Positions 1-64,000 of a DNA stretch of 64,000 nucleotides are shown in pieces. The stretch comes from Porphyridium purpureum (lineage: Eukaryota; Rhodophyta; Bangiophyceae; Porphyridiales; Porphyridiaceae), in the NCBI GenBank assembly GCA_008690995.1, contig VRMN01000001.1:3534001-3598000 (forward strand). The letters are read 5' to 3'. A program made the translations under genes and the position numbers. The notes under the pieces are model-generated. The model did not search any database. It was not told where the DNA came from and saw only the letters and a program-made list of their open reading frames with translations. Numbering within the stretch: position 1 is the first letter of the stretch; each line of letters opens with the position of its first letter.

Positions 1-1172
1 ACAAAATCTTCATACACGGATTCTTTGTTCAGCATTTCCACAAGCACACACATAGATTCTGCGAACCTCTCCTGAAGTCCGACGAAGAAGAAATTGTTTC
101 GCAGGTGCAACTCGGCGAGCTCTAATGCTGTCGACGCAATCACAGCATCCGTTTCAATCATGTAGTCGCGCAAGTCAGTTAGAAGGTCTGAGGATAACAA
201 GTGGGCCGAGATCTTCGACGAAATCCGCTGCCACATCCCGCGCGATCCGGGCCTCCAAAAAGAAGTTCCGAGTCCGGCCAACCGTTTGGTCATGTAATTC
301 AGATTTCGCGAGGTAAGATAGTGCACCAAAGGTTCCTCGTTTCGCGTTTCCCGATACTGGGACACGGAATAGTTCGATGCTTCAAAATGGCCGTAGTGAG
401 ATATCTTCCGACGCAGCGGATGTCTCATGAAGGTAAAATACGTTCCTATGCGTCCCGGAATAATGTAATGAGCTCCGTAGTACTGATGGCCTACAATCAT
501 GTCCAACGCTAGACGTTCTTCGGTGCTCATATCCAGGACCAATTCATGCAAATTGCAGTCGTAGTCAAACTCTGGATGCTTAAGTCGATGGTTCATTAGA
601 ACTCGGTAAGCAAAGCTCTCGTTCTTTCGCGCACGATGACAAGTGTGATGCAAATTCAGGCCATTCTTTTTCGCAAAGGCGAATAAGTGTGTCTTCAGAT
701 TATTGCCTGCGGTTTTATGCAAATGCAGAAAGATGAGAAGCAGTTTCGGAGGCTCACGGCTGCTGAAAAGATCCACGTACAAGTCGCTCTCGATGAATCT
801 CGGGTAGAGAAGAGACGTAGGAATCCACGTAGCATTTGCAGCGGTGTCGCTTTCACCTTGACTGCCACCAGGCCCGTGCGCAACGGGATCGGCCTTGTTC
901 CAGTTTCTTTGCCATACCGCTGAAGTTTCGTGATGTGGCTCAATGCTCTTGCCTCGCAGATCGAGAGCACGCTTGGAAATCGCTACCGCCCAAATCGCAC
1001 TTATCATCACGTAGACAAGGGCGAACTGCGGGGCAAGCGACGCAACTGAGCTGCGTTGCCGCGCCTTGGGGCTTAGCTTGGCGCTGCAGCTCGAGCCATA
1101 GTCAATCGAAAGAATTCCGCGATGATCTGCCGCCTGCAATCTCCGAGGGCGCGCCTGGCGCACTGCGGGCAT
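1..1172 (-). CDS. Type II membrane sulfotransferase, partial (3' end beyond left edge)
   Basis: The minus strand is open from an ATG at 1172 to the left edge (390 residues, no stop), so the C-terminus is missing. Seen: a single hydrophobic segment at about residues 50-65 after a basic N-terminus, as in Golgi type II enzymes; LHKTAGNN at about 151-158, which fits the 5'-phosphosulfate loop of PAPS-dependent carbohydrate sulfotransferases; and FMRHPLRRKISHY at about 248-260, which fits the 3'-phosphate-binding arginine/serine motif. FVGLQERF near 363 is also typical of the Sulfotransfer_2 (heparan 2-O-like) group. Likely role: transfer of sulfate from PAPS to a polysaccharide or glycoprotein in the Golgi; the acceptor cannot be told. 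An in-frame stop lies upstream near 1310 with no ATG between. A GGTACAGT motif lies about 107 bp upstream. Tandem with the citrate-synthase-like gene. Family call fairly sure, substrate unknown. Confidence 0.75.
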   Translation of the reverse strand, partial: MPAVRQARPRRLQAADHRGILSIDYGSSCSAKLSPKARQRSSVASLAPQFALVYVMISAIWAVAISKRALDLRGKSIEPHHETSAVWQRNWNKADPVAHGPGGSQGESDTAANATWIPTSLLYPRFIESDLYVDLFSSREPPKLLLIFLHLHKTAGNNLKTHLFAFAKKNGLNLHHTCHRARKNESFAYRVLMNHRLKHPEFDYDCNLHELVLDMSTEERLALDMIVGHQYYGAHYIIPGRIGTYFTFMRHPLRRKISHYGHFEASNYSVSQYRETRNEEPLVHYLTSRNLNYMTKRLAGLGTSFWRPGSRGMWQRISSKISAHLLSSDLLTDLRDYMIETDAVIASTALELAELHLRNNFFFVGLQERFAESMCVLVEMLNKESVYEDF

Positions 1173-1278
1173 AATGCTTTCAATCACAGACGTGGCCTGT
1201 TCGAGAATCAGGAAAGCGATGTCATGAGTCACATCAACTTGTTTCCATGGCAGCGTTCGTAATTTAATTTCTGCGGTG

Positions 1279-1285
1279 ACTGTAC
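1279..1285 (-). promoter_or_regulatory. GTACAGT motif upstream of sulfotransferase
   Basis: GGTACAGT on the minus strand, in sense with the sulfotransferase gene and about 107 bp upstream of its ATG. This is one of a series of such motifs in the window; promoter function is inferred from the recurrence only. Confidence 0.4.
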
Positions 1286-1372
1286 CGTCGAGTGTCGGCG
1301 AACGTCTCTAAATTAGACTGAACAAATCCTGCGGGGAGCGCCACGCATAGCAGAGCGGACAGTGGCGAAGGC

Positions 1373-2863
1373 TTAGAGCAGCCCTCTCGTGCTCCTCCTC
1401 CTCCTCTCAAACCCAAACGCATGCGCCTCCTCCGTCGTACAATCCAAACTGGGCACCGAGGATAAAAGACGAGCGTCAGCCGAAAACTCACCATCTTCCC
1501 GGGCGTCGATATCTACATACTCGCGACGCCCATGTCCCATGTACACCTGCCTCGGTCGACAGATCTTTAGCGCCGTTTCCTGCTGCATTTCGTTCCAGTG
1601 TGCCAACCAACCCGCCGTTCTTGCCATGGCTACAATCACCGTGAAATAATCGGAGGGAAATCCCAATATGCGCTGCGCAAGCGCCAAGTAGTAATCTGCA
1701 TTTGTGAAAACATGCCGCGTTTGAAAATAAGGATCGCCAAGAATGACATCTTCAACACGCATGGCTTTTCTCAGAAGCATGCCTTGTGCGTCGTCCCCGA
1801 AAAGCTCTTGTGCTTCGATTGCTATTTTTTTCAGCACACGCGCGCGGGGATCGTACGCCTTGAAAACAATGTGGCCAAAACCTGGGATTCTTCGCTTTTC
1901 GCTCTTCGCGGATTCTATGAATTCTGAAATAACGCTCGCATCATCCGATGGCAAGGCCTCAAGCATATCCAGGACGTGCTTTCCCACACTACCTATTCGT
2001 GCACCGTACGTACAGGCAATGGCAGTCGATAGCGCGTTGTACGGGTCGACCTTGGAACTCGCAACATGATGTAAAAGCGATGTCGCCGAAGACATTCCAA
2101 TATCTGCGAGTGCGACCAGCATGCGGTCAAAAAGTGACACAACGCGTGGATCAGGACGGTACCGTGGCTCAGACATGCGGTCCAGAAGCGCGAGAAAGTT
2201 TTCTGAGTAACTCAAATTGCCAGTAGCGTCTGGATAGTTGAGTGGACGCCCAATGCGTACTCGATATGAACACGCAGCAATTGTGGCCACTTTGCCCAGT
2301 ATCCTTACGATCTGCTTATCCCTAATTCTACGATCCTCGAACATGTTTGTAGCAACGAGGCTTGGGTTCGCCTCCGGGGCAAACGTGCTGAGCGCCGCGA
2401 GCGAGGAGACAAGAATCGTCATCGGCGGTGCGTCATAGCGGAAAGTCTTGATCTGCTCCAAGACATCTTCGTGGACGAATGTGTGGTGCATGACCATACT
2501 GTTCCACGTCTTCTGCAGCTCGCCCGACGGGAGCTCGCCATAAATTAAGAGGTATGCGACTTGCAGAAAATCGCAGCCTTCATCAACAAGCTTCTCCATA
2601 TCTATCCCGCGATAGTATAATTTTCCAGCAGCGCCATCCAAGTGCACGACGCGTGAACGTGTCAAAGCAGTGTGATGGAAGTTCGGATCGAAAACCATGA
2701 GACCGGCTTCGCTTTTCCAGCCTACAGATCTGGACACCAGGAAGCCATCCTTCCGCTCCTTCAGGTCCAGAGACCTGCCATTTTCCAGCTCGGCGTCGCC
2801 GCTCTGCTCAACAGAGCGCACGCGAAGCACCCACGCGTTGGGAGCGTCGTCCATGCGCGCCAT
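1373..2863 (-). CDS. Citrate-synthase-like protein lacking two active-site histidines
   Basis: 496 residues, close in length and pattern to the glyoxysomal/bacterial-type citrate synthases. Family hallmarks seen: YYRGIDMEKL near 83-92, the RIPGFGHIVFKAYDPR signature at 325-340 (His331, Arg340), the catalytic-type Asp390 in NADYY, and Arg415 in ARTAGW. But the two other histidines of the fold are gone: the DHE-type site reads ADIGMSS (Ile255, codon 2101-2099) and the GPLHG-type site reads GARIG (Ile290, codon 1996-1994). In pig enzyme numbering these correspond to His238 and His274. Condensation of acetyl-CoA and oxaloacetate is therefore doubtful. No PTS1 at the C-terminus (ends RGLL), no obvious PTS2 and no clear mitochondrial presequence, so the location is unclear. 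The frame is intact, so it is not a decayed gene; it may be a paralog with a regulatory or changed role. Family sure, activity doubtful. Confidence 0.85.
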   Translation of the reverse strand: MARMDDAPNAWVLRVRSVEQSGDAELENGRSLDLKERKDGFLVSRSVGWKSEAGLMVFDPNFHHTALTRSRVVHLDGAAGKLYYRGIDMEKLVDEGCDFLQVAYLLIYGELPSGELQKTWNSMVMHHTFVHEDVLEQIKTFRYDAPPMTILVSSLAALSTFAPEANPSLVATNMFEDRRIRDKQIVRILGKVATIAACSYRVRIGRPLNYPDATGNLSYSENFLALLDRMSEPRYRPDPRVVSLFDRMLVALADIGMSSATSLLHHVASSKVDPYNALSTAIACTYGARIGSVGKHVLDMLEALPSDDASVISEFIESAKSEKRRIPGFGHIVFKAYDPRARVLKKIAIEAQELFGDDAQGMLLRKAMRVEDVILGDPYFQTRHVFTNADYYLALAQRILGFPSDYFTVIVAMARTAGWLAHWNEMQQETALKICRPRQVYMGHGRREYVDIDAREDGEFSADARLLSSVPSLDCTTEEAHAFGFERRRRSTRGLL

Positions 2864-3225
2864 CTAACAATCACTCAGCACCGCTCCGCTCGCAACCTGC
2901 GAGGAATGTACAGTGTCGAAGCGATTTTCATGGCGCCGATCGCTGGGTGAAGAGCAACACATCTCGGGGCTGGGCACGAAACCGTTTGTGAATGCTTTCC
3001 GCGTACAAGGCGAAGCAATAAACCCCTGCCGGTGCTCCACTGGATGTCTGTGCGAGCGCGCGGAGATGCACGCAGGGAAAAGGCAGCTCGTTTTTGGCTG
3101 GCCACTTGCGTCGAAGTAATTCCAGGGCCGCAGCGCCGTAGTAGCGTGGAACGGCTTCGACGCAGCTGGTGCGCTTGCTCACGCGAAGAGACACAACCTT
3201 GATCCGCGTGTTTTATGTGAGAAGG
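2864..3225. other. Divergent intergenic region, citrate-synthase-like / SAMHD1-like
   Basis: About 360 bp between two divergent start codons; it should hold both promoters. The one motif I can point to is GTACAGT at 2908-2914, in sense with the SAMHD1-like gene (about 312 bp from its ATG) and only 45 bp from the other ATG. The ORFs crossing this region are low in coding character. Confidence 0.4.
2908..2914 (+). promoter_or_regulatory. GTACAGT motif in divergent promoter
   Basis: Sequence context is aatgtacagtgtcg. The 7-mer core matches the recurring motif, but here the preceding base is T instead of G, so this is a weaker example. Confidence 0.25.
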
Positions 3226-4698
3226 ATGGATCAGTCCGACATGGACGATGTACGCTCGGATGGCGGGGACGGAAGTGCGCGCCTGACCATGCCCGTGGGC
3301 GTGTCCCAGATGCACGCATCGAAGAGCAAGCTCATAAACGACAATGTGCACGGTCACTACGAAATACCCGCGTACGTCGTCGAGTGCATGGATACAGAAC
3401 ATTTTCAGAGGCTCCGAGACATCTCTCAGCTTGGCACAGCCTCGTACGTCTTTTTGGGCGCGACGCATAAGCGCTTCGCGCACAGCATTGGGACGTCACA
3501 TTTAGCTCGTGAAATGATGGCGCATCTATACAGGCACCAGTTGGGCTTTCGGCAGATTGACAACGAAAGGGAGTTCCAGGAATATTCAAGGCTTGTACAA
3601 ATTGCAGCTCTGTGTCATGATTTGGGTCATGGCCCGTTCTCGCATTTGTTCGACAACGAATTTCTCACGCGTCGAGGGGTTGCGGACGTGCCTCAACTGC
3701 ATCACGAGGCGCGCTCGCTTATGATCCTTCACGACATGATCGATTCGTACAACCTCGACTTTGATCGTGAGGATCGTGCGATCATTGGGAACATGATTGA
3801 TAATCCAGCAGAGACGCTCGGGAGACCGAGATTTTTATTCGAGATCGTAGCGAATAAGAGTTCAGGTTTGGATGTTGACAAGTTTGACTACCTTGCGCGA
3901 GATTGTCAAACTCTTGGACTGAAGTATGGATTTGACCATCAGCGTCTCATTGGCTGTTCGGCTGTCATCGACGAGCGCATTTGTTACGGCCAGAAAGAAA
4001 TCTACTCGATCTACGACATGTTTAACACGCGCTTCAAGCTGCACAAACTCGTGTACAACCACCGCGCCTCCAAGGCCATTGAATACATGATCACGGACAT
4101 CTTGCTACATGCGGATGCTCATCTCAAAATTTCGGAGAGCATAACCGACCCATCAAGTTTCATGAACTTCACGGACAGCATCATCCGGGTCATAGAGATG
4201 AGCAAAGAAGCGTCTCTAGGTGCTTCTCGGCAACTGATTCGGCGCCTCCGAAATCGAGACCTGTACAGATTTGTGGACGAGGTGCTTGTACCGGCGAACA
4301 CTGCTGACGTTTCGGAAGTCGACATTTCGACCTCGCAAGATTCCAATAGTCGGCTTCAACCCGATGATCTGATTGTGTTCAATATGAGAGCAAATTTTGG
4401 AATGCGCCAGAAAAATCCTGTCGATCATGTGCATTTCTTTCAGAACTGGGATTCTAAGAGCTCATTTCAAGTTGACAGGGCGAAGGTCAGCTATCTTCTT
4501 CCGACCCAATTTGAAGAGAAGACCATACGTCTTTACTCCAAAAAGTCGGACCCTGATTCTGTGGACGCGGCCAAGCGTGCCTTCAGGCGGTTCATCCGTT
4601 CCAATCGGATAGGATCTTTGTTCCCCAGTCCTGAAATTTCAAGCGCGGGAGCACTGAAGCGCCACAGGGTTGAAAGTGCGAATGGAAGCACACCATAG
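3226..4698 (+). CDS. SAMHD1-like HD-domain dNTP triphosphohydrolase
   Basis: 490 residues from the ATG at 3226; the frame is open further upstream but only with a GTG. The protein covers the catalytic HD core of SAMHD1: KRFAHSIG (His86), the metal-binding pair in LCHDLGHGPFSH (His131, Asp132), LHHEARS (His159/160) and LDVDKFDYLARDC (Asp218), all in the expected order and all retained. The following segment YSIYDMFNTRFKLHKLVYNH matches the family as well. No SAM domain precedes the core (only about 45 residues). Expected reaction: dNTP to deoxynucleoside plus triphosphate, which controls dNTP pools for replication and repair and restricts reverse transcription. The C-terminal part from about residue 360 is more divergent. 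Convergent with the ABHD12-like gene (111 bp between stops). Family sure; whether GTP/dNTP regulated is unknown. Confidence 0.88.
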   Translation: MDQSDMDDVRSDGGDGSARLTMPVGVSQMHASKSKLINDNVHGHYEIPAYVVECMDTEHFQRLRDISQLGTASYVFLGATHKRFAHSIGTSHLAREMMAHLYRHQLGFRQIDNEREFQEYSRLVQIAALCHDLGHGPFSHLFDNEFLTRRGVADVPQLHHEARSLMILHDMIDSYNLDFDREDRAIIGNMIDNPAETLGRPRFLFEIVANKSSGLDVDKFDYLARDCQTLGLKYGFDHQRLIGCSAVIDERICYGQKEIYSIYDMFNTRFKLHKLVYNHRASKAIEYMITDILLHADAHLKISESITDPSSFMNFTDSIIRVIEMSKEASLGASRQLIRRLRNRDLYRFVDEVLVPANTADVSEVDISTSQDSNSRLQPDDLIVFNMRANFGMRQKNPVDHVHFFQNWDSKSSFQVDRAKVSYLLPTQFEEKTIRLYSKKSDPDSVDAAKRAFRRFIRSNRIGSLFPSPEISSAGALKRHRVESANGSTP

Positions 4699-4809
4699 CT
4701 GGATGTGCTGAATCTCGATGGTAGTAGACGCTTTGAATGAAAGGAGGATTGTATTCCATGTGTGTTTGTTTGTGTGTCTGTGCGTGGGAGTATGAGCGAG
4801 TGTGTATGC
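4699..4809. repeat. GT-rich low-complexity stretch between convergent genes
   Basis: The gap between the two stop codons holds an imperfect GT-rich run at about 4759-4790 (tgtgtttgtttgtgtgtctgtg). It is probably 3' untranslated or terminator sequence. Confidence 0.4.
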
Positions 4810-5949
4810 TCAAAGTGGTCTTCCCGTGGGGGCGCCAATATTCGCGAGAAAATTCTCCAACACCGCCAAGTATTCTGGGTGCGCAAAACAATCTGCGTGG
4901 TGAGCTCCGAAAAACTCCCGCATTTGGACTTTGACACCCGCCGCTTGAGCCGTTTTGAACAAACTGCGCCCTTGAGAGATTCCGATCTTCCGGTCATGAG
5001 TCCCATGCAGAATCAAGACCGGACATGCAACTCGCGAAATTCTTCTTGCTGTCGGAAAGCAGTCAGGGAGCTTCGAAATGAGTCGACCCCAAACAAGCGA
5101 CGGTAAAATTCGAAACGGGGCCGCGCCTGGATGGTCCAGTAAGGCGTCCGGCATGCTTGTAAAAGGAGCATCTAAAATGAGCGCTCTAGGGGCTCGTCCT
5201 TTCTCGCTTAGCTTTTCAGCCAAGCGCGTCACGACAGCAGTTCCTAGGGATTGTCCGTACAGAATAAGATGGGTGTCGGGGGAAAGAACACACAAGTCAT
5301 CAAGATCTGGTAACGCAGACGGCTCTCCGCAGAGCCAGCGATACACACTCTCTGCGTCAATCGCTAAACCATCCTCTGAAGGAACTCCTTCTGAATCACC
5401 ATATCCACGCGGATCGATGGCAAGTACCTGAGCTCCCAAGTGCGCCGCTAAAAACTGCACAATCGCTACACGGTTTGGCCAGGACCGATCGAGTGCGTTT
5501 CCATGAAAAAATAGAATAACTCGGCGAGGCGTGATGGAAGTACACAGCTCCGGACTTCCCCGCGTCTTGCCATCACGCACATGACATCTTCCCAGAACCT
5601 CGTCGAATAGTCGCTCCCGAGCTGCACTGTCAGTCGCTTTCTCGCTCGCCCGAACTGCGTCGCGTCCGGGACTGAGGATGTGCCAGCCGCGAACAAGTGC
5701 TCCATCGGGAGTTAAAATTGATATGTTTCTTGCAAAGGACGCCATCCTTTGGTATACCAGATTACTAGCACTGGGGGCAGGGGCGAAGTACGGCACTCCC
5801 CGTAGCCAGTGCGCAAACAGAAACCAGCTCATGACTCGAGGACGCGTCAACATGAGTACCACAAGAGAGCAATACACAACCACAATGACGGTCACGGCCG
5901 CGGCCACGGCCGTGGCCACCGCCACTATACTCACCGGAGTTCCGCTCAT
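4810..5949 (-). CDS. ABHD12-like membrane serine hydrolase (lysophospholipid/monoacylglycerol lipase type)
   Basis: 379 residues from the ATG at 5949; a 29-residue upstream extension begins only at TTG and was not used. Seen: a transmembrane segment at about 7-33, then an alpha/beta-hydrolase domain with the oxyanion-type HGN (about 149-151), nucleophile motif GQSLG (Ser234), the acid in LHGTHD (Asp319) and a His-rich site GAHHADC (His350/351). The order and the N-terminal anchor match ABHD12/ABHD13-type hydrolases, which cleave lysophosphatidylserine or monoacylglycerols at ER membranes in animals. The substrate here is an inference. Convergent with the SAMHD1-like gene. I see no GTACAGT motif upstream. 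Fold and triad sure, exact subfamily moderately sure. Confidence 0.75.
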   Translation of the reverse strand: MSGTPVSIVAVATAVAAAVTVIVVVYCSLVVLMLTRPRVMSWFLFAHWLRGVPYFAPAPSASNLVYQRMASFARNISILTPDGALVRGWHILSPGRDAVRASEKATDSAARERLFDEVLGRCHVRDGKTRGSPELCTSITPRRVILFFHGNALDRSWPNRVAIVQFLAAHLGAQVLAIDPRGYGDSEGVPSEDGLAIDAESVYRWLCGEPSALPDLDDLCVLSPDTHLILYGQSLGTAVVTRLAEKLSEKGRAPRALILDAPFTSMPDALLDHPGAAPFRILPSLVWGRLISKLPDCFPTARRISRVACPVLILHGTHDRKIGISQGRSLFKTAQAAGVKVQMREFFGAHHADCFAHPEYLAVLENFLANIGAPTGRPL

Positions 5950-6224
5950 GGCCGAAGAGCCCACCCGCGCAGACTTCCAAGAATCCTCGCCAAACTGCTT
6001 CCCACATTCTCGCCCAACGCCTCCTCCCCACAACAATTCTCCAAAGCCATTTTATTTACGATCCCATGGGTGAACCATGTAGGGACAGGAACAGAGGCAA
6101 CAAGTTCTCGCGAGACTGTTCATATTTCCCAGCAAGCGTGGTGTGCGCGTATCATGCACTAAGGGATGATCGAACCCATTCCATCCAAATCGAATCCTCG
6201 GCGGCAAGTGCGCTTTCTCTTGGC

Positions 6225-7542
6225 CTAGTCCTTCGGATCAATGATTCCCTCTTCAGCAATCTCAAACGTAGCCTCATTTTCTCCATACATAGGGCTATCG
6301 AAAATCTTTGCGATCCGTTGCTCACCACGGCCCTTGCGAAGAGACAGGCGAGTGGTACTTGCGTGAGCCATTACGTGTCCGCCGATTGGTTTTTTGGGAT
6401 CAGCCTGGAAGCTCATGGCACCGTCAGGCGTGGCCATGACCTGGTTCGTGATGAAGACCGCAACATTGAACTGTTCGGCTATCTTCATTAGACTTGCCAT
6501 GAACCTATTCAACTTTTGCTGACGGTCGGCAAGCTCACCGCGTCCTGTATAGTCTGTACGGAAAAGAGCAGTTGCTGAGTCAACGATAAGAAGAGCGTAC
6601 TGATCATACGCCATGCGAGCAGCTACATGAGTGAGCAGTTCGATTTGATGCTCACTGGAATACGCGCGTGCCACATGAATGTTGTCCAAAACGTCGTCCT
6701 CATGAAGTTCAAACCGGTCGCACATGGCCGCGATTCGTTCAGGACGAAAAGTGTTTTCTGTATCGATGAAGGCAACCTTACCATTACCCCCTCCCGCCTC
6801 GCGCGGAAGCTGTGCAGTCACGCAAAGGGTGTGAGACAGCTGAGTCTTTCCGCATCGAAATTCCCCGAATGCTTCCGTAATTGATGCACTTTCAATACCA
6901 CCGCCGATGATGGAGTCGAGCGCGCTGCTCCCGGTCGAGATGTAGTAAACACCCTTTCGTTTTTCGCGACACTGTGTTCCAGAAATAAAGTCCGTCTGCA
7001 CGAGTTTTCCACAGCAGTCGCGGATCTTGTCGACCTTTGCTTCGCTGAGACCCTTGACACAGAGTAGCGTCTTGCGCATGCACATCATGACGCTCATGAC
7101 CGTGTAAAAGCCGGCGTCTTTCAATCTGGACAGCACCAAGGCCCGCGATGCAAACCGAGAAAAAGTTGGTCAGTAAGATGCTCGTCAATTCCGGGAAAAA
7201 CGGACTGGCGATGCATTCCGTAGCACACGGAATGGACTTGTGAGATAGAAAAAATGCAGAGGAGCATGCATGAATTCCTGCATGCATTCACGTTCTTGCT
7301 CTGAGAGCGTACTTCTTCACCTCCGCGGCGCCGATCCCGAGCTCTGTAAGCTTATCGATTTCCTCGATTTCGTGAGCAACGTATGAATCCCGGTCTTCCG
7401 CTTGCTCATCTTCCTGCCCCTCTGCGTCGTTTTCTGTGTTCATGTCTGCAACGCTCGGCTCGACCTGCGAGCGCTTCCTCCTAATGCGCCCGGTCGCTGC
7501 CGAGGCCATGCTCTCCTCCTGGTGCCCCAGCACGGTACTCAT
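6225..7542 (-). CDS. DMC1: Meiotic recombinase DMC1 (two exons)
   Basis: Exon 1 is 7542-7313 and exon 2 is 7125-6225, giving 376 residues. The junction rebuilds AAA (Lys77) so that exon 1 ending AAEVK runs into KLKDAGFYTV, exactly where RecA-family eukaryotic recombinases read ADIKKLK. The 187-bp intron starts GTACGC and ends CTGTCCAG. Seen: helix-hairpin-helix region at about 60-115 (CVKGLSEAKVDKI), Walker A GEFRCGKT at 164-171, Walker B LLIVDSAT, and PKKPIGGHVMAHASTTRLSL in loop L2 and beyond. Stretches such as GGGIESASITEAFGEFR and the QADPKKPIGGH segment are closer to DMC1 than RAD51. Role: strand exchange between homologs in meiosis. Cys168 sits where most relatives have Thr inside Walker A, which should be harmless. 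Divergent from the WDR6-like gene. Confidence 0.87.
7126..7312 (-). other. Spliceosomal intron in DMC1
   Basis: 187 bp on the minus strand with GTACGC donor and TCCAG acceptor. Removing it restores a continuous family-conserved protein. It is the only intron I can support in this window. The donor GTACGC differs from the usual GTAAGT/GTGAGT. Confidence 0.8.
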
Positions 7543-7885
7543 GCTTACAGAGGGCCTTGCAGGCGCGCGGATTCCAAAAGTCTCGACGCGACGTTCGTTC
7601 TTCGTGCTCCGTTCCCTTCTGGTCCTTGGCGCTGCTTTGCCACGCACAGGAGCAGATGCGCGCGGGCGAGCAAAACGCGTCGTGCATGTGACGCAGGTAC
7701 AGCGAGCCTCGTCGGGGAAAGACAAGTCGGCTTGTCGCGACGCTGGCGCCAATTTTGGAAGAAGCGTACCCTGCCACTGTACCGCTTTGCACAAGTCGCA
7801 CTGGCACGCCCGAGAGAGGGTGGGCTACCGAGTCGTGCTCCGGTCGTTCGTGCGCATGTGAAACAGCACGGCGCCCGTATTGCCG
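7543..7885. other. Divergent promoter region DMC1 / WDR6-like
   Basis: About 340 bp between start codons. The one recognisable element is GGTACAGT on the minus strand at 7776-7782, in sense with DMC1 (about 234 bp upstream) and about 104 bp from the WDR6-like ATG in the other direction. Open frames crossing the region begin only at GTG/TTG. Confidence 0.4.
7776..7782 (-). promoter_or_regulatory. GTACAGT motif, DMC1/WDR6-like divergent promoter
   Basis: Minus-strand context is GCGGTACAGTGGC. It could serve either of the two divergent genes; its sense orientation favours DMC1. Confidence 0.4.
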
Positions 7886-10800
7886 ATGCTGCGATCCGTG
7901 CACGCCGTGGCGCATCTACATGAGCAATTGCTTGCATTCGCCGCAGGCCCATACCTAACTCTATTGGAGTGTGGCTGCGCCGGCGCCTCTGCCCGTATAT
8001 TTCCGCATGGCTTTGTGATCCACGGCATCTCGCCGGTCTTGGTCACACCGGGCAAGTGGCTACTCGCTTGCTTTGGCAGTGCACTGCTACGTTTGGTAAT
8101 GGTGCAGCAGGAACAAGATGACGGCGCCTCCATCGCTGGCATAGGTCAGGACACTGACGCCGCTGAGACGGATTGTTTGGTTCTCGAGGACTGGGTGCTC
8201 AGTGCGCACTGGAGTGCCGTAGGCTCGCATTTTACCCTCACAGTCATGCTGGCACACCACCAGCTGCTTGGGTATGCAGTCCGCTGGGTAATTGACAAAC
8301 CGTCTGCTGTTTTGTACAGGCAGCGTCGTAGTACGCTCGTGGAAATCACGTGGAGCTCTGAAAATGTCGATTTGGAGTTGGCTGGCTGCTTGGGTTTATT
8401 AAATGTCAGCGGCACATTCATGGGCGATCTCGTATTTCACTGGATCGGTGATGACCGTCTGCCGCAGCATGGGAAAGTAGGATCAGCAGACGGTTGGCCA
8501 CCTGTCGAAGACAAAATTTTGTCTCCGGACGTTATAATCGAACGTGCACACGAAGGCCCTATTTTCTCAATGGCATGGGAAAAAGTACCGGCTGATTATG
8601 TATCCTTGTCCCCACCCTGCAGCGGTCGCGATGGTCATCTGTCTCATCAAGTGCTGTTCTTGCTGACTGCTGGCTACGACCGAAGCGTACGGCTCTGGCG
8701 AGTATCGGTGACGGAAGACACACAAGATGACATCTTAGATTCAAGGAAACTTTGCTGTTCTGCTGCTCGTTCCAATGCAATCCAGGAACAGGCATGTTTC
8801 CCGTCGGGCAAAGGAACAATAAGGATCCAAGTAGAACTAGTGTCCACTCACTATGAGCATACTGGGCGTGTGTGTGATGTGCAGCTCACATTGTTGTATT
8901 GTACTGAAGGGCAGAGTGCAGTCCTTGAAAGACTTGACAATGGGGAAAGACGTGAGCCCTTACTTCTGTGTACTTCTTGTGGAGAAGACCGCACTGTACG
9001 TACACATGCTTTGCACTTGAGCGATGCTTTTAGCCTCTCGAGCCTTTCTGCATGGCCGGGAGTCGAGGCGTCGGGTCGAGCTGATGCTCAGTCTTCTCCG
9101 ATTCGCCAAGTGCGGGTTTTTGTGAGTTTGCGAAGCACCGGCAATCGTGTTTTTAGACTGACCGGTAATGACAGCGGTGAAGTCCGCCTCGACTACATGC
9201 TAGAAGCTGATTTACTGAGCATGGGACAGGCGTTCAAGCTGGCGCTCTCCCAGTTGGCAGGTGCTTTGCCTCAATCATTGCGAGAGACTGTCTCGGGGCC
9301 GGCTCTCGACATCTCATCTGGTACAGGTACGAACGGGAAAGCTCCATTCGGCGGTCTTCGAGTGAGCTATCATCCAAGAAGCAGGCGCTTGAACGTGGAT
9401 CAGTCGAGCAAGCAGAATGTCCCAAAAGCCCTTCGGTTCGTGTCGGCGGAGCGCATTGTATTCACTACTTCAGATGGTTTCATATGCTGCTGTCCATGTC
9501 CAGGCCCGGAATCTGAGAGCTTTGGCTATCCCATTGCTTTCGAGGCTGATCATATTACTGTTCTGTTCCCGCTGGACCCGAGAGAGGGAAAAAGCACGTA
9601 CCGTTTCATGCAGAATTCTCTGCTTACTTTACCTGAGATTTCTTCAGGGCCTTTCTGCGGTTGCCAGTACGCAATAGCAGGGACCGCCGACGGATTCGTC
9701 GTTGCTATTTGTGTCGCTAATTCGGATCATGTGTGCTCTCAAGGGCGGCACCCATTCCATTTGCAAGTTCCGACACAGCCCGTAGCGCCTGTGATGGAAA
9801 TAATACACGGTGATGGAATGACTTTGGAATCAGAAAACTGCTTCCTATTTTGTGCAACGGATTATCTCGGCCGTCTGAATGTCTTCCGCTTGGGCTTCCG
9901 GGGCCCTGACACTGAATTCATACACATTGCCTCGCTGCACCGGAATGCTTTATCGCGTAGCAAGAGAGAGACTAGGTTCGTTAGTGCCATTTATTTGGCA
10001 CCAGTGGATTCTTTGCTTGCTGGTGATGCAGACGGGCGGGTCACTCTGTTTGCGGGCATTTTAGCGAAAGATTCTGAGGCTCGTACGAGTCAGGGCGCAC
10101 TGGAAGGACCTAGTGCCAGCAAAGAGGTCATGTCGAGCCAAATTATCGAAAGCGTAGGCGAAATAAGGCCGCTTCGATCACTGGTGTTGGTTCTCAAATA
10201 TGTTTCCCGTATGGGTCGGATTCTAGCGTCTGGTGTTGAAGGCAAGTGTCGGGCAATTCTTCTTGATCTCACTGGATTACGTGAGGCTCTTTGGGACAGA
10301 GGACCGCTAGGCTCTTCCCGACCCGCTTGTATGTCAACAGCCGATTTGCTTGAGTTTTTCTCAATGGGCGATGCTTACGACGAGCTTGGTGGTATTGAAG
10401 TAGTTCGGGATATGGTCCCCGACAAGTCACTCAGTGTCATCTCACTCGAACAAGGCCGCAGTATTGCGGCGAAACAAAAAGATACTTTTCCTCCGCGAAA
10501 TGACCTTGCATACAGACAAGATATTCCTGGCTTGGCTCGCTTCTGCCTGGGCTTTCGATCGACAGAGCTGTTGGTGATTGATTTGCAGTCGAGTGATTGT
10601 CTGCTACGGATTGAATGTGGAGGTTGGAAGCGCTCTCTGGATATTTGCGTACCAACAGGAACTTTAACGGAAATGTTGGCAGTCGTGTATTGGCGCGTGG
10701 ACTCATTTTATTTCGCTACTGCCGTTGCCCGTGCTGAGCAAGTGCCACGCATGCACATTCATCCGCGTGCGCTCACTGAATTTAAGTTTGTCAAGACTCT

Positions 10801-12196
10801 GGTACCAGGTTGTCACACGTTGCGAGTTAATTGTGCCACTCATCTCTCTTTTCGCAGTCCTGAACATCTTTTTCATGAGGGAGATGTTCACTTATTCTTG
10901 ACAGGAGGTGAGGATACGCTCATCAAGGTATGGCTCGTGCGCTTGAAAGATACGCGTTCGGGAGAAGAAGGATTCCTATGTCGAAGCCTACCGAGTGAGG
11001 ACAAGGCGGAAGAAATAGTGGAGGGCAAGAGGATTCCCATGCGTCTGGACTGCGTTCTAGTTCATGCAATTACGGAGCATTCCTCGTCCGTAAATTGCAT
11101 TTGCAATGTGACCATTTCAAGCTCAGCCTCTATATCTTTCTCAGGAGGCGGCAGCAACGAACTTTTTTGCTGGGAACTTGTCCTGCGAAAGGAATCAGAT
11201 TCTGATTCTGGAATCGTTAGATCCGGAAATGCGCGGCCTCATGTTTGGGTGACGCAGGCTGGGGCATATTCTGAAAAGTCTGTGAAGCGGGGCCAGGCGA
11301 CTCCTCGAGTCACAGCCATTGAAGCGTGGAAGAATAGCAGCGAAATCCCGAATGGCGAGAATGAAGAGGGATTGAGTTGCAGTCTTCTGGTTGGACGATC
11401 GGATGGGACAATTTCGTGGTATGAGTGTGTCTTATCGGTCGGAAAGACAAGGATCTCATGCCGTACCTGGAGGCGCTTGGCTTTATTATCCGAGGGCACG
11501 GGGTCTGTGACGCACATTCATGTCGTAGAGGTTAGAAAGGATTTGGTGCTTGCGTTTGCCGCAGACACAGGAGGATCATTTATTATTCTGCGCTGCATTT
11601 TGTCGGACAGGATCGAAGGACTCCAACTTCAGAGTAGATTTGAATCTGCTTTTCGGAGAACTGGTTTGCACGCGTCTGGAATTAACACTTTCTGCACGCT
11701 CCCACTTTCCGAAACCACACACTGCGGCTCCTGTGAAGAAGGCGAGAACGCCAAGCGCGTTGGGGGTTCTTGGCTGGTTGCTACTGGCGGCGATGACGAG
11801 CACATCGTTCTCATGCATGTACGATTGCATGAAAACTTTGACGCGGACACGCGTCACCATATTCTTGGTGCTCATGTTTGGCTCAAACTGCGATATCATT
11901 GTGCGGCAGTGACTGGACTCTCGTGGACACGGTCCTACGAAGACGAAATTTGTGTCACCAGCACAAGACGCGGCTCTTACGTAGGTACTTTGGTGTCCGT
12001 CGGCGCAGACCAGTCTATGTACCGCAGTATATTATACCGAGCGAAGGAATCGAACTGCCTTGACATCATGAAGTTGGACGATTCTGTGGGGAGCGGACGA
12101 AAGCTAAACATTCCAGATATCGCGGGCTTGTGCAATATTCTCGGTGGGGACGTGGCAATGCTTGTGTACGGAGCGGGAATTGAGCTCGTCCAGTAA
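7886..12196 (+). CDS. WDR6-like WD40 protein (tRNA 2'-O-methyltransferase cofactor family)
   Basis: 1436 residues in one uninterrupted frame from the ATG at 7886. WD-type blades are seen along the whole length, for example HEGPIFSMAWEK followed by LLTAGYDRSVRLWRVS (about 215-275), GDADGRVTLFAG near 715, LTGGEDTLIKVWLVRL near 1010 and SISFSGGGSNELFCWEL near 1085. The N-terminus (LLAFAAGPYLTLLECGC, then PHGFVIHGISPV) resembles the start of WDR6/Trm734, which in yeast and human partners the Trm7/FTSJ1 methyltransferase to modify position 34 of tRNAs. The length is greater than human WDR6 (about 1100) and fits expanded loops. The assignment rests on N-terminal resemblance and overall WD layout. 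It could be another large WD40 scaffold. Confidence 0.65.
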   Translation: MLRSVHAVAHLHEQLLAFAAGPYLTLLECGCAGASARIFPHGFVIHGISPVLVTPGKWLLACFGSALLRLVMVQQEQDDGASIAGIGQDTDAAETDCLVLEDWVLSAHWSAVGSHFTLTVMLAHHQLLGYAVRWVIDKPSAVLYRQRRSTLVEITWSSENVDLELAGCLGLLNVSGTFMGDLVFHWIGDDRLPQHGKVGSADGWPPVEDKILSPDVIIERAHEGPIFSMAWEKVPADYVSLSPPCSGRDGHLSHQVLFLLTAGYDRSVRLWRVSVTEDTQDDILDSRKLCCSAARSNAIQEQACFPSGKGTIRIQVELVSTHYEHTGRVCDVQLTLLYCTEGQSAVLERLDNGERREPLLLCTSCGEDRTVRTHALHLSDAFSLSSLSAWPGVEASGRADAQSSPIRQVRVFVSLRSTGNRVFRLTGNDSGEVRLDYMLEADLLSMGQAFKLALSQLAGALPQSLRETVSGPALDISSGTGTNGKAPFGGLRVSYHPRSRRLNVDQSSKQNVPKALRFVSAERIVFTTSDGFICCCPCPGPESESFGYPIAFEADHITVLFPLDPREGKSTYRFMQNSLLTLPEISSGPFCGCQYAIAGTADGFVVAICVANSDHVCSQGRHPFHLQVPTQPVAPVMEIIHGDGMTLESENCFLFCATDYLGRLNVFRLGFRGPDTEFIHIASLHRNALSRSKRETRFVSAIYLAPVDSLLAGDADGRVTLFAGILAKDSEARTSQGALEGPSASKEVMSSQIIESVGEIRPLRSLVLVLKYVSRMGRILASGVEGKCRAILLDLTGLREALWDRGPLGSSRPACMSTADLLEFFSMGDAYDELGGIEVVRDMVPDKSLSVISLEQGRSIAAKQKDTFPPRNDLAYRQDIPGLARFCLGFRSTELLVIDLQSSDCLLRIECGGWKRSLDICVPTGTLTEMLAVVYWRVDSFYFATAVARAEQVPRMHIHPRALTEFKFVKTLVPGCHTLRVNCATHLSFRSPEHLFHEGDVHLFLTGGEDTLIKVWLVRLKDTRSGEEGFLCRSLPSEDKAEEIVEGKRIPMRLDCVLVHAITEHSSSVNCICNVTISSSASISFSGGGSNELFCWELVLRKESDSDSGIVRSGNARPHVWVTQAGAYSEKSVKRGQATPRVTAIEAWKNSSEIPNGENEEGLSCSLLVGRSDGTISWYECVLSVGKTRISCRTWRRLALLSEGTGSVTHIHVVEVRKDLVLAFAADTGGSFIILRCILSDRIEGLQLQSRFESAFRRTGLHASGINTFCTLPLSETTHCGSCEEGENAKRVGGSWLVATGGDDEHIVLMHVRLHENFDADTRHHILGAHVWLKLRYHCAAVTGLSWTRSYEDEICVTSTRRGSYVGTLVSVGADQSMYRSILYRAKESNCLDIMKLDDSVGSGRKLNIPDIAGLCNILGGDVAMLVYGAGIELVQ

Positions 12197-13472
12197 GCTG
12201 CGGCTACGGTAATGAAAAGGACTTAAGTCTGCTGGCGGTGAATGCGTGGGGAACCGCAACTATCCGAATCATGAAATACACTAAATGCTGGAACACACAG
12301 TCCGGATTTCCGGCGCAGTGCGTGCAACGCGAAACAGCCGCGTTTGGCGGCTTTTGCCCGCCCTGAAGGTGACACCAGTTGCTCACGCGAAGCCGCTTTG
12401 CAGAGACCTTTGTCCCATCTCAGCCAGCAGTCCTACTTCCCCTAAAGCGAATGTGGGTGAATAATGTTCGATTGAAGTACCAAAGAGCGACTGTTCGGAT
12501 TCCAGAATTTCGAACCGTCTGCAAATTATTGTGTTCACATTTCGGCTTACAAATTTATCACCATTGACTCAAGAACTCAAACCAGCTTTCGCCGCGGGAC
12601 AATTCCACAGTACGAGCAAGCGTGGCAGACGACTCGGTCAAACCATCCTGCTGAACTTATCTTAAATTTGATCCGATCACTTATCCCGTCGTGTGAGCTT
12701 GCCTGTGAAGCAATGGATGGGAAACTGCATGGTCGAACACAAGTACGCATTTCCTCATATTTAATTACTGTCGGCTGATTGTCACGAATGCGGCTCATCG
12801 GCCCGAAAAGCTGTGCCTTCCATCATCGCAGCTCGCGCTAGTGAAAGTGGGCGGGGCCAGTTTTGGCGCTGGCCCGCATAATGTCAGCGGTCTTCTGAAT
12901 TGGTGGGGGCGCGCCAAGGTGTCCCATTCTCGCAGCAGGGCGGCAAGCCGAAAGCACAAAGTGTCGAGGTGAAGGAGGTGGAGCGAGGGCGGACAGGCAC
13001 GCAGTCCCAGCTGTGGGTTCGAGAGCGGACTCAGAAGTAGAGGTCATGCCCGAATGCGGATCTCCTTCAGCGGAGCAAGAATACATCAAAGCAGCGGCGA
13101 ACACGGTAGCTAGAAATTTGAAGACTTAATTTTTAGGCACAGCACAGAGGTGAGAGCAGACAAACGAAATGTTATCGTCAAAACCTCCTAATCAAAATTT
13201 TACTGTGAAAAAAGCGGCGCATCAGCACCGGGCGGCACGATCCGGCTGTTGTTGTAGATTCCGAATTTTTCCCTTTTTTACATGAGTGTACCGAACGAAT
13301 TGGGCCACCCACTGCGTCACTACTAATCGAAATGAGTAGTTTTGCTTTCTACTGATGTCCTTTTTACTTTTTCTGCTCTGCTCTTAAACTTCTCTGGTTC
13401 TTCATCCTGCTGGCCAACGAGCCGTGCTTTTACAACCACGAAGGTGCAGCACTTCCAATGCTTCGTCTTCCT
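12197..13472. other. Gene-poor stretch, nothing recognised
   Basis: After the WDR6-like stop I find no supported gene. A GC-rich patch at about 12838-13104 carries an 88-codon minus-strand frame that starts at GTG and has a biased A/P/S composition; I do not accept it as a gene. Confidence 0.4.
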
Positions 13473-14090
13473 TCAAGCTCCAAGTCGGCTGCCAGTCTGT
13501 CCGGTCGTGCTCGAAACTCGCACGCTTTCGTTACCATCATGACCGTTCGTAATCTTTGCCAGTAGCCTTAAAAAGGCACACCACTCTCGAATTCGTGCAG
13601 TCCCCGCGACCGATAGCCGCACGTTGAATGGGAGCCATCCCATTCTCAAGCCTGCTTGTTTGTGTCGCGTCCCTTCGTCTTCAAGACGTGCCAAGAGTGG
13701 TCTAACCATTTTTTCGGGTTGCAACACAAGTACACCCTCGTCTCGAGCTGTAACTCCTTGCGGAAGTTTCAACAGCTGTCTCACCGAATCAATTGGAATC
13801 ACTGAATTTCATCTACCTGATCGACCAGAAGCGAATGAGCGAAATGTTGAGAATGCAGACACAACGTGGATGTGCAAGATGAATTTGGGAAGCCATGAGC
13901 GGGTCAAGGGGCCAGGAAGGGATTTGAATCCCCACATGAAGGCCATGTGGCTTCTTGGGGACAATAAAAATGGATTTAGCTGTTTGCACATGTCTCTGGC
14001 TGCTTCCGCATACGCAATTATTGTCCTGATCTGTCTTCTCTGTTCAAAATCAGGAAAAGCTGATTCGAGTCGGCAACAACTGCCCATCAA
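13473..14090 (-). pseudogene. Possible broken mTERF-like gene fragment
   Basis: Two adjacent minus-strand frames (14090-13809 and 13802-13473), separated by a stop and a shift of frame, have natural-looking composition. The second contains SVRQLLKLPQGV, then EKMVRPLLARLEDEG, which recalls the repeat of mTERF organelle transcription factors (leucine-rich helix, LP, then LRP..xFLExxG). The similarity is short and I cannot rule out chance. If real, it is a decayed host gene or an exon pair with an intron I could not place. Confidence 0.25.
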
Positions 14091-15559
14091 GCAATGCTAC
14101 TCCGAGGCCCTTCGACACTGCGGTAAGAACATACCACTGCCGCGCCGCCGCCAATCTGCCTGGGAGACGTAGCGCAAGTTCACCTTGTCTTTGAGTTGGG
14201 CGCTTGTTTCGGGTTTCCAGCATGACTCTATCCGATTTAGATGTCCTACCGGCCCAAGATCAATGCGCATGCAGCTTCAGGATCGCTCCTCATTTTTTCG
14301 CGATGTCTAACTCTCCATTGAGCATCACCGATCCGAAATCGCACTAGTTTAAACATTCGAAGACCAAGATTGGAATTGTGGGTATACTGAACTACTCCAT
14401 GCTTTACTAATCCACAACTGCCCAGAGCTTGAGACAAGTCAGCAGCTGCAAACATAGCTACTTTACCATATTCATTCTAGTCCGTTTGTCCTCCATTCAA
14501 AGCGCTACACGATCTAACCAGGAACAATTGCACCACGTCACTTATGTAGCCATGATCCATGGCAAATCTTCAAAGTTCCGACGGTTTCAGGTTCTTTTTT
14601 TTCGTCCAAGATCGCTCAGTACTCGTCGCGAAGGCTGCATTCTACGTGCATAATGCGAGACGCTGTTCAAAGCACACTGTACCGCAACGGTTCTTCATGC
14701 GAATGTCACATGTCGGTTTTGACGGATGTTCGTATCGATTACGTATGCCATCATATTCATGAAAACACCTCTATACACCTTTGTGCTGAGCAGGATTTCT
14801 TTTCTAGCTCGAATCATGCATACTAAAGTGCGAGAAAATCTACGTAGCCTTTTGGCAAACAGATCACCGCGAATGGCCAAATACTATGTCATTCTAACTG
14901 ATCGCAAGAGAAAATGCGAAGCTCAACTTCGATTGCAAAAAAACCTGTCTGTCTTTCTGACCTGCGGTAACCTTGGGTGGTTTATCTTACGCCTACTATT
15001 GCTTGTTCCTGATCTCATCCCTGCGAGCAAGATCTGGCCGGCTCGTTTGGTCAAGGACACCATCGTATTCATCGTTATCTCCCGGTAAGGCCAGACTGGC
15101 GCCAACAGAAGTAAGAATGATTTTTATTGTCAATTCTCGATGCCTGAAAGATTCAGGAAAGTCTAAAGACTTCTAGAAACCTTCGGAAAAATCTGGAAAA
15201 TCCTAGAGATGGTTTGACGGTCTCATCAAAGTACTGGAAGGTTGTGGAGTCGTCCAGTCAAGTGAATTGCAATTCTGTTTACAGCAAGTGTGACGGCAAA
15301 TCAAGACTTCGTATCCTCAAAGAATTTACGAGAAAGCGAAGTCATAGAAATTCAAAAATCTCTGATCTTCCAGGCCAGGCGATTGCATGTGACCGCAGCT
15401 GTTCGATTTCTTGCTTGCCTGACAGGTACAAATTACGATACCCTCTCCGAACAAACAAATATATCATATCTCGCACGACTCTATTCAAAGTGGCCATTCC
15501 AACTGAACGTATGACTGATACTTGTGGTCATGAATGCTATACACATGCCATGCCAAAAT
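14091..15559. other. Gene-poor, AT-richer spacer
   Basis: Only short overlapping frames of no family are seen. No RNA gene, repeat or promoter motif was recognised. Confidence 0.4.
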
Positions 15560-17008
15560 GCCACCAGAGCCGATGAGGCACAGCCAATCTCTCCTATGAA
15601 ATGGTTCGAAGCAAATTGGACGTTTCACAACGAATAGAGTCACGTGGCGCGGTTCGTTTGGAATGGCATGCAAGAAAAGATTTGGGACCCAAAGCGGGTT
15701 ACTCTAGGTGCGTGGACGCGAGATATCCCAGACGCCGACAGTTCAGTGTTCGTGGCAAAGTGCGCATCGATCACTGCTTGCGAGGAACTCCGTTTTGATA
15801 AGATAGGACGGAATATGGGCATTTCGGATGAAGCGAAAGGACGCATTCACAGTCTTGGAGGGGCCGAACAGTAGCGTGAGAGGCATTGCGACTTGCACTG
15901 GCACTCGAAGAACGTAGCTTTGCGCTACTTGTTTGCTCCACACGCGTCCGGACGGACAGAACCAGCGCAATTCAAATGCTTGGAAGCTGAATGAAAGTGT
16001 TCAAAATGAAGGTGCTCGAGATCACCGAGCTTCGGACTTCTCATCCTGCCTGTCAAGTCCAGGCTGCACTGTGAGTTTGCGGCTCAATGCGAGTCCAATA
16101 TTTGACGACAAGCAGGAAGGCAATGAGCTTGATGCATGAATACGGCGAGATTCGACCTCGCACGATACTGGAACTCAACTGCAAGCTCGAAAGGCTTGCG
16201 TGGACCAAACGCGATCACTTGGAACGAACGAATTGAGCCCCATTAGTGTTTACCGACGAATAAAGTTTCAACATGGATGGTCAGATGGTTTCCCCAAGAC
16301 GTCGCTTGATTGTGCAGCCGATGATCGAGACATTTAGTCGCGACACTGAGCTGGTGGTGGATGCATGGTTTGGGACACCGCCTCTGCAAAGGCACAGGCT
16401 TACAACCATTCTGCTGAGGGAAACCTCTATGACCATTGAGCATATTTCCATGGTTCGAGATGACGGTAAGGTGGAGAGTTCTTTTAAATTGACAGGCTCG
16501 AAGCTGATACTTTCAGCAGGACGAAGCACCGGTGCATACCAGTCGCCTGCTGAAGAATTTTATGCATCATAAAGAGTGCGGTGCTTAGGCTGGCCAGCGT
16601 ACTCGCCGGACTTTGGTATTATCAAGAACATGTCAGAGATAGTGGCGCGCAAGGTATATGAAAGTACGCGGTATCATCAGGCTGTGCACGTGCACTAAAA
16701 CACCACCACACTGATTAGTGTGACATTGGACCATTTTGCACTGGAAAACATGTACGCGTCTATGCCGAGATGCAAAGTCGAGATTACGTAGCTTTAGCGC
16801 GCATGTGTGCAAGTAAAGCTGGATACATTCGGATCCTATACGGCTGAGTGACGACCAGAAACGCGCCGTGTCCCTATGCGTTTCGGTCCCCCGCCAATTC
16901 CCTTTTCACCTACCTTCTACGCTTTTCACGGTAAAATGCATCATATCGTTCGAAATATATGAAGAAGAATCCTGTTTCTTTCCGTTCTAATCGGACTGTT
17001 CCCTTCCC
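15560..17008 (+). mobile_element. Tc1/mariner-like DNA transposon relic, copy A
   Basis: A repeat of about 1.45 kb, nearly identical to the inverted copy at 32106-33553. Transposase pieces are readable in order but in more than one frame: RPRTILELNCKLERLAWTKR then VFTDE followed by FNMDGQM (first catalytic Asp region, about 16150-16290), QDEAPVHTS (second, about 16518-16545) and WPAYSPDFGIIKN (third, about 16591-16630). This is the Tc1/mariner DDE layout. Stop codons interrupt the reading, for example TAA just before the VFTDE-to-FNMDG link and again after the second motif, so it cannot encode a working transposase. Copies A and B share these breaks. I could not identify terminal inverted repeats or TA target duplications; the ends given are where the A/B similarity stops, and similarity fades over the last 50 bp. 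Confidence 0.75.
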
Positions 17009-18258
17009 GTATCCTCAATACCTTTGTAGAAAATGCTTAGGCTTTGTGAAATCGATATTTGTAAAATGGTACTTTCAACCTTCAAACTATGATGCAATAA
17101 TATAGAATGTTCAAGCAAGTCATATGCTTCGAGGACGGGAGTCACCACAGAATGTATCATCCCGAAACCATGCGGCGTTACAGAACTATTCATGTTTGCT
17201 TTTCTTTACTCACCCCTTTATTCTCTGTACCCCAGCTTTGAATTGATTGGTCAAAAATAATTGAACACAACTTTCTCCCAAATTATATAAATTCAAATTA
17301 GGGTATCCAATCGGGTCGGATTCCGTCCCGCGTATGATTCCAAATCCGTCATGGACACGTCGGGTGCTCCAGTCCAGCCCCTGTGAGATAGACAGTAAAT
17401 CAGAAAAGTCGAAGCCCTTTGGACGGAGAAACGCCAGAGTCGGAGTCGTAGGGGATTTGAGAATATATTCTTCTGAGCTTTTTCAGCTATAACGGAAATC
17501 TTGCTTGAAATACATGCAATGAGGCTTGTAGAAGTCATCACTTCAAAATAACGTCAGCCTCCAGTCTGATTCGTAAACGTCCGAGAGGGCACGTTTGGTC
17601 GGAATAAAAATCGGATTCGCTGATGATTGAAGGCAGAACGTTGAACCATAGCGAGCTCCAATCACTTTTGTTTCTATTGTTTCTTAAGGTGAACGTCCGC
17701 AAAATTATTAAGCGATCATTTTTAGGATTTTACGCGCTTTCCTTAACTTCTACGGAAGTCTCAACAATCCTGGGGGCGACGATTCCGACGCCTTGTTTTA
17801 TACGCAGTGACCTCGCTGAGGTGCCGAAATTATTCGGCTCCATGTTCCAGATCAGCATGAGCTATGTTGTCCGTTACGCCTGCTGTGCGACTGCAGAAAC
17901 CCTAACTTATAGGAACCCTAATTGAACTTAATCAATAAATTTGTCTAAAGGGCAAAACGAATGGATTTGCACACAGGTGTACAAATGCAGGGTACAGTGC
18001 ACAATCAATGTGAGCACATAATAGTAATTATACATTGCAATATAATGCAGAATTACATCACAACAATCATAAATTTGGAAGAAAAATTGCTGAATGCATT
18101 TTGCACGGTACTGCACAAAATATGGCTGCGCAGATATGAAAGACAAGTACGCGACTGCCCTCATTTGAGTTTGCTCTTTCAGGTGAAACTGGAACGTCAA
18201 TGAAGTTTTCTCACGAACTCACTATGTTTATGCCTTTCCCAAGGTGTGCTTGCACATC
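17009..18258. other. AT-rich spacer before copia copy 1
   Basis: No gene recognised. A GGTACAGTGCAC motif occurs at 17991-18002 on the plus strand with no convincing ORF downstream before the LTR. Confidence 0.4.
17992..17998 (+). promoter_or_regulatory. GTACAGT motif in gene-poor region
   Basis: A full GGTACAGTG match with no gene attached. It may be chance, a relic, or the start of a noncoding transcript. Confidence 0.15.
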
Positions 18259-18263
18259 GTCAG
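18259..18263. repeat. Target-site duplication GTCAG, left side of copia copy 1
   Basis: GTCAG directly abuts the left LTR and is repeated at 23235-23239 just beyond the right LTR. A 5-bp duplication is normal for Ty1/copia integrase. Confidence 0.9.
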
Positions 18264-18588
18264 TATTAAAAGGTCTGATGTATCGGGGAGTCTTTGTGAC
18301 TTGTCACTAACGCAGTTGCGTGTCCCCTTCGTCGCCCTTGCAACTAACCTTACCTTCGTCATCCGGGGACTCCGAGCCTCGGCCATCGCTAAGCTCTTCA
18401 TATAGGCAATCGTAGTGCTTTCACTAGTGAGATTGCCAACTGTACCTCCAGGGCAAAAACCCTTATTTACTATAAGTTGGAGAAATACAGAAAGTTGGAG
18501 AAATACAGAAAGTTGGAGCTGAAACATTCCCCATGGTATTACTACTTTACCTGGGGAGGGAATCTACCGAAACCCTGGATTCATAACA
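18264..18588 (-). repeat. 3' LTR of copia copy 1
   Basis: 325 bp. In element sense it has, from its 5' end, an 18-bp unit (around TTTCTGTATTTCTCCAAC) repeated about two and a half times, a TATAGTAAATAAGG stretch, then GGAGGTACAGTTGG (18445-18439), the same motif found upstream of host genes. Confidence 0.93.
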
Positions 18589-18627
18589 CTCCCACGCAGC
18601 GACAACTTTTCGTCATGCCTTCCACCT

Positions 18628-21600
18628 CTATCTCGAATTTTCAAGACAAGCAACACCCAATAAGGTTTTGCATTTCAAAAACATTTCTCGAGGAACCACT
18701 TTGGTTAGGAAATCTGCTGCCTGATCTGATGTGCGAATGTAAATAGCCTTGACTATTCCCCGTTGCTGACATTCGCGAGCATAGTGCTTTCTCACGTCAA
18801 TGTGCTTCGACCTTTCGTGCACAATCGGGTTCTCACTCAGTTTCAGTGCAGCATCATTGTCACAAAACATTGGAATCGATTTCGACTTGAATCCTAGGAA
18901 TTCCATGAGATATTGAAACCACTGGGCTTCTTTACATGCATCCGAGAGAGCCATGTACTCTGCTTCGGTTGTGGACAGCGCCACAGTTGGTTGTAGCCTG
19001 GATTTCCAGGAGACAACTGATCCATTGATCGTGAAAGCATATCCGGTGGTTGACCTTCGCGTTCGAAGATCACTAGCATAGTCTGAATCAACGTAACCAA
19101 TTAGGTCGGAGTTGCCATTTGAGCTAAATTGGAGACCATAATTTATGGTTCCTTTAAGATATCGCAGCACTCCCTTTGCCGCATTCCAATGGGATTCATT
19201 GGCATTTGCCATTGATCGTGCAAGCACTCCCACGGCGAAGGAAATATCCGGACGCGTGCAAGTGCACAAATACATTAGTGCTCCCACGAGTTCCATGTAA
19301 GGCATCTTGCATGGTTCTGCAGTAGCAGTATACCACTTCGTATCCTTTTCCATGGGAAGCTTCCTTGGATTCGCCGATTCCATTCCGAACCTTTCCAGGA
19401 TGGTTTGGACATACAAGCTTTGATTAAGTCTGATAATGCCATTCCTTTGATCATAATCAAGAGTGTAGCCGGCAAATTTTTGCTTGACCACTTGCCCAAG
19501 ATCCCTGACTTCAAACTTGCCTTGCAAATGCAGAAGCACTTCATTTGAAGTAACTTCGTCTTCACCTATGAAGACCAAGTCATCGACGTAAATCATGATA
19601 TACGGACCATTTGGACCCTTAGAAAACAGACAAGGATCTGCCGTACTTTCGGAAAAATTGATTTCTTTAAGTGCTTGCACAAGAACTTGATTCCAAGCTC
19701 GAGATGCCTGCTTCAATCCATAGATTGCTTTACGCAGTTTCAGGACTTTTCCTCCTTCATGTACGAATCCAGGAGGCTGTTCCATGAAAATTTCTTCATG
19801 AAGTTCTCCATTGAGAAACGCAGTCACCACATCGAAAAGTCGAATTTTCAACTTTCTTGCAGCTGCTACTGCCAGGACCGTTCGAATAGTGTTGTGTCGC
19901 ACAACAGGGCTGAACACTTCGTCGTAGTCCAAACCAGGTTTCTGAGTGAAACCTTTTGCGACAAGTCGACACTTGAACCGATCAATTTGTCCGTTGACAT
20001 TATATTTGATCTTAAAAACCCATTTGCATCTGACAGGAATTCGGTCCTGTGGACGATCGACGAGCTCCCACGTGCAGTTGCCAGTGAGAGATTCCAATTC
20101 TCTATTCAGAGCTTCCAGCCATTGCTCAGAGAAGTCACCCTTTAGTGCTTCTTCGACTGACCGAGGTTCAGAAACGGTGGAAATTATTCCAACGAATTGA
20201 TTTGCGACATATCCACTGTCTTGACTTTCGTCATCCTCAGTATTCCCAAAGTTTCCATTTGGAGCTTTTTGGAACCCTAAATCTTTCGAATTATTCTGAA
20301 CTTTTTCCAGAAACGTTTCTCCGATTTCATTTGAAATAGAATATTCCTGACTGCGATCATCCATTTGTCGAGTGGAATCTGTTTCAAAATTTTTTGACGC
20401 GATTTGAGACTTTTCATCAAACGACTTCGAGAAATCTTTTGGAAACAACTCTTCGACAATTTTATCGAAGTTGGAAAAATATTCCGAATCGTGGATTTCA
20501 TGTTCATGAACATCTATTCCAACGACAGACTCATCGAAAGTGACATTTCGACTTTCAACGACCGTGCCATCCGATAGAAGAATGCGATAAACGGAATGGA
20601 CATTTCCATAACCGACCAAGCATCCAATTGCAGATCTTGTTTCTAGTTTTCCTCGCAATTGCTTAGGAATATGAACAAACGCTCTCGATCCGTAGATTCT
20701 GAGATTGCTGAGATCTGGCCTTTGCCTGAATGCAATTTCTATCGGCGTTTTCCCGCGATTATTTGAAATGCGATTTCGCAAATAATTCGCAGTCAACAAA
20801 GCATTACTCCAATTTTCCAAAGGTAGATTACTATCAAACAATAAGCTTCGAACCTTTTCGAGTAATGTCCGATTCATGCGTTCAGCCATACCATTAAGTT
20901 CTGGCGTGTAAGCAGAGGTATTTTCCCAAGTAATTCCAGAGTCTTGGAGATGCCTTTGCACATAAAGGCTTGCGAATTCGCCACCTTTGTCGGACCGAAC
21001 TCTTTTTGCCTTTGCACCAAGAGTCGTTTCGAGATATTTAAGTGTGCGCAGTAACATTTCACCCGCTTCACTTTTTCGCTCGAGCAAGTGGACGACACTC
21101 AAACTTGAGCATTCGTCGACGACAACTAGAAAATATCGATGGTCGTCAAAACTCGAAGGAGTGAGTGGTCCGCATACATCAGTATGAAGGACTTCTCCCG
21201 GAACCGCCGAAATGGAATTCAATTTCCGCTTCTTAAAGGGAGTTCGTGTTCCCTTTGCCTTTTGGCAAATCACACAATGGTATTCATCCGGAACTTTTAA
21301 GTCCGCGGGAATTCCCTGTACACAATTTTGCGTATTTTTCAGACCAGCAAGTCCAGGATGACCAAGTCGACGGTGAAATAGCTCAAACTTATTTGAAGCT
21401 GTGATTGCATTTATTCTAGCGGCGGATAGTTTGATCATTAAATCACCATCCCCAACCGCTAGGACGGGCCCATCTGACCCAAAATGCAAAACAGATGAAC
21501 TATCATCGTGTTTGAAGACACAGCCCTTTCTCGCTGCGACCTTTGTCGAAAGGAGATTTATGGGTGTGCTTTCGATCAACAAAACATTTTCAAGACGCAA

Positions 21601-22905
21601 GTCATTAAACTTGTCTTGAATAATTGTTTTGAGCATGACATCACCCATCAATGAAACTTCAACATGTTCCCCGTTGGCAACAGTAACAAGTGATTCATCA
21701 GAAGGTCTTTCATTCATTAGAATAGACCTATCCCAAGTGATATGTCTGTCCGATCCAGAATCGAACATCCATTTGTGCGACTTGTGCTTGTGGGGCACAA
21801 CAGAGACACAGATGGCATAGATGGAAGTGGTGGCTTTATTGATTGGTGCAGGGGTCGCTGGGGGGCTAATCATGCGGATATCCAGAGAAGGGCCTTTTGG
21901 CACCACGCCCCTTCCCGCAACGCTATTCGCGTAGGCCTCCCACGACATCCAACCTGGCTCAATGGCTGCCTTTGCCGCCGGAGCCGGTGGTTTCGTCACC
22001 TTGGTTTTTACCTGAACCACATTCACCCGCGCATTCGGCTTTCCGATGCCGCGTTTCACTGCCTCCGGGTCTGCTGCGCCACTCGCACCAGCAGCCTTGT
22101 CGCGCAAGTCATTCTTGCGCTTAAAGCAACGCTTCGTCTCGTGCCCAACCTTGTGGCAGTAGCCACACTTCAGGTTCTCCTTGACGAGTGCCGTCTTCAC
22201 GACACCCGCTGAGCGATCACGCTGCTGTTGCTGCGGACGCTGGGACACCGCCATTGCGATGGGCGGGGGCTCATCTGCCAACGTGCGCTCGAGCGCTTTT
22301 CCGGCCTCCAGCTGGAGCAGTTGCAGCCGAGCTGCGGAGACCGTGGGCGCCGAATGCAGCAGGTAGTCCTTCGACCCCTGAAACTCTTTGCGGAGCCCGA
22401 TCACCAGATAACGCACGACATGGTCCTCGGGAACTTGCTCACCGATCGAGACAAGCTTGTCCCACAGACCGATTCCGCGATCCAAGTACTCGGCCATTGC
22501 CTCGTTCTTGTTCTGGACAATGCGCTCCAGCGCCATGCGAAACGCGAACTTCTGCGCCGACAGTTGATCGTGCGCATAATTCGCCACCGCGGACCAACCG
22601 TCCGCCGACGACTTATCGCGGACGAGACGGTCGTACCTGTTCTCCAAGACCCCGGACAGAAAGAACTGTCCCGCCAGGTCCGCATCGTCCCACTCTTCTG
22701 CCGTCATCCCGGTAGTTGCACGCGACGACGACGATGGGCGAACGACCATCCCCGCAACGACGGGCCACAGCTTCACCACACGCAACGCGAGCTTCGTGCG
22801 GCGTGCCCAAATGTCGTAATTCTCGCCATTGAACTTTTCCACGCCGTTCGCAAGCGCGGACAGCTTCGACGCATCAAACGTAAACGCCATCGCGTCTGGG
22901 CTCAT
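18628..22905 (-). CDS. Copia gag-pol polyprotein, copy 1
   Basis: 1425 residues in one frame. Parts in order: gag with RNA-binding zinc knuckle CGYCHKVGHETKRC (about 247-260); aspartic protease MFDSGSDRH (near 380); GAG-pre-integrase segment with FHRRLGHPGLAGLKN; integrase DDE core (HTDVCGPL, RSDKGGEF, AYTPELNGMAERMNRTL); reverse transcriptase with MIYVDDLVFIG; and RNase H with GYVDSDYASD and STTEAEYMALSDA. This gag-protease-integrase-RT-RNase H order defines Ty1/copia. The first ATG (22905) lies inside the primer-binding site. Only a few residues differ from copy 2. It looks whole. Confidence 0.95.
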   Translation of the reverse strand: MSPDAMAFTFDASKLSALANGVEKFNGENYDIWARRTKLALRVVKLWPVVAGMVVRPSSSSRATTGMTAEEWDDADLAGQFFLSGVLENRYDRLVRDKSSADGWSAVANYAHDQLSAQKFAFRMALERIVQNKNEAMAEYLDRGIGLWDKLVSIGEQVPEDHVVRYLVIGLRKEFQGSKDYLLHSAPTVSAARLQLLQLEAGKALERTLADEPPPIAMAVSQRPQQQQRDRSAGVVKTALVKENLKCGYCHKVGHETKRCFKRKNDLRDKAAGASGAADPEAVKRGIGKPNARVNVVQVKTKVTKPPAPAAKAAIEPGWMSWEAYANSVAGRGVVPKGPSLDIRMISPPATPAPINKATTSIYAICVSVVPHKHKSHKWMFDSGSDRHITWDRSILMNERPSDESLVTVANGEHVEVSLMGDVMLKTIIQDKFNDLRLENVLLIESTPINLLSTKVAARKGCVFKHDDSSSVLHFGSDGPVLAVGDGDLMIKLSAARINAITASNKFELFHRRLGHPGLAGLKNTQNCVQGIPADLKVPDEYHCVICQKAKGTRTPFKKRKLNSISAVPGEVLHTDVCGPLTPSSFDDHRYFLVVVDECSSLSVVHLLERKSEAGEMLLRTLKYLETTLGAKAKRVRSDKGGEFASLYVQRHLQDSGITWENTSAYTPELNGMAERMNRTLLEKVRSLLFDSNLPLENWSNALLTANYLRNRISNNRGKTPIEIAFRQRPDLSNLRIYGSRAFVHIPKQLRGKLETRSAIGCLVGYGNVHSVYRILLSDGTVVESRNVTFDESVVGIDVHEHEIHDSEYFSNFDKIVEELFPKDFSKSFDEKSQIASKNFETDSTRQMDDRSQEYSISNEIGETFLEKVQNNSKDLGFQKAPNGNFGNTEDDESQDSGYVANQFVGIISTVSEPRSVEEALKGDFSEQWLEALNRELESLTGNCTWELVDRPQDRIPVRCKWVFKIKYNVNGQIDRFKCRLVAKGFTQKPGLDYDEVFSPVVRHNTIRTVLAVAAARKLKIRLFDVVTAFLNGELHEEIFMEQPPGFVHEGGKVLKLRKAIYGLKQASRAWNQVLVQALKEINFSESTADPCLFSKGPNGPYIMIYVDDLVFIGEDEVTSNEVLLHLQGKFEVRDLGQVVKQKFAGYTLDYDQRNGIIRLNQSLYVQTILERFGMESANPRKLPMEKDTKWYTATAEPCKMPYMELVGALMYLCTCTRPDISFAVGVLARSMANANESHWNAAKGVLRYLKGTINYGLQFSSNGNSDLIGYVDSDYASDLRTRRSTTGYAFTINGSVVSWKSRLQPTVALSTTEAEYMALSDACKEAQWFQYLMEFLGFKSKSIPMFCDNDAALKLSENPIVHERSKHIDVRKHYARECQQRGIVKAIYIRTSDQAADFLTKVVPREMFLKCKTLLGVACLENSR

Positions 22906-22909
22906 AACC
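22893..22909 (-). other. Primer-binding site of copia copy 1 (initiator tRNA-Met anticodon-arm type)
   Basis: Directly after the 5' LTR, element sense reads GGTTATGAGCCC, the complement of GGGCTCATAACC, which is the anticodon stem-loop of yeast-type initiator tRNA-Met. Priming from an internal half-tRNA fragment is known for Drosophila copia. The ATG complementary to the CAU anticodon is also the first ATG of gag-pol. Confidence 0.7.
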
Positions 22910-23234
22910 TATTAAAAGGTCTGATGTATCGGGGAGTCTTTGTGACTTGTCACTAACGCAGTTGCGTGTCCCCTTCGTCGCCCTTGCAACTAACCTTACC
23001 TTCGTCATCCGGGGACTCCGAGCCTCGGCCATCGCTAAGCTCTTCATATAGGCAATCGTAGTGCTTTCACTAGTGAGATTGCCAACTGTACCTCCAGGGC
23101 AAAAACCCTTATTTACTATAAGTTGGAGAAATACAGAAAGTTGGAGAAATACAGAAAGTTGGAGCTGAAACATTCCCCATGGTATTACTACTTTACCTGG
23201 GGAGGGAATCTACCGAAACCCTGGATTCATAACA
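22910..23234 (-). repeat. 5' LTR of copia copy 1
   Basis: 325 bp, same as the 3' LTR. The GGTACAGT motif at 23091-23085 lies 180 bp upstream of the gag-pol ATG. Confidence 0.93.
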
Positions 23235-25654
23235 GTCAGATACTTTCAGATATCTTAGCATTTTAACCATCGACCCAAATTTCTACAAAAGCATAAGGTA
23301 TTCTGAAGGCGATGAATTCGTCGCCTCATTCTACACCGGGTGACCTCGCTCCGCTGCCAATATTACTCGAGCCCGTGTTCCAGATCAGCGAGATCTCTGA
23401 TGTCAGATACAGCCGCTGCATGCTCGGGGTCATGCGCGAGTAGAGACTATCTACGTGATCGAAATCCTTCATTGAACTTATTCGATGCATGTGTCTGAAC
23501 GATAAAATTAACTCATTACAACATAGATCTAGAATTAAAGCTATATTAAAATGGTATAAGAGTACAGCAGAGAAATTATTTTTCGTAATATTATGCTATA
23601 TCACGTGGCGGGAAGATCCAAAAGTAACTTTGAATGAAGCTATTGACAAAGAGCTTGGATGCTTGAAGTGCATCAATCTTTTTTGAATCCAAACTTTTGC
23701 GTCGATGAACATCTCATTCAGTTAGATACACTGATCAGCAAATGTTCAAACCGAGCTGCAACAGTGACCAAGAACCTCAGATGCTCTGCAAGTTTCTGCG
23801 AAAAGACTTGCAAGGCAGCTCTTATAGTGGGCCAAAAGGAATCCCAGAATTTCTTCTCTCCATCAGAGTCATTCTTTCGGTCGCGGAGATGATTCGAGAA
23901 AGACAAATATATGACGCTTTCAAGAGTGAAATGTTGTTCTTTGGAATCCAATCGTATACGGCTTTCAGATTATATCTGTTTGTTTGAGTAAACGCAAAGG
24001 AAGCTAGCTGTTTGTGAATCAAACTTTTCTATTCCAATTCGCGGAGCGGACTTCAAATACAAGAAAATCAGATTTTCGATTAGAAATTAGTTCTTGTGTT
24101 CATTACAATACTATTTTGAGCCAAAGTCTTCACAAGTCGAAATTTGTTCGTATTGCTTGCATCATTTCGCTTTGCAGTGATTCAATATTTTCACTCATAG
24201 AAATGGCGCACGGGATTGTTATTCACAGAGAGAATATAATGCTAGGTTCAAGACCATCAAGCAGAGCAGCTCCGAACAACTCGATTTTCAACCAAGTTCG
24301 TAATCATGGCAGGCAGTTCGACTCACAAAATGATCTCAAAATAAAAATGTGGTCAATCCGACAAATAACATTGAATGTGAGATGAGGAGTGCCTGATTCT
24401 TCTTGCCTTCCTGGAATGGCCCGCTGTTTTTTGACTTCGACAATAGTACAAGAACGATCTCGATCAATTCGGGACATCAAATTGTATTACTCCGCAAAAG
24501 AACTGACTCAGTCGTGCACGAAAGTTCAAGTTGTCGAAACCCAAACCCTGAAAAGCTTTGGAATTGCTAAACTTGAAAAGCTTGATTTTCGAAGCCAAAA
24601 TCATTTTTGTCATGCTTGCGTTTAACCATTCGACATCCCTTCCTTTCTTCGAGGCATTCAAGTAATATTTGCTAGGCATTTCGTTCCCCATTTTCCAATA
24701 TCCATCAGATCCTTCCATGACATGAACCATCGAAAGCTTTTCTCTAGTGTTCAAAATCATTTGGACAGATTACCAAGCGTCTTTCGAATCAAATGCCTAT
24801 TGAGCCATGTGGCTCTACATCGAAATAGAATTTGAGTTAGTCTATAGTTCAAGGCTTCCAGTTTCCGGATCATCTTCTTAGAACAAAGCTCATCAGGAAA
24901 ATTGACTTGATGCAGTTTTGTCTTTGATCTGAAGTGGAGATGAAATCGATGCGTTACAGATAGCTCGTATTCCTTGAAATTTCCGATTATTTTCGACTTT
25001 TAGCATCAAAACAACGACTGAATATTATTGGTCTCTGACTTATGCACGTATATTTCGTGATGATTGGCATTTCAAAGTGCTTGAGGTTGACATCACTTGA
25101 TGAGATTTTACAATTCATTTGACGCCTGATGTGAGCAAAAGTAGCTGATAGCTTCATTATTGTTGATCGCAAACCACCAGGTTATTGGAAAGCAGTTTAG
25201 TCTTTCCATCAATCGGGACAGAAATCAATTGACTGTCCGGGATTGATGCGGCAGCAGTTCACGCTTTTGGGACTGATGGTCAGGGACTGACTTCATTATC
25301 AAGTGCGTTCTGTATGTTCGTGTTTGGAGCTCTGAAGATTTGGCAAGTCTCCAAGTGAAACAATGAAAAGTATGCCAGTAGTAGATTCACCTTTCATTAA
25401 AACAACTTGCTTGAGCATTGAAAGTCACCTGGGCACGTCGTGCATTTGGATGATTTTTTTCATTTCAAAGCTTCAATATTAGCTTTTCGCTCTTGTTTGT
25501 GAATGAATACAAGAGATCGACATCGGAATTGCTTACAGATGCAAATTCGATATTTAAATGAACTGGATCGTGAAACTATTGTAGGCGTGCATGATATAAA
25601 AATGATTTGTAGGCGCCAATTCCCGCATTCATGAAAGAGTGAGATTTTGTTCTC
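23235..25654. other. AT-rich spacer between the two copia copies
   Basis: 2.4 kb starting with the right GTCAG duplication (23235-23239) and ending with the left TTCTC duplication of copy 2 (25650-25654). Short frames on both strands match no family I recognise. It may hold old element debris, but I cannot show it. Confidence 0.4.
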
Positions 25655-25979
25655 TATTAAAAGGTCTGATGTATCGGGGAGTCTTTGTGACTTGTCACTA
25701 ACGCAGTTGCGTGTCCCCTTCGTCGCCCTTGCAACTAACCTTACCTTCGTCATCCGGGGACTCCGAGCCTCGGCCATCGCTAAGCTCTTCATATAGGCAA
25801 TCGTAGTGCTTTCACTAGTGAGATTGCCAACTGTACCTCCAGGGCAAAAACCCTTATTTACTATAAGTTGGAGAAATACAGAAAGTTGGAGAAATACAGA
25901 AAGTTGGAGCTGAAACATTCCCCATGGTATTACTACTTTACCTGGGGAGGGAATCTACCGAAACCCTGGATTCATAACA
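25655..25979 (-). repeat. 3' LTR of copia copy 2
   Basis: Same 325-bp LTR; GGTACAGT motif at 25836-25830. Confidence 0.93.
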
Positions 25980-26018
25980 CTCCCACGCAGCGACAACTTT
26001 TCGTCATGCCTTCCACCT

Positions 26019-29000
26019 CTATCTCGAATTTTCAAGACAAGCAACACCCAATAAGGTTTTGCATTTCAAAAACATTTCTCGAGGAACCACTTTGGTTAGG
26101 AAATCTGCTGCCTGATCTGATGTGCGAATGTAAATAGCCTTGACTATTCCCCGTTGCTGACATTCGCGAGCATAGTGCTTTCTCACGTCAATGTGCTTCG
26201 ACCTTTCGTGCACAATCGGGTTCTCACTCAGTTTCAGTGCAGCATCATTGTCACAAAACATTGGAATCGATTTCGACTTGAATCCTAGGAATTCCATGAG
26301 ATATTGAAACCACTGGGCTTCTTTACATGCATCCGAGAGAGCCATGTACTCTGCTTCGGTTGTGGACAGCGCCACAGTTGGTTGTAGCCTGGATTTCCAG
26401 GAGACAACTGATCCATTGATCGTGAAAGCATATCCGGTGGTTGACCTTCGCGTTCGAAGATCACTAGCATAGTCTGAATCAACGTAACCAATTAGGTCGG
26501 AGTTGCCATTTGAGCTAAATTGGAGACCATAATTTATGGTTCCTTTAAGATATCGCAGCACTCCCTTTGCCGCATTCCAATGGGATTCATTGGCATTTGC
26601 CATTGATCGTGCAAGCACTCCCACGGCGAAGGAAATATCCGGACGCGTGCAAGTGCACAAATACATTAGTGCTCCCACGAGTTCCATGTAAGGCATCTTG
26701 CATGGTTCTGCAGTAGCAGTATACCACTTCGTATCCTTTTCCATGGGAAGCTTCCTTGGATTCGCCGATTCCATTCCGAACCTTTCCAGGATGGTTTGGA
26801 CATACAAGCTTTGATTAAGTCTGATAATGCCATTCCTTTGATCATAATCAAGAGTGTAGCCGGCAAATTTTTGCTTGACCACTTGCCCAAGATCCCTGAC
26901 TTCAAACTTGCCTTGCAAATGCAGAAGCACTTCATTTGAAGTAACTTCGTCTTCACCTATGAAGACCAAGTCATCGACGTAAATCATGATATACGGACCA
27001 TTTGGACCCTTAGAAAACAGACAAGGATCTGCCGTACTTTCGGAAAAATTGATTTCTTTAAGTGCTTGCACAAGAACTTGATTCCAAGCTCGAGATGCCT
27101 GCTTCAATCCATAGATTGCTTTACGCAGTTTCAGGACTTTTCCTCCTTCATGTACGAATCCAGGAGGCTGTTCCATGAAAATTTCTTCATGAAGTTCTCC
27201 ATTGAGAAACGCAGTCACCACATCGAAAAGTCGAATTTTCAACTTTCTTGCAGCTGCTACTGCCAGGACCGTTCGAATAGTGTTGTGTCGCACAACAGGG
27301 CTGAACACTTCGTCGTAGTCCAAACCAGGTTTCTGAGTGAAACCTTTTGCGACAAGTCGACACTTGAACCGATCAATTTGTCCGTTGACATTATATTTGA
27401 TCTTAAAAACCCATTTGCATCTGACAGGAATTCGGTCCTGTGGACGATCGACGAGCTCCCACGTGCAGTTGCCAGTGAGAGATTCCAATTCTCTATTCAG
27501 AGCTTCCAGCCATTGCTCAGAGAAGTCACCCTTTAGTGCTTCTTCGACTGACCGAGGTTCAGAAACGGTGGAAATTATTCCAACGAATTGATTTGCGACA
27601 TATCCACTGTCTTGACTTTCGTCATCCTCAGTATTCCCAAAGTTTCCATTTGGAGCTTTTTGGAACCCTAAATCTTTCGAATTATTCTGAACTTTTTCCA
27701 GAAACGTTTCTCCGATTTCATTTGAAATAGAATATTCCTGACTGCGATCATCCATTTGTCGAGTGGAATCTGTTTCAAAATTTTTTGACGCGATTTGAGA
27801 CTTTTCATCAAACGACTTCGAGAAATCTTTTGGAAACAACTCTTCGACAATTTTATCGAAGTTGGAAAAATATTCCGAATCGTGGATTTCATGTTCATGA
27901 ACATCTATTCCAACGACAGACTCATCGAAAGTGACATTTCGACTTTCAACGACCGTGCCATCCGATAGAAGAATGCGATAAACGGAATGGACATTTCCAT
28001 AACCGACCAAGCATCCAATTGCAGATCTTGTTTCTAGTTTTCCTCGCAATTGCTTAGGAATATGAACAAACGCTCTCGATCCGTAGATTCTGAGATTGCT
28101 GAGATCTGGCCTTTGCCTGAATGCAATTTCTATCGGCGTTTTCCCGCGATTATTTGAAATGCGATTTCGCAAATAATTCGCAGTCAACAAAGCATTACTC
28201 CAATTTTCCAAAGGTAGATTACTATCAAACAATAAGCTTCGAACCTTTTCGAGTAATGTCCGATTCATGCGTTCAGCCATACCATTAAGTTCTGGCGTGT
28301 AAGCAGAGGTATTTTCCCAAGTAATTCCAGAGTCTTCGAGATGCCTTTGCACATAAAGGCTTGCGAATTCGCCACCTTTGTCGGACCGAACTCTTTTTGC
28401 CTTTGCACCAAGAGTCGTTTCGAGATATTTAAGTGTGCGCAGTAACATTTCACCCGCTTCACTTTTTCGCTCGAGCAAGTGGACGACACTCAAACTTGAG
28501 CATTCGTCGACGACAACTAGAAAATATCGATGGTCGTCAAAACTCGAAGGAGTGAGTGGTCCGCATACATCAGTATGAAGGACTTCTCCCGGAACCGCCG
28601 AAATGGAATTCAATTTCCGCTTCTTAAAGGGAGTTCGTGTTCCCTTTGCCTTTTGGCAAATCACACAATGGTATTCATCCGGAACTTTTAAGTCCGCGGG
28701 AATTCCCTGTACACAATTTTGCGTATTTTTCAGACCAGCAAGTCCAGGATGACCAAGTCGACGGTGAAATAGCTCAAACTTATTTGAAGCTGTGATTGCA
28801 TTTATTCTAGCGGCGGATAGTTTGATCATTAAATCACCATCCCCAACCGCTAGGACGGGCCCATCTGACCCAAAATGCAAAACAGATGAACTATCATCGT
28901 GTTTGAAGACACAGCCCTTTCTCGCTGCGACCTTTGTCGAAAGGAGATTTATGGGTGTGCTTTCGATCAACAAAACATTTTCAAGACGCAAGTCATTAAA

Positions 29001-30296
29001 CTTGTCTTGAATAATTGTTTTGAGCATGACATCACCCATCAATGAAACTTCAACATGTTCCCCGTTGGCAACAGTAACAAGTGATTCATCAGAAGGTCTT
29101 TCATTCATTAGAATAGACCTATCCCAAGTGATATGTCTGTCCGATCCAGAATCGAACATCCATTTGTGCGACTTGTGCTTGTGGGGCACAACAGAGACAC
29201 AGATGGCATAGATGGAAGTGGTGGCTTTATTGATTGGTGCAGGGGTCGCTGGGGGGCTAATCATGCGGATATCCAGAGAAGGGCCTTTTGGCACCACGCC
29301 CCTTCCCGCAACGCTATTCGCGTAGGCCTCCCACGACATCCAACCTGGCTCAATGGCTGCCTTTGCCGCCGGAGCCGGTGGTTTCGTCACCTTGGTTTTT
29401 ACCTGAACCACATTCACCCGCGCATTCGGCTTTCCGATGCCGCGTTTCACTGCCTCCGGGTCTGCTGCGCCACTCGCACCAGCAGCCTTGTCGCGCAAGT
29501 CATTCTTGCGCTTAAAGCAACGCTTCGTCTCGTGCCCAACCTTGTGGCAGTAGCCACACTTCAGGTTCTCCTTGACGAGTGCCGTCTTCACGACACCCGC
29601 TGAGCGATCACGCTGCTGTTGCTGCGGACGCTGGGACACCGCCATTGCGATGGGCGGGGGCTCATCTGCCAACGTGCGCTCGAGCGCTTTTCCGGCCTCC
29701 AGCTGGAGCAGTTGCAGCCGAGCTGCGGAGACCGTGGGCGCCGAATGCAGCAGGTAGTCCTTCGACCCCTGAAACTCTTTGCGGAGCCCGATCACCAGAT
29801 AACGCACGACATGGTCCTCGGGAACTTGCTCACCGATCGAGACAAGCTTGTCCCACAGACCGATTCCGCGATCCAAGTACTCGGCCATTGCCTCGTTCTT
29901 GTTCTGGACAATGCGCTCCAGCGCCATGCGAAACGCGAACTTCTGCGCCGACAGTTGATCGTGCGCATAATTCGCCACCGCGGACCAACCGTCCGCCGAC
30001 GACTTATCGCGGACGAGACGGTCGTACCTGTTCTCCAAGACCCCGGACAGAAAGAACTGTCCCGCCAGGTCCGCATCGTCCCACTCTTCTGCCGTCATCC
30101 CGGTAGTTGCACGCGACGACGACGATGGGCGAACGACCATCCCCGCAACGACGGGCCACAGCTTCACCACACGCAACGCGAGCTTCGTGCGGCGTGCCCA
30201 AATGTCGTAATTCTCGCCATTGAACTTTTCCACGCCGTTCGCAAGCGCGGACAGCTTCGACGCATCAAACGTAAACGCCATCGCGTCTAGGCTCAT
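26019..30296 (-). CDS. Copia gag-pol polyprotein, copy 2
   Basis: 1425 residues with the same domains as copy 1 (zinc knuckle, DSGS protease, integrase, YVDD reverse transcriptase, RNase H). By eye the two proteins differ at only a couple of positions. Start codon inside the primer-binding site, stop about 40 bp before the 3' LTR. Looks whole. Confidence 0.95.
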   Translation of the reverse strand: MSLDAMAFTFDASKLSALANGVEKFNGENYDIWARRTKLALRVVKLWPVVAGMVVRPSSSSRATTGMTAEEWDDADLAGQFFLSGVLENRYDRLVRDKSSADGWSAVANYAHDQLSAQKFAFRMALERIVQNKNEAMAEYLDRGIGLWDKLVSIGEQVPEDHVVRYLVIGLRKEFQGSKDYLLHSAPTVSAARLQLLQLEAGKALERTLADEPPPIAMAVSQRPQQQQRDRSAGVVKTALVKENLKCGYCHKVGHETKRCFKRKNDLRDKAAGASGAADPEAVKRGIGKPNARVNVVQVKTKVTKPPAPAAKAAIEPGWMSWEAYANSVAGRGVVPKGPSLDIRMISPPATPAPINKATTSIYAICVSVVPHKHKSHKWMFDSGSDRHITWDRSILMNERPSDESLVTVANGEHVEVSLMGDVMLKTIIQDKFNDLRLENVLLIESTPINLLSTKVAARKGCVFKHDDSSSVLHFGSDGPVLAVGDGDLMIKLSAARINAITASNKFELFHRRLGHPGLAGLKNTQNCVQGIPADLKVPDEYHCVICQKAKGTRTPFKKRKLNSISAVPGEVLHTDVCGPLTPSSFDDHRYFLVVVDECSSLSVVHLLERKSEAGEMLLRTLKYLETTLGAKAKRVRSDKGGEFASLYVQRHLEDSGITWENTSAYTPELNGMAERMNRTLLEKVRSLLFDSNLPLENWSNALLTANYLRNRISNNRGKTPIEIAFRQRPDLSNLRIYGSRAFVHIPKQLRGKLETRSAIGCLVGYGNVHSVYRILLSDGTVVESRNVTFDESVVGIDVHEHEIHDSEYFSNFDKIVEELFPKDFSKSFDEKSQIASKNFETDSTRQMDDRSQEYSISNEIGETFLEKVQNNSKDLGFQKAPNGNFGNTEDDESQDSGYVANQFVGIISTVSEPRSVEEALKGDFSEQWLEALNRELESLTGNCTWELVDRPQDRIPVRCKWVFKIKYNVNGQIDRFKCRLVAKGFTQKPGLDYDEVFSPVVRHNTIRTVLAVAAARKLKIRLFDVVTAFLNGELHEEIFMEQPPGFVHEGGKVLKLRKAIYGLKQASRAWNQVLVQALKEINFSESTADPCLFSKGPNGPYIMIYVDDLVFIGEDEVTSNEVLLHLQGKFEVRDLGQVVKQKFAGYTLDYDQRNGIIRLNQSLYVQTILERFGMESANPRKLPMEKDTKWYTATAEPCKMPYMELVGALMYLCTCTRPDISFAVGVLARSMANANESHWNAAKGVLRYLKGTINYGLQFSSNGNSDLIGYVDSDYASDLRTRRSTTGYAFTINGSVVSWKSRLQPTVALSTTEAEYMALSDACKEAQWFQYLMEFLGFKSKSIPMFCDNDAALKLSENPIVHERSKHIDVRKHYARECQQRGIVKAIYIRTSDQAADFLTKVVPREMFLKCKTLLGVACLENSR

Positions 30297-30300
30297 AACC

Positions 30301-30625
30301 TATTAAAAGGTCTGATGTATCGGGGAGTCTTTGTGACTCGTCACTAACGCAGTTGCGTGTCCCCTTCGTCGCCCTTGCAACTAACCTTACCTTCGTCATC
30401 CGGGGACTCCGAGCCTCGGCCATCGCTAAGCTCTTCATATAGGCAATCGTAGTGCTTTCACTAGTGAGATTGCCAACTGTACCTCCAGGGCAAAAACCCT
30501 TATTTACTATAAGTTGGAGAAATACAGAAAGTTGGAGAAATACAGAAAGTTGGAGCTGAAACATTCCCCATGGTATTACTACTTTACCTGGGGAGGGAAT
30601 CTACCGAAACCCTGGATTCATAACA
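30301..30625 (-). repeat. 5' LTR of copia copy 2
   Basis: Same 325-bp LTR; GGTACAGT motif at 30482-30476, again 180 bp upstream of the gag-pol ATG. Confidence 0.93.
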
Positions 30626-32105
30626 TTCTCGAGGTCTCTGAAAGGATCCTTGACCTTTCTTGATGATAGGGATACTACAATCTCAATTTTAAGTGCCCAT
30701 GAATAGTTTATATTTCTCTGCCCGAATTGCCATCGAAAAGACCCAGAAACTTGAATTCTACTAGAACTCAGTTTCCATCCATGGACGTCTTGCTCGAAAA
30801 GTCATGAAGAAAAAGTGGGCATCTTGAGGGTCGCACATGCTTCATTTGCATTTTTACGCGCAGCTGGATTCTGCCGAAAAGGCTTCGGTGAAACGATATA
30901 CAATTGTCTGTATTGTGCCTCTTCTTGCTGCGCATGGCGACTACCATCACTTTCTTCACTGTCATGTTTAATCTTTCACTTATACTGCATTCATCACCTC
31001 TACACTTTGGAAGCATCGTACGTATTGACTCACCGGCCATTTTCCGGCGTGCTTCGTCATCGTAGGCTATCCAAGCTTTCGCTTCCGCCCGGGCAGAAGA
31101 ATTTTCTACGTTATGATCGAGACTTTTGAGAGGGGGGAAAGTAGAATCAACAACCAGCACCATGGCTTTGAACCAAAAGCCATAAATGTTACAATCAAAG
31201 TTCACTTGAGTTTTCACTCACATTTCGCTGAAGTTCGCGGGCTGGAGGCAGATTCGTCTGTTTGGTACACGTGTTTCATGGTATTATGAAATCAGCTCAT
31301 GCAAGCCGGAGAAATTTGCACGAAAATATCGTTTGTGTAGTCATCCAGTACACTGGCGGGGGGAGGGAGGATCTCTTGCGATTTTTCTTCTTCATCGTGC
31401 ACTTGATGCCTACCTGGTCCGACGACGTGCTTCGAAATCACCACGTGCTCATTCATCTGTCTAGGACTTTGTGTGCTTGATGATTGCTACCAAAACTGGT
31501 GTTACACAAATTCACACTTGCGTTCAGATCATTCTCACAGAGAACAAAAAGATAAAAGACGCAGTCTATAAGAATCGCCTCTAACCTGAGAGGCGGAAAA
31601 TCGGACGCGTGAAATCACTTCGTAGATGCTTCCTGTCGGTACAGGCATCATCGTCTAGGACAGATACAGCGCGTCTTAGCTGACAGAAAGCGGAATCTAT
31701 CTTCAGTGCTTACGAAGGACCGAAACGGAAAGACACATTGTGCTCGCGAATCTGCTGCATAGGCCCCGGCTTTCCAACGATGACGCCCAGGCACCCACGC
31801 ACTCAACAAGTACTTACTCTGCCCATTGAATTTCTCCTTCCGTTTCCTGCAAACGTAGGAGACCACACAGACTCGCGCTCGTTGTTCACCCGTTTTCCTT
31901 ATGGACTCGAGCAAACAAAAGAGAAATACTCTATTCTGAAAAGCGGCTTCTTCACTATATATTCCACAGAACACAATTGAGGCCAGCCGCGTCACCAATT
32001 GATCCAACGACCGCGGACCAGGCCGCACTCAACATCAGCTCCTGTTCAGGTAGAGACAAAGAGCATAGATAGGGGTACACGGAGAAAACGATGTGATCAA
32101 TAAAA
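30626..32105. other. Spacer right of copia copy 2, no gene recognised
   Basis: Begins with the TTCTC duplication. A minus-strand frame of 149 codons at 30768-31217 has a charged middle (EAKAWIAYDDEARRKMAGE) faintly like a copia-type gag, but this is too weak to call. The rest shows nothing. Confidence 0.35.
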
Positions 32106-33553
32106 TCCTGGGAAAGTGCGATTCGAACGAATAAAAAGAGGATCCTTCTTCATATATTTCGAACGATATGATGCATTTTACCGTGAAAAGCGTAGAAGGT
32201 AGGTGAAAAGGGAATTGGCGGGGGACCGAAACGCATAGGGACACGGCGCGTTTCTGGTCGTCACTCAGCCGTATAGGATCCGAATGTATCCAGCTTTACT
32301 TGCACACATGCGCGCTAAAGCTACGTAATCTCGACTTTGCATCTCGGCATAGACGCGTACATGTTTTCCAGTGCAGAATGGTCCAATGTCACACTAATCA
32401 GTGTGGTGGTGTTTTAGTGCACGTGCACAGCCTGATGATACCGCGTACTTTCATATACCTTGCGCGCCACTATCTCTGACATGTTCTTGATAATACCAAA
32501 GTCCGGCGAGTACGCTGGCCAGCCTAAGCACCGCACTCTTTATGATGCATAAAATTCTTCAGCAGGCGACTGGTATGCACCGGTGCTTCGTCCTGCTGAA
32601 AGTATCAGCTTCGAGCCTGTCAATTTAAAAGAACTCTCTACCATACCGTCATCTCGAACCATGGAAATATGCTTAATGGTCATAGAGGTTTCCCTCAGCA
32701 AAATGGTTGTAGGCCTGTGCCTTTGCAGAGGCGGCGTCCCAAACCATGCATCCACCACCAGCTCAGTGTCGCGACTAAATGTCTCGATCATCGGCTGCAC
32801 AATCAAGCGACGTCTTGGGGAAACCATCTGACCATCCATGTTGAAACTTTATTCGTCGGTAAACACTAATGGGGCTCAATTCGTTCGTTCCAAGTGATCG
32901 CGTTTGGTCCACGCAAGCCTTTCGAGCTTGCAGTTGAGTTCCAGTATCGTGCGAGGTCGAATCTCGCCGTATTCATGCATCAAGCTCATTGCCTTCCTGC
33001 TTGTCGTCAAATATTGGACTCGCATTGAGCCGCAAACTCACAGTGCAGCCTGGACTTGACAGGCAGGATGAGAAGTCCGAAGCTCGGTGATCTCGAGCAC
33101 CTTCATTTTGAACACTTTCATTCAGCTTCCAAGCATTTGAATTGCGCTGGTTCTGTCCGTCCGGACGCGTGTGGAGCAAACAAGTAGCGCAAAGCTACGT
33201 TCTTCGAGTGCCTAGTGCAAGTCGCAATGCCTCTCACGCTACTGTTCGGCCCCTCCAAGACTGTGAATGCGTCCTTTCGCTTCATCCGAAATGCCCATAT
33301 TCCGTCCTATCTTATCAAAACGGAGTTCCTCGCAAGCAGTGATCGATGCGCACTTTGCCACGAACACTGAACTGTCGGCGTCTGGGATATCTCGCGTCCA
33401 CGCACCTAGAGTAACCCGCTTTGGGTCCCAAATCTTTTCTTGCATGCCATTCCAAACGAACCGCGCCACGTGACTCTATTCGTTGTGAAACGTCCAATTT
33501 GCTTCGAACCATTTCATAGGAGAGATTGGCTGTGCCTCATCGGCTCTGGTGGC
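32106..33553 (-). mobile_element. Tc1/mariner-like DNA transposon relic, copy B (inverted relative to copy A)
   Basis: Reverse-complement match to 15560-17008 over about 1.45 kb with scattered substitutions and one single-base length difference (near 33210 here, near 15900 in copy A). It carries the same transposase pieces and the same in-frame stops, so the element was already dead before it was duplicated, or it was moved in trans. The outer boundary is sharp at GCCACCAGAGCC (33553); the inner boundary fades near 32106. Confidence 0.75.
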
Positions 33554-34072
33554 GCTTTAGAATTGCGTGATTGTGGCTGTGGTCTTCACAATTTTTCATT
33601 CAAACAAATATTCAACTCTACATTTTCTTCCTCCCGCTCGCCGCCTGGCGACGAGTTTACATCCTTGTCAACTAATACAACGCCCTCCATATTTCGTGGC
33701 ATGGTTAGATTGAGGTCCGCTAGGTACAAGACAACTGTGCCTAGGCAATTATTAACGTGAATAATTGACAATGGCATCTGAACACACGGTATCTTCAAAG
33801 GTATGTCTCAGGCTTATTGATCAGAACATTTGAAAACATGTCCGTGGCGAATTACAATCAAGCTGTGTCTGCAGTCTAATGTACAATGAACAGAAGCGCG
33901 CGGGAACTTCAGGACTTTAAAGAACCAAGCACTGTTTCCTTGCGTACTAGAAACCCTTGCGTCAAGGGCCAGATCGACGCCGAAGTCGCAAAGCCAAGCA
34001 ACGGGCCCAAAGAATACCAATCGCATTGCAAAACCGGCCGAATGGTGTAGATGTCATGATACTTTCCACCTC

Positions 34073-34079
34073 ACTGTAC
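34073..34079 (-). promoter_or_regulatory. GTACAGT motif, gene not identified
   Basis: Minus-strand context GGAGGTACAGTGAGG is one of the best matches to the consensus, but the minus strand downstream (34050-33600) holds only frames of about 70 codons. It may mark an unrecognised small gene or a noncoding transcript. Confidence 0.25.
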
Positions 34080-34711
34080 CTCCCACCACACCACTTCACA
34101 GTACCCACTAGATCCCACCCTCGGTCTAACTGGCGCCTCCAGTTATTACAGGGATTCCACAGTAGGGTAGGGTAGAGTATTTAAGCGTGCGCCCACAGCG
34201 CGCTAGCTATACTGTAAAAAGAGAGGGCCGGTGGGGCCAGTGGTGGGGTATAACTTGGGGCTCCGTAGTTGTGAGGCTGCGGGGCGGGGGCAAGTAGCGT
34301 CATGGGTTGCGGAGGACCGCGACGTGGCATACAGTCGTCGACGGCTGAAGGCATTGGCGAGGAAAAGAACGGCAGATGCAGCACGCATACATACAGAGTC
34401 GCCCGGCTGGCTTCTACGTACCATGCCGCCCTTGGACCAAACCCTTCTCACCGAACGCCCAGGGTTTACATGTGTTGACGCTCGATAGTGATGGGCACGA
34501 CGATCCCTATGGACTCGAGAGCCAAGCGGTCAAATGTATCTTGGCGGCTTAAGAATGTTGAACAAAATACTCTTGGCATTTTGTCGACTCTGCCTGTTTT
34601 ACCGTAGACTCGGCTTCGGTCGCCGAGGCACGACCGACCTTTGTACAAAGGCTAACAGAAAAACCCTCATGATTATCGGTTGGTCATGCTTTGGGTAGTT
34701 GTACACCTTGG

Positions 34712-34718
34712 GTACAGT
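34712..34718 (+). promoter_or_regulatory. GTACAGT motif, gene not identified
   Basis: Context is TTGGGTACAGTAGGG on the plus strand. No long frame follows within 1 kb. Confidence 0.15.
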
Positions 34719-36040
34719 AGGGCTTCATATATTTATTTGTTAAGTAATAGGATACTGCAGGATTTCTGCCATGAATGGTACTATACAGTGCATGACAATC
34801 AACTTGCAGCAAGCTTTCGCATTTGCATCATCTGACAAAAAGGATACTAATAGTACAAACTCACTGTGGCGTGAAGAGGGACGGACAAATGAATGAAAGC
34901 TGACACACTCCAAAGACTTTAGTACAGCAATGAGGGACCAAATCAACTTTTAAAACTTGTTTTTAATTCCATGAGTTAAGGCCAAATTAATTGCTCATTT
35001 TGATGTGCTGCATGTCAATTCTCTGACGTACGAATTCTACATGTTCATCCATGCCGCGTCAACTGCATTTTCCAGATCTTCCCCATTAGGGCACTTCTTG
35101 TATTAACCGTAAACCTGGCAGGTTGGACAGCCGCACACACTCTCAATTCATCTGGGTTTCGCAAAAAGGTGTGTTAATCCGGGACGTCCACAATGCTGCG
35201 TTCCAATGACTAAAATGTCGCCTAGACTTTGTGAAAAGCCACCCTCGCGGACACAAACATTTAATCGCCGAGCTCATTTTCGACCTTTCCAGTCATTCAG
35301 ATTTTGTGAACCTTTCCACGTATTTTCCGGCTGTTTAAGCACTTTTCTGGTGGTATTGTCTGGGGGAAAAGGAGGCCTTTCAGTGCATATTTTGACACAG
35401 GTGGTCAAGCTTCATCCATCACACCCACCGCTCAAGTGTTCTACCAGATTAAACTGCCACCCCGCCCAGTGCGACGGTAAGGTGCCAGAACCGCACGTAG
35501 TTCACCCTTTTTTCTCTGTGAACACGGTGCGCTACCATGCCTCCGGTCTCCGTTATTGATGAGGACAACTTTATCACGCCCATGCCAATGGCCATCAAGC
35601 AAATTCTAGTTTTCCGATTCTACCTTTTGTACTGTGTCTTATTGACACGTCCGAACCTTTGCGAAGAGAACGGCCTGGCGCATGCTCCGTGGAAAGCTAC
35701 ACGCAACTTCAAAGAATCGGAAAACAGTTAGACTCTCAAGCCTTTTCAGTATTATGACGTCAGCAGGGTATCATACTTGCGCATCGTGGATGAAGCCGTC
35801 CCCGTCTCTCGCACTTTTCGGGGCTTTCAAGATAAGTTCTTACAACTGACAAGGAGCGAGATTCTCGCAGTCGGTCCATGATCACCCACAGCGTATACTA
35901 ATAAGCAGTCAAGCATCAATCACGCCAAACTTGTGGTCTTCAAACCTTTTTATCACTCAACTAAAAACTCCCTTCCCTACTCTTCTCTACCCGCTCGCTG
36001 TCCACCGGCGCGCTCCGATTGTTATCTATCTGTATGAAGC

Positions 36041-36125
36041 CCTCGACATAACCTTCTATGGTTATGTTGAGGGTCGTCGGAGTACAGTGAAGACTGTACC
36101 CAGTTAATTATTAATTGAATAACTG
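36041..36125. other. Cluster of three dyad symmetries
   Basis: Three inverted repeats follow each other. First, CCTCGACATAACC (36041-36053) and GGTTATGTTGAGG (36060-36072) around a 6-nt loop, pairing except for one G-T wobble. Second, GTACAGT (36082-36088) and ACTGTAC (36093-36099) around GAAG. Third, an imperfect AT-rich palindrome beginning cagttaatta and ending gaataactg (about 36101-36125). They could be hairpins of a small element, a structured RNA, or protein-binding palindromes. Confidence 0.45.
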
Positions 36126-37361
36126 ACAAAACTCTTGCCTGCCGAGGCCCGGGTTCCTCGCTAGTGTTCTCTCACACCGTAGCCTGCAATCCTTGACCTG
36201 GAATCCCTGGTACGCGTGTTCGAGTGTGGTATTTGGTCGTTTGGACGCTTACTTTGGCCACCAAAAGAGTCGACCTCCGATGTTTCGCTAAAATTCCCTT
36301 TCTGCCACAGGTAAAGCACATTACTTTTCCATTGAATGCGCGGAATGTGAAGGTTTCGCACCAGGGGACGCCAAATGGTTTGAAGTGAGAAACTGTAGAA
36401 AGCTCAGCAGTGATAGGTCAGGAAGTTTGACGAGGTCTGACCTTGGTGTTGTTTGATTACGTTGTTTTGTGTGGCCTTGGGTTGCTTTATGAGCAAACTC
36501 AATAGCCGATCGCAAGGGAATCTCGTAGATTCATTCTTGTCCCTCCATCACTACCGCTTTCAGATGCAGAGCTGGCTACGGTTGTGAGTTGTGGAGCAAA
36601 TCAAAACCTGTGGTGAAAGTTTGTCCTTTCGGAGAAATTGGTTCTCTTTTCGTCGCTGGACAAATCAAGAATGAAAGGTAGAAAAGGGTATAGGTACATA
36701 TCGATGCCAGCGAATTTCCAGTTCACGGAAGAAGGAGATGTAAAGACAAAGAGAATGAAAGATGGCTTTTGCTGGTTGGATTCAGGCGGTCGCTGGAAGA
36801 CTTCGGTTGGATTTGCGAGAGAAACACAATGACATGCTGTGCGGGCGAGCATCAGTCTGGAGTGATTTTTAAAAGGCAGCTCGGGTTGAAACGTGCCCTA
36901 CATCATTCTTCACTTGCTAAGATGGGTCCATTCCCTCCCGTTGTTCCGAGCAAGTTGAACTTGTTGGCCTCCTTTCCTATCTGGTCGCTTCCCTGGCACT
37001 GTCCCGCTCGTCGTCATTCTTTTTGGTGCGTTGGTTTGTCGTTTTGCGGGGAGTGGCGCTTTCGAGTCTCTGCTCACGGTTCGTCGGTCCGATCTCGATG
37101 AATGGACGACAGGACGACGAGGAAGCACCTGGTGGGATTGTCACGCACGGTGCTGTTCGAGTCCTCGGCCTCGTAAGGTACAGTGGGTACAGCGACCTGA
37201 CAATTTTCTTGGGTGCAAAAGATTGGCGCGAATGCCCTCACAAGCCGAACGGTCGCCGCGAAAAGAGAAAAGGCTGCGTCAAGGTATTCGCTACGTGGCT
37301 TCAAGCTGTTCTACCCATCGTTCGTCAGCTCGCCTGTCATCCAGCTCCGCGCGGGAGACAC
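36126..37361. other. Spacer before the SAP-domain gene; includes a retroelement gag relic
   Basis: On the minus strand at roughly 36160-36520 a retroelement gag with a zinc-knuckle-like stretch (CFTCGRKG) is recognisable; it is an old, broken fossil of uncertain family, probably copia-type. The rest up to the promoter motif at 37178 holds short frames that I do not accept. Confidence 0.3.
37178..37194 (+). promoter_or_regulatory. GTACAGT motif pair upstream of SAP-domain gene
   Basis: Reads GGTACAGTGGGTACAGC: one exact and one near copy 10 bp apart, in sense, about 180 bp upstream of the ATG at 37362. Confidence 0.4.
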
Positions 37362-37865
37362 ATGCACGTTTCGGGCGAGATGGATCTGGAGAATATGAAG
37401 GTGGATGATTTGCGCAAAGAGTTGAAAGGACGTGGTCTCGACAGCGCGGGTGTGAAAGCGGTACTGAAGGACCGCCTCAAGGCTGCCATTGATCAGGAAC
37501 AGGGAGATGTGATTGTCGAGGATCGTGTCACGAAACCTGCATTAAATGACAATGCACCACAACCAGAAGAGAAGCGTCCGATCCATGACGCAAGCGCCGA
37601 TGACCGAGTGGATAGTTCTGAAGCGGCTGCCGGAGTGACCACCAAAGCTTCAGAGTCCAAAAATCAAAGTGTTCATTCTGAAGAGGAGGAGGAAAGGCGG
37701 ATCATAGAACTCGAAGAAAAGAGAAAGGTTCGTGCCGCACGCTTCAATATCCCTTATGAGCCTCTGGCGAGGACAGAGCAGCTCAGAAAGGAAAAGCGGG
37801 CGCTGCGCTTTGGTGGTGCTGGTGTGAAAACAGATTCTGATGCTAAACGGCAAAAGGCCGTCTAG
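37362..37865 (+). CDS. SAP-domain RNA-binding protein, SARNP/CIP29/Tho1 type
   Basis: 167 residues from the ATG at 37362 (a second in-frame ATG at 37380 would give MDLENMKVDD). Seen: an N-terminal SAP domain at about 7-42 (VDDLRKELKGRGLD, then AVLKDRL), an acidic/serine linker, a charged helix EEEEERRIIELEEKRKVRAA, and a C-terminal RAARFNIPYEPL ... RALRFGG pattern. Paired RFxIP/RFG repeats after a SAP domain are typical of SARNP and yeast Tho1, which bind mRNA with the TREX complex and DDX39B for export. The frame extends upstream, but the promoter-like motif and the lack of family similarity argue against using it. Convergent with the GRAM gene. Fairly sure. Confidence 0.75.
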   Translation: MHVSGEMDLENMKVDDLRKELKGRGLDSAGVKAVLKDRLKAAIDQEQGDVIVEDRVTKPALNDNAPQPEEKRPIHDASADDRVDSSEAAAGVTTKASESKNQSVHSEEEEERRIIELEEKRKVRAARFNIPYEPLARTEQLRKEKRALRFGGAGVKTDSDAKRQKAV

Positions 37866-38003
37866 CTGTGTGCCGGTAGTTGTGGTTTGAGTTGTGTCTC
37901 CTTCAGTGCAGTTCGGATTCATGGAACAGGCGAGGCCGTGCCCAGCCTTCTTCATACGCGAACCTGCTTACTTGCCGTTCTCTCCATCACTTCTATTTTC
38001 ACT

Positions 38004-38978
38004 CTAAACCTTTTCTTCCTTCATGTGTTCGATCAACGCGCTCGCACCGTTGCAGTCACTGGGGTTCTGAAATCCACCCACGATCAAGGAGGATTTGTCA
38101 TGCATGAGGAGCCGCATCAGCCCCCGCTGTGCCTGTTGCACTTTCGCTACCTGATCCATTTTCACTAGTAAGCGCACGGGCGCGGTGCCCGCAGAATCAA
38201 AGCGGGTCGAGCTGTTGGAGGCAAACGCAATGTGCCACTCGAGAATGAAAAGCATGCCTCGAATCGTGAAGGTCTTTTCCGGAGTGATGCTGTTATGATA
38301 GCACCTGTACTTCTGCACCAGTTCGCAGTGAAAAGAGTCTACGATATGCTCATCCAAGACTGAATGCGCGTCTTGGAAAAAAGACGCAAAAAGCTCCTTG
38401 GCGGTCTGATTATAGTTGGCACTCACTGCTGTGTGATCCTTTGGGGTCTCCAGCAAATTATCAAGGTAGGTGTTCATAGTTTGGAACCCATTCGATACAT
38501 TCGCTGCTGCAACCGCGAGTCCATCCTTCAGTTGTGCATTCATGGATGAATTTAGTTCTGATGAGTCATGTAGACCGCGATCGCGTTCGCCGTCTCCAGC
38601 CTCTGCGTCAGACCGAGTGACATGATGCTGATCTCCGAAGGCGCTCTGGGCGAGATCCGTAATTTTTAGAATCTGAAAAATATCCCACGGCGCTGGAACA
38701 TGAGCAGATCTTCCTGCATCTTGCAATTCACTCACATCGGAGAACACGTACTCACTTTCCGGTCCTGTTCCCTCGTCACCTTGCGAATCAGCACCGAGTT
38801 TTTCCCATTCATTCATTGCCTCCGACTCGACATCTGGGCCTTGCTCGTTCTGGTGCTCGTCTGGAGAATTTGCTTCAGACTGGACGACCACCACATCGCT
38901 CATGCTCCGATCAGCAGCACCTTGCGGCTGCGGCGGTCGGTCATCTGCGACATCGGCGCTCCCGACCACGTCTGCCAT
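38004..38978 (-). CDS. GRAM-domain protein
   Basis: 324 residues from the ATG at 38978. The first 180 residues are acidic and low-complexity. A GRAM (PH-like) domain follows at about 196-318: ELFASFFQ, then FHCELVQKYRCYH, then the strand TIRGMLFILEWHIAFASNS, ending with SLIVGGFQNPSDCNGASALI. GRAM domains bind phosphoinositides or phosphatidylserine at membrane contact sites. No transmembrane segment and no VASt sterol-transfer domain follow, so this is a short GRAM-only protein and its role is open. Divergent from the 785-aa gene and convergent with the SAP-domain gene. Confidence 0.65.
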   Translation of the reverse strand: MADVVGSADVADDRPPQPQGAADRSMSDVVVVQSEANSPDEHQNEQGPDVESEAMNEWEKLGADSQGDEGTGPESEYVFSDVSELQDAGRSAHVPAPWDIFQILKITDLAQSAFGDQHHVTRSDAEAGDGERDRGLHDSSELNSSMNAQLKDGLAVAAANVSNGFQTMNTYLDNLLETPKDHTAVSANYNQTAKELFASFFQDAHSVLDEHIVDSFHCELVQKYRCYHNSITPEKTFTIRGMLFILEWHIAFASNSSTRFDSAGTAPVRLLVKMDQVAKVQQAQRGLMRLLMHDKSSLIVGGFQNPSDCNGASALIEHMKEEKV

Positions 38979-39309
38979 TCTGCGTGCACGTCTCGACCTT
39001 GTCCGGACCACGAGCTTGCCGCTCGCGCGCGCGACGCTGGAGCACGAGTCACGCGGCTCCCAAGTGCCGCGTCGCGTCGAGCTTGGCGCCGCGTTCTCGC
39101 CGCGTCTCGGTGGCTAGTCGATGCATCCACAGCTGCTGCGCATATCGTCGCTTGCCAGAACCGTGAGGTACAGTGCGGACGGATAGGTGCAGCAGCTGGC
39201 TATTTGCCGCAGAGCTTCCATATCAGGATGACAAGTCGGTCCAACTCGAGTGGGCTTGCCGCGCGAGCGCAACCTCACGCTACGCCGTTTCTCTGCGCGG
39301 AAGCTAGCG
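38979..39309. other. Divergent promoter region, GRAM gene / 785-aa gene
   Basis: 331 bp, GC-rich. Contains GAGGTACAGTGCGG at about 39165-39178. Confidence 0.4.
39168..39174 (+). promoter_or_regulatory. GTACAGT motif upstream of the 785-aa gene
   Basis: GAGGTACAGTG, an exact consensus match, in sense and about 136 bp upstream of the ATG at 39310; about 190 bp from the GRAM gene ATG in the other direction. Confidence 0.4.
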
Positions 39310-41667
39310 ATGGACGGGCTTCCGTACACGGAGTTGACCGGAGGACATTCCTCGTACCTGGTTTTACACCCGCTTAAACGAGACTACTTCCTGCACGCGA
39401 CATCGCTGCTGGACGCTCTCAAAGGATGGCCCGTGGGTGACACCTTGAAATGGTTCGTGCCGCGCGCTCTAGAGCTAGTCGACAGACATGAGCATGATCG
39501 TGCGGCATTCGATGCCCGCAGCAGCTCTGGTCTGGCTTGGTATTGCTTCTTTTTGAAAGGAGGCAGCAAAAATGCGTACACAGATACCCTTGTGTTTGGT
39601 GGACTTGTGGGACTAGAGGTTGATGATGAATCTTTCACATTGACTTGTCGAGCGCTGCCCCGCACGGAGCTCAGTAATGATCATATGGGTACGCGTATTG
39701 TGGAGGACGCCATGCTGATCCTTCTGCAGACATTTTGTGCGCATTGTGTGAAGGTGCACAGCAGCTCGTCACAAGAAAGGCGCGGCCAAGCCAGCGTGAC
39801 ACGTCTCACGATCTTTGACATCAACTTTGGTGCAGTCCCACTTGTTTCTGCTGATTTGGCCGCTCTTGGTGAGAAAGCTCCGCCTGTCCTAAATTTGCAT
39901 TTGCCAGATCTGGAAGAGCGATGGAGCGCTTTTGCCCTGCCGCTGGAAGCCAAAAGGAAGGAAATTGTGTCCAAGCCTGGCCCCAGTGATCTCGGAAAGG
40001 TTTCAGTGCCTCTTTGTAGAGCAGAGAATTCAAGTGCCCCCGCTCTCGAATTTCCTCGCGTGTGTGTGTATCGCGCAGGAACCGGCCGGAACACGCATCG
40101 ACTGTGGGATAGTCAAAGTCAGGCTGGGGAGGATGTCGAGATTGAGAACCAGAATAATTATCGCGTGCAAGTAACTTTGCCAACCGGTCAGGACTCACCG
40201 TGGAAACAAGACTGCTTTCCAATCATTCTCTACCTGCAAGGTGCTGTGGAAGGCGCTCGCGGAAATCTCGTTTTCTTCCGTGACTTTCCAAAGCCCGGAA
40301 TGGACGAATTGTGTGATGTCTTTTATTCTGAATGGGCATTCAGGGTTTTTTGGCTTGATTCGCGGGATGTAATGGAGGAAGCGGATACAGTGTCACTTGA
40401 ATGGAAACCACGCTCGGGCTGGAAAAAGGACGGTCGCGGGAAGATTCGGGTATACCTGATCTCTGTATCACAGGACTATAGTGCATGGCGCTTATTGCTT
40501 CGTTCGGAATTCTCTGTTTGCACTCGTACGGCAGCTGGGCACCGAAAAACTGATGGGAACGCTTTAGCTTCACCACGGACTCACTGTCTGCCTGTGAAAT
40601 TGGATTCTTTGGGAGACGAGGATTCGTCAAGCCGCAGTCAGCTGACCAAGGTCAAGTATGAAACGACACCGAAAGCTGGTTCCCATTCTCCGGAATCGAC
40701 GGCATCTTTTTCAACGGATGCGGAAGCGCTATCCGGCAAGTTAGTCACTGTCAAAGAAGAGGCGCGGTATGTGCTGGAGGAACGGCAAGATCAAGTTGTG
40801 CGGGTCTCTGATGCTTCGACTGTGTACGCGCGGGCATCCAATCCGGCGATTTCGAGTGCAAGCGCGACGCAGTATGACGCGACTGATCTCTTCGCGTCGT
40901 TTGCGCCAGTTTCGACACCACTCCAAGGGAAGAAAGAAGAAGAGAAGCCCGAACCGCTCACCATGTCATTCACTGCAGCGGACATTCTGCAGGGGGCAAT
41001 CTTTGCGGCACAGGACGGAAGCGAAGAGTCCGCGGCCCCAGGTCCGGGTTCGTTCGACTTTCTCTTCCTTCCGAAATCTGGCGCCTTTTTAAACTCTGCG
41101 GGAGGAACATCTGAAGGAGCATCAGTGAATCAGCTGGACCCGGAACGGAACCGTTTCAATGCACTGTTTAGTACCGGGGACTTGCTGGAAAGTCTTCCAA
41201 AACTGGAAATGGGGACGCCTGAGGAGCAACAGAAAAGTGCTGGGACAGCTATGAATCCACACCGTCTCCCGGATCTTGTCCCAACATTTACTTATTTACC
41301 ACATCTCGACGAAAGTGGACGGATTCCCTCAGGATTGTCTTTACGGGGGATGTCGGATGAACTTGCGAAAAATATGATATCGCCGGGCCTGAGTGAGTTT
41401 GTCAGCCATGTTATGCAACCGGCTGCTTCTGATCAACAGCGGCCCTTGCTTTCAAGCACGGATCTTCCGTATCCGACGGACATGAGCTGGCAGCTTCCCA
41501 GTGGTGTGTTCGGAGAGAGTATTGGCACAGACACAGGAAAGTCTGCGGCTGCGATGCCTTCGGGTCCTCGAGGGAATGGATCGGCTGGCGAGGCTGACAC
41601 ACCTTTCAATGTGACATATTCGACCGCAGAGATACAAGATCAGCTGGTACGTGGAAAGCAATCATAG
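39310..41667 (+). CDS. Unrecognised 785-residue protein
   Basis: A clear single-frame gene with good codon character that I do not recognise. Residues 1 to about 410 look folded (for example LKWFVPRALELV, GLAWYCFFLKGG, VTRLTIFDINFG, FPIILYLQGAVEG, SEWAFRVFWLDS), with mixed strands and helices and no membrane segments. From about residue 420 onward it is serine-, proline- and acid-rich and probably disordered, with short hydrophobic patches such as DATDLFASFAP, AADILQGAIFAA and FDFLFLPKSG that could be interaction or activation motifs. A folded N-terminal half with a long acidic tail would fit a transcriptional regulator, but that is only a guess. The first ATG is 39310; an earlier GTG was not used. 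Divergent from the GRAM gene. Confidence 0.7.
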   Translation: MDGLPYTELTGGHSSYLVLHPLKRDYFLHATSLLDALKGWPVGDTLKWFVPRALELVDRHEHDRAAFDARSSSGLAWYCFFLKGGSKNAYTDTLVFGGLVGLEVDDESFTLTCRALPRTELSNDHMGTRIVEDAMLILLQTFCAHCVKVHSSSSQERRGQASVTRLTIFDINFGAVPLVSADLAALGEKAPPVLNLHLPDLEERWSAFALPLEAKRKEIVSKPGPSDLGKVSVPLCRAENSSAPALEFPRVCVYRAGTGRNTHRLWDSQSQAGEDVEIENQNNYRVQVTLPTGQDSPWKQDCFPIILYLQGAVEGARGNLVFFRDFPKPGMDELCDVFYSEWAFRVFWLDSRDVMEEADTVSLEWKPRSGWKKDGRGKIRVYLISVSQDYSAWRLLLRSEFSVCTRTAAGHRKTDGNALASPRTHCLPVKLDSLGDEDSSSRSQLTKVKYETTPKAGSHSPESTASFSTDAEALSGKLVTVKEEARYVLEERQDQVVRVSDASTVYARASNPAISSASATQYDATDLFASFAPVSTPLQGKKEEEKPEPLTMSFTAADILQGAIFAAQDGSEESAAPGPGSFDFLFLPKSGAFLNSAGGTSEGASVNQLDPERNRFNALFSTGDLLESLPKLEMGTPEEQQKSAGTAMNPHRLPDLVPTFTYLPHLDESGRIPSGLSLRGMSDELAKNMISPGLSEFVSHVMQPAASDQQRPLLSSTDLPYPTDMSWQLPSGVFGESIGTDTGKSAAAMPSGPRGNGSAGEADTPFNVTYSTAEIQDQLVRGKQS

Positions 41668-42270
41668 CGACCGGGCGAAAGCGGCGGCCAGACATTTTTC
41701 AGTTGGACAGCTTGCTCAGGGTTGGAGGCCGAAATTCAAATCACTCGCCGTGGCTCAGGGCCATTCCTACGAGGAAGGCAGCGACTCCCGTCGCAGAGCC
41801 TTCGCATTAGCTTGATTATTTTGGGTTAGCACTTTGCTCCGTGAGGATTTGAAGTGGTGCGTGGCCGACGAAAGAGACGCCGTGTGTACGTAAAGGTTTG
41901 GGACAAAACTTGAGCCACAATTTGACTGGATGACCACAGGTATTTTTTGTTCTACTATTCCAATTTCAAGAGCATCGGGTCAGTACAAAGCCAAAGTCCC
42001 AGCTCTTCGTGCCATACGCCAAAGACTCGAATGCATATACGAAGAAGATATGTTTTGAATGTATCGCTAAACATGTTCACCTGCAGACGATAGGCACAAG
42101 CAATGAAATGCAGATCTATTCTTCTTGTTCTGTGCCTCCAAGATGTTCGCTTGTCGACGTTCAGCCGCGGGGAAAGACCCTGTTCTTCTTTCGACGGGGA
42201 CGTCATTGAGAGTCGCTGACGTCCACGCGGACGGGACACAAGCAAGCGAAGAGCACGTGATCGCGACGAT
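41668..42270. other. Convergent intergenic region, nothing recognised
   Basis: About 600 bp between the stops of the 785-aa gene and Sec61 gamma. No ORF, RNA gene or repeat supported. Confidence 0.4.
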
Positions 42271-42483
42271 TTATCCGATCAGGATATTATTGATTGGAAT
42301 ATGTATTAAGCGCACAAAGAAGCCGATGAAGCCCATGACGGCAAAACCGACGGCTGTGGCCTTGGCGATCATCACAAACTGCTTACGATCGGGCTTCTCG
42401 CATTTGCGCAGAAAACGAACCGAGTTGCTTGCGAACTCTGTGACGGGCCCTGCCGCCTTGACCGTCTCCTGGGCGACCTCCAT
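42271..42483 (-). CDS. SEC61G: Protein translocon subunit Sec61 gamma (SecE/Sss1)
   Basis: 70 residues from the ATG at 42483, the usual length for the family (about 68). The amphipathic helix with [11 protein letters not shown] (about 27-37) is followed by one tail-anchor transmembrane segment ([29 protein letters not shown]), nearly the same as in animals and plants. It clamps the Sec61 alpha channel in the ER membrane for co-translational translocation. The GC-rich, strand-skewed sequence upstream (42484-42798) separates it from the stop of the tandem Bucentaur-type gene. Confidence 0.93.
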
Positions 42484-42553
42484 CTCGAAGCGCCTTCCCA
42501 CCCGCGCTCCTTGCCTTCGCCGGCCCCACCCTTCTCGCCCGCGCTCAGCCTCT

Positions 42554-42613
42554 GACCCGCCCCGCGACCCTTGCCCACCTCCACGCCACGCCCCGAGCCC
42601 CTCTCCGCCCCGC
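42554..42613 (-). promoter_or_regulatory. G-rich tract upstream of Sec61 gamma (possible G-quadruplex)
   Basis: On the coding (minus) strand this stretch has several closely spaced runs of three or four G (such as CGGGGCGGG and GGTGGGCAAGGG). That pattern can fold as a G-quadruplex in the promoter or 5' leader. Inferred from composition only. Confidence 0.25.
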
Positions 42614-42798
42614 CGATCCGCCGCTGCCGATATCCAACCCGTCCTTGCTACCTCCGCGCGCGTTCGCGTCGCCTGTCGGGAGCCGACACGCCCCCTGAGG
42701 GACCCTAGGGTTACTCACGCCGTGCAACTGAACCCTGTTCGAGGGGTGGCGCGCCACACGCAGCGTGACGTCCAGGTGAACCGCTCGTCCAAGTTCGA

Positions 42799-43698
42799 CT
42801 ACTTCCGCCGATGCTTGGAGGCGACTTGGTGCTCGTGCTCGCGCAGCTCTGCGCGCTCCAGGAACATCATCTTGTCCGTGTATCGCTTCTTGTCCTTGGC
42901 GTGCGCGTCTAGTTCGTCGTGCAGCCCTTGTTCATCCTTGTACGTGAGCCAGTCGCGCTTGGTTTGTGTCACAATAGAATCCTTGCGCTTTTTCAGCCCA
43001 TCCAGCACGACACTCAGGTCCTTCCCTCCTGTTCTGGGGCTCTTCTCTACAGCGTCTGCGCCGGGCACCAATGACGCACCGTCTGCTTTGGCGCCATTGT
43101 CAGACTTGGGCTCCGCAACACGCACCGTGGGACCATCCATCCACGCGCTCAGCGCGGCATCACTCCGTCTGGCTCCGGATCCTCTTTTATGGGCCGCGCT
43201 CAAGGACTTTGTCTGCTTTACGGGTCGATTCAAGTCATCCCACAAAGCATTCGCCGAAATGTGAGCAGGCTTTGCGGACGATTTTTGAACCCGGCTCATG
43301 CTCGGTTTATGCAGACTTTCCCAGAGCCTGTCAACGCCCTCCTTCGTCTTCTCTGCTGCGCTTCTGCTCCGCTCCCGGGCCGCATCGAGACTGTCAATTT
43401 TCTGGTCAATTCCCCGTCCAGATTCCGTGCGCTTCTCCTCGCCATCACTATCTTCATCTACCAAGCCATGTACCCTTTGCACGGTTCTTCCATGCACTAT
43501 CGCAATTGGGCCAGGAGCACGGCTCCCGTGTGCTTCGGCTCGTGCTCCCGTGCTCTCGTTTCCGCTGTCGTCCCCGCTCCCGTCCGCGCCACCGTGTTTG
43601 CGGGGATCGAAATCCTCGTCCGCGGAAGAGTCGTCCTCGTCACCACCACCGCCTTCAGGTGATGAAGAGCTCTGGGCGCCCGCCCGCCGTGCGTCCAT
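42799..43698 (-). CDS. Bucentaur/CFDP1-like protein (SWR1 complex Swc5 family)
   Basis: 299 residues from the ATG at 43698; the longer frame starts at GTG. The N-terminal 130 residues are acidic (EGGGGDEDDSSADEDFDPR), as in Swc5, where the acidic part contacts histones. The C-terminal BCNT domain lies at about 222-295: LSVVLDGLKKRKDSIV, then KRDWLTYKDEQGLHDEL, then YTDKMMFLERAELREHE, matching the family order LDxLKKK, WxxFKEExGxxDEL, xFLxRxDxRExE. Role: subunit of the chromatin remodeller that deposits H2A.Z. Divergent from the small membrane protein gene. Confidence 0.85.
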   Translation of the reverse strand: MDARRAGAQSSSSPEGGGGDEDDSSADEDFDPRKHGGADGSGDDSGNESTGARAEAHGSRAPGPIAIVHGRTVQRVHGLVDEDSDGEEKRTESGRGIDQKIDSLDAARERSRSAAEKTKEGVDRLWESLHKPSMSRVQKSSAKPAHISANALWDDLNRPVKQTKSLSAAHKRGSGARRSDAALSAWMDGPTVRVAEPKSDNGAKADGASLVPGADAVEKSPRTGGKDLSVVLDGLKKRKDSIVTQTKRDWLTYKDEQGLHDELDAHAKDKKRYTDKMMFLERAELREHEHQVASKHRRK

Positions 43699-43927
43699 GC
43701 TGTTCAGGATGGAGGGGATCAGTACGACACAATTTATGCAGGCCTGTGCACGAGCCGTCACGGTCAAGTCGTTCCCGCGTCTACAAGCGGACACGACTCC
43801 GCAACGGCAGAAAGTGATTGCTGGTTCCGCTAAGAAACATTTTGAGGGTGAGGAGTGTGTGGAGTTGAGAAAGGAAGGCGGGGAAAGCGTGAGAAATCTA
43901 TCGGGCTCGATCTTGACCTAGTACATC

Positions 43928-44215
43928 ATGTTACGCACGGCTCTTTGCTCCTTCCTGGGCGGCGCGGCCACAGCTGGCGGTGCCGGTTACTATGTGCTGC
44001 ATCAAGACCTTTACAAGACCCACGCTGTCTTGGAGCAATCAGTGCAGACCGTCGGTGCGTCGGTACGTGAGGACTTGCTTGCGCTAAACCAGCGTGTCCA
44101 GCTACTAGAGGCCGCAGCTTCGATGACAAATTTGTCCGATGAGGTGCAACGTGACACGGTTCAGCACGAAAATGAGGAGACCGTACCAGCTCCCGCACAA
44201 GCAGGAGACGCGTAG
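43928..44215 (+). CDS. Small single-pass membrane protein of unknown function
   Basis: 95 residues from an ATG at 43928. A hydrophobic glycine-rich segment at about 5-24 (LCSFLGGAATAGGAGYYVL) is followed by a helical, heptad-like region to about residue 75 (LEQSVQTVGASVREDLLALNQRVQLLEAAA) and an acidic tail. This resembles small mitochondrial inner-membrane or MICOS-type proteins in layout, but I see no diagnostic motif. It sits neatly between a divergent and a convergent neighbour, which supports a real gene. Confidence 0.55.
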   Translation: MLRTALCSFLGGAATAGGAGYYVLHQDLYKTHAVLEQSVQTVGASVREDLLALNQRVQLLEAAASMTNLSDEVQRDTVQHENEETVPAPAQAGDA

Positions 44216-44367
44216 CGGACGCATTGCGGCGAGGACGACCCGTGAGCCTTTCTGTGGGTCCTTAAAACTATTGGATTTGGTGACACGAAGCGTCTAGCGA
44301 ACAGTGGGAAGGAAATCGTCTCCCGGGGTATTGATGATCTTGAGACCAGTCACCGATCGTGGCGTGT

Positions 44368-44925
44368 CTACAGTAGTTTCAGCTTGCCCGTGATTTGGTC
44401 AATCAAATGCGCCGGACCAGGGCCAATGGCAACCACGGTTAGGCTGCCGGCAGCAATTTGTGTTTTCCCGGCGTCCAAAACGTCGTATGCAACGAGTCCG
44501 GCCCTATGCGCCTTCCGCTGCATCTCAATCGCCTCACTCTCTGAGTTGATCTGCAGGGCAATTTTTGGTTGCGCGCCTCGCTCCCACGCTGTGCAATATT
44601 GAGGCGCATGTCTCAAAGCGATTTGGTAAGCGCCCAGCGTGGCATGCCCGACCTGAGCCGCAATTTTTCCACGACCCATTTTTAGGTCGGTCCGCACGCA
44701 AAACACCATCTTGCAGTACGTATCCATTCGCCCATCTTCATCTGTCACGCGTGTAGAGATCCTTTCTGCTTGACCGCGCAGACGCAAAAATCTTAAAATG
44801 GCCACTCGGACATTTCTCCACCAGTTCTGAGGTGGGCCTTTCAGAATACGAAAACGCAACTCGCCGACAACGTAGCCCAGACACGCCGCACAGATCACGT
44901 GCGCCCAATCAATCGCCGTTCCCAT
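44368..44925 (-). CDS. PTRH2: Peptidyl-tRNA hydrolase 2, membrane-anchored
   Basis: 185 residues from the ATG at 44925. A transmembrane segment lies at about 7-20 (HVICAACLGYVVGEL), then the Pth2 domain from about residue 70: MVFCVRTDLKMGRGKIAAQVGHATLGAYQ, AQPKIALQINSESE, DAGKTQIAAGSLTVVAIGPGPAHLIDQITGKLKLL. The catalytic KMGRGK and GHA motifs and the DAGxTQI and IGPGP signatures are intact. It releases peptides from peptidyl-tRNA; the anchored form is mitochondrial outer membrane in animals. Divergent from the sucrose-phosphatase-like gene with only 114 bp between the ATGs, if the first ATG of the latter is used. Confidence 0.9.
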   Translation of the reverse strand: MGTAIDWAHVICAACLGYVVGELRFRILKGPPQNWWRNVRVAILRFLRLRGQAERISTRVTDEDGRMDTYCKMVFCVRTDLKMGRGKIAAQVGHATLGAYQIALRHAPQYCTAWERGAQPKIALQINSESEAIEMQRKAHRAGLVAYDVLDAGKTQIAAGSLTVVAIGPGPAHLIDQITGKLKLL

Positions 44926-45039
44926 TTGCCTCTTCTGTCGCAACTTGCGTACCAACGCGCTTTCTGTCACGCGTTCCGTTTTGCCCGTCGTTCAGCTCAA
45001 TCCTCATGCTGCACGCAGACCCTCGGCCTTCGACACTGT

Positions 45040-46125
45040 ATGACCGCGACCATTGAAGAAGGCGAAGTGTTTGCGCTTGCTGGAGCATCAATGGAGGAAT
45101 GGCTCGGTTTTGTCGGTTTGCACGCTGCTCCTTGGCGATTTGTGAGCACGCCGTCACCGTTCGTCAGCGCGGAGCGATCGCCTAGCGCGCGTGCGCAGAG
45201 TACTAGCCGTCGAAGGGCATCGAAGCGATGTGGTGTCGAGATTCGCATGTCATTTCCAAACACCACCACACGAATGCTTCTGGTCGCCGACTTGGAAGGT
45301 GCGGTTCTTGAGTCCGAAGACCTAGCCAAGGACAAGCAGCGCGCTGAATTTGACAAGTACTGGACGGAAAAGCAGCGCGGGCCAAAAGAATCCGGGAGGG
45401 GAAATTCGAGCGTGCTCGCATACCTGACAAATGCGTCCATACGTGAGTTCTTTGCAATTTCGCGTCGTGCTCAGCTGATGCGTCCAAACTATCTGATCGC
45501 AGAGGGAGGCACGCTAGTGTACAAGTTGTTCGACGAGCAAGGCGTCGAACCGGGATTTGAGTTGGATCAAGAGTGGCAGCGCCGGGCTGGAATGAACTGG
45601 GATATCGACAAGATCGTATCATTCGTCATACCAGCACTCAAAGAAGAAGGAGTGGACGTAACTCGCCTCCCGGAGCGCCAGAATGAGTTTCGCGTATCGT
45701 ACCAATTACCGCTGAGCAAGTCTTCGTCGCAGCTCATTAGCAAGGCACTCGCGACTGTTGGGTTTGGTTTGGCAGAGCAAGGCGTTCTCACGAACTTCCA
45801 GGTATGTGAACGCACCGGTCTCTTGGACATTGAGAGCTTTGGCGTGGGTCGCGGGCAGGCGCTATGGTTTCTTCGCGAGTCACTCGGCATCCAACGTGAT
45901 TGCGTGCTCGCGGCATGCGGAAGCATGGAGCACAACGAAATTTTATTCTTGGGCGGGCGCTCATTCGCGGTCGCTACAGGAAACGCAGAGTCGGCGCTTG
46001 TCACTGAAATGCAACTGGACGAGTCGCCGCTCTTTTACTATGCCACGAAAGCCTTTTGCGGTGGAATCCTGGAAGGCCTGTCTCGCTTCGGCTTTCGCGA
46101 GCAAGCATGCTCAACTTTTCGATAG
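45040..46125 (+). CDS. Sucrose-phosphatase-like HAD protein with degenerate catalytic motifs
   Basis: 361 residues from the first ATG (45040); a start at 45247 (MSFPNTTTRMLLVADL) would fit the family equally well and lengthen the promoter. It follows sucrose-6-phosphate phosphatase from end to end: core strand LLVADLEGAVL, LIAEGGTLVY, FRVSYQL, GVGRGQALWFL, AACGSMEHNEILFLGG, VATGNAESAL, KAFCGGILEGLSRFGF. But HAD motif I reads D84-L-E86 instead of DxD; the motif III Lys of the usual NKG is Arg271; and motif IV reads GS(295)MEHNE(300) where active members have GDSGND. With the second aspartate of motif I and the Mg-binding aspartates of motif IV gone, hydrolase activity is doubtful. The frame is intact, which suggests a binding or regulatory role. 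Convergent with the lipase. Confidence 0.7.
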   Translation: MTATIEEGEVFALAGASMEEWLGFVGLHAAPWRFVSTPSPFVSAERSPSARAQSTSRRRASKRCGVEIRMSFPNTTTRMLLVADLEGAVLESEDLAKDKQRAEFDKYWTEKQRGPKESGRGNSSVLAYLTNASIREFFAISRRAQLMRPNYLIAEGGTLVYKLFDEQGVEPGFELDQEWQRRAGMNWDIDKIVSFVIPALKEEGVDVTRLPERQNEFRVSYQLPLSKSSSQLISKALATVGFGLAEQGVLTNFQVCERTGLLDIESFGVGRGQALWFLRESLGIQRDCVLAACGSMEHNEILFLGGRSFAVATGNAESALVTEMQLDESPLFYYATKAFCGGILEGLSRFGFREQACSTFR

Positions 46126-46226
46126 CTCTTCCCAAATTTCCATGAATGGCTGCAATCGAGACACAGCAACCCTATGCATCCCAAAAAAGAAAGTGTGCGT
46201 GACTTTTCTCGGATCGCACCAAATTG

Positions 46227-48809
46227 TCAGATGCTCGCTCTAAAGGTCGCGGAAACGGGCTCAACCTCTGCCTCATCGTCAGAGCTCTCAAGAGTGTCGC
46301 TTTTCTCTTTCTGCAGACGGAGAGACCAGCTCTTGAATCGTTGTGTCCAGTATTTCTTCGTTTTGTTCTTTTGTAAAGACGCAGTCTCCAGCCAAAAATG
46401 GACTGCGAGGCTCGGATGGCGGAAATTGCACCACATGCGCAAAGCTTCCATGTACCGCCGCTTCTCATGATCTTTCAAAGATCCGACTGTGTGCCACAAC
46501 ATGAACTCGACCGAAGTAGGGTCGAGAAAGAGCAAACCGCGCTTTGTCAACAATGCCTCAGTTCCTACATGACCATAGAGGAACTTGGTCGGAACCGTTG
46601 TTACCAAGTCCGAAGCAAACACAACACGCCAGTGGCGCGGTATCTGTCGATTATACGCATCCACAAAAGCGTAATTTCCCACGCGGGGCGATCCAAATGT
46701 GTAGACGGCGACTTCATCGCGAGACAACTTCAACGCGTGCAGTAAGTCGTAAGAACACAGTGTCGCCAGAGCTCCACCGAGCGAGTGACCCGTGAGCCAC
46801 ACCGAGCGCTTTTTCTGTCTGTACAATTCACACACAACTTCAACAAGTTGCTCTGCAATGCTTAAATATGCCTTTGCAAAACCAGAGTGCACGCCGATTT
46901 TCCGCGTAAAGCGCCAAGTCTGCAAAGGCTCGGGCGATGACGACAGAAATTGTGAATCGGTCCCTCGACTGCCGCTCTTGTACTGCAGCCTAAAGCTGCT
47001 CGCAGAGCGGGCTGCGGCAGAGATATTCTTGTTCTGAGACGCACTGGGTGGTGCCTTCTCATCGCTCATTCCCAAATACGAAAACTCATCATCCATCACT
47101 TGCTCTGTGAGCGACTGTTCCAACTCGTAATCGCCGTGCTGAAAATCCGCGACAGCAAATGATATATCTGTCACCATATTCTTGGTGCTCATCGTGCCTC
47201 GAAAGCTAAGAATGATACGGGTCGGCGTAGCAAAGACGATGGCGTGTGTATCTGTTGACTCATCCGACACATGCTGAATCAACTCCGTCTCGTGCTCACC
47301 AAAGTCCGCAGGGATGCGCGGAGTTTTGCCCGTCCGTCCGTACGAAAATGCAATCCAAGCCATATTAAACATGGACAGAACATCCTCAAGAACGAACGCA
47401 CGCGAGCTGTATGGAATCCGCGATGACGCATGTGACGACGATGACGAAGTTCGAAACTTTGCGCTCGATCGATCCAGAAAATATTCCACCCGCCGTGCAC
47501 CGTCATCGCGGGGATCTGGACACGTGAACCAAAGGTAGTCGGACAGAAGTTCAGCACGCGCCGGTAAATTTGCCCATGCTTCCTGCACGACGTACGTGAG
47601 GGACAACAGATCCACCCCAATGTTGCCGTACCAGCCGAGAGAATACACGCCAAAGTTTTTCGACAAAATCCGCTGGTTGTCCTGGCCTTGTGCAAGGCCA
47701 TTGATAAGTCCCATGATAAAAGTCCATGAAATCAGATACATCGTGTGAATCAAGAAGAACCGAAAGGCGATCTGTCTGGACCGACTCGTGATGTAGTCGA
47801 GCTTGCGCAAGTGTCTCACAGTGATCCAAATCTGGGCGAACGCAAACAAAAATAAAAATAAAGTGAAAATCAGATTGATCGCCACAAATCCCTGTTGTGC
47901 TGGAGTGGAGACCGCCGAGGAATCCGCCACAATTCCAGAAAGTAGACCTGTTACACTGCTTGGAGACAGCGTGTCCGCGTAGTACAGCAACAAAGCACGT
48001 ATGGCAGTAAAACACGCGAGCGCCGTGACGTGGGGACAGAAGTCGACCCAATGTGGTTTCCGATGTTTTGGCATTCGAAAAACTTCGCTCATGCCCCAAA
48101 TGTAAACGAGCGAAAATATGTCTTCCTGAAAAATAGCCGTGAAAATGGATTGAATATTTGCACCGACTTGCGCATTGATATTGCCGCCCACATTTTCGGC
48201 GTAGAAGATCCAATCAGCAATGGGGATGTCTGCCAGACAAAAGTAGATGAGCAGTTTCGCACACCAAATGTGCTCATGCTGCAACGGGATGTGCGAACGT
48301 CGAACCATCCTGAAAAACTCGAAGCAGAAAAATGTTTGGAAAAAGAAAAGAATCGTGATGAGTATGCACGATGCAAGCTCTGAAGCGAGCGAGCGAGACA
48401 CGAGGTTTGCGGCATCGCAATTGGACTGCCAGTCCAAATTGCTTGGATCCAAGATGATATTCTTGCAAAAGAAAATGCCGCCTGTGTCAACCGTGGATGT
48501 CGTGATCACGTACACGTCCAAAATCGCGAAAAGGATTGCAATGGCAACCGCAACGGTCATCAATCGAAGCATCCACCTTATCTGCTTTGAAGTTGCCACT
48601 TCAATTTTCGAGATTTCGTGCTTATACCCCATCAGCTGTGAATTGTTCTCTTTCTCTGGACTTGGCTTCGACATGAATTTCGACTCTCGGTCCACATGTT
48701 TGGAATCTGCAGCGGCAGAGAGCACATCACCCTCCGACTTCTCTGCATGGAATAAATTTGATTCTGAGTGTCTAGAGACGCGCGCACTCACAACCTCGTG
48801 CGGTTCCAT
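46227..48809 (-). CDS. Multi-pass membrane class 3 lipase
   Basis: 860 residues from an ATG at 48809. The N-terminal half has about seven hydrophobic segments (roughly 80-103, 143-168, 182-203, 224-242, 258-278, 305-332, 347-370, with a possible further one at 394-410). The C-terminal half is a lipase class 3 domain: IVFATPTRIILSFRGT, nucleophile elbow WLTGHSLGGALATL (Ser near 675), YTFGSPRVGNYAF, the acid in ASDLVTTVP and a late histidine in DHEKRRYMEAL. The triad looks complete. A polytopic region joined to a class 3 lipase is like diacylglycerol lipases in plan, though those have four segments; similar large fusions occur in protists. Likely hydrolyses membrane acylglycerols or phospholipids. 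Confidence 0.8.
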   Translation of the reverse strand: MEPHEVVSARVSRHSESNLFHAEKSEGDVLSAAADSKHVDRESKFMSKPSPEKENNSQLMGYKHEISKIEVATSKQIRWMLRLMTVAVAIAILFAILDVYVITTSTVDTGGIFFCKNIILDPSNLDWQSNCDAANLVSRSLASELASCILITILFFFQTFFCFEFFRMVRRSHIPLQHEHIWCAKLLIYFCLADIPIADWIFYAENVGGNINAQVGANIQSIFTAIFQEDIFSLVYIWGMSEVFRMPKHRKPHWVDFCPHVTALACFTAIRALLLYYADTLSPSSVTGLLSGIVADSSAVSTPAQQGFVAINLIFTLFLFLFAFAQIWITVRHLRKLDYITSRSRQIAFRFFLIHTMYLISWTFIMGLINGLAQGQDNQRILSKNFGVYSLGWYGNIGVDLLSLTYVVQEAWANLPARAELLSDYLWFTCPDPRDDGARRVEYFLDRSSAKFRTSSSSSHASSRIPYSSRAFVLEDVLSMFNMAWIAFSYGRTGKTPRIPADFGEHETELIQHVSDESTDTHAIVFATPTRIILSFRGTMSTKNMVTDISFAVADFQHGDYELEQSLTEQVMDDEFSYLGMSDEKAPPSASQNKNISAAARSASSFRLQYKSGSRGTDSQFLSSSPEPLQTWRFTRKIGVHSGFAKAYLSIAEQLVEVVCELYRQKKRSVWLTGHSLGGALATLCSYDLLHALKLSRDEVAVYTFGSPRVGNYAFVDAYNRQIPRHWRVVFASDLVTTVPTKFLYGHVGTEALLTKRGLLFLDPTSVEFMLWHTVGSLKDHEKRRYMEALRMWCNFRHPSLAVHFWLETASLQKNKTKKYWTQRFKSWSLRLQKEKSDTLESSDDEAEVEPVSATFRASI

Positions 48810-49427
48810 CTCAATACTCTACACCGCGGTGCAACCCTGCCGACAGGTGCTCGCCTTCTACCAGGGAGGTCTCAGCGACCGCGCGCCTGGCTCGACACAT
48901 CCGGCTGGCGCGGGCGAGAAAGTGAGCTCCGCGAGACGCGCCAGCAAATGCGCAATAGACAAAGATTCCAGGACAGCGGGGCAAGGGACTGGCGCGTATG
49001 AAGCTTTTCTCTTCTCCACCCCCCCCCCTGCGCTCTGCACGCGCCCTCCCGCAGCGTGTGCTGGGACCCGTCGAATTTACTGGGAACATTCCACTCCCTG
49101 GCGAAAAGAAACTCGAACCACTGTACACAGTGCGTTGGTTGAAAATGAATCGCGAGCGCGTGGGCAAACACAACATGTCTCGAAATTCTGGTCACGAGGC
49201 GCAGGAAGATACCGCACGAGTGTTGTTTATTGCACCAGAAACGCAGTCACAGACGCTGCGCTTCTATCTACTCACCCGGGAAAAAAATTTTACTCCAAGT
49301 CTGCAGAAAACGCGGTGGTCTCGGAAACCGCAACGCGCGACAGCACAGCCCGCTCCACGAGTCGCTTTCAAGAGCCAACTCTGTTCCAGATACCCTTCTT
49401 TCGATGACACTGTCAGCATCATCAATC
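48810..49427. other. Intergenic region between tandem minus genes (lipase promoter, SEC14 3' end)
   Basis: About 620 bp. Contains a C-run near 49020 and ACTGTACACAGTG at 49120-49132, i.e. GTACAGT on the minus strand in sense with the lipase and about 311 bp upstream of its ATG. Open frames on the plus strand here run into the SEC14 gene antisense and are not accepted. Confidence 0.4.
49120..49126 (-). promoter_or_regulatory. GTACAGT motif upstream of lipase
   Basis: Minus-strand context is CTGTGTACAGTGG. It lacks the preceding GG of the best matches and lies further upstream than most. Confidence 0.25.
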
Positions 49428-50435
49428 CTAACTGTAGTAATCCAGTATGGGCATTTCGATTTGGGTCTTCTGTTCATTTGGCACGGGCGGAATGCACGGT
49501 TCCAAGGGGTCATGAAGCTCACAATTGCTACCAACGACAAAACGGGGAAGTTGTTTGAAGTCAAAAACATCATCAGCGCTCAAGCCCGTTGCCGGGTCTT
49601 GCCACGTGTGCAGGTCGCCGCTATGCATCTGAAACTTCTCGATAAGCCCTTTCGACACGAATGTTTTTGCGACCTTAAACACCATCGACATGAAAGCCGG
49701 CGTATTAATTGCAACCGTTCTTTCCAATAATTGCGGAAAGAAGAGCTCGCTGAGATGTGACGCAGCACCGCTAGCTTTGAAGAAGGCGCGGTCCATGGCC
49801 CCTAATCTCATGCCTCGCATATCGTTAAGCATCGTAACTTTCACCAGTTTACCCGTCTCGCGGGTGATTCGATCGATAATGCGGTAAAGACAGGCGTTAT
49901 TGAATGACTGAAACATCGTGATGTGATCAGCCCCGCAGATTTCCACAGCCTCTGACACACGGCTTATCCCAGAGCGGATAAAGTACAAAGGACTGCCGTC
50001 CCTTGCGAAGCCGTGAATTCCAACAATTAGAAACTTTCTGATTTTGTCGAATGCCTGCGCGTACTCTGGCGGCGGCTCGAAGTTTTCATTTGCATGCTCT
50101 AGCCACGTGCGCGCTGCGCGCTCCTCGCCAGCCCTCCTGATCTTTTCCACAACAGCCTCGGTCTTTGCACCGCGCCCGGACAGGACGTAGCGCAGCACGT
50201 GCAGCTCATCCCAGCCTTTCGGCAGCTTCGCCGTAATCTGCTCGTTTGCATCCAGGAGCTTCTGCACGGCCGCAATCTCGGAGGCGTGCAAGGCTGTCAG
50301 CCGCGAAATGTCGCGGTCGGCGCGTTCTTCAGCCATGACCAGACCGAGAGACAGCCGTCCCTTCCGCTCCGACGCAGCACCACCTGCTCGCGCGCGCGGG
50401 GTGCAGGTAGTCAGCCGCCCCCACGAAGAAGCCAT
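49428..50435 (-). CDS. SEC14-like CRAL-TRIO lipid-transfer protein
   Basis: 335 residues from an ATG at 50435; a second in-frame ATG at 50336 (MAEERADRD) removes a basic 33-residue leader and may be the true start. CRAL-TRIO N region at about 60-110 (LHVLRYVLSGRGAKTEAVVEKIRRA) is followed by the lipid-binding domain at about 125-290: GIHGFARDGSPLYFIRSG, KVTMLNDMRGMRL, LFFPQLLERTVAINTPAFMSMVFKVAKTFV. The FFPQLLERTVAINTPAF segment matches the YPExxxxxxIINAPWxF hallmark. Role: phosphatidylinositol/phosphatidylcholine transfer or sensing. Divergent from PRPP synthetase. Confidence 0.85.
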   Translation of the reverse strand: MASSWGRLTTCTPRARAGGAASERKGRLSLGLVMAEERADRDISRLTALHASEIAAVQKLLDANEQITAKLPKGWDELHVLRYVLSGRGAKTEAVVEKIRRAGEERAARTWLEHANENFEPPPEYAQAFDKIRKFLIVGIHGFARDGSPLYFIRSGISRVSEAVEICGADHITMFQSFNNACLYRIIDRITRETGKLVKVTMLNDMRGMRLGAMDRAFFKASGAASHLSELFFPQLLERTVAINTPAFMSMVFKVAKTFVSKGLIEKFQMHSGDLHTWQDPATGLSADDVFDFKQLPRFVVGSNCELHDPLEPCIPPVPNEQKTQIEMPILDYYS

Positions 50436-50764
50436 AAATCGGATGCCGCAGCAAGACGGCGAATCAGCACAGCGGCAGCAAGCATGCCGCGCACGATCCC
50501 CGCGTCCAGCGGTTCAGTGATCGTGCGCCGAGTACAGTTCGACGCCGCGAGTGGCGGTACAGTGACTGACGAATTTTCCATGTCACCGCGCCGGGGCTGC
50601 CGGCCGAGGTGGCCGTTTCCGTCGCGCTGCCAAACGTTTGGTGCAGCTGTGCGCCCATTGACTCACATTCAGACCGCCGCACACCATCATCGAGTCCCGT
50701 GCGTTGCTTGCAGTGAAAGCCGCTGGTACCTGTGCCGGGCGGCTGTTGAGCAGAGTCGTTGGAG
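50436..50764. other. Divergent promoter region SEC14 / PRPP synthetase
   Basis: 329 bp with two GTACAGT copies 25 bp apart at 50532 and 50557, both on the plus strand. Confidence 0.45.
50532..50563 (+). promoter_or_regulatory. Two GTACAGT motifs upstream of PRPP synthetase
   Basis: GAGTACAGTTC at 50530-50540 and GCGGTACAGTGAC at 50554-50566, both in sense with PRPP synthetase, about 202-230 bp upstream of its ATG and about 100-125 bp from the SEC14 ATG. Confidence 0.4.
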
Positions 50765-51988
50765 ATGGCGCGGCACGGGTTCACCGCGTTCGTGCTGCCT
50801 GGCGCCGCGTTTGCTCCGCACCAAAGCACTGGACGCGGCGGATGGGGAGTCAGTTTTCTTGGTGATCATGTATCCCGCAGGGCCCCATATCGTTCGTGTG
50901 TCCGGTTTTCGCAACATCACGGCTCGCGGTCGGCCTCTGCAACCGCAGGTGCCGCACGCCGCTTGAAAATGGTGTCCGTCCAGGACGACGACTTGCTGTC
51001 GGCAGAGAATATCCCGGTGCTGGCGTTTACAGGCCACCGCATGAAGGTGTATTCCGGCTCGGCAAATCCAGAACTCGCAGAAAAAATAGCCCGGCTAGTG
51101 GGGAAGACATCGTCGAATCGCATTCTGCGCAAAAAGTTTTCGGACGGCGAGACGTACGTGCGCATTGAAGAGTCAGTACGAGGTTGCAATGTCTTCTTAA
51201 TTCAGAGCGCCTGCGGTCCGAACGTCAATGATCACCTCATTGAGCTTCTACTCATGATCGACGCGTGTCGTCGCGCTCACAGCCAGCAGATCACTGTTTG
51301 CCTTCCATACTACTGCTACTCGCGCTCAGACAGGCTCATCGACCCCGACAAGAAGCGCCGCGAGGCTCTCACTAGTAAGCTGGTTGCAAACATGCTGTCC
51401 GAGGCCGGTGCTCATCGCGTCGTTGTGCTTGACATTCATTCTCCACAGACGTGCGGTTTCTTCGACATTCCAGTGGATCACATCTTTGCGGCTCCACTTT
51501 TTGTCGAATATCTGCTCAAGAAGAAGCACGCCGACCCGTCTAGCCTCGGGTACGTTGTTGTTGCGCCGGATGTGGGCGGAGTGGCACGTGCGCGTGCCAT
51601 TGCGAAAGCCTTGGACGATGTTCCGCTCGCGATCATTGACAAGCGTCGTGAGGCGCATAATGAAGCAAAGGTATTGAATTTGGTCGGCGACGTGCGAGGA
51701 AAAGTTGCAATCCTTGTGGATGATATGATCGATACTGCGGGTACCATTTGCGAAGGCGCGCGTATGTTGCGGGAAAATGGGGCTGAGAAGGTGTTTGCGG
51801 TTGCCACACATCCCATTTTTTCTGGGCCGGCGTGCGAGCGGCTCTCTAGCGGCGTCTTTGAGGAAGTGATTGTTTCAGACTCTATTCCTGTGCCGAAGGA
51901 GAAACAGTTCCCGCAATTGCGTGTGTTAAGTGTGGCGCCTTTAATTGCGGATCAGCTCATCCGCCTGCATGACCTGAGCTTGCGATAG
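50765..51988 (+). CDS. Ribose-phosphate pyrophosphokinase (PRPP synthetase), possibly plastid-targeted
   Basis: 407 residues from the ATG at 50765. The enzyme core starts near residue 88 (MKVYSGSANPELAEKIA). Seen: KFSDGETYVRIEESVRGC (ATP-loop region), the catalytic-flexible-loop region YSRSDRLIDPDKKRREALTS, HSPQTCGFFDIPVDH, VVVAPDVGGVARARAIAKAL, and the PRPP-binding loop ILVDDMIDTAGTICEG. Reaction: ribose-5-phosphate plus ATP to PRPP and AMP, feeding nucleotides, His and Trp. The first 65-70 residues are rich in Gly, Ser, Arg and Ala, with Phe near the N-terminus (MARHGFTAFVLPG), like a transit peptide. A second in-frame ATG at 50969 in good context (AAAATGG) would give a leaderless form, so dual targeting is possible. 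Confidence 0.9.
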   Translation: MARHGFTAFVLPGAAFAPHQSTGRGGWGVSFLGDHVSRRAPYRSCVRFSQHHGSRSASATAGAARRLKMVSVQDDDLLSAENIPVLAFTGHRMKVYSGSANPELAEKIARLVGKTSSNRILRKKFSDGETYVRIEESVRGCNVFLIQSACGPNVNDHLIELLLMIDACRRAHSQQITVCLPYYCYSRSDRLIDPDKKRREALTSKLVANMLSEAGAHRVVVLDIHSPQTCGFFDIPVDHIFAAPLFVEYLLKKKHADPSSLGYVVVAPDVGGVARARAIAKALDDVPLAIIDKRREAHNEAKVLNLVGDVRGKVAILVDDMIDTAGTICEGARMLRENGAEKVFAVATHPIFSGPACERLSSGVFEEVIVSDSIPVPKEKQFPQLRVLSVAPLIADQLIRLHDLSLR

Positions 51989-52128
51989 TATTCTTACATC
52001 TTGGGGTTCGTGCGCCCTGCACACGCGAACGGTCTTGGTCACCCAGTAGGCATTTTGAATGTTACTTGTGCGGGTGCTTTGCGTCGTGAGTCGTATCGAA
52101 ATATGATGCCTCGTCGATGCCTCATTGT

Positions 52129-53946
52129 TTATCGGTAGGCTCTAAGGCCGGCGTAGTGATCCACTTGAAACAGCATCGCTGCTCCGGAATCGTTACCCAC
52201 AGATAAATAGGAAGAGTCTCTCGAAGTGTCGACGCAATTCACGCGTCTCAGGTTGGTCTTGACCGTCGGCCAGTTCCCAAAGACGCTGAGACAACCTGTG
52301 TGCAAGATGCGCATGGCGTTTTTCTCCTCCCTTGAAGCGAGAACCAAAAATTCGCCGCTCTGTGCAAAGCGCAGCGTGTCTACCGGCGTCGTCAAGTTCA
52401 TCACTTGTTTGACGGGTTGTTTCGTGCCGCTGGAACCAACCAAGCTATGGCTATCGTAAACATTGACTACGCCACTGCCCTGGCCCGTCGCGTACAAAAA
52501 ATGAGAAGACGAGGAAGCTCCTACTCGCTGCTCTTTCAAAGTCGGGCTCGCGGCCACTACTAAACCATCTCCAGTACTTCCAACATCGACATGCTTTTCA
52601 ATGCATCTACTTTGCATCCGGAGATCCCAAAGGTAAACGAAACCGTCACCACCGTACGAAAGGAGCGTACCGTCATCTCTGCCGCCAAACGCCGCACACG
52701 ATGCTCGCGCGTTCATTTTGAGGACACCAAAGGGTCGCAGGGTTCTTGTACACAGGAGCGTAATGCGACCATCGATGCCGCAGAACGCAATCGCTCTGCC
52801 ATTGGGTGAAAATGCTGCTCTTTCCAGGCTTTTCTCTTGATGATCGCGCAAGCTCTGTATTTTCGAGGCGTGAGCCGTCTCCACGTCAATTTTGTAAAAG
52901 AAGCTCCTGCGCCCAGCTGCCACGATCTGCGAGTGATCTTCCAGAGTGAAGTCTGCGACGCGCACCGGCATATCTTGCAAGCAAACGGCCTGAAATTTCG
53001 GATTCTCCGAGCCGTCGACGCGAAAGATCCGAACCGCCTTATCGAGCGAGGCACAGAGTGCCAAATGGCCTGAACGATGGAACTTGGTACTCTGCACGAC
53101 GCCTTTACATGGTGCATTCACGTTCAAATCCTTAACGCGCCGAATACTGATCTCTTTCGACGGGAGAACAGTGGATCGATTCACGAGCCGCTTGGTTGTA
53201 CGTCCAAGCATGTCAAGCGAAGACTTGTCTTCAATAGTGCGCGCGCGTTTTGCCCAGCCGCCACCACTCCTCTGCAACTTCTGAAACTGATCTCTTAACC
53301 TACTTTCGTACAGGCTCTCGGAGATGCTGGTTTCACCTACAGACTTGCGAAGCTTACGATTGCGACTCGTTTCCACCAGATTCACCTGATTCGCAGCATC
53401 CGCAGGATCGCTGAATGATTGAGGTTTTTTCAGGAACATGTGTGCGGTTGACTTCTCTCCCAACCGGCCGTCCTTCTCGAAGATGGCCGATGACTCCGGA
53501 AAAGAGCCATAAGCATCCCAATCCAACTCATCTGGTAGTCTCGGCCCACGACTGGTCTGGTGAATCTCGGCAGCATTTTGTGAGCTTCCCTCACTCTCCG
53601 ACCCACCACGATGGTCCTTGAGAGTCTGGTCTTCTCCCTCTTCCTCTGACGTCAGAAGTATTTCAAGAATGTCTGAATCGTGGTCATTGTCGGGCGTCTC
53701 GGTCACAACGATGCGCCCTCCATCATTATCACCTTGTTCCCCCTCGTCGTCGACATCCCCACCCAAAACCAGCCTCCTCCTCCTCGTCTGAGAGGCGGCC
53801 GTCTTCCTCTGAAGCTGTGCTTCCACTTCGTCGTGCTCTGGGCGCCGGCTCTTTCTGCGTGTCTTCCCGCCGTGCGCGCGACTTATCGACGAGTACTCGT
53901 GCCCGAAGACGATCCGCTCATCCTGCTCATTCTGAGCGGCATCCAT
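52129..53946 (-). CDS. UTP18: U3 snoRNP component UTP18 (WD40)
   Basis: 605 residues from the ATG at 53946; an upstream extension starts at GTG. The acidic N-terminal half contains PDELDWDAYGSF and the family-typical YESRLRDQFQKLQRSGGGWA (about 240-260), followed by KDLNVNAPCKGVVQSTKFHRSGHLAL, LEDHSQIVAAGRRSFFYKIDVET, a run of WD-like blades (AFSPNGRAIAFCGIDGRITLL, LSYGGDGFVYLWDLR), and a C-terminal blade ending LSVGNDSGAAMLFQVDHY. UTP18 is a subunit of the UTP-B complex of the small-subunit processome in the nucleolus, acting in early pre-rRNA cleavages. Divergent from the PPR gene, convergent with PRPP synthetase. Confidence 0.87.
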   Translation of the reverse strand: MDAAQNEQDERIVFGHEYSSISRAHGGKTRRKSRRPEHDEVEAQLQRKTAASQTRRRRLVLGGDVDDEGEQGDNDGGRIVVTETPDNDHDSDILEILLTSEEEGEDQTLKDHRGGSESEGSSQNAAEIHQTSRGPRLPDELDWDAYGSFPESSAIFEKDGRLGEKSTAHMFLKKPQSFSDPADAANQVNLVETSRNRKLRKSVGETSISESLYESRLRDQFQKLQRSGGGWAKRARTIEDKSSLDMLGRTTKRLVNRSTVLPSKEISIRRVKDLNVNAPCKGVVQSTKFHRSGHLALCASLDKAVRIFRVDGSENPKFQAVCLQDMPVRVADFTLEDHSQIVAAGRRSFFYKIDVETAHASKIQSLRDHQEKSLERAAFSPNGRAIAFCGIDGRITLLCTRTLRPFGVLKMNARASCAAFGGRDDGTLLSYGGDGFVYLWDLRMQSRCIEKHVDVGSTGDGLVVAASPTLKEQRVGASSSSHFLYATGQGSGVVNVYDSHSLVGSSGTKQPVKQVMNLTTPVDTLRFAQSGEFLVLASREEKNAMRILHTGCLSVFGNWPTVKTNLRRVNCVDTSRDSSYLSVGNDSGAAMLFQVDHYAGLRAYR

Positions 53947-54265
53947 GGCGCCTCTCACCCAGGGCTGCGGAACGGGCGCGCGGGCGGCTTCAAGCTGTTC
54001 CCACGTGCTCCGCGGCCTCACACGTCCACCCCCTGCACACGGCGGCTTCCCAGACGCAGATGGTCGGCGTCCTCTCCAGTACAGCTCTCACGTGCACTGT
54101 ACCTCTGCGCCCCGCTGTTTGCTGCGGTAGCAGCAGGGCAGCGGGAGTGCGATGCTTCTTGGCTTCGGCAACGCAGTCTGTTGACACGCACGGAGCCGAC
54201 GGCGCCTGCATGTACGCATCGCGGTCGTGAAGAGGGAAAAGCTGACATCACACTCGACTCCAAGA
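53947..54265. other. Divergent promoter region UTP18 / PPR
   Basis: 319 bp with the motif GAGGTACAGTGCACG on the minus strand at about 54090-54104 and a related GTACAGC on the plus strand near 54080. Confidence 0.45.
54096..54102 (-). promoter_or_regulatory. GTACAGT motif, UTP18/PPR divergent promoter
   Basis: Exact GAGGTACAGTG on the minus strand, in sense with UTP18 about 150 bp upstream of its ATG, and about 164 bp from the PPR ATG. Confidence 0.4.
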
Positions 54266-56476
54266 ATGGCGCGGAGCGCGGCGTTTGTCTCCGTAACTCT
54301 GTTCGAGCGCACACGGAGAACAGAATCAGAATCCTGGCGCGGCTGGCGCATACCTGGCGCCGAGGGGAAGAAACGCTCTGCAGCACATTGCTGCTCGAGC
54401 CGAATGCAGGCAGCATCAGACTCGAGTGATTCTTCTTCTCAATTTCCGAAATTTCAAAGCTTTGTTGAAGGCATTGCATACAAACAGAATCACGGACGTG
54501 GGAAAGCTGCGACCTTTGAGGAGGCGTCCTCCCGACTAGACGAACAGTCCTTTGGCCGGGGAGGCATTGGCCAGGCCACCTCCTCAAGGAAGAGGGTCGT
54601 GTCATCCCTAACTACGCCGGCGGTGGACGAGTACGAAAGTGATCTCGAATCGCTCCGGGAGAAATCGACAACCTCGGCATCGACACCCGTTGCGAAGGAG
54701 TCGAAGAGCGTTATGCAGTCGCTGTACAGAAAGGGCCGATTCAAAGAAGCGTTGGAGTATTTTGAGAGCAAGGCAGCGGAGGGTAAAGCCGATAAGTACG
54801 CGTTCAACATGGCAATGGCCATCCTCATGAAGAGCGGGGAGCCCGAAGCAGTCAAGCAACTGTACCAGCGCATGAAAGAGTCTCGGGTACCACCGTCGAA
54901 TGTCACTTTCACTACGCTTGTACAAGCAATCGGAGCTGAAGGAGGAAGCAACTTGGACGAGGTCTTTGCATGTCTCGATGAAGTAGAAATGATGGGCGTG
55001 GCTCCTTCGCTGCAAATGTACAATGCGATGCTTTTTATCGCCTTTCGGACGAAATCAATGGTTAACATTACTCGCGTTTTGGGGGAAATGCGAGCTGCTG
55101 CACTGCTGCCGGACGCAGTCACGCAGTCGATATTCTTTGAGGGCTTGCGAAAAATTGGGCGCGTGGACCAGGCGCTGAGCCTGATGCAGTTGCTGTCTGC
55201 AGAATTGGGTGTACGACCAAATCAGGCGATGTACACGGGATTGATCAGCGTGTGTGTAGAAACGAATCGGCTCAGCGAAGCGATCAAATATATGCATGAG
55301 GCACAGGACAATGGCATCCAGGTCCTCGGGAACTCCTACAAATCGGTTTTGAATGCGTGCATCAAGGCGCAACGCACTTCTTTGGTATCAGACGTGTTTG
55401 AGGACGTGAGAAAACATGCCCCTAATCTTCTAGATGAAGCCATTTACGCAATCTTGATCGAAGCACATGGTACGGAGCGACGACTAGGCGAGAGCTTTTT
55501 GTACTTTCGCGAAATGCAAGCTAGGAATATTCGGCCCACTCTTCGATCATTCAAGGCCTTGATGAAGGCGTGTGCGCAAGCTGGTGCCACGGATCTGTGC
55601 TTTGGGCTCGTGGACGACATGAAAAAGCTGAACTTGACGCCTGATTACAGGATGTTCTCGCTTTTGATTCAGGCTTGCGGGCGAAGAAAGGAACTTTCGC
55701 GGGGACTGAAAGTTCTTCGTCTGATGGAAGAGCAAGGCGTTCAACCACTTGCCAAGACGTTCAACTCGCTGATCAACGCTGCCGGTGCAGCTGGCGAGTT
55801 AGACACGGCGTTCAATTTTTACGATGCCATGGTGCGATCTGGCGTAGAACCGGATCAGTACACGATGAATGTTCTTCTCGGTGCATGCGTGGAAGCGAAA
55901 GATAGCGCTCGGGCGTTGAAGCTATTCGAGACCATGAAACAGGACTGCCAGCAACACACTACTGCATTGACGTATAATTTGATGCTCAAAACAGCCATCC
56001 AGGAAAAGAATCTGGACCGCGCTTTGAAGTTCTTGAATGAACTGAAGGAAAGTGACATCAAGCCCACTCGCGTCACGTACAACTCGGTGATGACCGTGTG
56101 CTGTCAGGTTGGCAATGCACTAGTGGCGGAAACTTTGTTCAAGGAGATGCAGGAAGCAGGCCTTACGCCAGACGCTGTGAGCTACACGATTTTTCTCAAG
56201 GCTCTGGCTGGGAACGCTTCGTTGAGTGCTGAATTTGCGGAAGTATTCGCAGAATCCCAGAGAAGAGGGCTTGTTATTTCTGTCGGGCAGGTATTCAAGA
56301 CCGTTGTCCAGTGCAAGAGCTTTTGTCATCTTCGGGCGGTAAAAGACGCGAGTGTGCGCGTGCGCCAGGTCATTGATCCAGACGTTATCGCGGCCTGTTG
56401 CACCGGGCTGGTGGAGGCTGGTGAGACGACGCTAGCGAACGAGTTCCGAGCATACTTGAGCAGTTTCGTTGAGTAG
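54266..56476 (+). CDS. P-class pentatricopeptide repeat (PPR) protein
   Basis: 736 residues from the ATG at 54266. The N-terminus MARSAAFVSVTLFERTRR is basic, hydroxylated and free of acids for 15 residues, as in an organelle presequence. From about residue 145 to 690 there are roughly fourteen 35-residue repeats, for example AFNMAMAILMKSGEPEAVKQ, TYNLMLKTAIQEKNLDRALKF, TFNSLINAAGAAGELDTAFNF, VTYNSVMTVCCQVGNALVAET. All are P-type; I see no E, DYW or SMR domain. Such proteins bind specific organelle RNAs for stability, processing or translation. The target and the organelle cannot be told. Followed 204 bp later by the WDR12-like gene on the same strand. Confidence 0.9.
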   Translation: MARSAAFVSVTLFERTRRTESESWRGWRIPGAEGKKRSAAHCCSSRMQAASDSSDSSSQFPKFQSFVEGIAYKQNHGRGKAATFEEASSRLDEQSFGRGGIGQATSSRKRVVSSLTTPAVDEYESDLESLREKSTTSASTPVAKESKSVMQSLYRKGRFKEALEYFESKAAEGKADKYAFNMAMAILMKSGEPEAVKQLYQRMKESRVPPSNVTFTTLVQAIGAEGGSNLDEVFACLDEVEMMGVAPSLQMYNAMLFIAFRTKSMVNITRVLGEMRAAALLPDAVTQSIFFEGLRKIGRVDQALSLMQLLSAELGVRPNQAMYTGLISVCVETNRLSEAIKYMHEAQDNGIQVLGNSYKSVLNACIKAQRTSLVSDVFEDVRKHAPNLLDEAIYAILIEAHGTERRLGESFLYFREMQARNIRPTLRSFKALMKACAQAGATDLCFGLVDDMKKLNLTPDYRMFSLLIQACGRRKELSRGLKVLRLMEEQGVQPLAKTFNSLINAAGAAGELDTAFNFYDAMVRSGVEPDQYTMNVLLGACVEAKDSARALKLFETMKQDCQQHTTALTYNLMLKTAIQEKNLDRALKFLNELKESDIKPTRVTYNSVMTVCCQVGNALVAETLFKEMQEAGLTPDAVSYTIFLKALAGNASLSAEFAEVFAESQRRGLVISVGQVFKTVVQCKSFCHLRAVKDASVRVRQVIDPDVIAACCTGLVEAGETTLANEFRAYLSSFVE

Positions 56477-56516
56477 TGGCAGGCACTGGTGCCCTCACTG
56501 AGTCTTCCGGAAGCAT

Positions 56517-56547
56517 ACTGTACTATGAGGTACAGTATAAGTACAGT
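56517..56547. promoter_or_regulatory. Triple GTACAGT/ACTGTAC cluster upstream of WDR12
   Basis: Within 31 bp: ACTGTAC at 56517-56523, GGTACAGT at 56529-56536 and GTACAGT at 56541-56547, the last two 11 bp apart in direct order and in sense with WDR12 (134-151 bp upstream of its ATG). It is the densest group in the window and lies only 40 bp after the PPR stop. Confidence 0.45.
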
Positions 56548-56680
56548 TACGGTTGACGTCGGCGCTGTGCGGGTGATGCTCGGCCGCTGTGCCCACGGTG
56601 AAGTGCGACGCGCCACGACGCCGTTTCGCGCACCGGCATCATCTGCGATATCGACCTTGGGCGCGTTTGGGAGGCGTACG

Positions 56681-58162
56681 ATGGCAGAAACGACAGCGTC
56701 GTCGACAGCAGCGACGCCTGTTGCGGGTGTGTCGATGCTGACGGTGCGAATTTCAAAGTCGCCACAGCTAGCACTGCCAGCTCTGGACTTCGTAGACGGC
56801 CTGGAGTTTGCGGTACCGGCGGAATTCACGAAACGCTCGCTCTGTGAGTTACTCGACGAGCTGCTCAAACAGCAGCATCAGGAGCAGCATACGCAGCAAG
56901 TCATAGATGATGAGGTCGAAGATACGCGCCAACATCCTCGCGTTCGAACGGATCGCTTAGACTTCGTGGTGGTAGAGAAGAATGAGCTGTTACGCACATC
57001 GCTGAAGAATTTTTGTGAGACCCGAGGGTTGTCCTTTGAGAAAACAGTTGAACTGCAATGTGTGCAGGCCTTTGACGCAAAGGCAAAAACTCGGCGCCGA
57101 TCGAAACAGGTACCAAGCTGGATGTCGGCCATGTGCTGGAGTCGAGTACGAAGCGAGCTTGTTGTAGGCGTATGTAACGGAATGGTAGTCACGTATTCTG
57201 TTTTGGGTGACGGACAGACAACAGAGAATCCGTTTCCGTTTTCTTCAAATGGTGAAGCGGCGACGGGTAGCAGCCCGGTACGCGACGTGTGCTGGGTTCA
57301 TACTGGCGAGAATATTCATTTCGCGGCCGCGACAGAGGCTGGAAGTGTGTACATCGGCGATACAGGTAGAAAGGCGGAAAGCTCACATGGAACATTAGCG
57401 GTGTGTCAGACTGCGGATGACGCTTCTTCTGCGAATGCATTGGCTGGCGACTTCCACGACTCTACCAGCCTCTCGACCCTTTTTGTTGGATACGAGTCCG
57501 GCTTTGTCCGTGCCTTCTCGCTCTCGCAAGCGGCGCTCTCACCAATTAGCCGGGAAGCATCAGGAAAACAGAGGAAGAGGAAAAATTCCGACACCGTTGA
57601 ACTTTTTCCACAAAGCGAAACCAAATTTCACTCCGGGCCTGTGTGCGATCTACTTGTGCCGAATCGCCAGCACTTTTTGTTCTCGGCGAGTATGGATGGC
57701 CTTTTGCATCAGGTTGACACGACTGCTTGGAAAACTGTGCGCACAATTCTCGCTGGGGGCGGAAAGGCAGTCACAGGACTCACCCCGTGGGGCCGGCACG
57801 ACTCGTCCGCAGGTCGATTCGTAACGTCGTGCATGGATGGTGCATTGCGCTTGTGCGACTTTAATGCGAGTGAGCAATCCGGTGTCACTGCTCTGAAAGC
57901 ACCCGATTGCCTTGCTCAGCTCTGCTTGAGCAGTAGCCCCATCAATGAAATGCACGTCGCCAGCGGCGGGAAGGACGGCTCGGTCCGTATTTGGGATATC
58001 CGTTCTCCGAAGGTCCCTCTGCACCGATACACGGACGTGCATGGGGAGGAGGGGACCGTCCAGGCGGTTGAATGGATCAGCTCTACAGATAGTCACGGCG
58101 ACGGAAGCAGCAGATTGTACAGTTGCGGGTCGAATGGATGCCTTGTAGAATTCCTCTTGTAA
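56681..58162 (+). CDS. WDR12: Ribosome biogenesis protein WDR12/Ytm1
   Basis: 493 residues from the ATG at 56681; earlier in-frame ATGs at 56525 and 56576 exist, but the first sits on the promoter-like motif cluster. N-terminal NLE domain at about 19-130: VRISKSPQLALPALDFV, FAVPAEFTKRSLCELLDELL, then RLDFVVVEKNELLRTSLKNFCETRGLSFEKTVELQC, which matches the FdFLI..ELLRxSL..yl...gls.E..leieY order. WD40 blades follow (PVRDVCWVHTGENIHFAAATE, FHSGPVCDLLVPNRQHFLFSASMDGLLHQVD, VASGGKDGSVRIWDIRSP). Ytm1/WDR12 forms the PeBoW complex with Nop7/Pes1 and Erb1/Bop1 for 60S maturation, removed by Rea1 via the NLE domain. Confidence 0.87.
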   Translation: MAETTASSTAATPVAGVSMLTVRISKSPQLALPALDFVDGLEFAVPAEFTKRSLCELLDELLKQQHQEQHTQQVIDDEVEDTRQHPRVRTDRLDFVVVEKNELLRTSLKNFCETRGLSFEKTVELQCVQAFDAKAKTRRRSKQVPSWMSAMCWSRVRSELVVGVCNGMVVTYSVLGDGQTTENPFPFSSNGEAATGSSPVRDVCWVHTGENIHFAAATEAGSVYIGDTGRKAESSHGTLAVCQTADDASSANALAGDFHDSTSLSTLFVGYESGFVRAFSLSQAALSPISREASGKQRKRKNSDTVELFPQSETKFHSGPVCDLLVPNRQHFLFSASMDGLLHQVDTTAWKTVRTILAGGGKAVTGLTPWGRHDSSAGRFVTSCMDGALRLCDFNASEQSGVTALKAPDCLAQLCLSSSPINEMHVASGGKDGSVRIWDIRSPKVPLHRYTDVHGEEGTVQAVEWISSTDSHGDGSSRLYSCGSNGCLVEFLL

Positions 58163-58433
58163 ACGGTCTACTAGCGTCGTTCATGCGCCAGCAACCACGA
58201 CACAACCCAAGCGCCCCAGCCAAGCACCATGAGGTGGTGTCTGCAACGTCATGCAGTCTTGAATGCAGTTCGTCCAGACCGTTCATTCCCCATTCTAACA
58301 CGGGGGTCGGTTCAGGCCCTCGACCTTTTCAGCAGTTGTTTGGCGCAGTAGGGTAGCTGGACTTACAGTTGGGAACAGGAGCTCGTGTTCTGGATTGGCA
58401 GGCGCCGCTGGAGGATGCTGAAACCCAGGGCGA

Positions 58434-58838
58434 ATGGCATGTCGTCCATCATCCTCAATGATTACTTATAGTGGGCAAGGCCGGCGCGTGTACATGCGTG
58501 TGCGCGTGCGGCGTCAAGCAACGACAGCGGCGCTCCACTCGGTGACAAAGGAAGCGGTGATGCGCGCGATCGAGACCACAAGTTGCAGCTTATTTGGCAT
58601 TGTCGACGCGGCTTGCATACGAATGCAGCTGCTGAACGGCGAACAAGGTGAGCAATCAGAGGACACTACGTCCTTCTTACTCGTAAGCGCCGCCGCCTCG
58701 CACGCGCAGCAGGCGTGGAGTACAATCAGCTGCGTAAGGGAGGTAGGCGGTGACCAGGTGGCCTTGGATGTCGAGTGCGTTTCCTCCTTCCTAATTCACG
58801 CGGCAAGAGCTCGACGCCTACAATGGGGATTATTGTAG
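58434..58838 (+). CDS. RPP14-like RNase P/MRP subunit (Pop5/Rpp14 fold)
   Basis: 134 residues from an ATG at 58434. The order of elements follows human RPP14: a first strand YMRVRVR (RPP14 YMKVCLE), helix ALHSVTKEAVMRAI, then the signature SLFGIVDAACIRMQLL (RPP14 DLFGEVDAALPLDIL), strand TTSFLLVSAA, helix AQQAWSTISCV, and ALDVECVSSFLIHAARARR (RPP14 FRVIQVSPFLLALSGNSR). Role: small protein subunit of RNase P (tRNA 5' maturation) and possibly RNase MRP. No catalytic residues are expected. Its stop codon at 58838 lies inside the start of the ABHD18-like gene (16-nt overlap, different frame). The call rests on a short protein and is moderate. Confidence 0.55.
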   Translation: MACRPSSSMITYSGQGRRVYMRVRVRRQATTAALHSVTKEAVMRAIETTSCSLFGIVDAACIRMQLLNGEQGEQSEDTTSFLLVSAAASHAQQAWSTISCVREVGGDQVALDVECVSSFLIHAARARRLQWGLL

Positions 58839-59959
58839 ATTTCATAGCTTACATTACTTCATTTTGTCTGGGCCTGTGTGACTGGCTCGGCGCCTCAGTT
58901 CTTCGGAATGACCTTTTCTTCACAGATCCGCATTTCGACGAGCTGCGAGCGCTTAAGTGTGAAGAACTCATGCTGAGTGACATTCCTTTCAATCATGCTT
59001 CGTTCTGGACCAGCGTCAACGTATCTCGCAGGCACGAGCTGGAGGGTGTGTCTAATGGGCTGGCGTATGCGGTCTTCGAGTTGAGCGGACCGTCTCCCGC
59101 AGCTTCCGTTCTTCAATTCGATGAGTCGTCTGTATTTCGAGCTCAAATTGTTGTTCCAGGGACGTGCTCTGACGCCGAAGACCTTGGCGATTTGGAGGTG
59201 CTCTCGCTTTTGTGTAAGCCCATTCTTCAGGTCGCAATTCTTTTGCCAGCGACTGGTGATGTTGGATTCGGGACCCGTCGAAAGGAATTAGCCATACCGC
59301 TGTGCACACATGTATCAAACGCAGCGTTCACGGCATGCGTGATGCTGCAAGCGCCGTTTTATGGTCAACGTCGTCCAAAGATGTGGAAAGGGAAGACGTC
59401 ACTCCCAACGGTCGATGCACTTTTTGCACAGTCCACGGGTATTGTGGTGGAAGCGCGCATGCTCGCCGCGATGTGTATGGATCTGCTCGGCATGAGGCGT
59501 GTTGCATTTGCCGGAAGCTCTTACGGAGGTGCCATGGCAACGCTGGCGGGCCTGACGTATCACCGCAATGCAGGCGTTTGCTCGAGATGCGGATGCGACT
59601 CTCCCATGGTTCCGTTCACGAGTCACAAGTCGGTTTTGTCCACAGGTGTAGACTGGTCTGTTCAAGATCGTGCTAACCTGCTGAAAATGCTGTCACCCAT
59701 GAGTGTCTTTGCTTTGCTGGAGTTTGCGAATTCGCGGAAAACCAGAAGGGTCGGAATTTTTCTCGATGCGCGGCATGACCATTTTGTTCTCAAGGAGCCA
59801 GCGGAGGCTTTGGTACGCGGATTCAGCATGGCTGAGAACAGCGTAGTGCTAGATAGATTGCAGCTGATCGGAGGTCATGGAACCGCGCTCTTCGGTTATT
59901 TTTCATCTCATAAGACTTTCATTTCTAGCATCCGGCGTGTGTTGGAGTGTATCGAGTGA
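58823..59959 (+). CDS. ABHD18-like alpha/beta hydrolase
   Basis: 378 residues from the ATG at 58823; the frame extends upstream only with GTG. The start MGIIVDFIAYITSFCLGLCDW has a hydrophobic N-terminus. Features shared with ABHD18 (C4orf29, DUF2048): FRAQIVVP before the core, VAILLPATGDVGFGTRRKELA, LQAPFYGQRRPKMWK, nucleophile elbow AGSSYGGAMATLAG (Ser near 235), DSPMVPF, and late VGIFLDARHDHFV (acid) and LIGGHGTALFGY (histidine), so the triad looks complete. ABHD18 is linked to mitochondrial lipid metabolism in animals; the substrate here is inferred at best. The overlap with the RPP14-like ORF suggests translation from the same transcript or an internal promoter. Confidence 0.75.
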   Translation: MGIIVDFIAYITSFCLGLCDWLGASVLRNDLFFTDPHFDELRALKCEELMLSDIPFNHASFWTSVNVSRRHELEGVSNGLAYAVFELSGPSPAASVLQFDESSVFRAQIVVPGTCSDAEDLGDLEVLSLLCKPILQVAILLPATGDVGFGTRRKELAIPLCTHVSNAAFTACVMLQAPFYGQRRPKMWKGKTSLPTVDALFAQSTGIVVEARMLAAMCMDLLGMRRVAFAGSSYGGAMATLAGLTYHRNAGVCSRCGCDSPMVPFTSHKSVLSTGVDWSVQDRANLLKMLSPMSVFALLEFANSRKTRRVGIFLDARHDHFVLKEPAEALVRGFSMAENSVVLDRLQLIGGHGTALFGYFSSHKTFISSIRRVLECIE

Positions 59960-60982
59960 AGGCGGAACGCACTTTGCTCGACTTCTTCTCTGGTATATTC
60001 CGCGCAAAAGAATGAAAGCGCTTCCTCAGCCTTACTGAGCCGGATGTGTTCGTCTTCGCAAGTCGCTTCATGCAGCTACAAACGACGAATGAAATCGATG
60101 GCACTGGGTCTGGGAAAACACTTGGAAATTTTGTTTGGATCGGATGCCGTTGGATTTGTTGGAACTTCTCAGAAGATTTTAATTTCGAAAGAAGTTCGCC
60201 ACATGGTCCTAGAGTTTTCGCGAGCCTTGTGGCAGTATATTTGGAAAATATAAGTGACGTGCGGCGGACGACGCGTCATTGCATGCACTTTTTGTGCTGT
60301 GAGCTCTTTCGTATGGTCTGCTTGCGCGAGGAGCTATCGTGGTGTGAGGTGGTGATCTTTTTTCACCCTCACCTTCGTCAAAGTACCCAGAACCTCTGTG
60401 CCTCTGCTACTACTACGTTTGTACGACACAAGCACTTGTCACCACCTAACTTTCGTGTTGAGACAACGCACTGAACAAATCGATACTGACCTAATTCAGT
60501 CACGTTAAGGTTCATGGCAGACACGAAAGGGAGCACAGAAAAGTTTCTACGGCAACTGCTGGTGAGATGTTTGGTTCATCCATTACGTTGCTTTGGTTGA
60601 ATGCGTTTGGCCTTCGGCCTCACCTAGCATGATCCAGAAACAGACCCTGACTGTTTACTGTCACGGACACGATCCGTTCCCGGTGTCGCCGGGGTCGTGC
60701 ATTGCTGTGAGAACAATGCAGCTTCGTACAAGTGCCTCGGCACAGCATCTGTACACCGGTCTTGGCGGCAATGCGGGCACACGCCATTCTCTGTTTTTCT
60801 TGCGTTTCGTGATTATTAAAAAGAATATCATGATGAACTCCAACAATTTCGCTCGGTGTCGGCGGGGTGACAAGCATCTGAGAATCTCGAACACCTGTCC
60901 ACATTCCTCGACCTGAAGAAGCACAGCGAATGGGCATGTTCCTGTCCGCGAACCCGCTACATGAGCTGTGTCTGCGAGGGGT
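59960..60982. other. 1-kb intergenic region, nothing recognised
   Basis: Between the ABHD18-like gene and ATE1. A 142-codon frame at 60046-60474 starts at GTG and has no family likeness. No exact GTACAGT motif is present, only CTGTAC at about 60746-60751. Confidence 0.4.
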
Positions 60983-62842
60983 ATGGATCAACAGGAGGCG
61001 CCCGAGTCGGCGGGCGTCAGCCCGCTGAGCTCTGTGGTTCAAGTCATAGGGGAGCACGAGTCCGAATGCAACTACTGTGGGGAGAATCTTCACAGGACCT
61101 TCGGCATGTGGGCATATCGCCTTTCGGCACACGAGTACCAGATGCTGATTGACAAGGGGTGGAGACGCTCTGGACAATACATTTATCGACCGCATAACCG
61201 CAACGCTTGCTGCCAGCAGTTTGTGATCCGCATGCGCTTGGATTCTTTCCGGATTTCGAAAGCCCAAAAGAAGACGCTTAAGCGCTGGCGCGCGCTCTTA
61301 AGCGAGCATTCAGAAAGTGCGGCCGCGACTAGCTCTTCTTCCTCGACTCCAAGCGCGCTGAAAAACGCGCTTGGGCGGGACCGTGGCCATGGCCTGAAAA
61401 AGCAAGCACCGGACGTGGAGCTCCAGGAACTGCTACAAATAGGGCGGGACCGCCTTCGGCATGCGGCATGCCTTACCTTTCCAGAACTAGAGAAAGATAT
61501 TTTCAAACTCTCCGATCATGTCGTCCTGAGGGTAGTCTCACCAGCGAAGCATCGAGAGACCAGTGAAAACAGAACTCCAAGAAGGCTCACCCGTGGCGAT
61601 GAGAGGCAGCATGCCACAAGCGTCGTCAGTACACTTGGCTTTGCCCTTTCTCAAGTAAGGAGGAAAAGAGAGGCAGCAATTAGAATCGTGATGGATCAGA
61701 AGCAAGTTCAGGCGTCGCAGGTGCACATGGCAGAGTCCATTGTTGAAAAGATCAATATGCTTCGTTCGAGCTCCAACGATGCTGCCTTTCGTCGTTTTGA
61801 ACTGTGGACCGCAGTGTCTCCAGGCTTTATCAATTCTACTGTCCAGTGCCATGTTATCGTCACTGGTGCGGTACATCATGACAACTTGTCTGCCCCTCAA
61901 GCAATGTTAGCTACACAACCAAACCTGCGAGGAAGTGGGCAGAAGGAGAAGATACGTGGCTCAGAATTGCGATTCGAAATGGCGCCATCGTCTTTTGTTC
62001 AAGATGAGTTTGAACTGTATCGAAAATACAACGCGATCGTGCACGGGAAAACAGAAGACCAGAGTCAGCGTTCGTATGAACAGTTTTTATGTGACTCGCC
62101 GCTACCGGATGGAACTGTTCCCTCGGAAGGAGAGCAGGCATCACTGGGTGAACTTGCGTTTCGAGCTCTGAACGATCCGGAGTCGAATGACTTTGCGCCG
62201 TGCTCAACGCTATGTTTGGAAGAAGGTTCGTATCACGTTCGATACATTTTGGACGACGTGCTTGTCGCTGTAGGTGTGGTGGATATTTTGCCTGGCTGCG
62301 TCTCGTCAGTGTACGTATTTTACGACCCAGACATCGGGAATCTTTCACCGGGCGTCTTCAGTGCGCTGTGGGAAATCCAGCTTGGGCTCCATCTAAGTCG
62401 AAATTCCTCTCATAGAAAGCTGCAGTACTATTACATGGGCTTCTATATTGACAACAACCGCAAAATGGTGTACAAGAACCAGTACGGCCCTTGTGAACTG
62501 CTCTGCGAGGAAACTCAGAGCTGGGTGCCGTATCCGCTTGCGCGGAGAGTGTTGGATTTACGTTCTGGTACAGTACGATTAGCCCCTGAGGGAACGTTGA
62601 TGAGGAGCGAATGCGCGGATCCGGCGGGGTTCGAAGGCTCGCTCGAGAACATGGCGCTACTTCTATTGCTGCCCAACGACGTGTCAAGCCGCCAGGTCGT
62701 TCGTTTCCAGACGTTCAGTACGTTTTTCGCTACAAGCCATCGTGAGCAAGTGGCGTCTACGAGGAGATTGCTCAAGTCCTTGATCAAATTAACAGGGCCA
62801 CAAGCAGCAGCTGGATTGATGGTTGTTGTGGAGCTCTACTAG
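60983..62842 (+). CDS. ATE1: Arginyl-tRNA--protein transferase ATE1
   Basis: 619 residues from the ATG at 60983. The N-terminal domain has the paired cysteines Cys29-x2-Cys32 and Cys76-Cys77 (ECNYCGENL, RNACCQQF) that bind a metal or iron-sulfur cluster in ATE1, with MWAYRLSAHEYQMLIDKGWRRSGQYIY between them. The C-terminal GNAT-like half has FELYRKYNAIVHG, SYEQFLCDSPL, YHVRYILDDVLVAVGVVDILP, VSSVYVFYDPD and YYYMGFYIDNNRKMVYKNQYGPCELL, all family hallmarks. It transfers Arg from tRNA to N-terminal Asp, Glu or oxidised Cys, marking proteins for degradation in the Arg/N-degron pathway. A long serine-rich, variable linker separates the halves. Convergent with PP2C. Confidence 0.92.
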   Translation: MDQQEAPESAGVSPLSSVVQVIGEHESECNYCGENLHRTFGMWAYRLSAHEYQMLIDKGWRRSGQYIYRPHNRNACCQQFVIRMRLDSFRISKAQKKTLKRWRALLSEHSESAAATSSSSSTPSALKNALGRDRGHGLKKQAPDVELQELLQIGRDRLRHAACLTFPELEKDIFKLSDHVVLRVVSPAKHRETSENRTPRRLTRGDERQHATSVVSTLGFALSQVRRKREAAIRIVMDQKQVQASQVHMAESIVEKINMLRSSSNDAAFRRFELWTAVSPGFINSTVQCHVIVTGAVHHDNLSAPQAMLATQPNLRGSGQKEKIRGSELRFEMAPSSFVQDEFELYRKYNAIVHGKTEDQSQRSYEQFLCDSPLPDGTVPSEGEQASLGELAFRALNDPESNDFAPCSTLCLEEGSYHVRYILDDVLVAVGVVDILPGCVSSVYVFYDPDIGNLSPGVFSALWEIQLGLHLSRNSSHRKLQYYYMGFYIDNNRKMVYKNQYGPCELLCEETQSWVPYPLARRVLDLRSGTVRLAPEGTLMRSECADPAGFEGSLENMALLLLLPNDVSSRQVVRFQTFSTFFATSHREQVASTRRLLKSLIKLTGPQAAAGLMVVVELY

Positions 62843-63289
62843 AAATGCATGTATTGGGACCTACGATGAACCCAGCATTTTCGTGTAAAGTGTGTGTGTG
62901 TGTGTTCTCGCGCACGTGCTCGTGCGTGTGCGTACTTGTGGTGATCACTTTCGTACCGTAAACACTTTGGCATAGCGAGCGCTCTGACGCGGTTCTTGCA
63001 CCCATGTGATCGACAGGAGATGTACTACGACACGACCGCGGAACAGAAATGTATTTCGTATGCAAATTCCCTCTTCCTCTCTGTTTCTCTTTATATCCCT
63101 CATTCGAAAAGCCTTCCGCCGTTCATATACACATAAAAGCTCGTAGTTAGCCGCGCCAGTAATGTTCATGTCATTAAATTCGATGACTGCGTGCTGTTGC
63201 CAAGTTGCAAGAACACACAAGCACGACGTGTGGAACACACCAAATCCTCAGTCGCATTTCGGCTGTTCCACGTTCTGATGATACTACAC
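62843..63289. other. Convergent intergenic region with GT repeat
   Basis: About 450 bp between the stops of ATE1 and PP2C. A (GT)n run lies at about 62889-62904, then a CGTGC-rich stretch. No gene supported. Confidence 0.4.
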
Positions 63290-64000
63290 TCATAACCGCA
63301 CTACCATGACGGAAATATTGTCCATGGACCCGCGCTCTAAAGCGGCCTTGACCAGCTTCTTCGATATTTGGGCCATATCCATGCCCTTCGCGAACTTATC
63401 CGCCACAAACTTGACACTTTCGTCGTCCTCCATCACGTCCCACAGGCCGTCACACGCAAGAATTAAAAAGGCGTCATCCTCCTGTAGCTCATACTCAGAC
63501 ACGTAAGGATCCGCAATGATGACGTTCTTCATAGCATGATCACCCAATGCTCGGGCGACAGAGAGCACGCCATTGACGCGTTTCGCAGCAACAAAACCGC
63601 CGCATTCACCGATGCGTGTCTGCTCTTCGGGTGTATTTGCCTTGTGGTCGAATGATAACCGAATGGCTGTCGACCCCCGCGCAAGAACTGCTCGCGCGTC
63701 ACCCGCATTCGCCGTGTAGAGAATGCGCTTGGTTCCATCATGTCTTATGTACGCTGTCACTGCTGTTGAGCCTACGTAGTGACATTTTGCATCAAGACAG
63801 CAAAAGTCCGAACGCCGGTACGCGTTCAAGTACGCGTCTGCCACGCACTTGACCGGGACGGGCTCCAATTTCTGTACAACCGAGTCACCGCGTGACATGG
63901 CCCCGCCGCTGCCTCCCGTGCGCTCGTTTCCATCCGACAGGAACGACGGGAAATGCGAGGTGCTCCCACCGCCCTGTTCGTCTGCTGAACCAGCCTTCCC
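63290..64000 (-). CDS. PP2C-type (PPM) Ser/Thr protein phosphatase, partial (5' end beyond right edge)
   Basis: The minus-strand frame is open to the right edge. An internal ATG at 63898 exists, but the first PP2C motifs (RxxMED, DGHGG) lie before it and are not in the window, so the gene starts outside. Seen: STAVTAYI, LYTANAGDARAVLARG, LSFDHKANTPEEQTRI, GGFVAAKRVNGVLSVARALGDH, DAFLILACDGLWDVMEDDE and the final SMDNISVMVVRL with the metal-binding Asp-Asn. These are PP2C motifs in order, with the metal-binding Asp of DGLWD present. It dephosphorylates Ser/Thr with Mg or Mn. The substrate is unknown. The part near the edge (SDGNERTGGSGG) is low-complexity. Confidence 0.88.
   Translation of the reverse strand, partial: GKAGSADEQGGGSTSHFPSFLSDGNERTGGSGGAMSRGDSVVQKLEPVPVKCVADAYLNAYRRSDFCCLDAKCHYVGSTAVTAYIRHDGTKRILYTANAGDARAVLARGSTAIRLSFDHKANTPEEQTRIGECGGFVAAKRVNGVLSVARALGDHAMKNVIIADPYVSEYELQEDDAFLILACDGLWDVMEDDESVKFVADKFAKGMDMAQISKKLVKAALERGSMDNISVMVVRL

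Follow-up and report, generated by a model that had tools for sequence, protein, structure and literature searches.

GTACAGT, a putative proximal promoter site of the red alga Porphyridium purpureum that occurs in either orientation and often in clusters

The 7-base word GTACAGT is concentrated in the proximal promoters of Porphyridium purpureum. It can face either way, sense being modestly favoured, and is often clustered. Probably an abundant sequence-specific activator of functionally mixed genes binds to it. The window, that is, the whole stretch of DNA first analysed, spans 64,000 nucleotides (assembly GCA_008690995.1, contig VRMN01000001.1, positions 3,534,001–3,598,000 of the forward strand). 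Outside it, 20 evenly spaced 10-kb stretches of one other contig (C1), with 70 genes, bring the detailed sample to 264 kb; genome-wide counts cover 22.2 Mb. Eight stretches (L001–L008) were selected by the motif and kept out of every count; the selected site is outside predicted genes in seven of them and within a long ORF in one.

The window contains 26 copies of GTACAGT on both strands. In 100 dinucleotide shuffles, counted likewise on both strands, the mean was 3.0 (SD 1.72, largest 8) and none reached 26, so that the chance figure of about eight per window in the preliminary description was too high. All of the 17 positions it placed outside genes are exact copies of the word; two of its three coding positions were misplaced by 1 and 3 bases (58118 for 58117 and 62571 for 62568), and six sites had been missed (8993, 14676, 18439, 23085, 25830 and 30476). 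The sites are as follows, with distances in bp upstream of predicted starts; gene starts are ORF-based predictions and the individual distances therefore carry error.

1279..1285, minus strand: GTACAGT, sense at 113 to predicted gene 3-1172(-), in a single-target spacer
2908..2914, plus strand: GTACAGT in a divergent spacer, antisense at 51 to citrate synthase 1373-2863(-) and sense at 318 to HD-domain gene 3226-4698(+)
7776..7782, minus strand: GGTACAGT in a divergent spacer shared by a Rad51/DMC1-type gene and gene 7886-12196; to the latter it is antisense, at 110
8993: GTACAGT inside predicted coding sequence 7886-12196
14676: GTACAGT, new to the list
17992..17998, plus strand: GGTACAGT immediately outside the first retrotransposon, no host gene assigned
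18439..18445, minus strand: GTACAGT in an LTR (~18273-18584) of the first Copia-like retrotransposon
23085..23091, minus strand: GTACAGT in the other LTR (~22919-23230) of the first element, sense, 180 bp before the ORF start at 22905
25830..25836, minus strand: GTACAGT in an LTR (~25661-25975) of the second, near-identical element
30476..30482, minus strand: GTACAGT in the other LTR (~30307-30621) of the second element, sense, 180 bp before the ORF start at 30296
34073..34079, minus strand: GAGGTACAGTG in a spacer where no gene is predicted
34712..34718, plus strand: GGTACAGT in the same gene-free spacer
36082..36099: inverted pair, 36082 (plus) and 36093 (minus), with a 4-bp spacer
37178..37184, plus strand: AGGTACAGTG upstream of the SAP-domain gene of the preliminary description, a gene that the gene finder did not call
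39168..39174, plus strand: GAGGTACAGTG between two divergent genes (spacer 38979-39309), sense to a 785-aa gene at 142 and antisense to 38004-38978(-) at 196
49120..49126, minus strand: GTACAGT, sense at 317 to lipase gene 46227-48809(-)
50532..50563, plus strand: direct pair (50532, 50557) in a divergent spacer, antisense at 128 and 103 to a CRAL-TRIO gene and sense at 437 and 412 to the PRPP synthetase gene (predicted start 50969; shorter if an upstream ATG is used)
54096..54102, minus strand: GAGGTACAGTG upstream of a WD40 gene (earlier named UTP18; sense at 156) and of a PPR gene (antisense at 308)
56517..56547: cluster of three (56517 antisense, 56530 and 56541 sense) in the tandem spacer before WD40 gene 56681-58162 (earlier named WDR12)

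Pfam bears out the names WDR12 and UTP18 as far as the WD40 repeats, with no more specific support, whilst the protein earlier called a sulfotransferase, apparently that of 3-1172(-), matches no family at E ≤ 1e-3.

The gene-proximal placement first reported for the window holds both there and beyond. With the retrotransposon zone excluded, 48 of the 93 host sites fall in the 34.2 kb that lie within 500 bp upstream of predicted starts; the coding sequence (149 kb) has 20 and the remaining 66 kb has 25. GTACAGT is the top promoter 7-mer in the 264 kb (48 copies in promoters against 3.2 expected), and its density within 500 bp of predicted starts is about 10 times that in coding sequence; it is thus enriched in promoters and depleted elsewhere, as a proximal promoter site should be. 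Several sites lie more than 1 kb from any predicted start. By type of spacer, the 24 divergent ones contain 34 sites, the 28 tandem ones 21 and the 19 convergent ones none; the 38 end pieces add 12, and three spacers around the retrotransposons add 11. The distances peak at −101 to −200 bp from the predicted ATG, with 31 sites against two at −1 to −100. The site nearest to the ATG is found anywhere between 51 and 494 bp from it, and in 17 of 37 cases at 100–200 bp.

The word is carried by 25 of the 70 genes in the C1 stretches and by 12 of 17 in the window (p = 0.013). The density of GGTACAGT is 0.28 per kb in the window, 0.16 in the C1 stretches and 0.107 in the genome, the C1 stretches being richer than the genome by about 1.5 times, and motif shares taken from the sample therefore run high. 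Genome-wide, the share of nuclear genes with a GTACAGT promoter is perhaps a fifth to a third. The whole genome has 2375 copies of GGTACAGT and 945 of the reversed control, only a 2.5-fold excess. That the element is widespread and promoter-associated, as originally proposed, is supported by the C1 stretches together with the genome-wide counts.

The core is tight: forms with a single substitution in it have at most eight noncoding copies, against 40 for the unsubstituted form. Of its immediate flanks, −3 disfavours C, −2 favours a purine (A or G), −1 favours G and +1 favours G (33 of the 73 host noncoding sites) or T (25), and the best form of the motif is GAGGTACAGTG or GAGGTACAGTT. Copies also cluster. 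Genome-wide, 890 direct, 245 inverted and 303 everted pairs lie within 30 bp, compared with 10, 4 and 1, respectively, for the reversed word, although these control figures are lowered too by the reversed word being rarer. Closely packed pairs are avoided, since only 4 of the 303 everted pairs have a spacer of 0–4 bp (all four of 4 bp) and only 3 of the 890 direct pairs one of 0–1 bp. GTACAGT thus forms homotypic clusters with a minimum spacing of the kind imposed by steric hindrance, as if a protein covered 9–10 bp. A second promoter word, GTTTGGCG with CCAAACCG, appeared strongly oriented but was rejected, 13 of its copies being a single 8-bp tandem array (L017, 1895-1998).

A purine-rich leader starts just downstream of GTACAGT. 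GAGAGA occurs 58 times and CTCTCT not once at −1 to −150 from the predicted ATG, and in 23 genes lined up by the motif the GC skew climbs from roughly −0.1 on its upstream side to +0.34 between 80 and 99 bp downstream. The position just upstream of this leader is what would be expected of a directional core-promoter element, read by the general initiation machinery and setting the start at a fixed distance, and such an element should be strictly oriented. Some sense bias is indeed present. Amongst sites with a single possible start, 15 are sense and 6 antisense within 500 bp (22 and 16 at any distance), and a genome-wide pattern search for forward-strand matches upstream of GA-rich leaders gave 101 sense against 57 antisense (p = 0.0006), numbers that may still include clustered motifs and transposon copies. 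Raw totals of 312 against 130 were set aside because the reverse strand counts one motif before a GA repeat many times. Counting by eye in contigs C1–C13, for which both sets of matches are complete, gave 57 sense against 39 antisense motifs, but the bias is weak once duplicates are removed (54 against 37 loci, p = 0.09); nine leaders have both orientations, and those with a single kind number 45 against 28 (p = 0.06). At −101 to −200 bp there are 18 sense and 13 antisense sites, inverted and everted clusters are common, and the nearest sites are spread over 51–494 bp from the predicted ATG. The claim that the motif is always in sense at single-target loci fails in the window itself, where 56517 runs antisense to the one gene that it could serve whilst 56530 and 56541 at the same locus are sense. 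The bias is at most modest, 1.4–1.8:1, and strict orientation is not what we find, so that a directional core element is unlikely. The original proposal of an oriented core-promoter element thus stands as regards a real promoter element, whilst orientation and a core role are not supported as a rule. Use of both strands (seen here as occurrence in the sequence), mixed clusters, broad distances and presence in a minority of genes together fit a binding site that tolerates either orientation whilst modestly favouring sense.

Such a site could belong to one regulon, for example ribosome biogenesis, and the window carriers do include the two WD40 genes and PRPP synthetase. Over the wider sample, however, the carriers are mixed. 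All 25 motif-bearing C1 genes were scanned against Pfam and the 20 with a family, a small sample, include HSP90, Sec24, MutS, RecQ, P450, carbonic anhydrase, Cpn60, Cox11, Cse1 and polyphosphate kinase; the 39 of 45 motif-less genes scanned, with E-value limits that differed from scan to scan, gave 24 with a family and are mixed likewise. A ribosome-biogenesis regulon is not supported by this list, and we regard any regulon-specific site as rather improbable. The LTRs of both near-identical retrotransposons in the window carry GTACAGT, and some genome-wide pairs recur ~6–8 kb apart with identical letters, as they might if the word had been left behind by dispersed transposable elements or repeats. 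A transposon-derived repeat should show similarity past the word, but there is little preference in the flanks of the 73 host noncoding sites outside −3 to −1 and +1, and the emptiness of convergent spacers also argues against this origin, which is hardly credible. Scarcely better is an RNA-level signal in the 5′ leader, a splice donor or a translation signal: GTACAGT does begin with GT and lie upstream of the ATG, but both strands are used and the last 100 bp before the ATG contain only two sites, both antisense.

In the preferred reading of an activator binding site, one abundant sequence-specific DNA-binding protein of P. purpureum would bind GTACAGT with a footprint of ~9–10 bp and would promote transcription, either by opening up the promoter or by bringing in the initiation machinery. 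The sense sites ahead of the ORFs of the window's two retrotransposons speak for this reading. The protein is possibly a C2H2 zinc finger, a suggestion drawn from footprint size and family abundance: of the 199 transcription factors given for P. purpureum in PMC4827209, 60 are C2H2 proteins, the largest family. A bolder and rather doubtful extension is that GTACAGT is a main promoter-defining element of a red algal lineage. Its dedicated factor would open between a fifth and a third of the nuclear promoters and, through the sense bias, partly orient them, much as TATA or Inr elements do elsewhere. It would follow in this view that LTR retrotransposons took over the same element for their own transcription. 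The literature searched yielded no description of a GTACAGT promoter element, a mention inside full texts containing the word being possible. In two related studies, plant elements were predicted in red algal Hsp20 promoters with PlantCARE (PMC8966773), and whole upstream fragments of 500–1500 bp served as putative promoters for YFP work in P. purpureum (PMC10866757). A compact, frequent and defined site makes promoter architecture directly testable in a transformable red alga; GTACAGT offers a bait for its factor and would aid the building of smaller promoters. If a gene-switching protein does bind there, red algal gene starts become easier to study.

The SBP/CRR1 element of green algae and plants is GTAC. 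GTACAGT has this core in common with it but differs in needing the AGT extension. Table 3 of PMC4827209 gives no SBP proteins for P. purpureum. A search with the SBP profile PF03110 gave no matches, but no control genome gave any either. TALE homeodomain sites are of the TGACAG type and MYB sites of the CNGTT type. Both resemble the 3′ half of GTACAGT in the letters ACAG or CAGT, but GTACAGT also needs its GTAC half; CAGTT is not required, because +1 is G more often than T. P. purpureum is listed with nine TALE and 23 two-repeat MYB proteins in PMC4827209. A MYB or TALE protein may be the binder. The DRE, M1BP motif 1 and ZNF143 sites of metazoa are promoter-proximal motifs of ubiquitous sequence-specific factors. 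GTACAGT is a different word, its cognate factor is putative and its host is a red alga, but it resembles those motifs in being a short, tight word that occurs on both strands and in clusters close to the start region of many promoters of mixed function.

GTACAGT is a real, frequent, promoter-proximal sequence element. The window holds 26 copies on both strands, against a mean of 3.0 (SD 1.72) in shuffled sequence, and none of 100 shuffles reached 26. All 17 positions outside genes in the preliminary description are exact matches, but six sites had been overlooked (8993, 14676 and four in LTRs). Two elements carry the word in the LTRs:

LTR retrotransposon 1, window ~18270–23230, GTACAGT in each LTR
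LTR retrotransposon 2, window ~25661–30621, GTACAGT in each LTR

In both, GTACAGT lies in sense, 180 bp ahead of the element ORF, whose translation looks Copia-like by eye. The two elements are 99.9% identical to each other and their LTR pairs 100% and 99.7% identical; the insertions are therefore apparently recent. Elsewhere in the genome identical GTACAGT pairs recur ~6–8 kb apart, which suggests that further LTR families carry the word.

The assembly comprises 22,164,627 bases in 46 contigs; the window belongs to contig C43, and we combined it with 20 stretches of 10 kb, one per 100 kb on contig C1 (264 kb in total). An ORF and dicodon gene finder predicted 95 genes. Setting aside two retrotransposon ORFs and three 5′-open genes left 90; the per-gene table has 87, since the upstream region of three others was truncated. 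The finder takes no account of introns and overlooks small genes, so the predicted starts are approximate. Motif rates are given for C1 alone where possible because the window was picked for its motif content; the C1 stretches are themselves richer in GGTACAGT than the genome (0.16 versus 0.107 per kb).

Among 8-mers other than simple repeats, GGTACAGT ranks first in this sample (50 copies, 5.8 expected), and GTACAGT is the top 7-mer within 500 bp of predicted starts (48 sites, 3.2 expected); coding sequence (149 kb) contributes 20 further sites and other sequence (66 kb) 25. The placement upstream of starts proposed earlier is thus borne out: density within 500 bp of starts is about tenfold that of coding sequence, and the 19 convergent spacers of the sample contain no copy.

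GTACAGT sites by type of spacer in the 264-kb sample
Divergent spacers: 34 sites in 24 spacers
Tandem spacers: 21 sites in 28 spacers
End pieces: 12 sites in 38 pieces
Spacers around retrotransposons: 11 sites in 3 spacers

The reversed word TGACATG showed no comparable enrichment by position or spacer type in the same sample. Genome-wide, GGTACAGT occurs 2375 times (reversed word 945) and GAGGTACAGTG 312 times (reversed word 22). Of the 70 genes in the C1 stretches 25 have at least one GTACAGT within 500 bp upstream, as have 12 of the 17 in the window; a single site in a divergent spacer may be credited to two genes.

From −101 to −200 before the ATG there are 18 sense and 13 antisense sites; from −1 to −100 there are none in sense and two antisense. 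The sense strand is strongly purine-rich over the last 100–125 bp before the ATG (G ~0.37 and C ~0.23 at −1 to −100), and in the 150 bp upstream of the 87 predicted starts GAGAGA occurs 58 times and CTCTCT never, making this leader a handy strand marker for gene calling. In 23 genes aligned on the motif, GC skew is about −0.1 upstream, crosses zero at the motif and reaches +0.34 at 80–99 bp downstream; in motif-less genes aligned at matched distances it goes from ~0.0–0.1 to +0.27. We infer a transcribed leader, with the motif at the start region or immediately upstream of it.

Orientation had been described as always in sense at loci with a single target gene. Within 500 bp, 15 such sites read in sense and 6 in antisense (p = 0.08); at any distance the figures are 22 and 16. 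Of the 36 sites of every kind that lie within 250 bp, 20 are in sense (p = 0.62). With GAGAGAG starting 21–81 bp after the core as the genome-wide mark of leader direction, forward-strand matches divide 101 sense to 57 antisense (controls 9 and 8; p = 0.0006), counts that may still include clustered motifs and transposon copies. After removal of duplicates by eye, contigs C1–C13 gave 54 sense and 37 antisense loci (p = 0.09), or 45 and 28 for leaders with one motif kind only (p = 0.06). The sense bias is probably genuine and modest, and does not amount to a rule.

In the flanks of 73 host noncoding sites, C is disfavoured at −3 (5/73), A or G preferred at −2 (56/73), G at −1 (40/73) and G or T at +1 (58/73), with weak departures only beyond. 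Single substitutions in the core are scarce, at most 8 noncoding copies each versus 40 for GGTACAGT. TAGTGTAC, perhaps a variant site, is also enriched in promoters of the sample (6, 0.3 expected); two of its eight copies in the 264 kb continue into GTACAGT.

Pairs within 30 bp number 890 direct, 245 inverted and 303 everted genome-wide (reversed-word controls 10, 4 and 1, that word being itself rarer). The commonest spacers are 2 for direct (17 among the first 100 pairs listed), 3–5 for inverted (22 among 50) and 6–7 for everted pairs (13 among 50), the listed pairs including some tandem arrays or transposon copies. Close-packed pairs are scarce: everted pairs with spacers of 0–4 number four, every one with spacer 4, and direct pairs with spacers of 0–1 number three, where ~49 and ~57 would be expected if uniform over 0–30. 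A bound protein that covers ~9–10 bp and extends ~2 bp past the 5′ end of the core would give such spacing. One direct pair breaks with promoter placement: it lies inside a long open reading frame (L001:1492–1510, in a stretch chosen by motif).

Pfam scans covered every one of the 25 C1 genes with the motif (20 with a family), 39 of the 45 lacking it (24 with a family) and 16 of 17 window genes, at E limits of 1e-3 in some scans and 1e-8 in others; functions are mixed in both C1 groups, and no shared pathway is prominent among the scanned motif-bearing genes of C1 and the window. In C1 stretch L017 a 13-copy tandem array of the 8-mer GTTTGGCG (1895–1998) occupies a divergent promoter near a cytochrome P450 start at 2071. 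Phycobilisome linker LRC3 is identical over 498/498 residues to a chain of PDB 6kgx, the P. purpureum phycobilisome, and LRC2 matches residues 1–490 of chain 6kgx_b8; the genome is treated here as P. purpureum. A protein with a phycobilisome domain and only distant likeness to allophycocyanin alpha (L029:1417–2175) is possibly a diverged phycobiliprotein-like protein.

The evidence falls short of the core-promoter element first proposed, and GTACAGT is best read as a putative factor binding site with weak sense preference. Our literature search found no description of a GTACAGT promoter element. A three-finger C2H2 protein touches ~9 bp of DNA, a contact length that fits the footprint, and our guess for the binder would be a protein of this class. 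Table 3 of PMC4827209 lists 199 P. purpureum transcription factors, with no SBP entry, 9 TALE, 23 two-repeat MYB and 60 C2H2 proteins.
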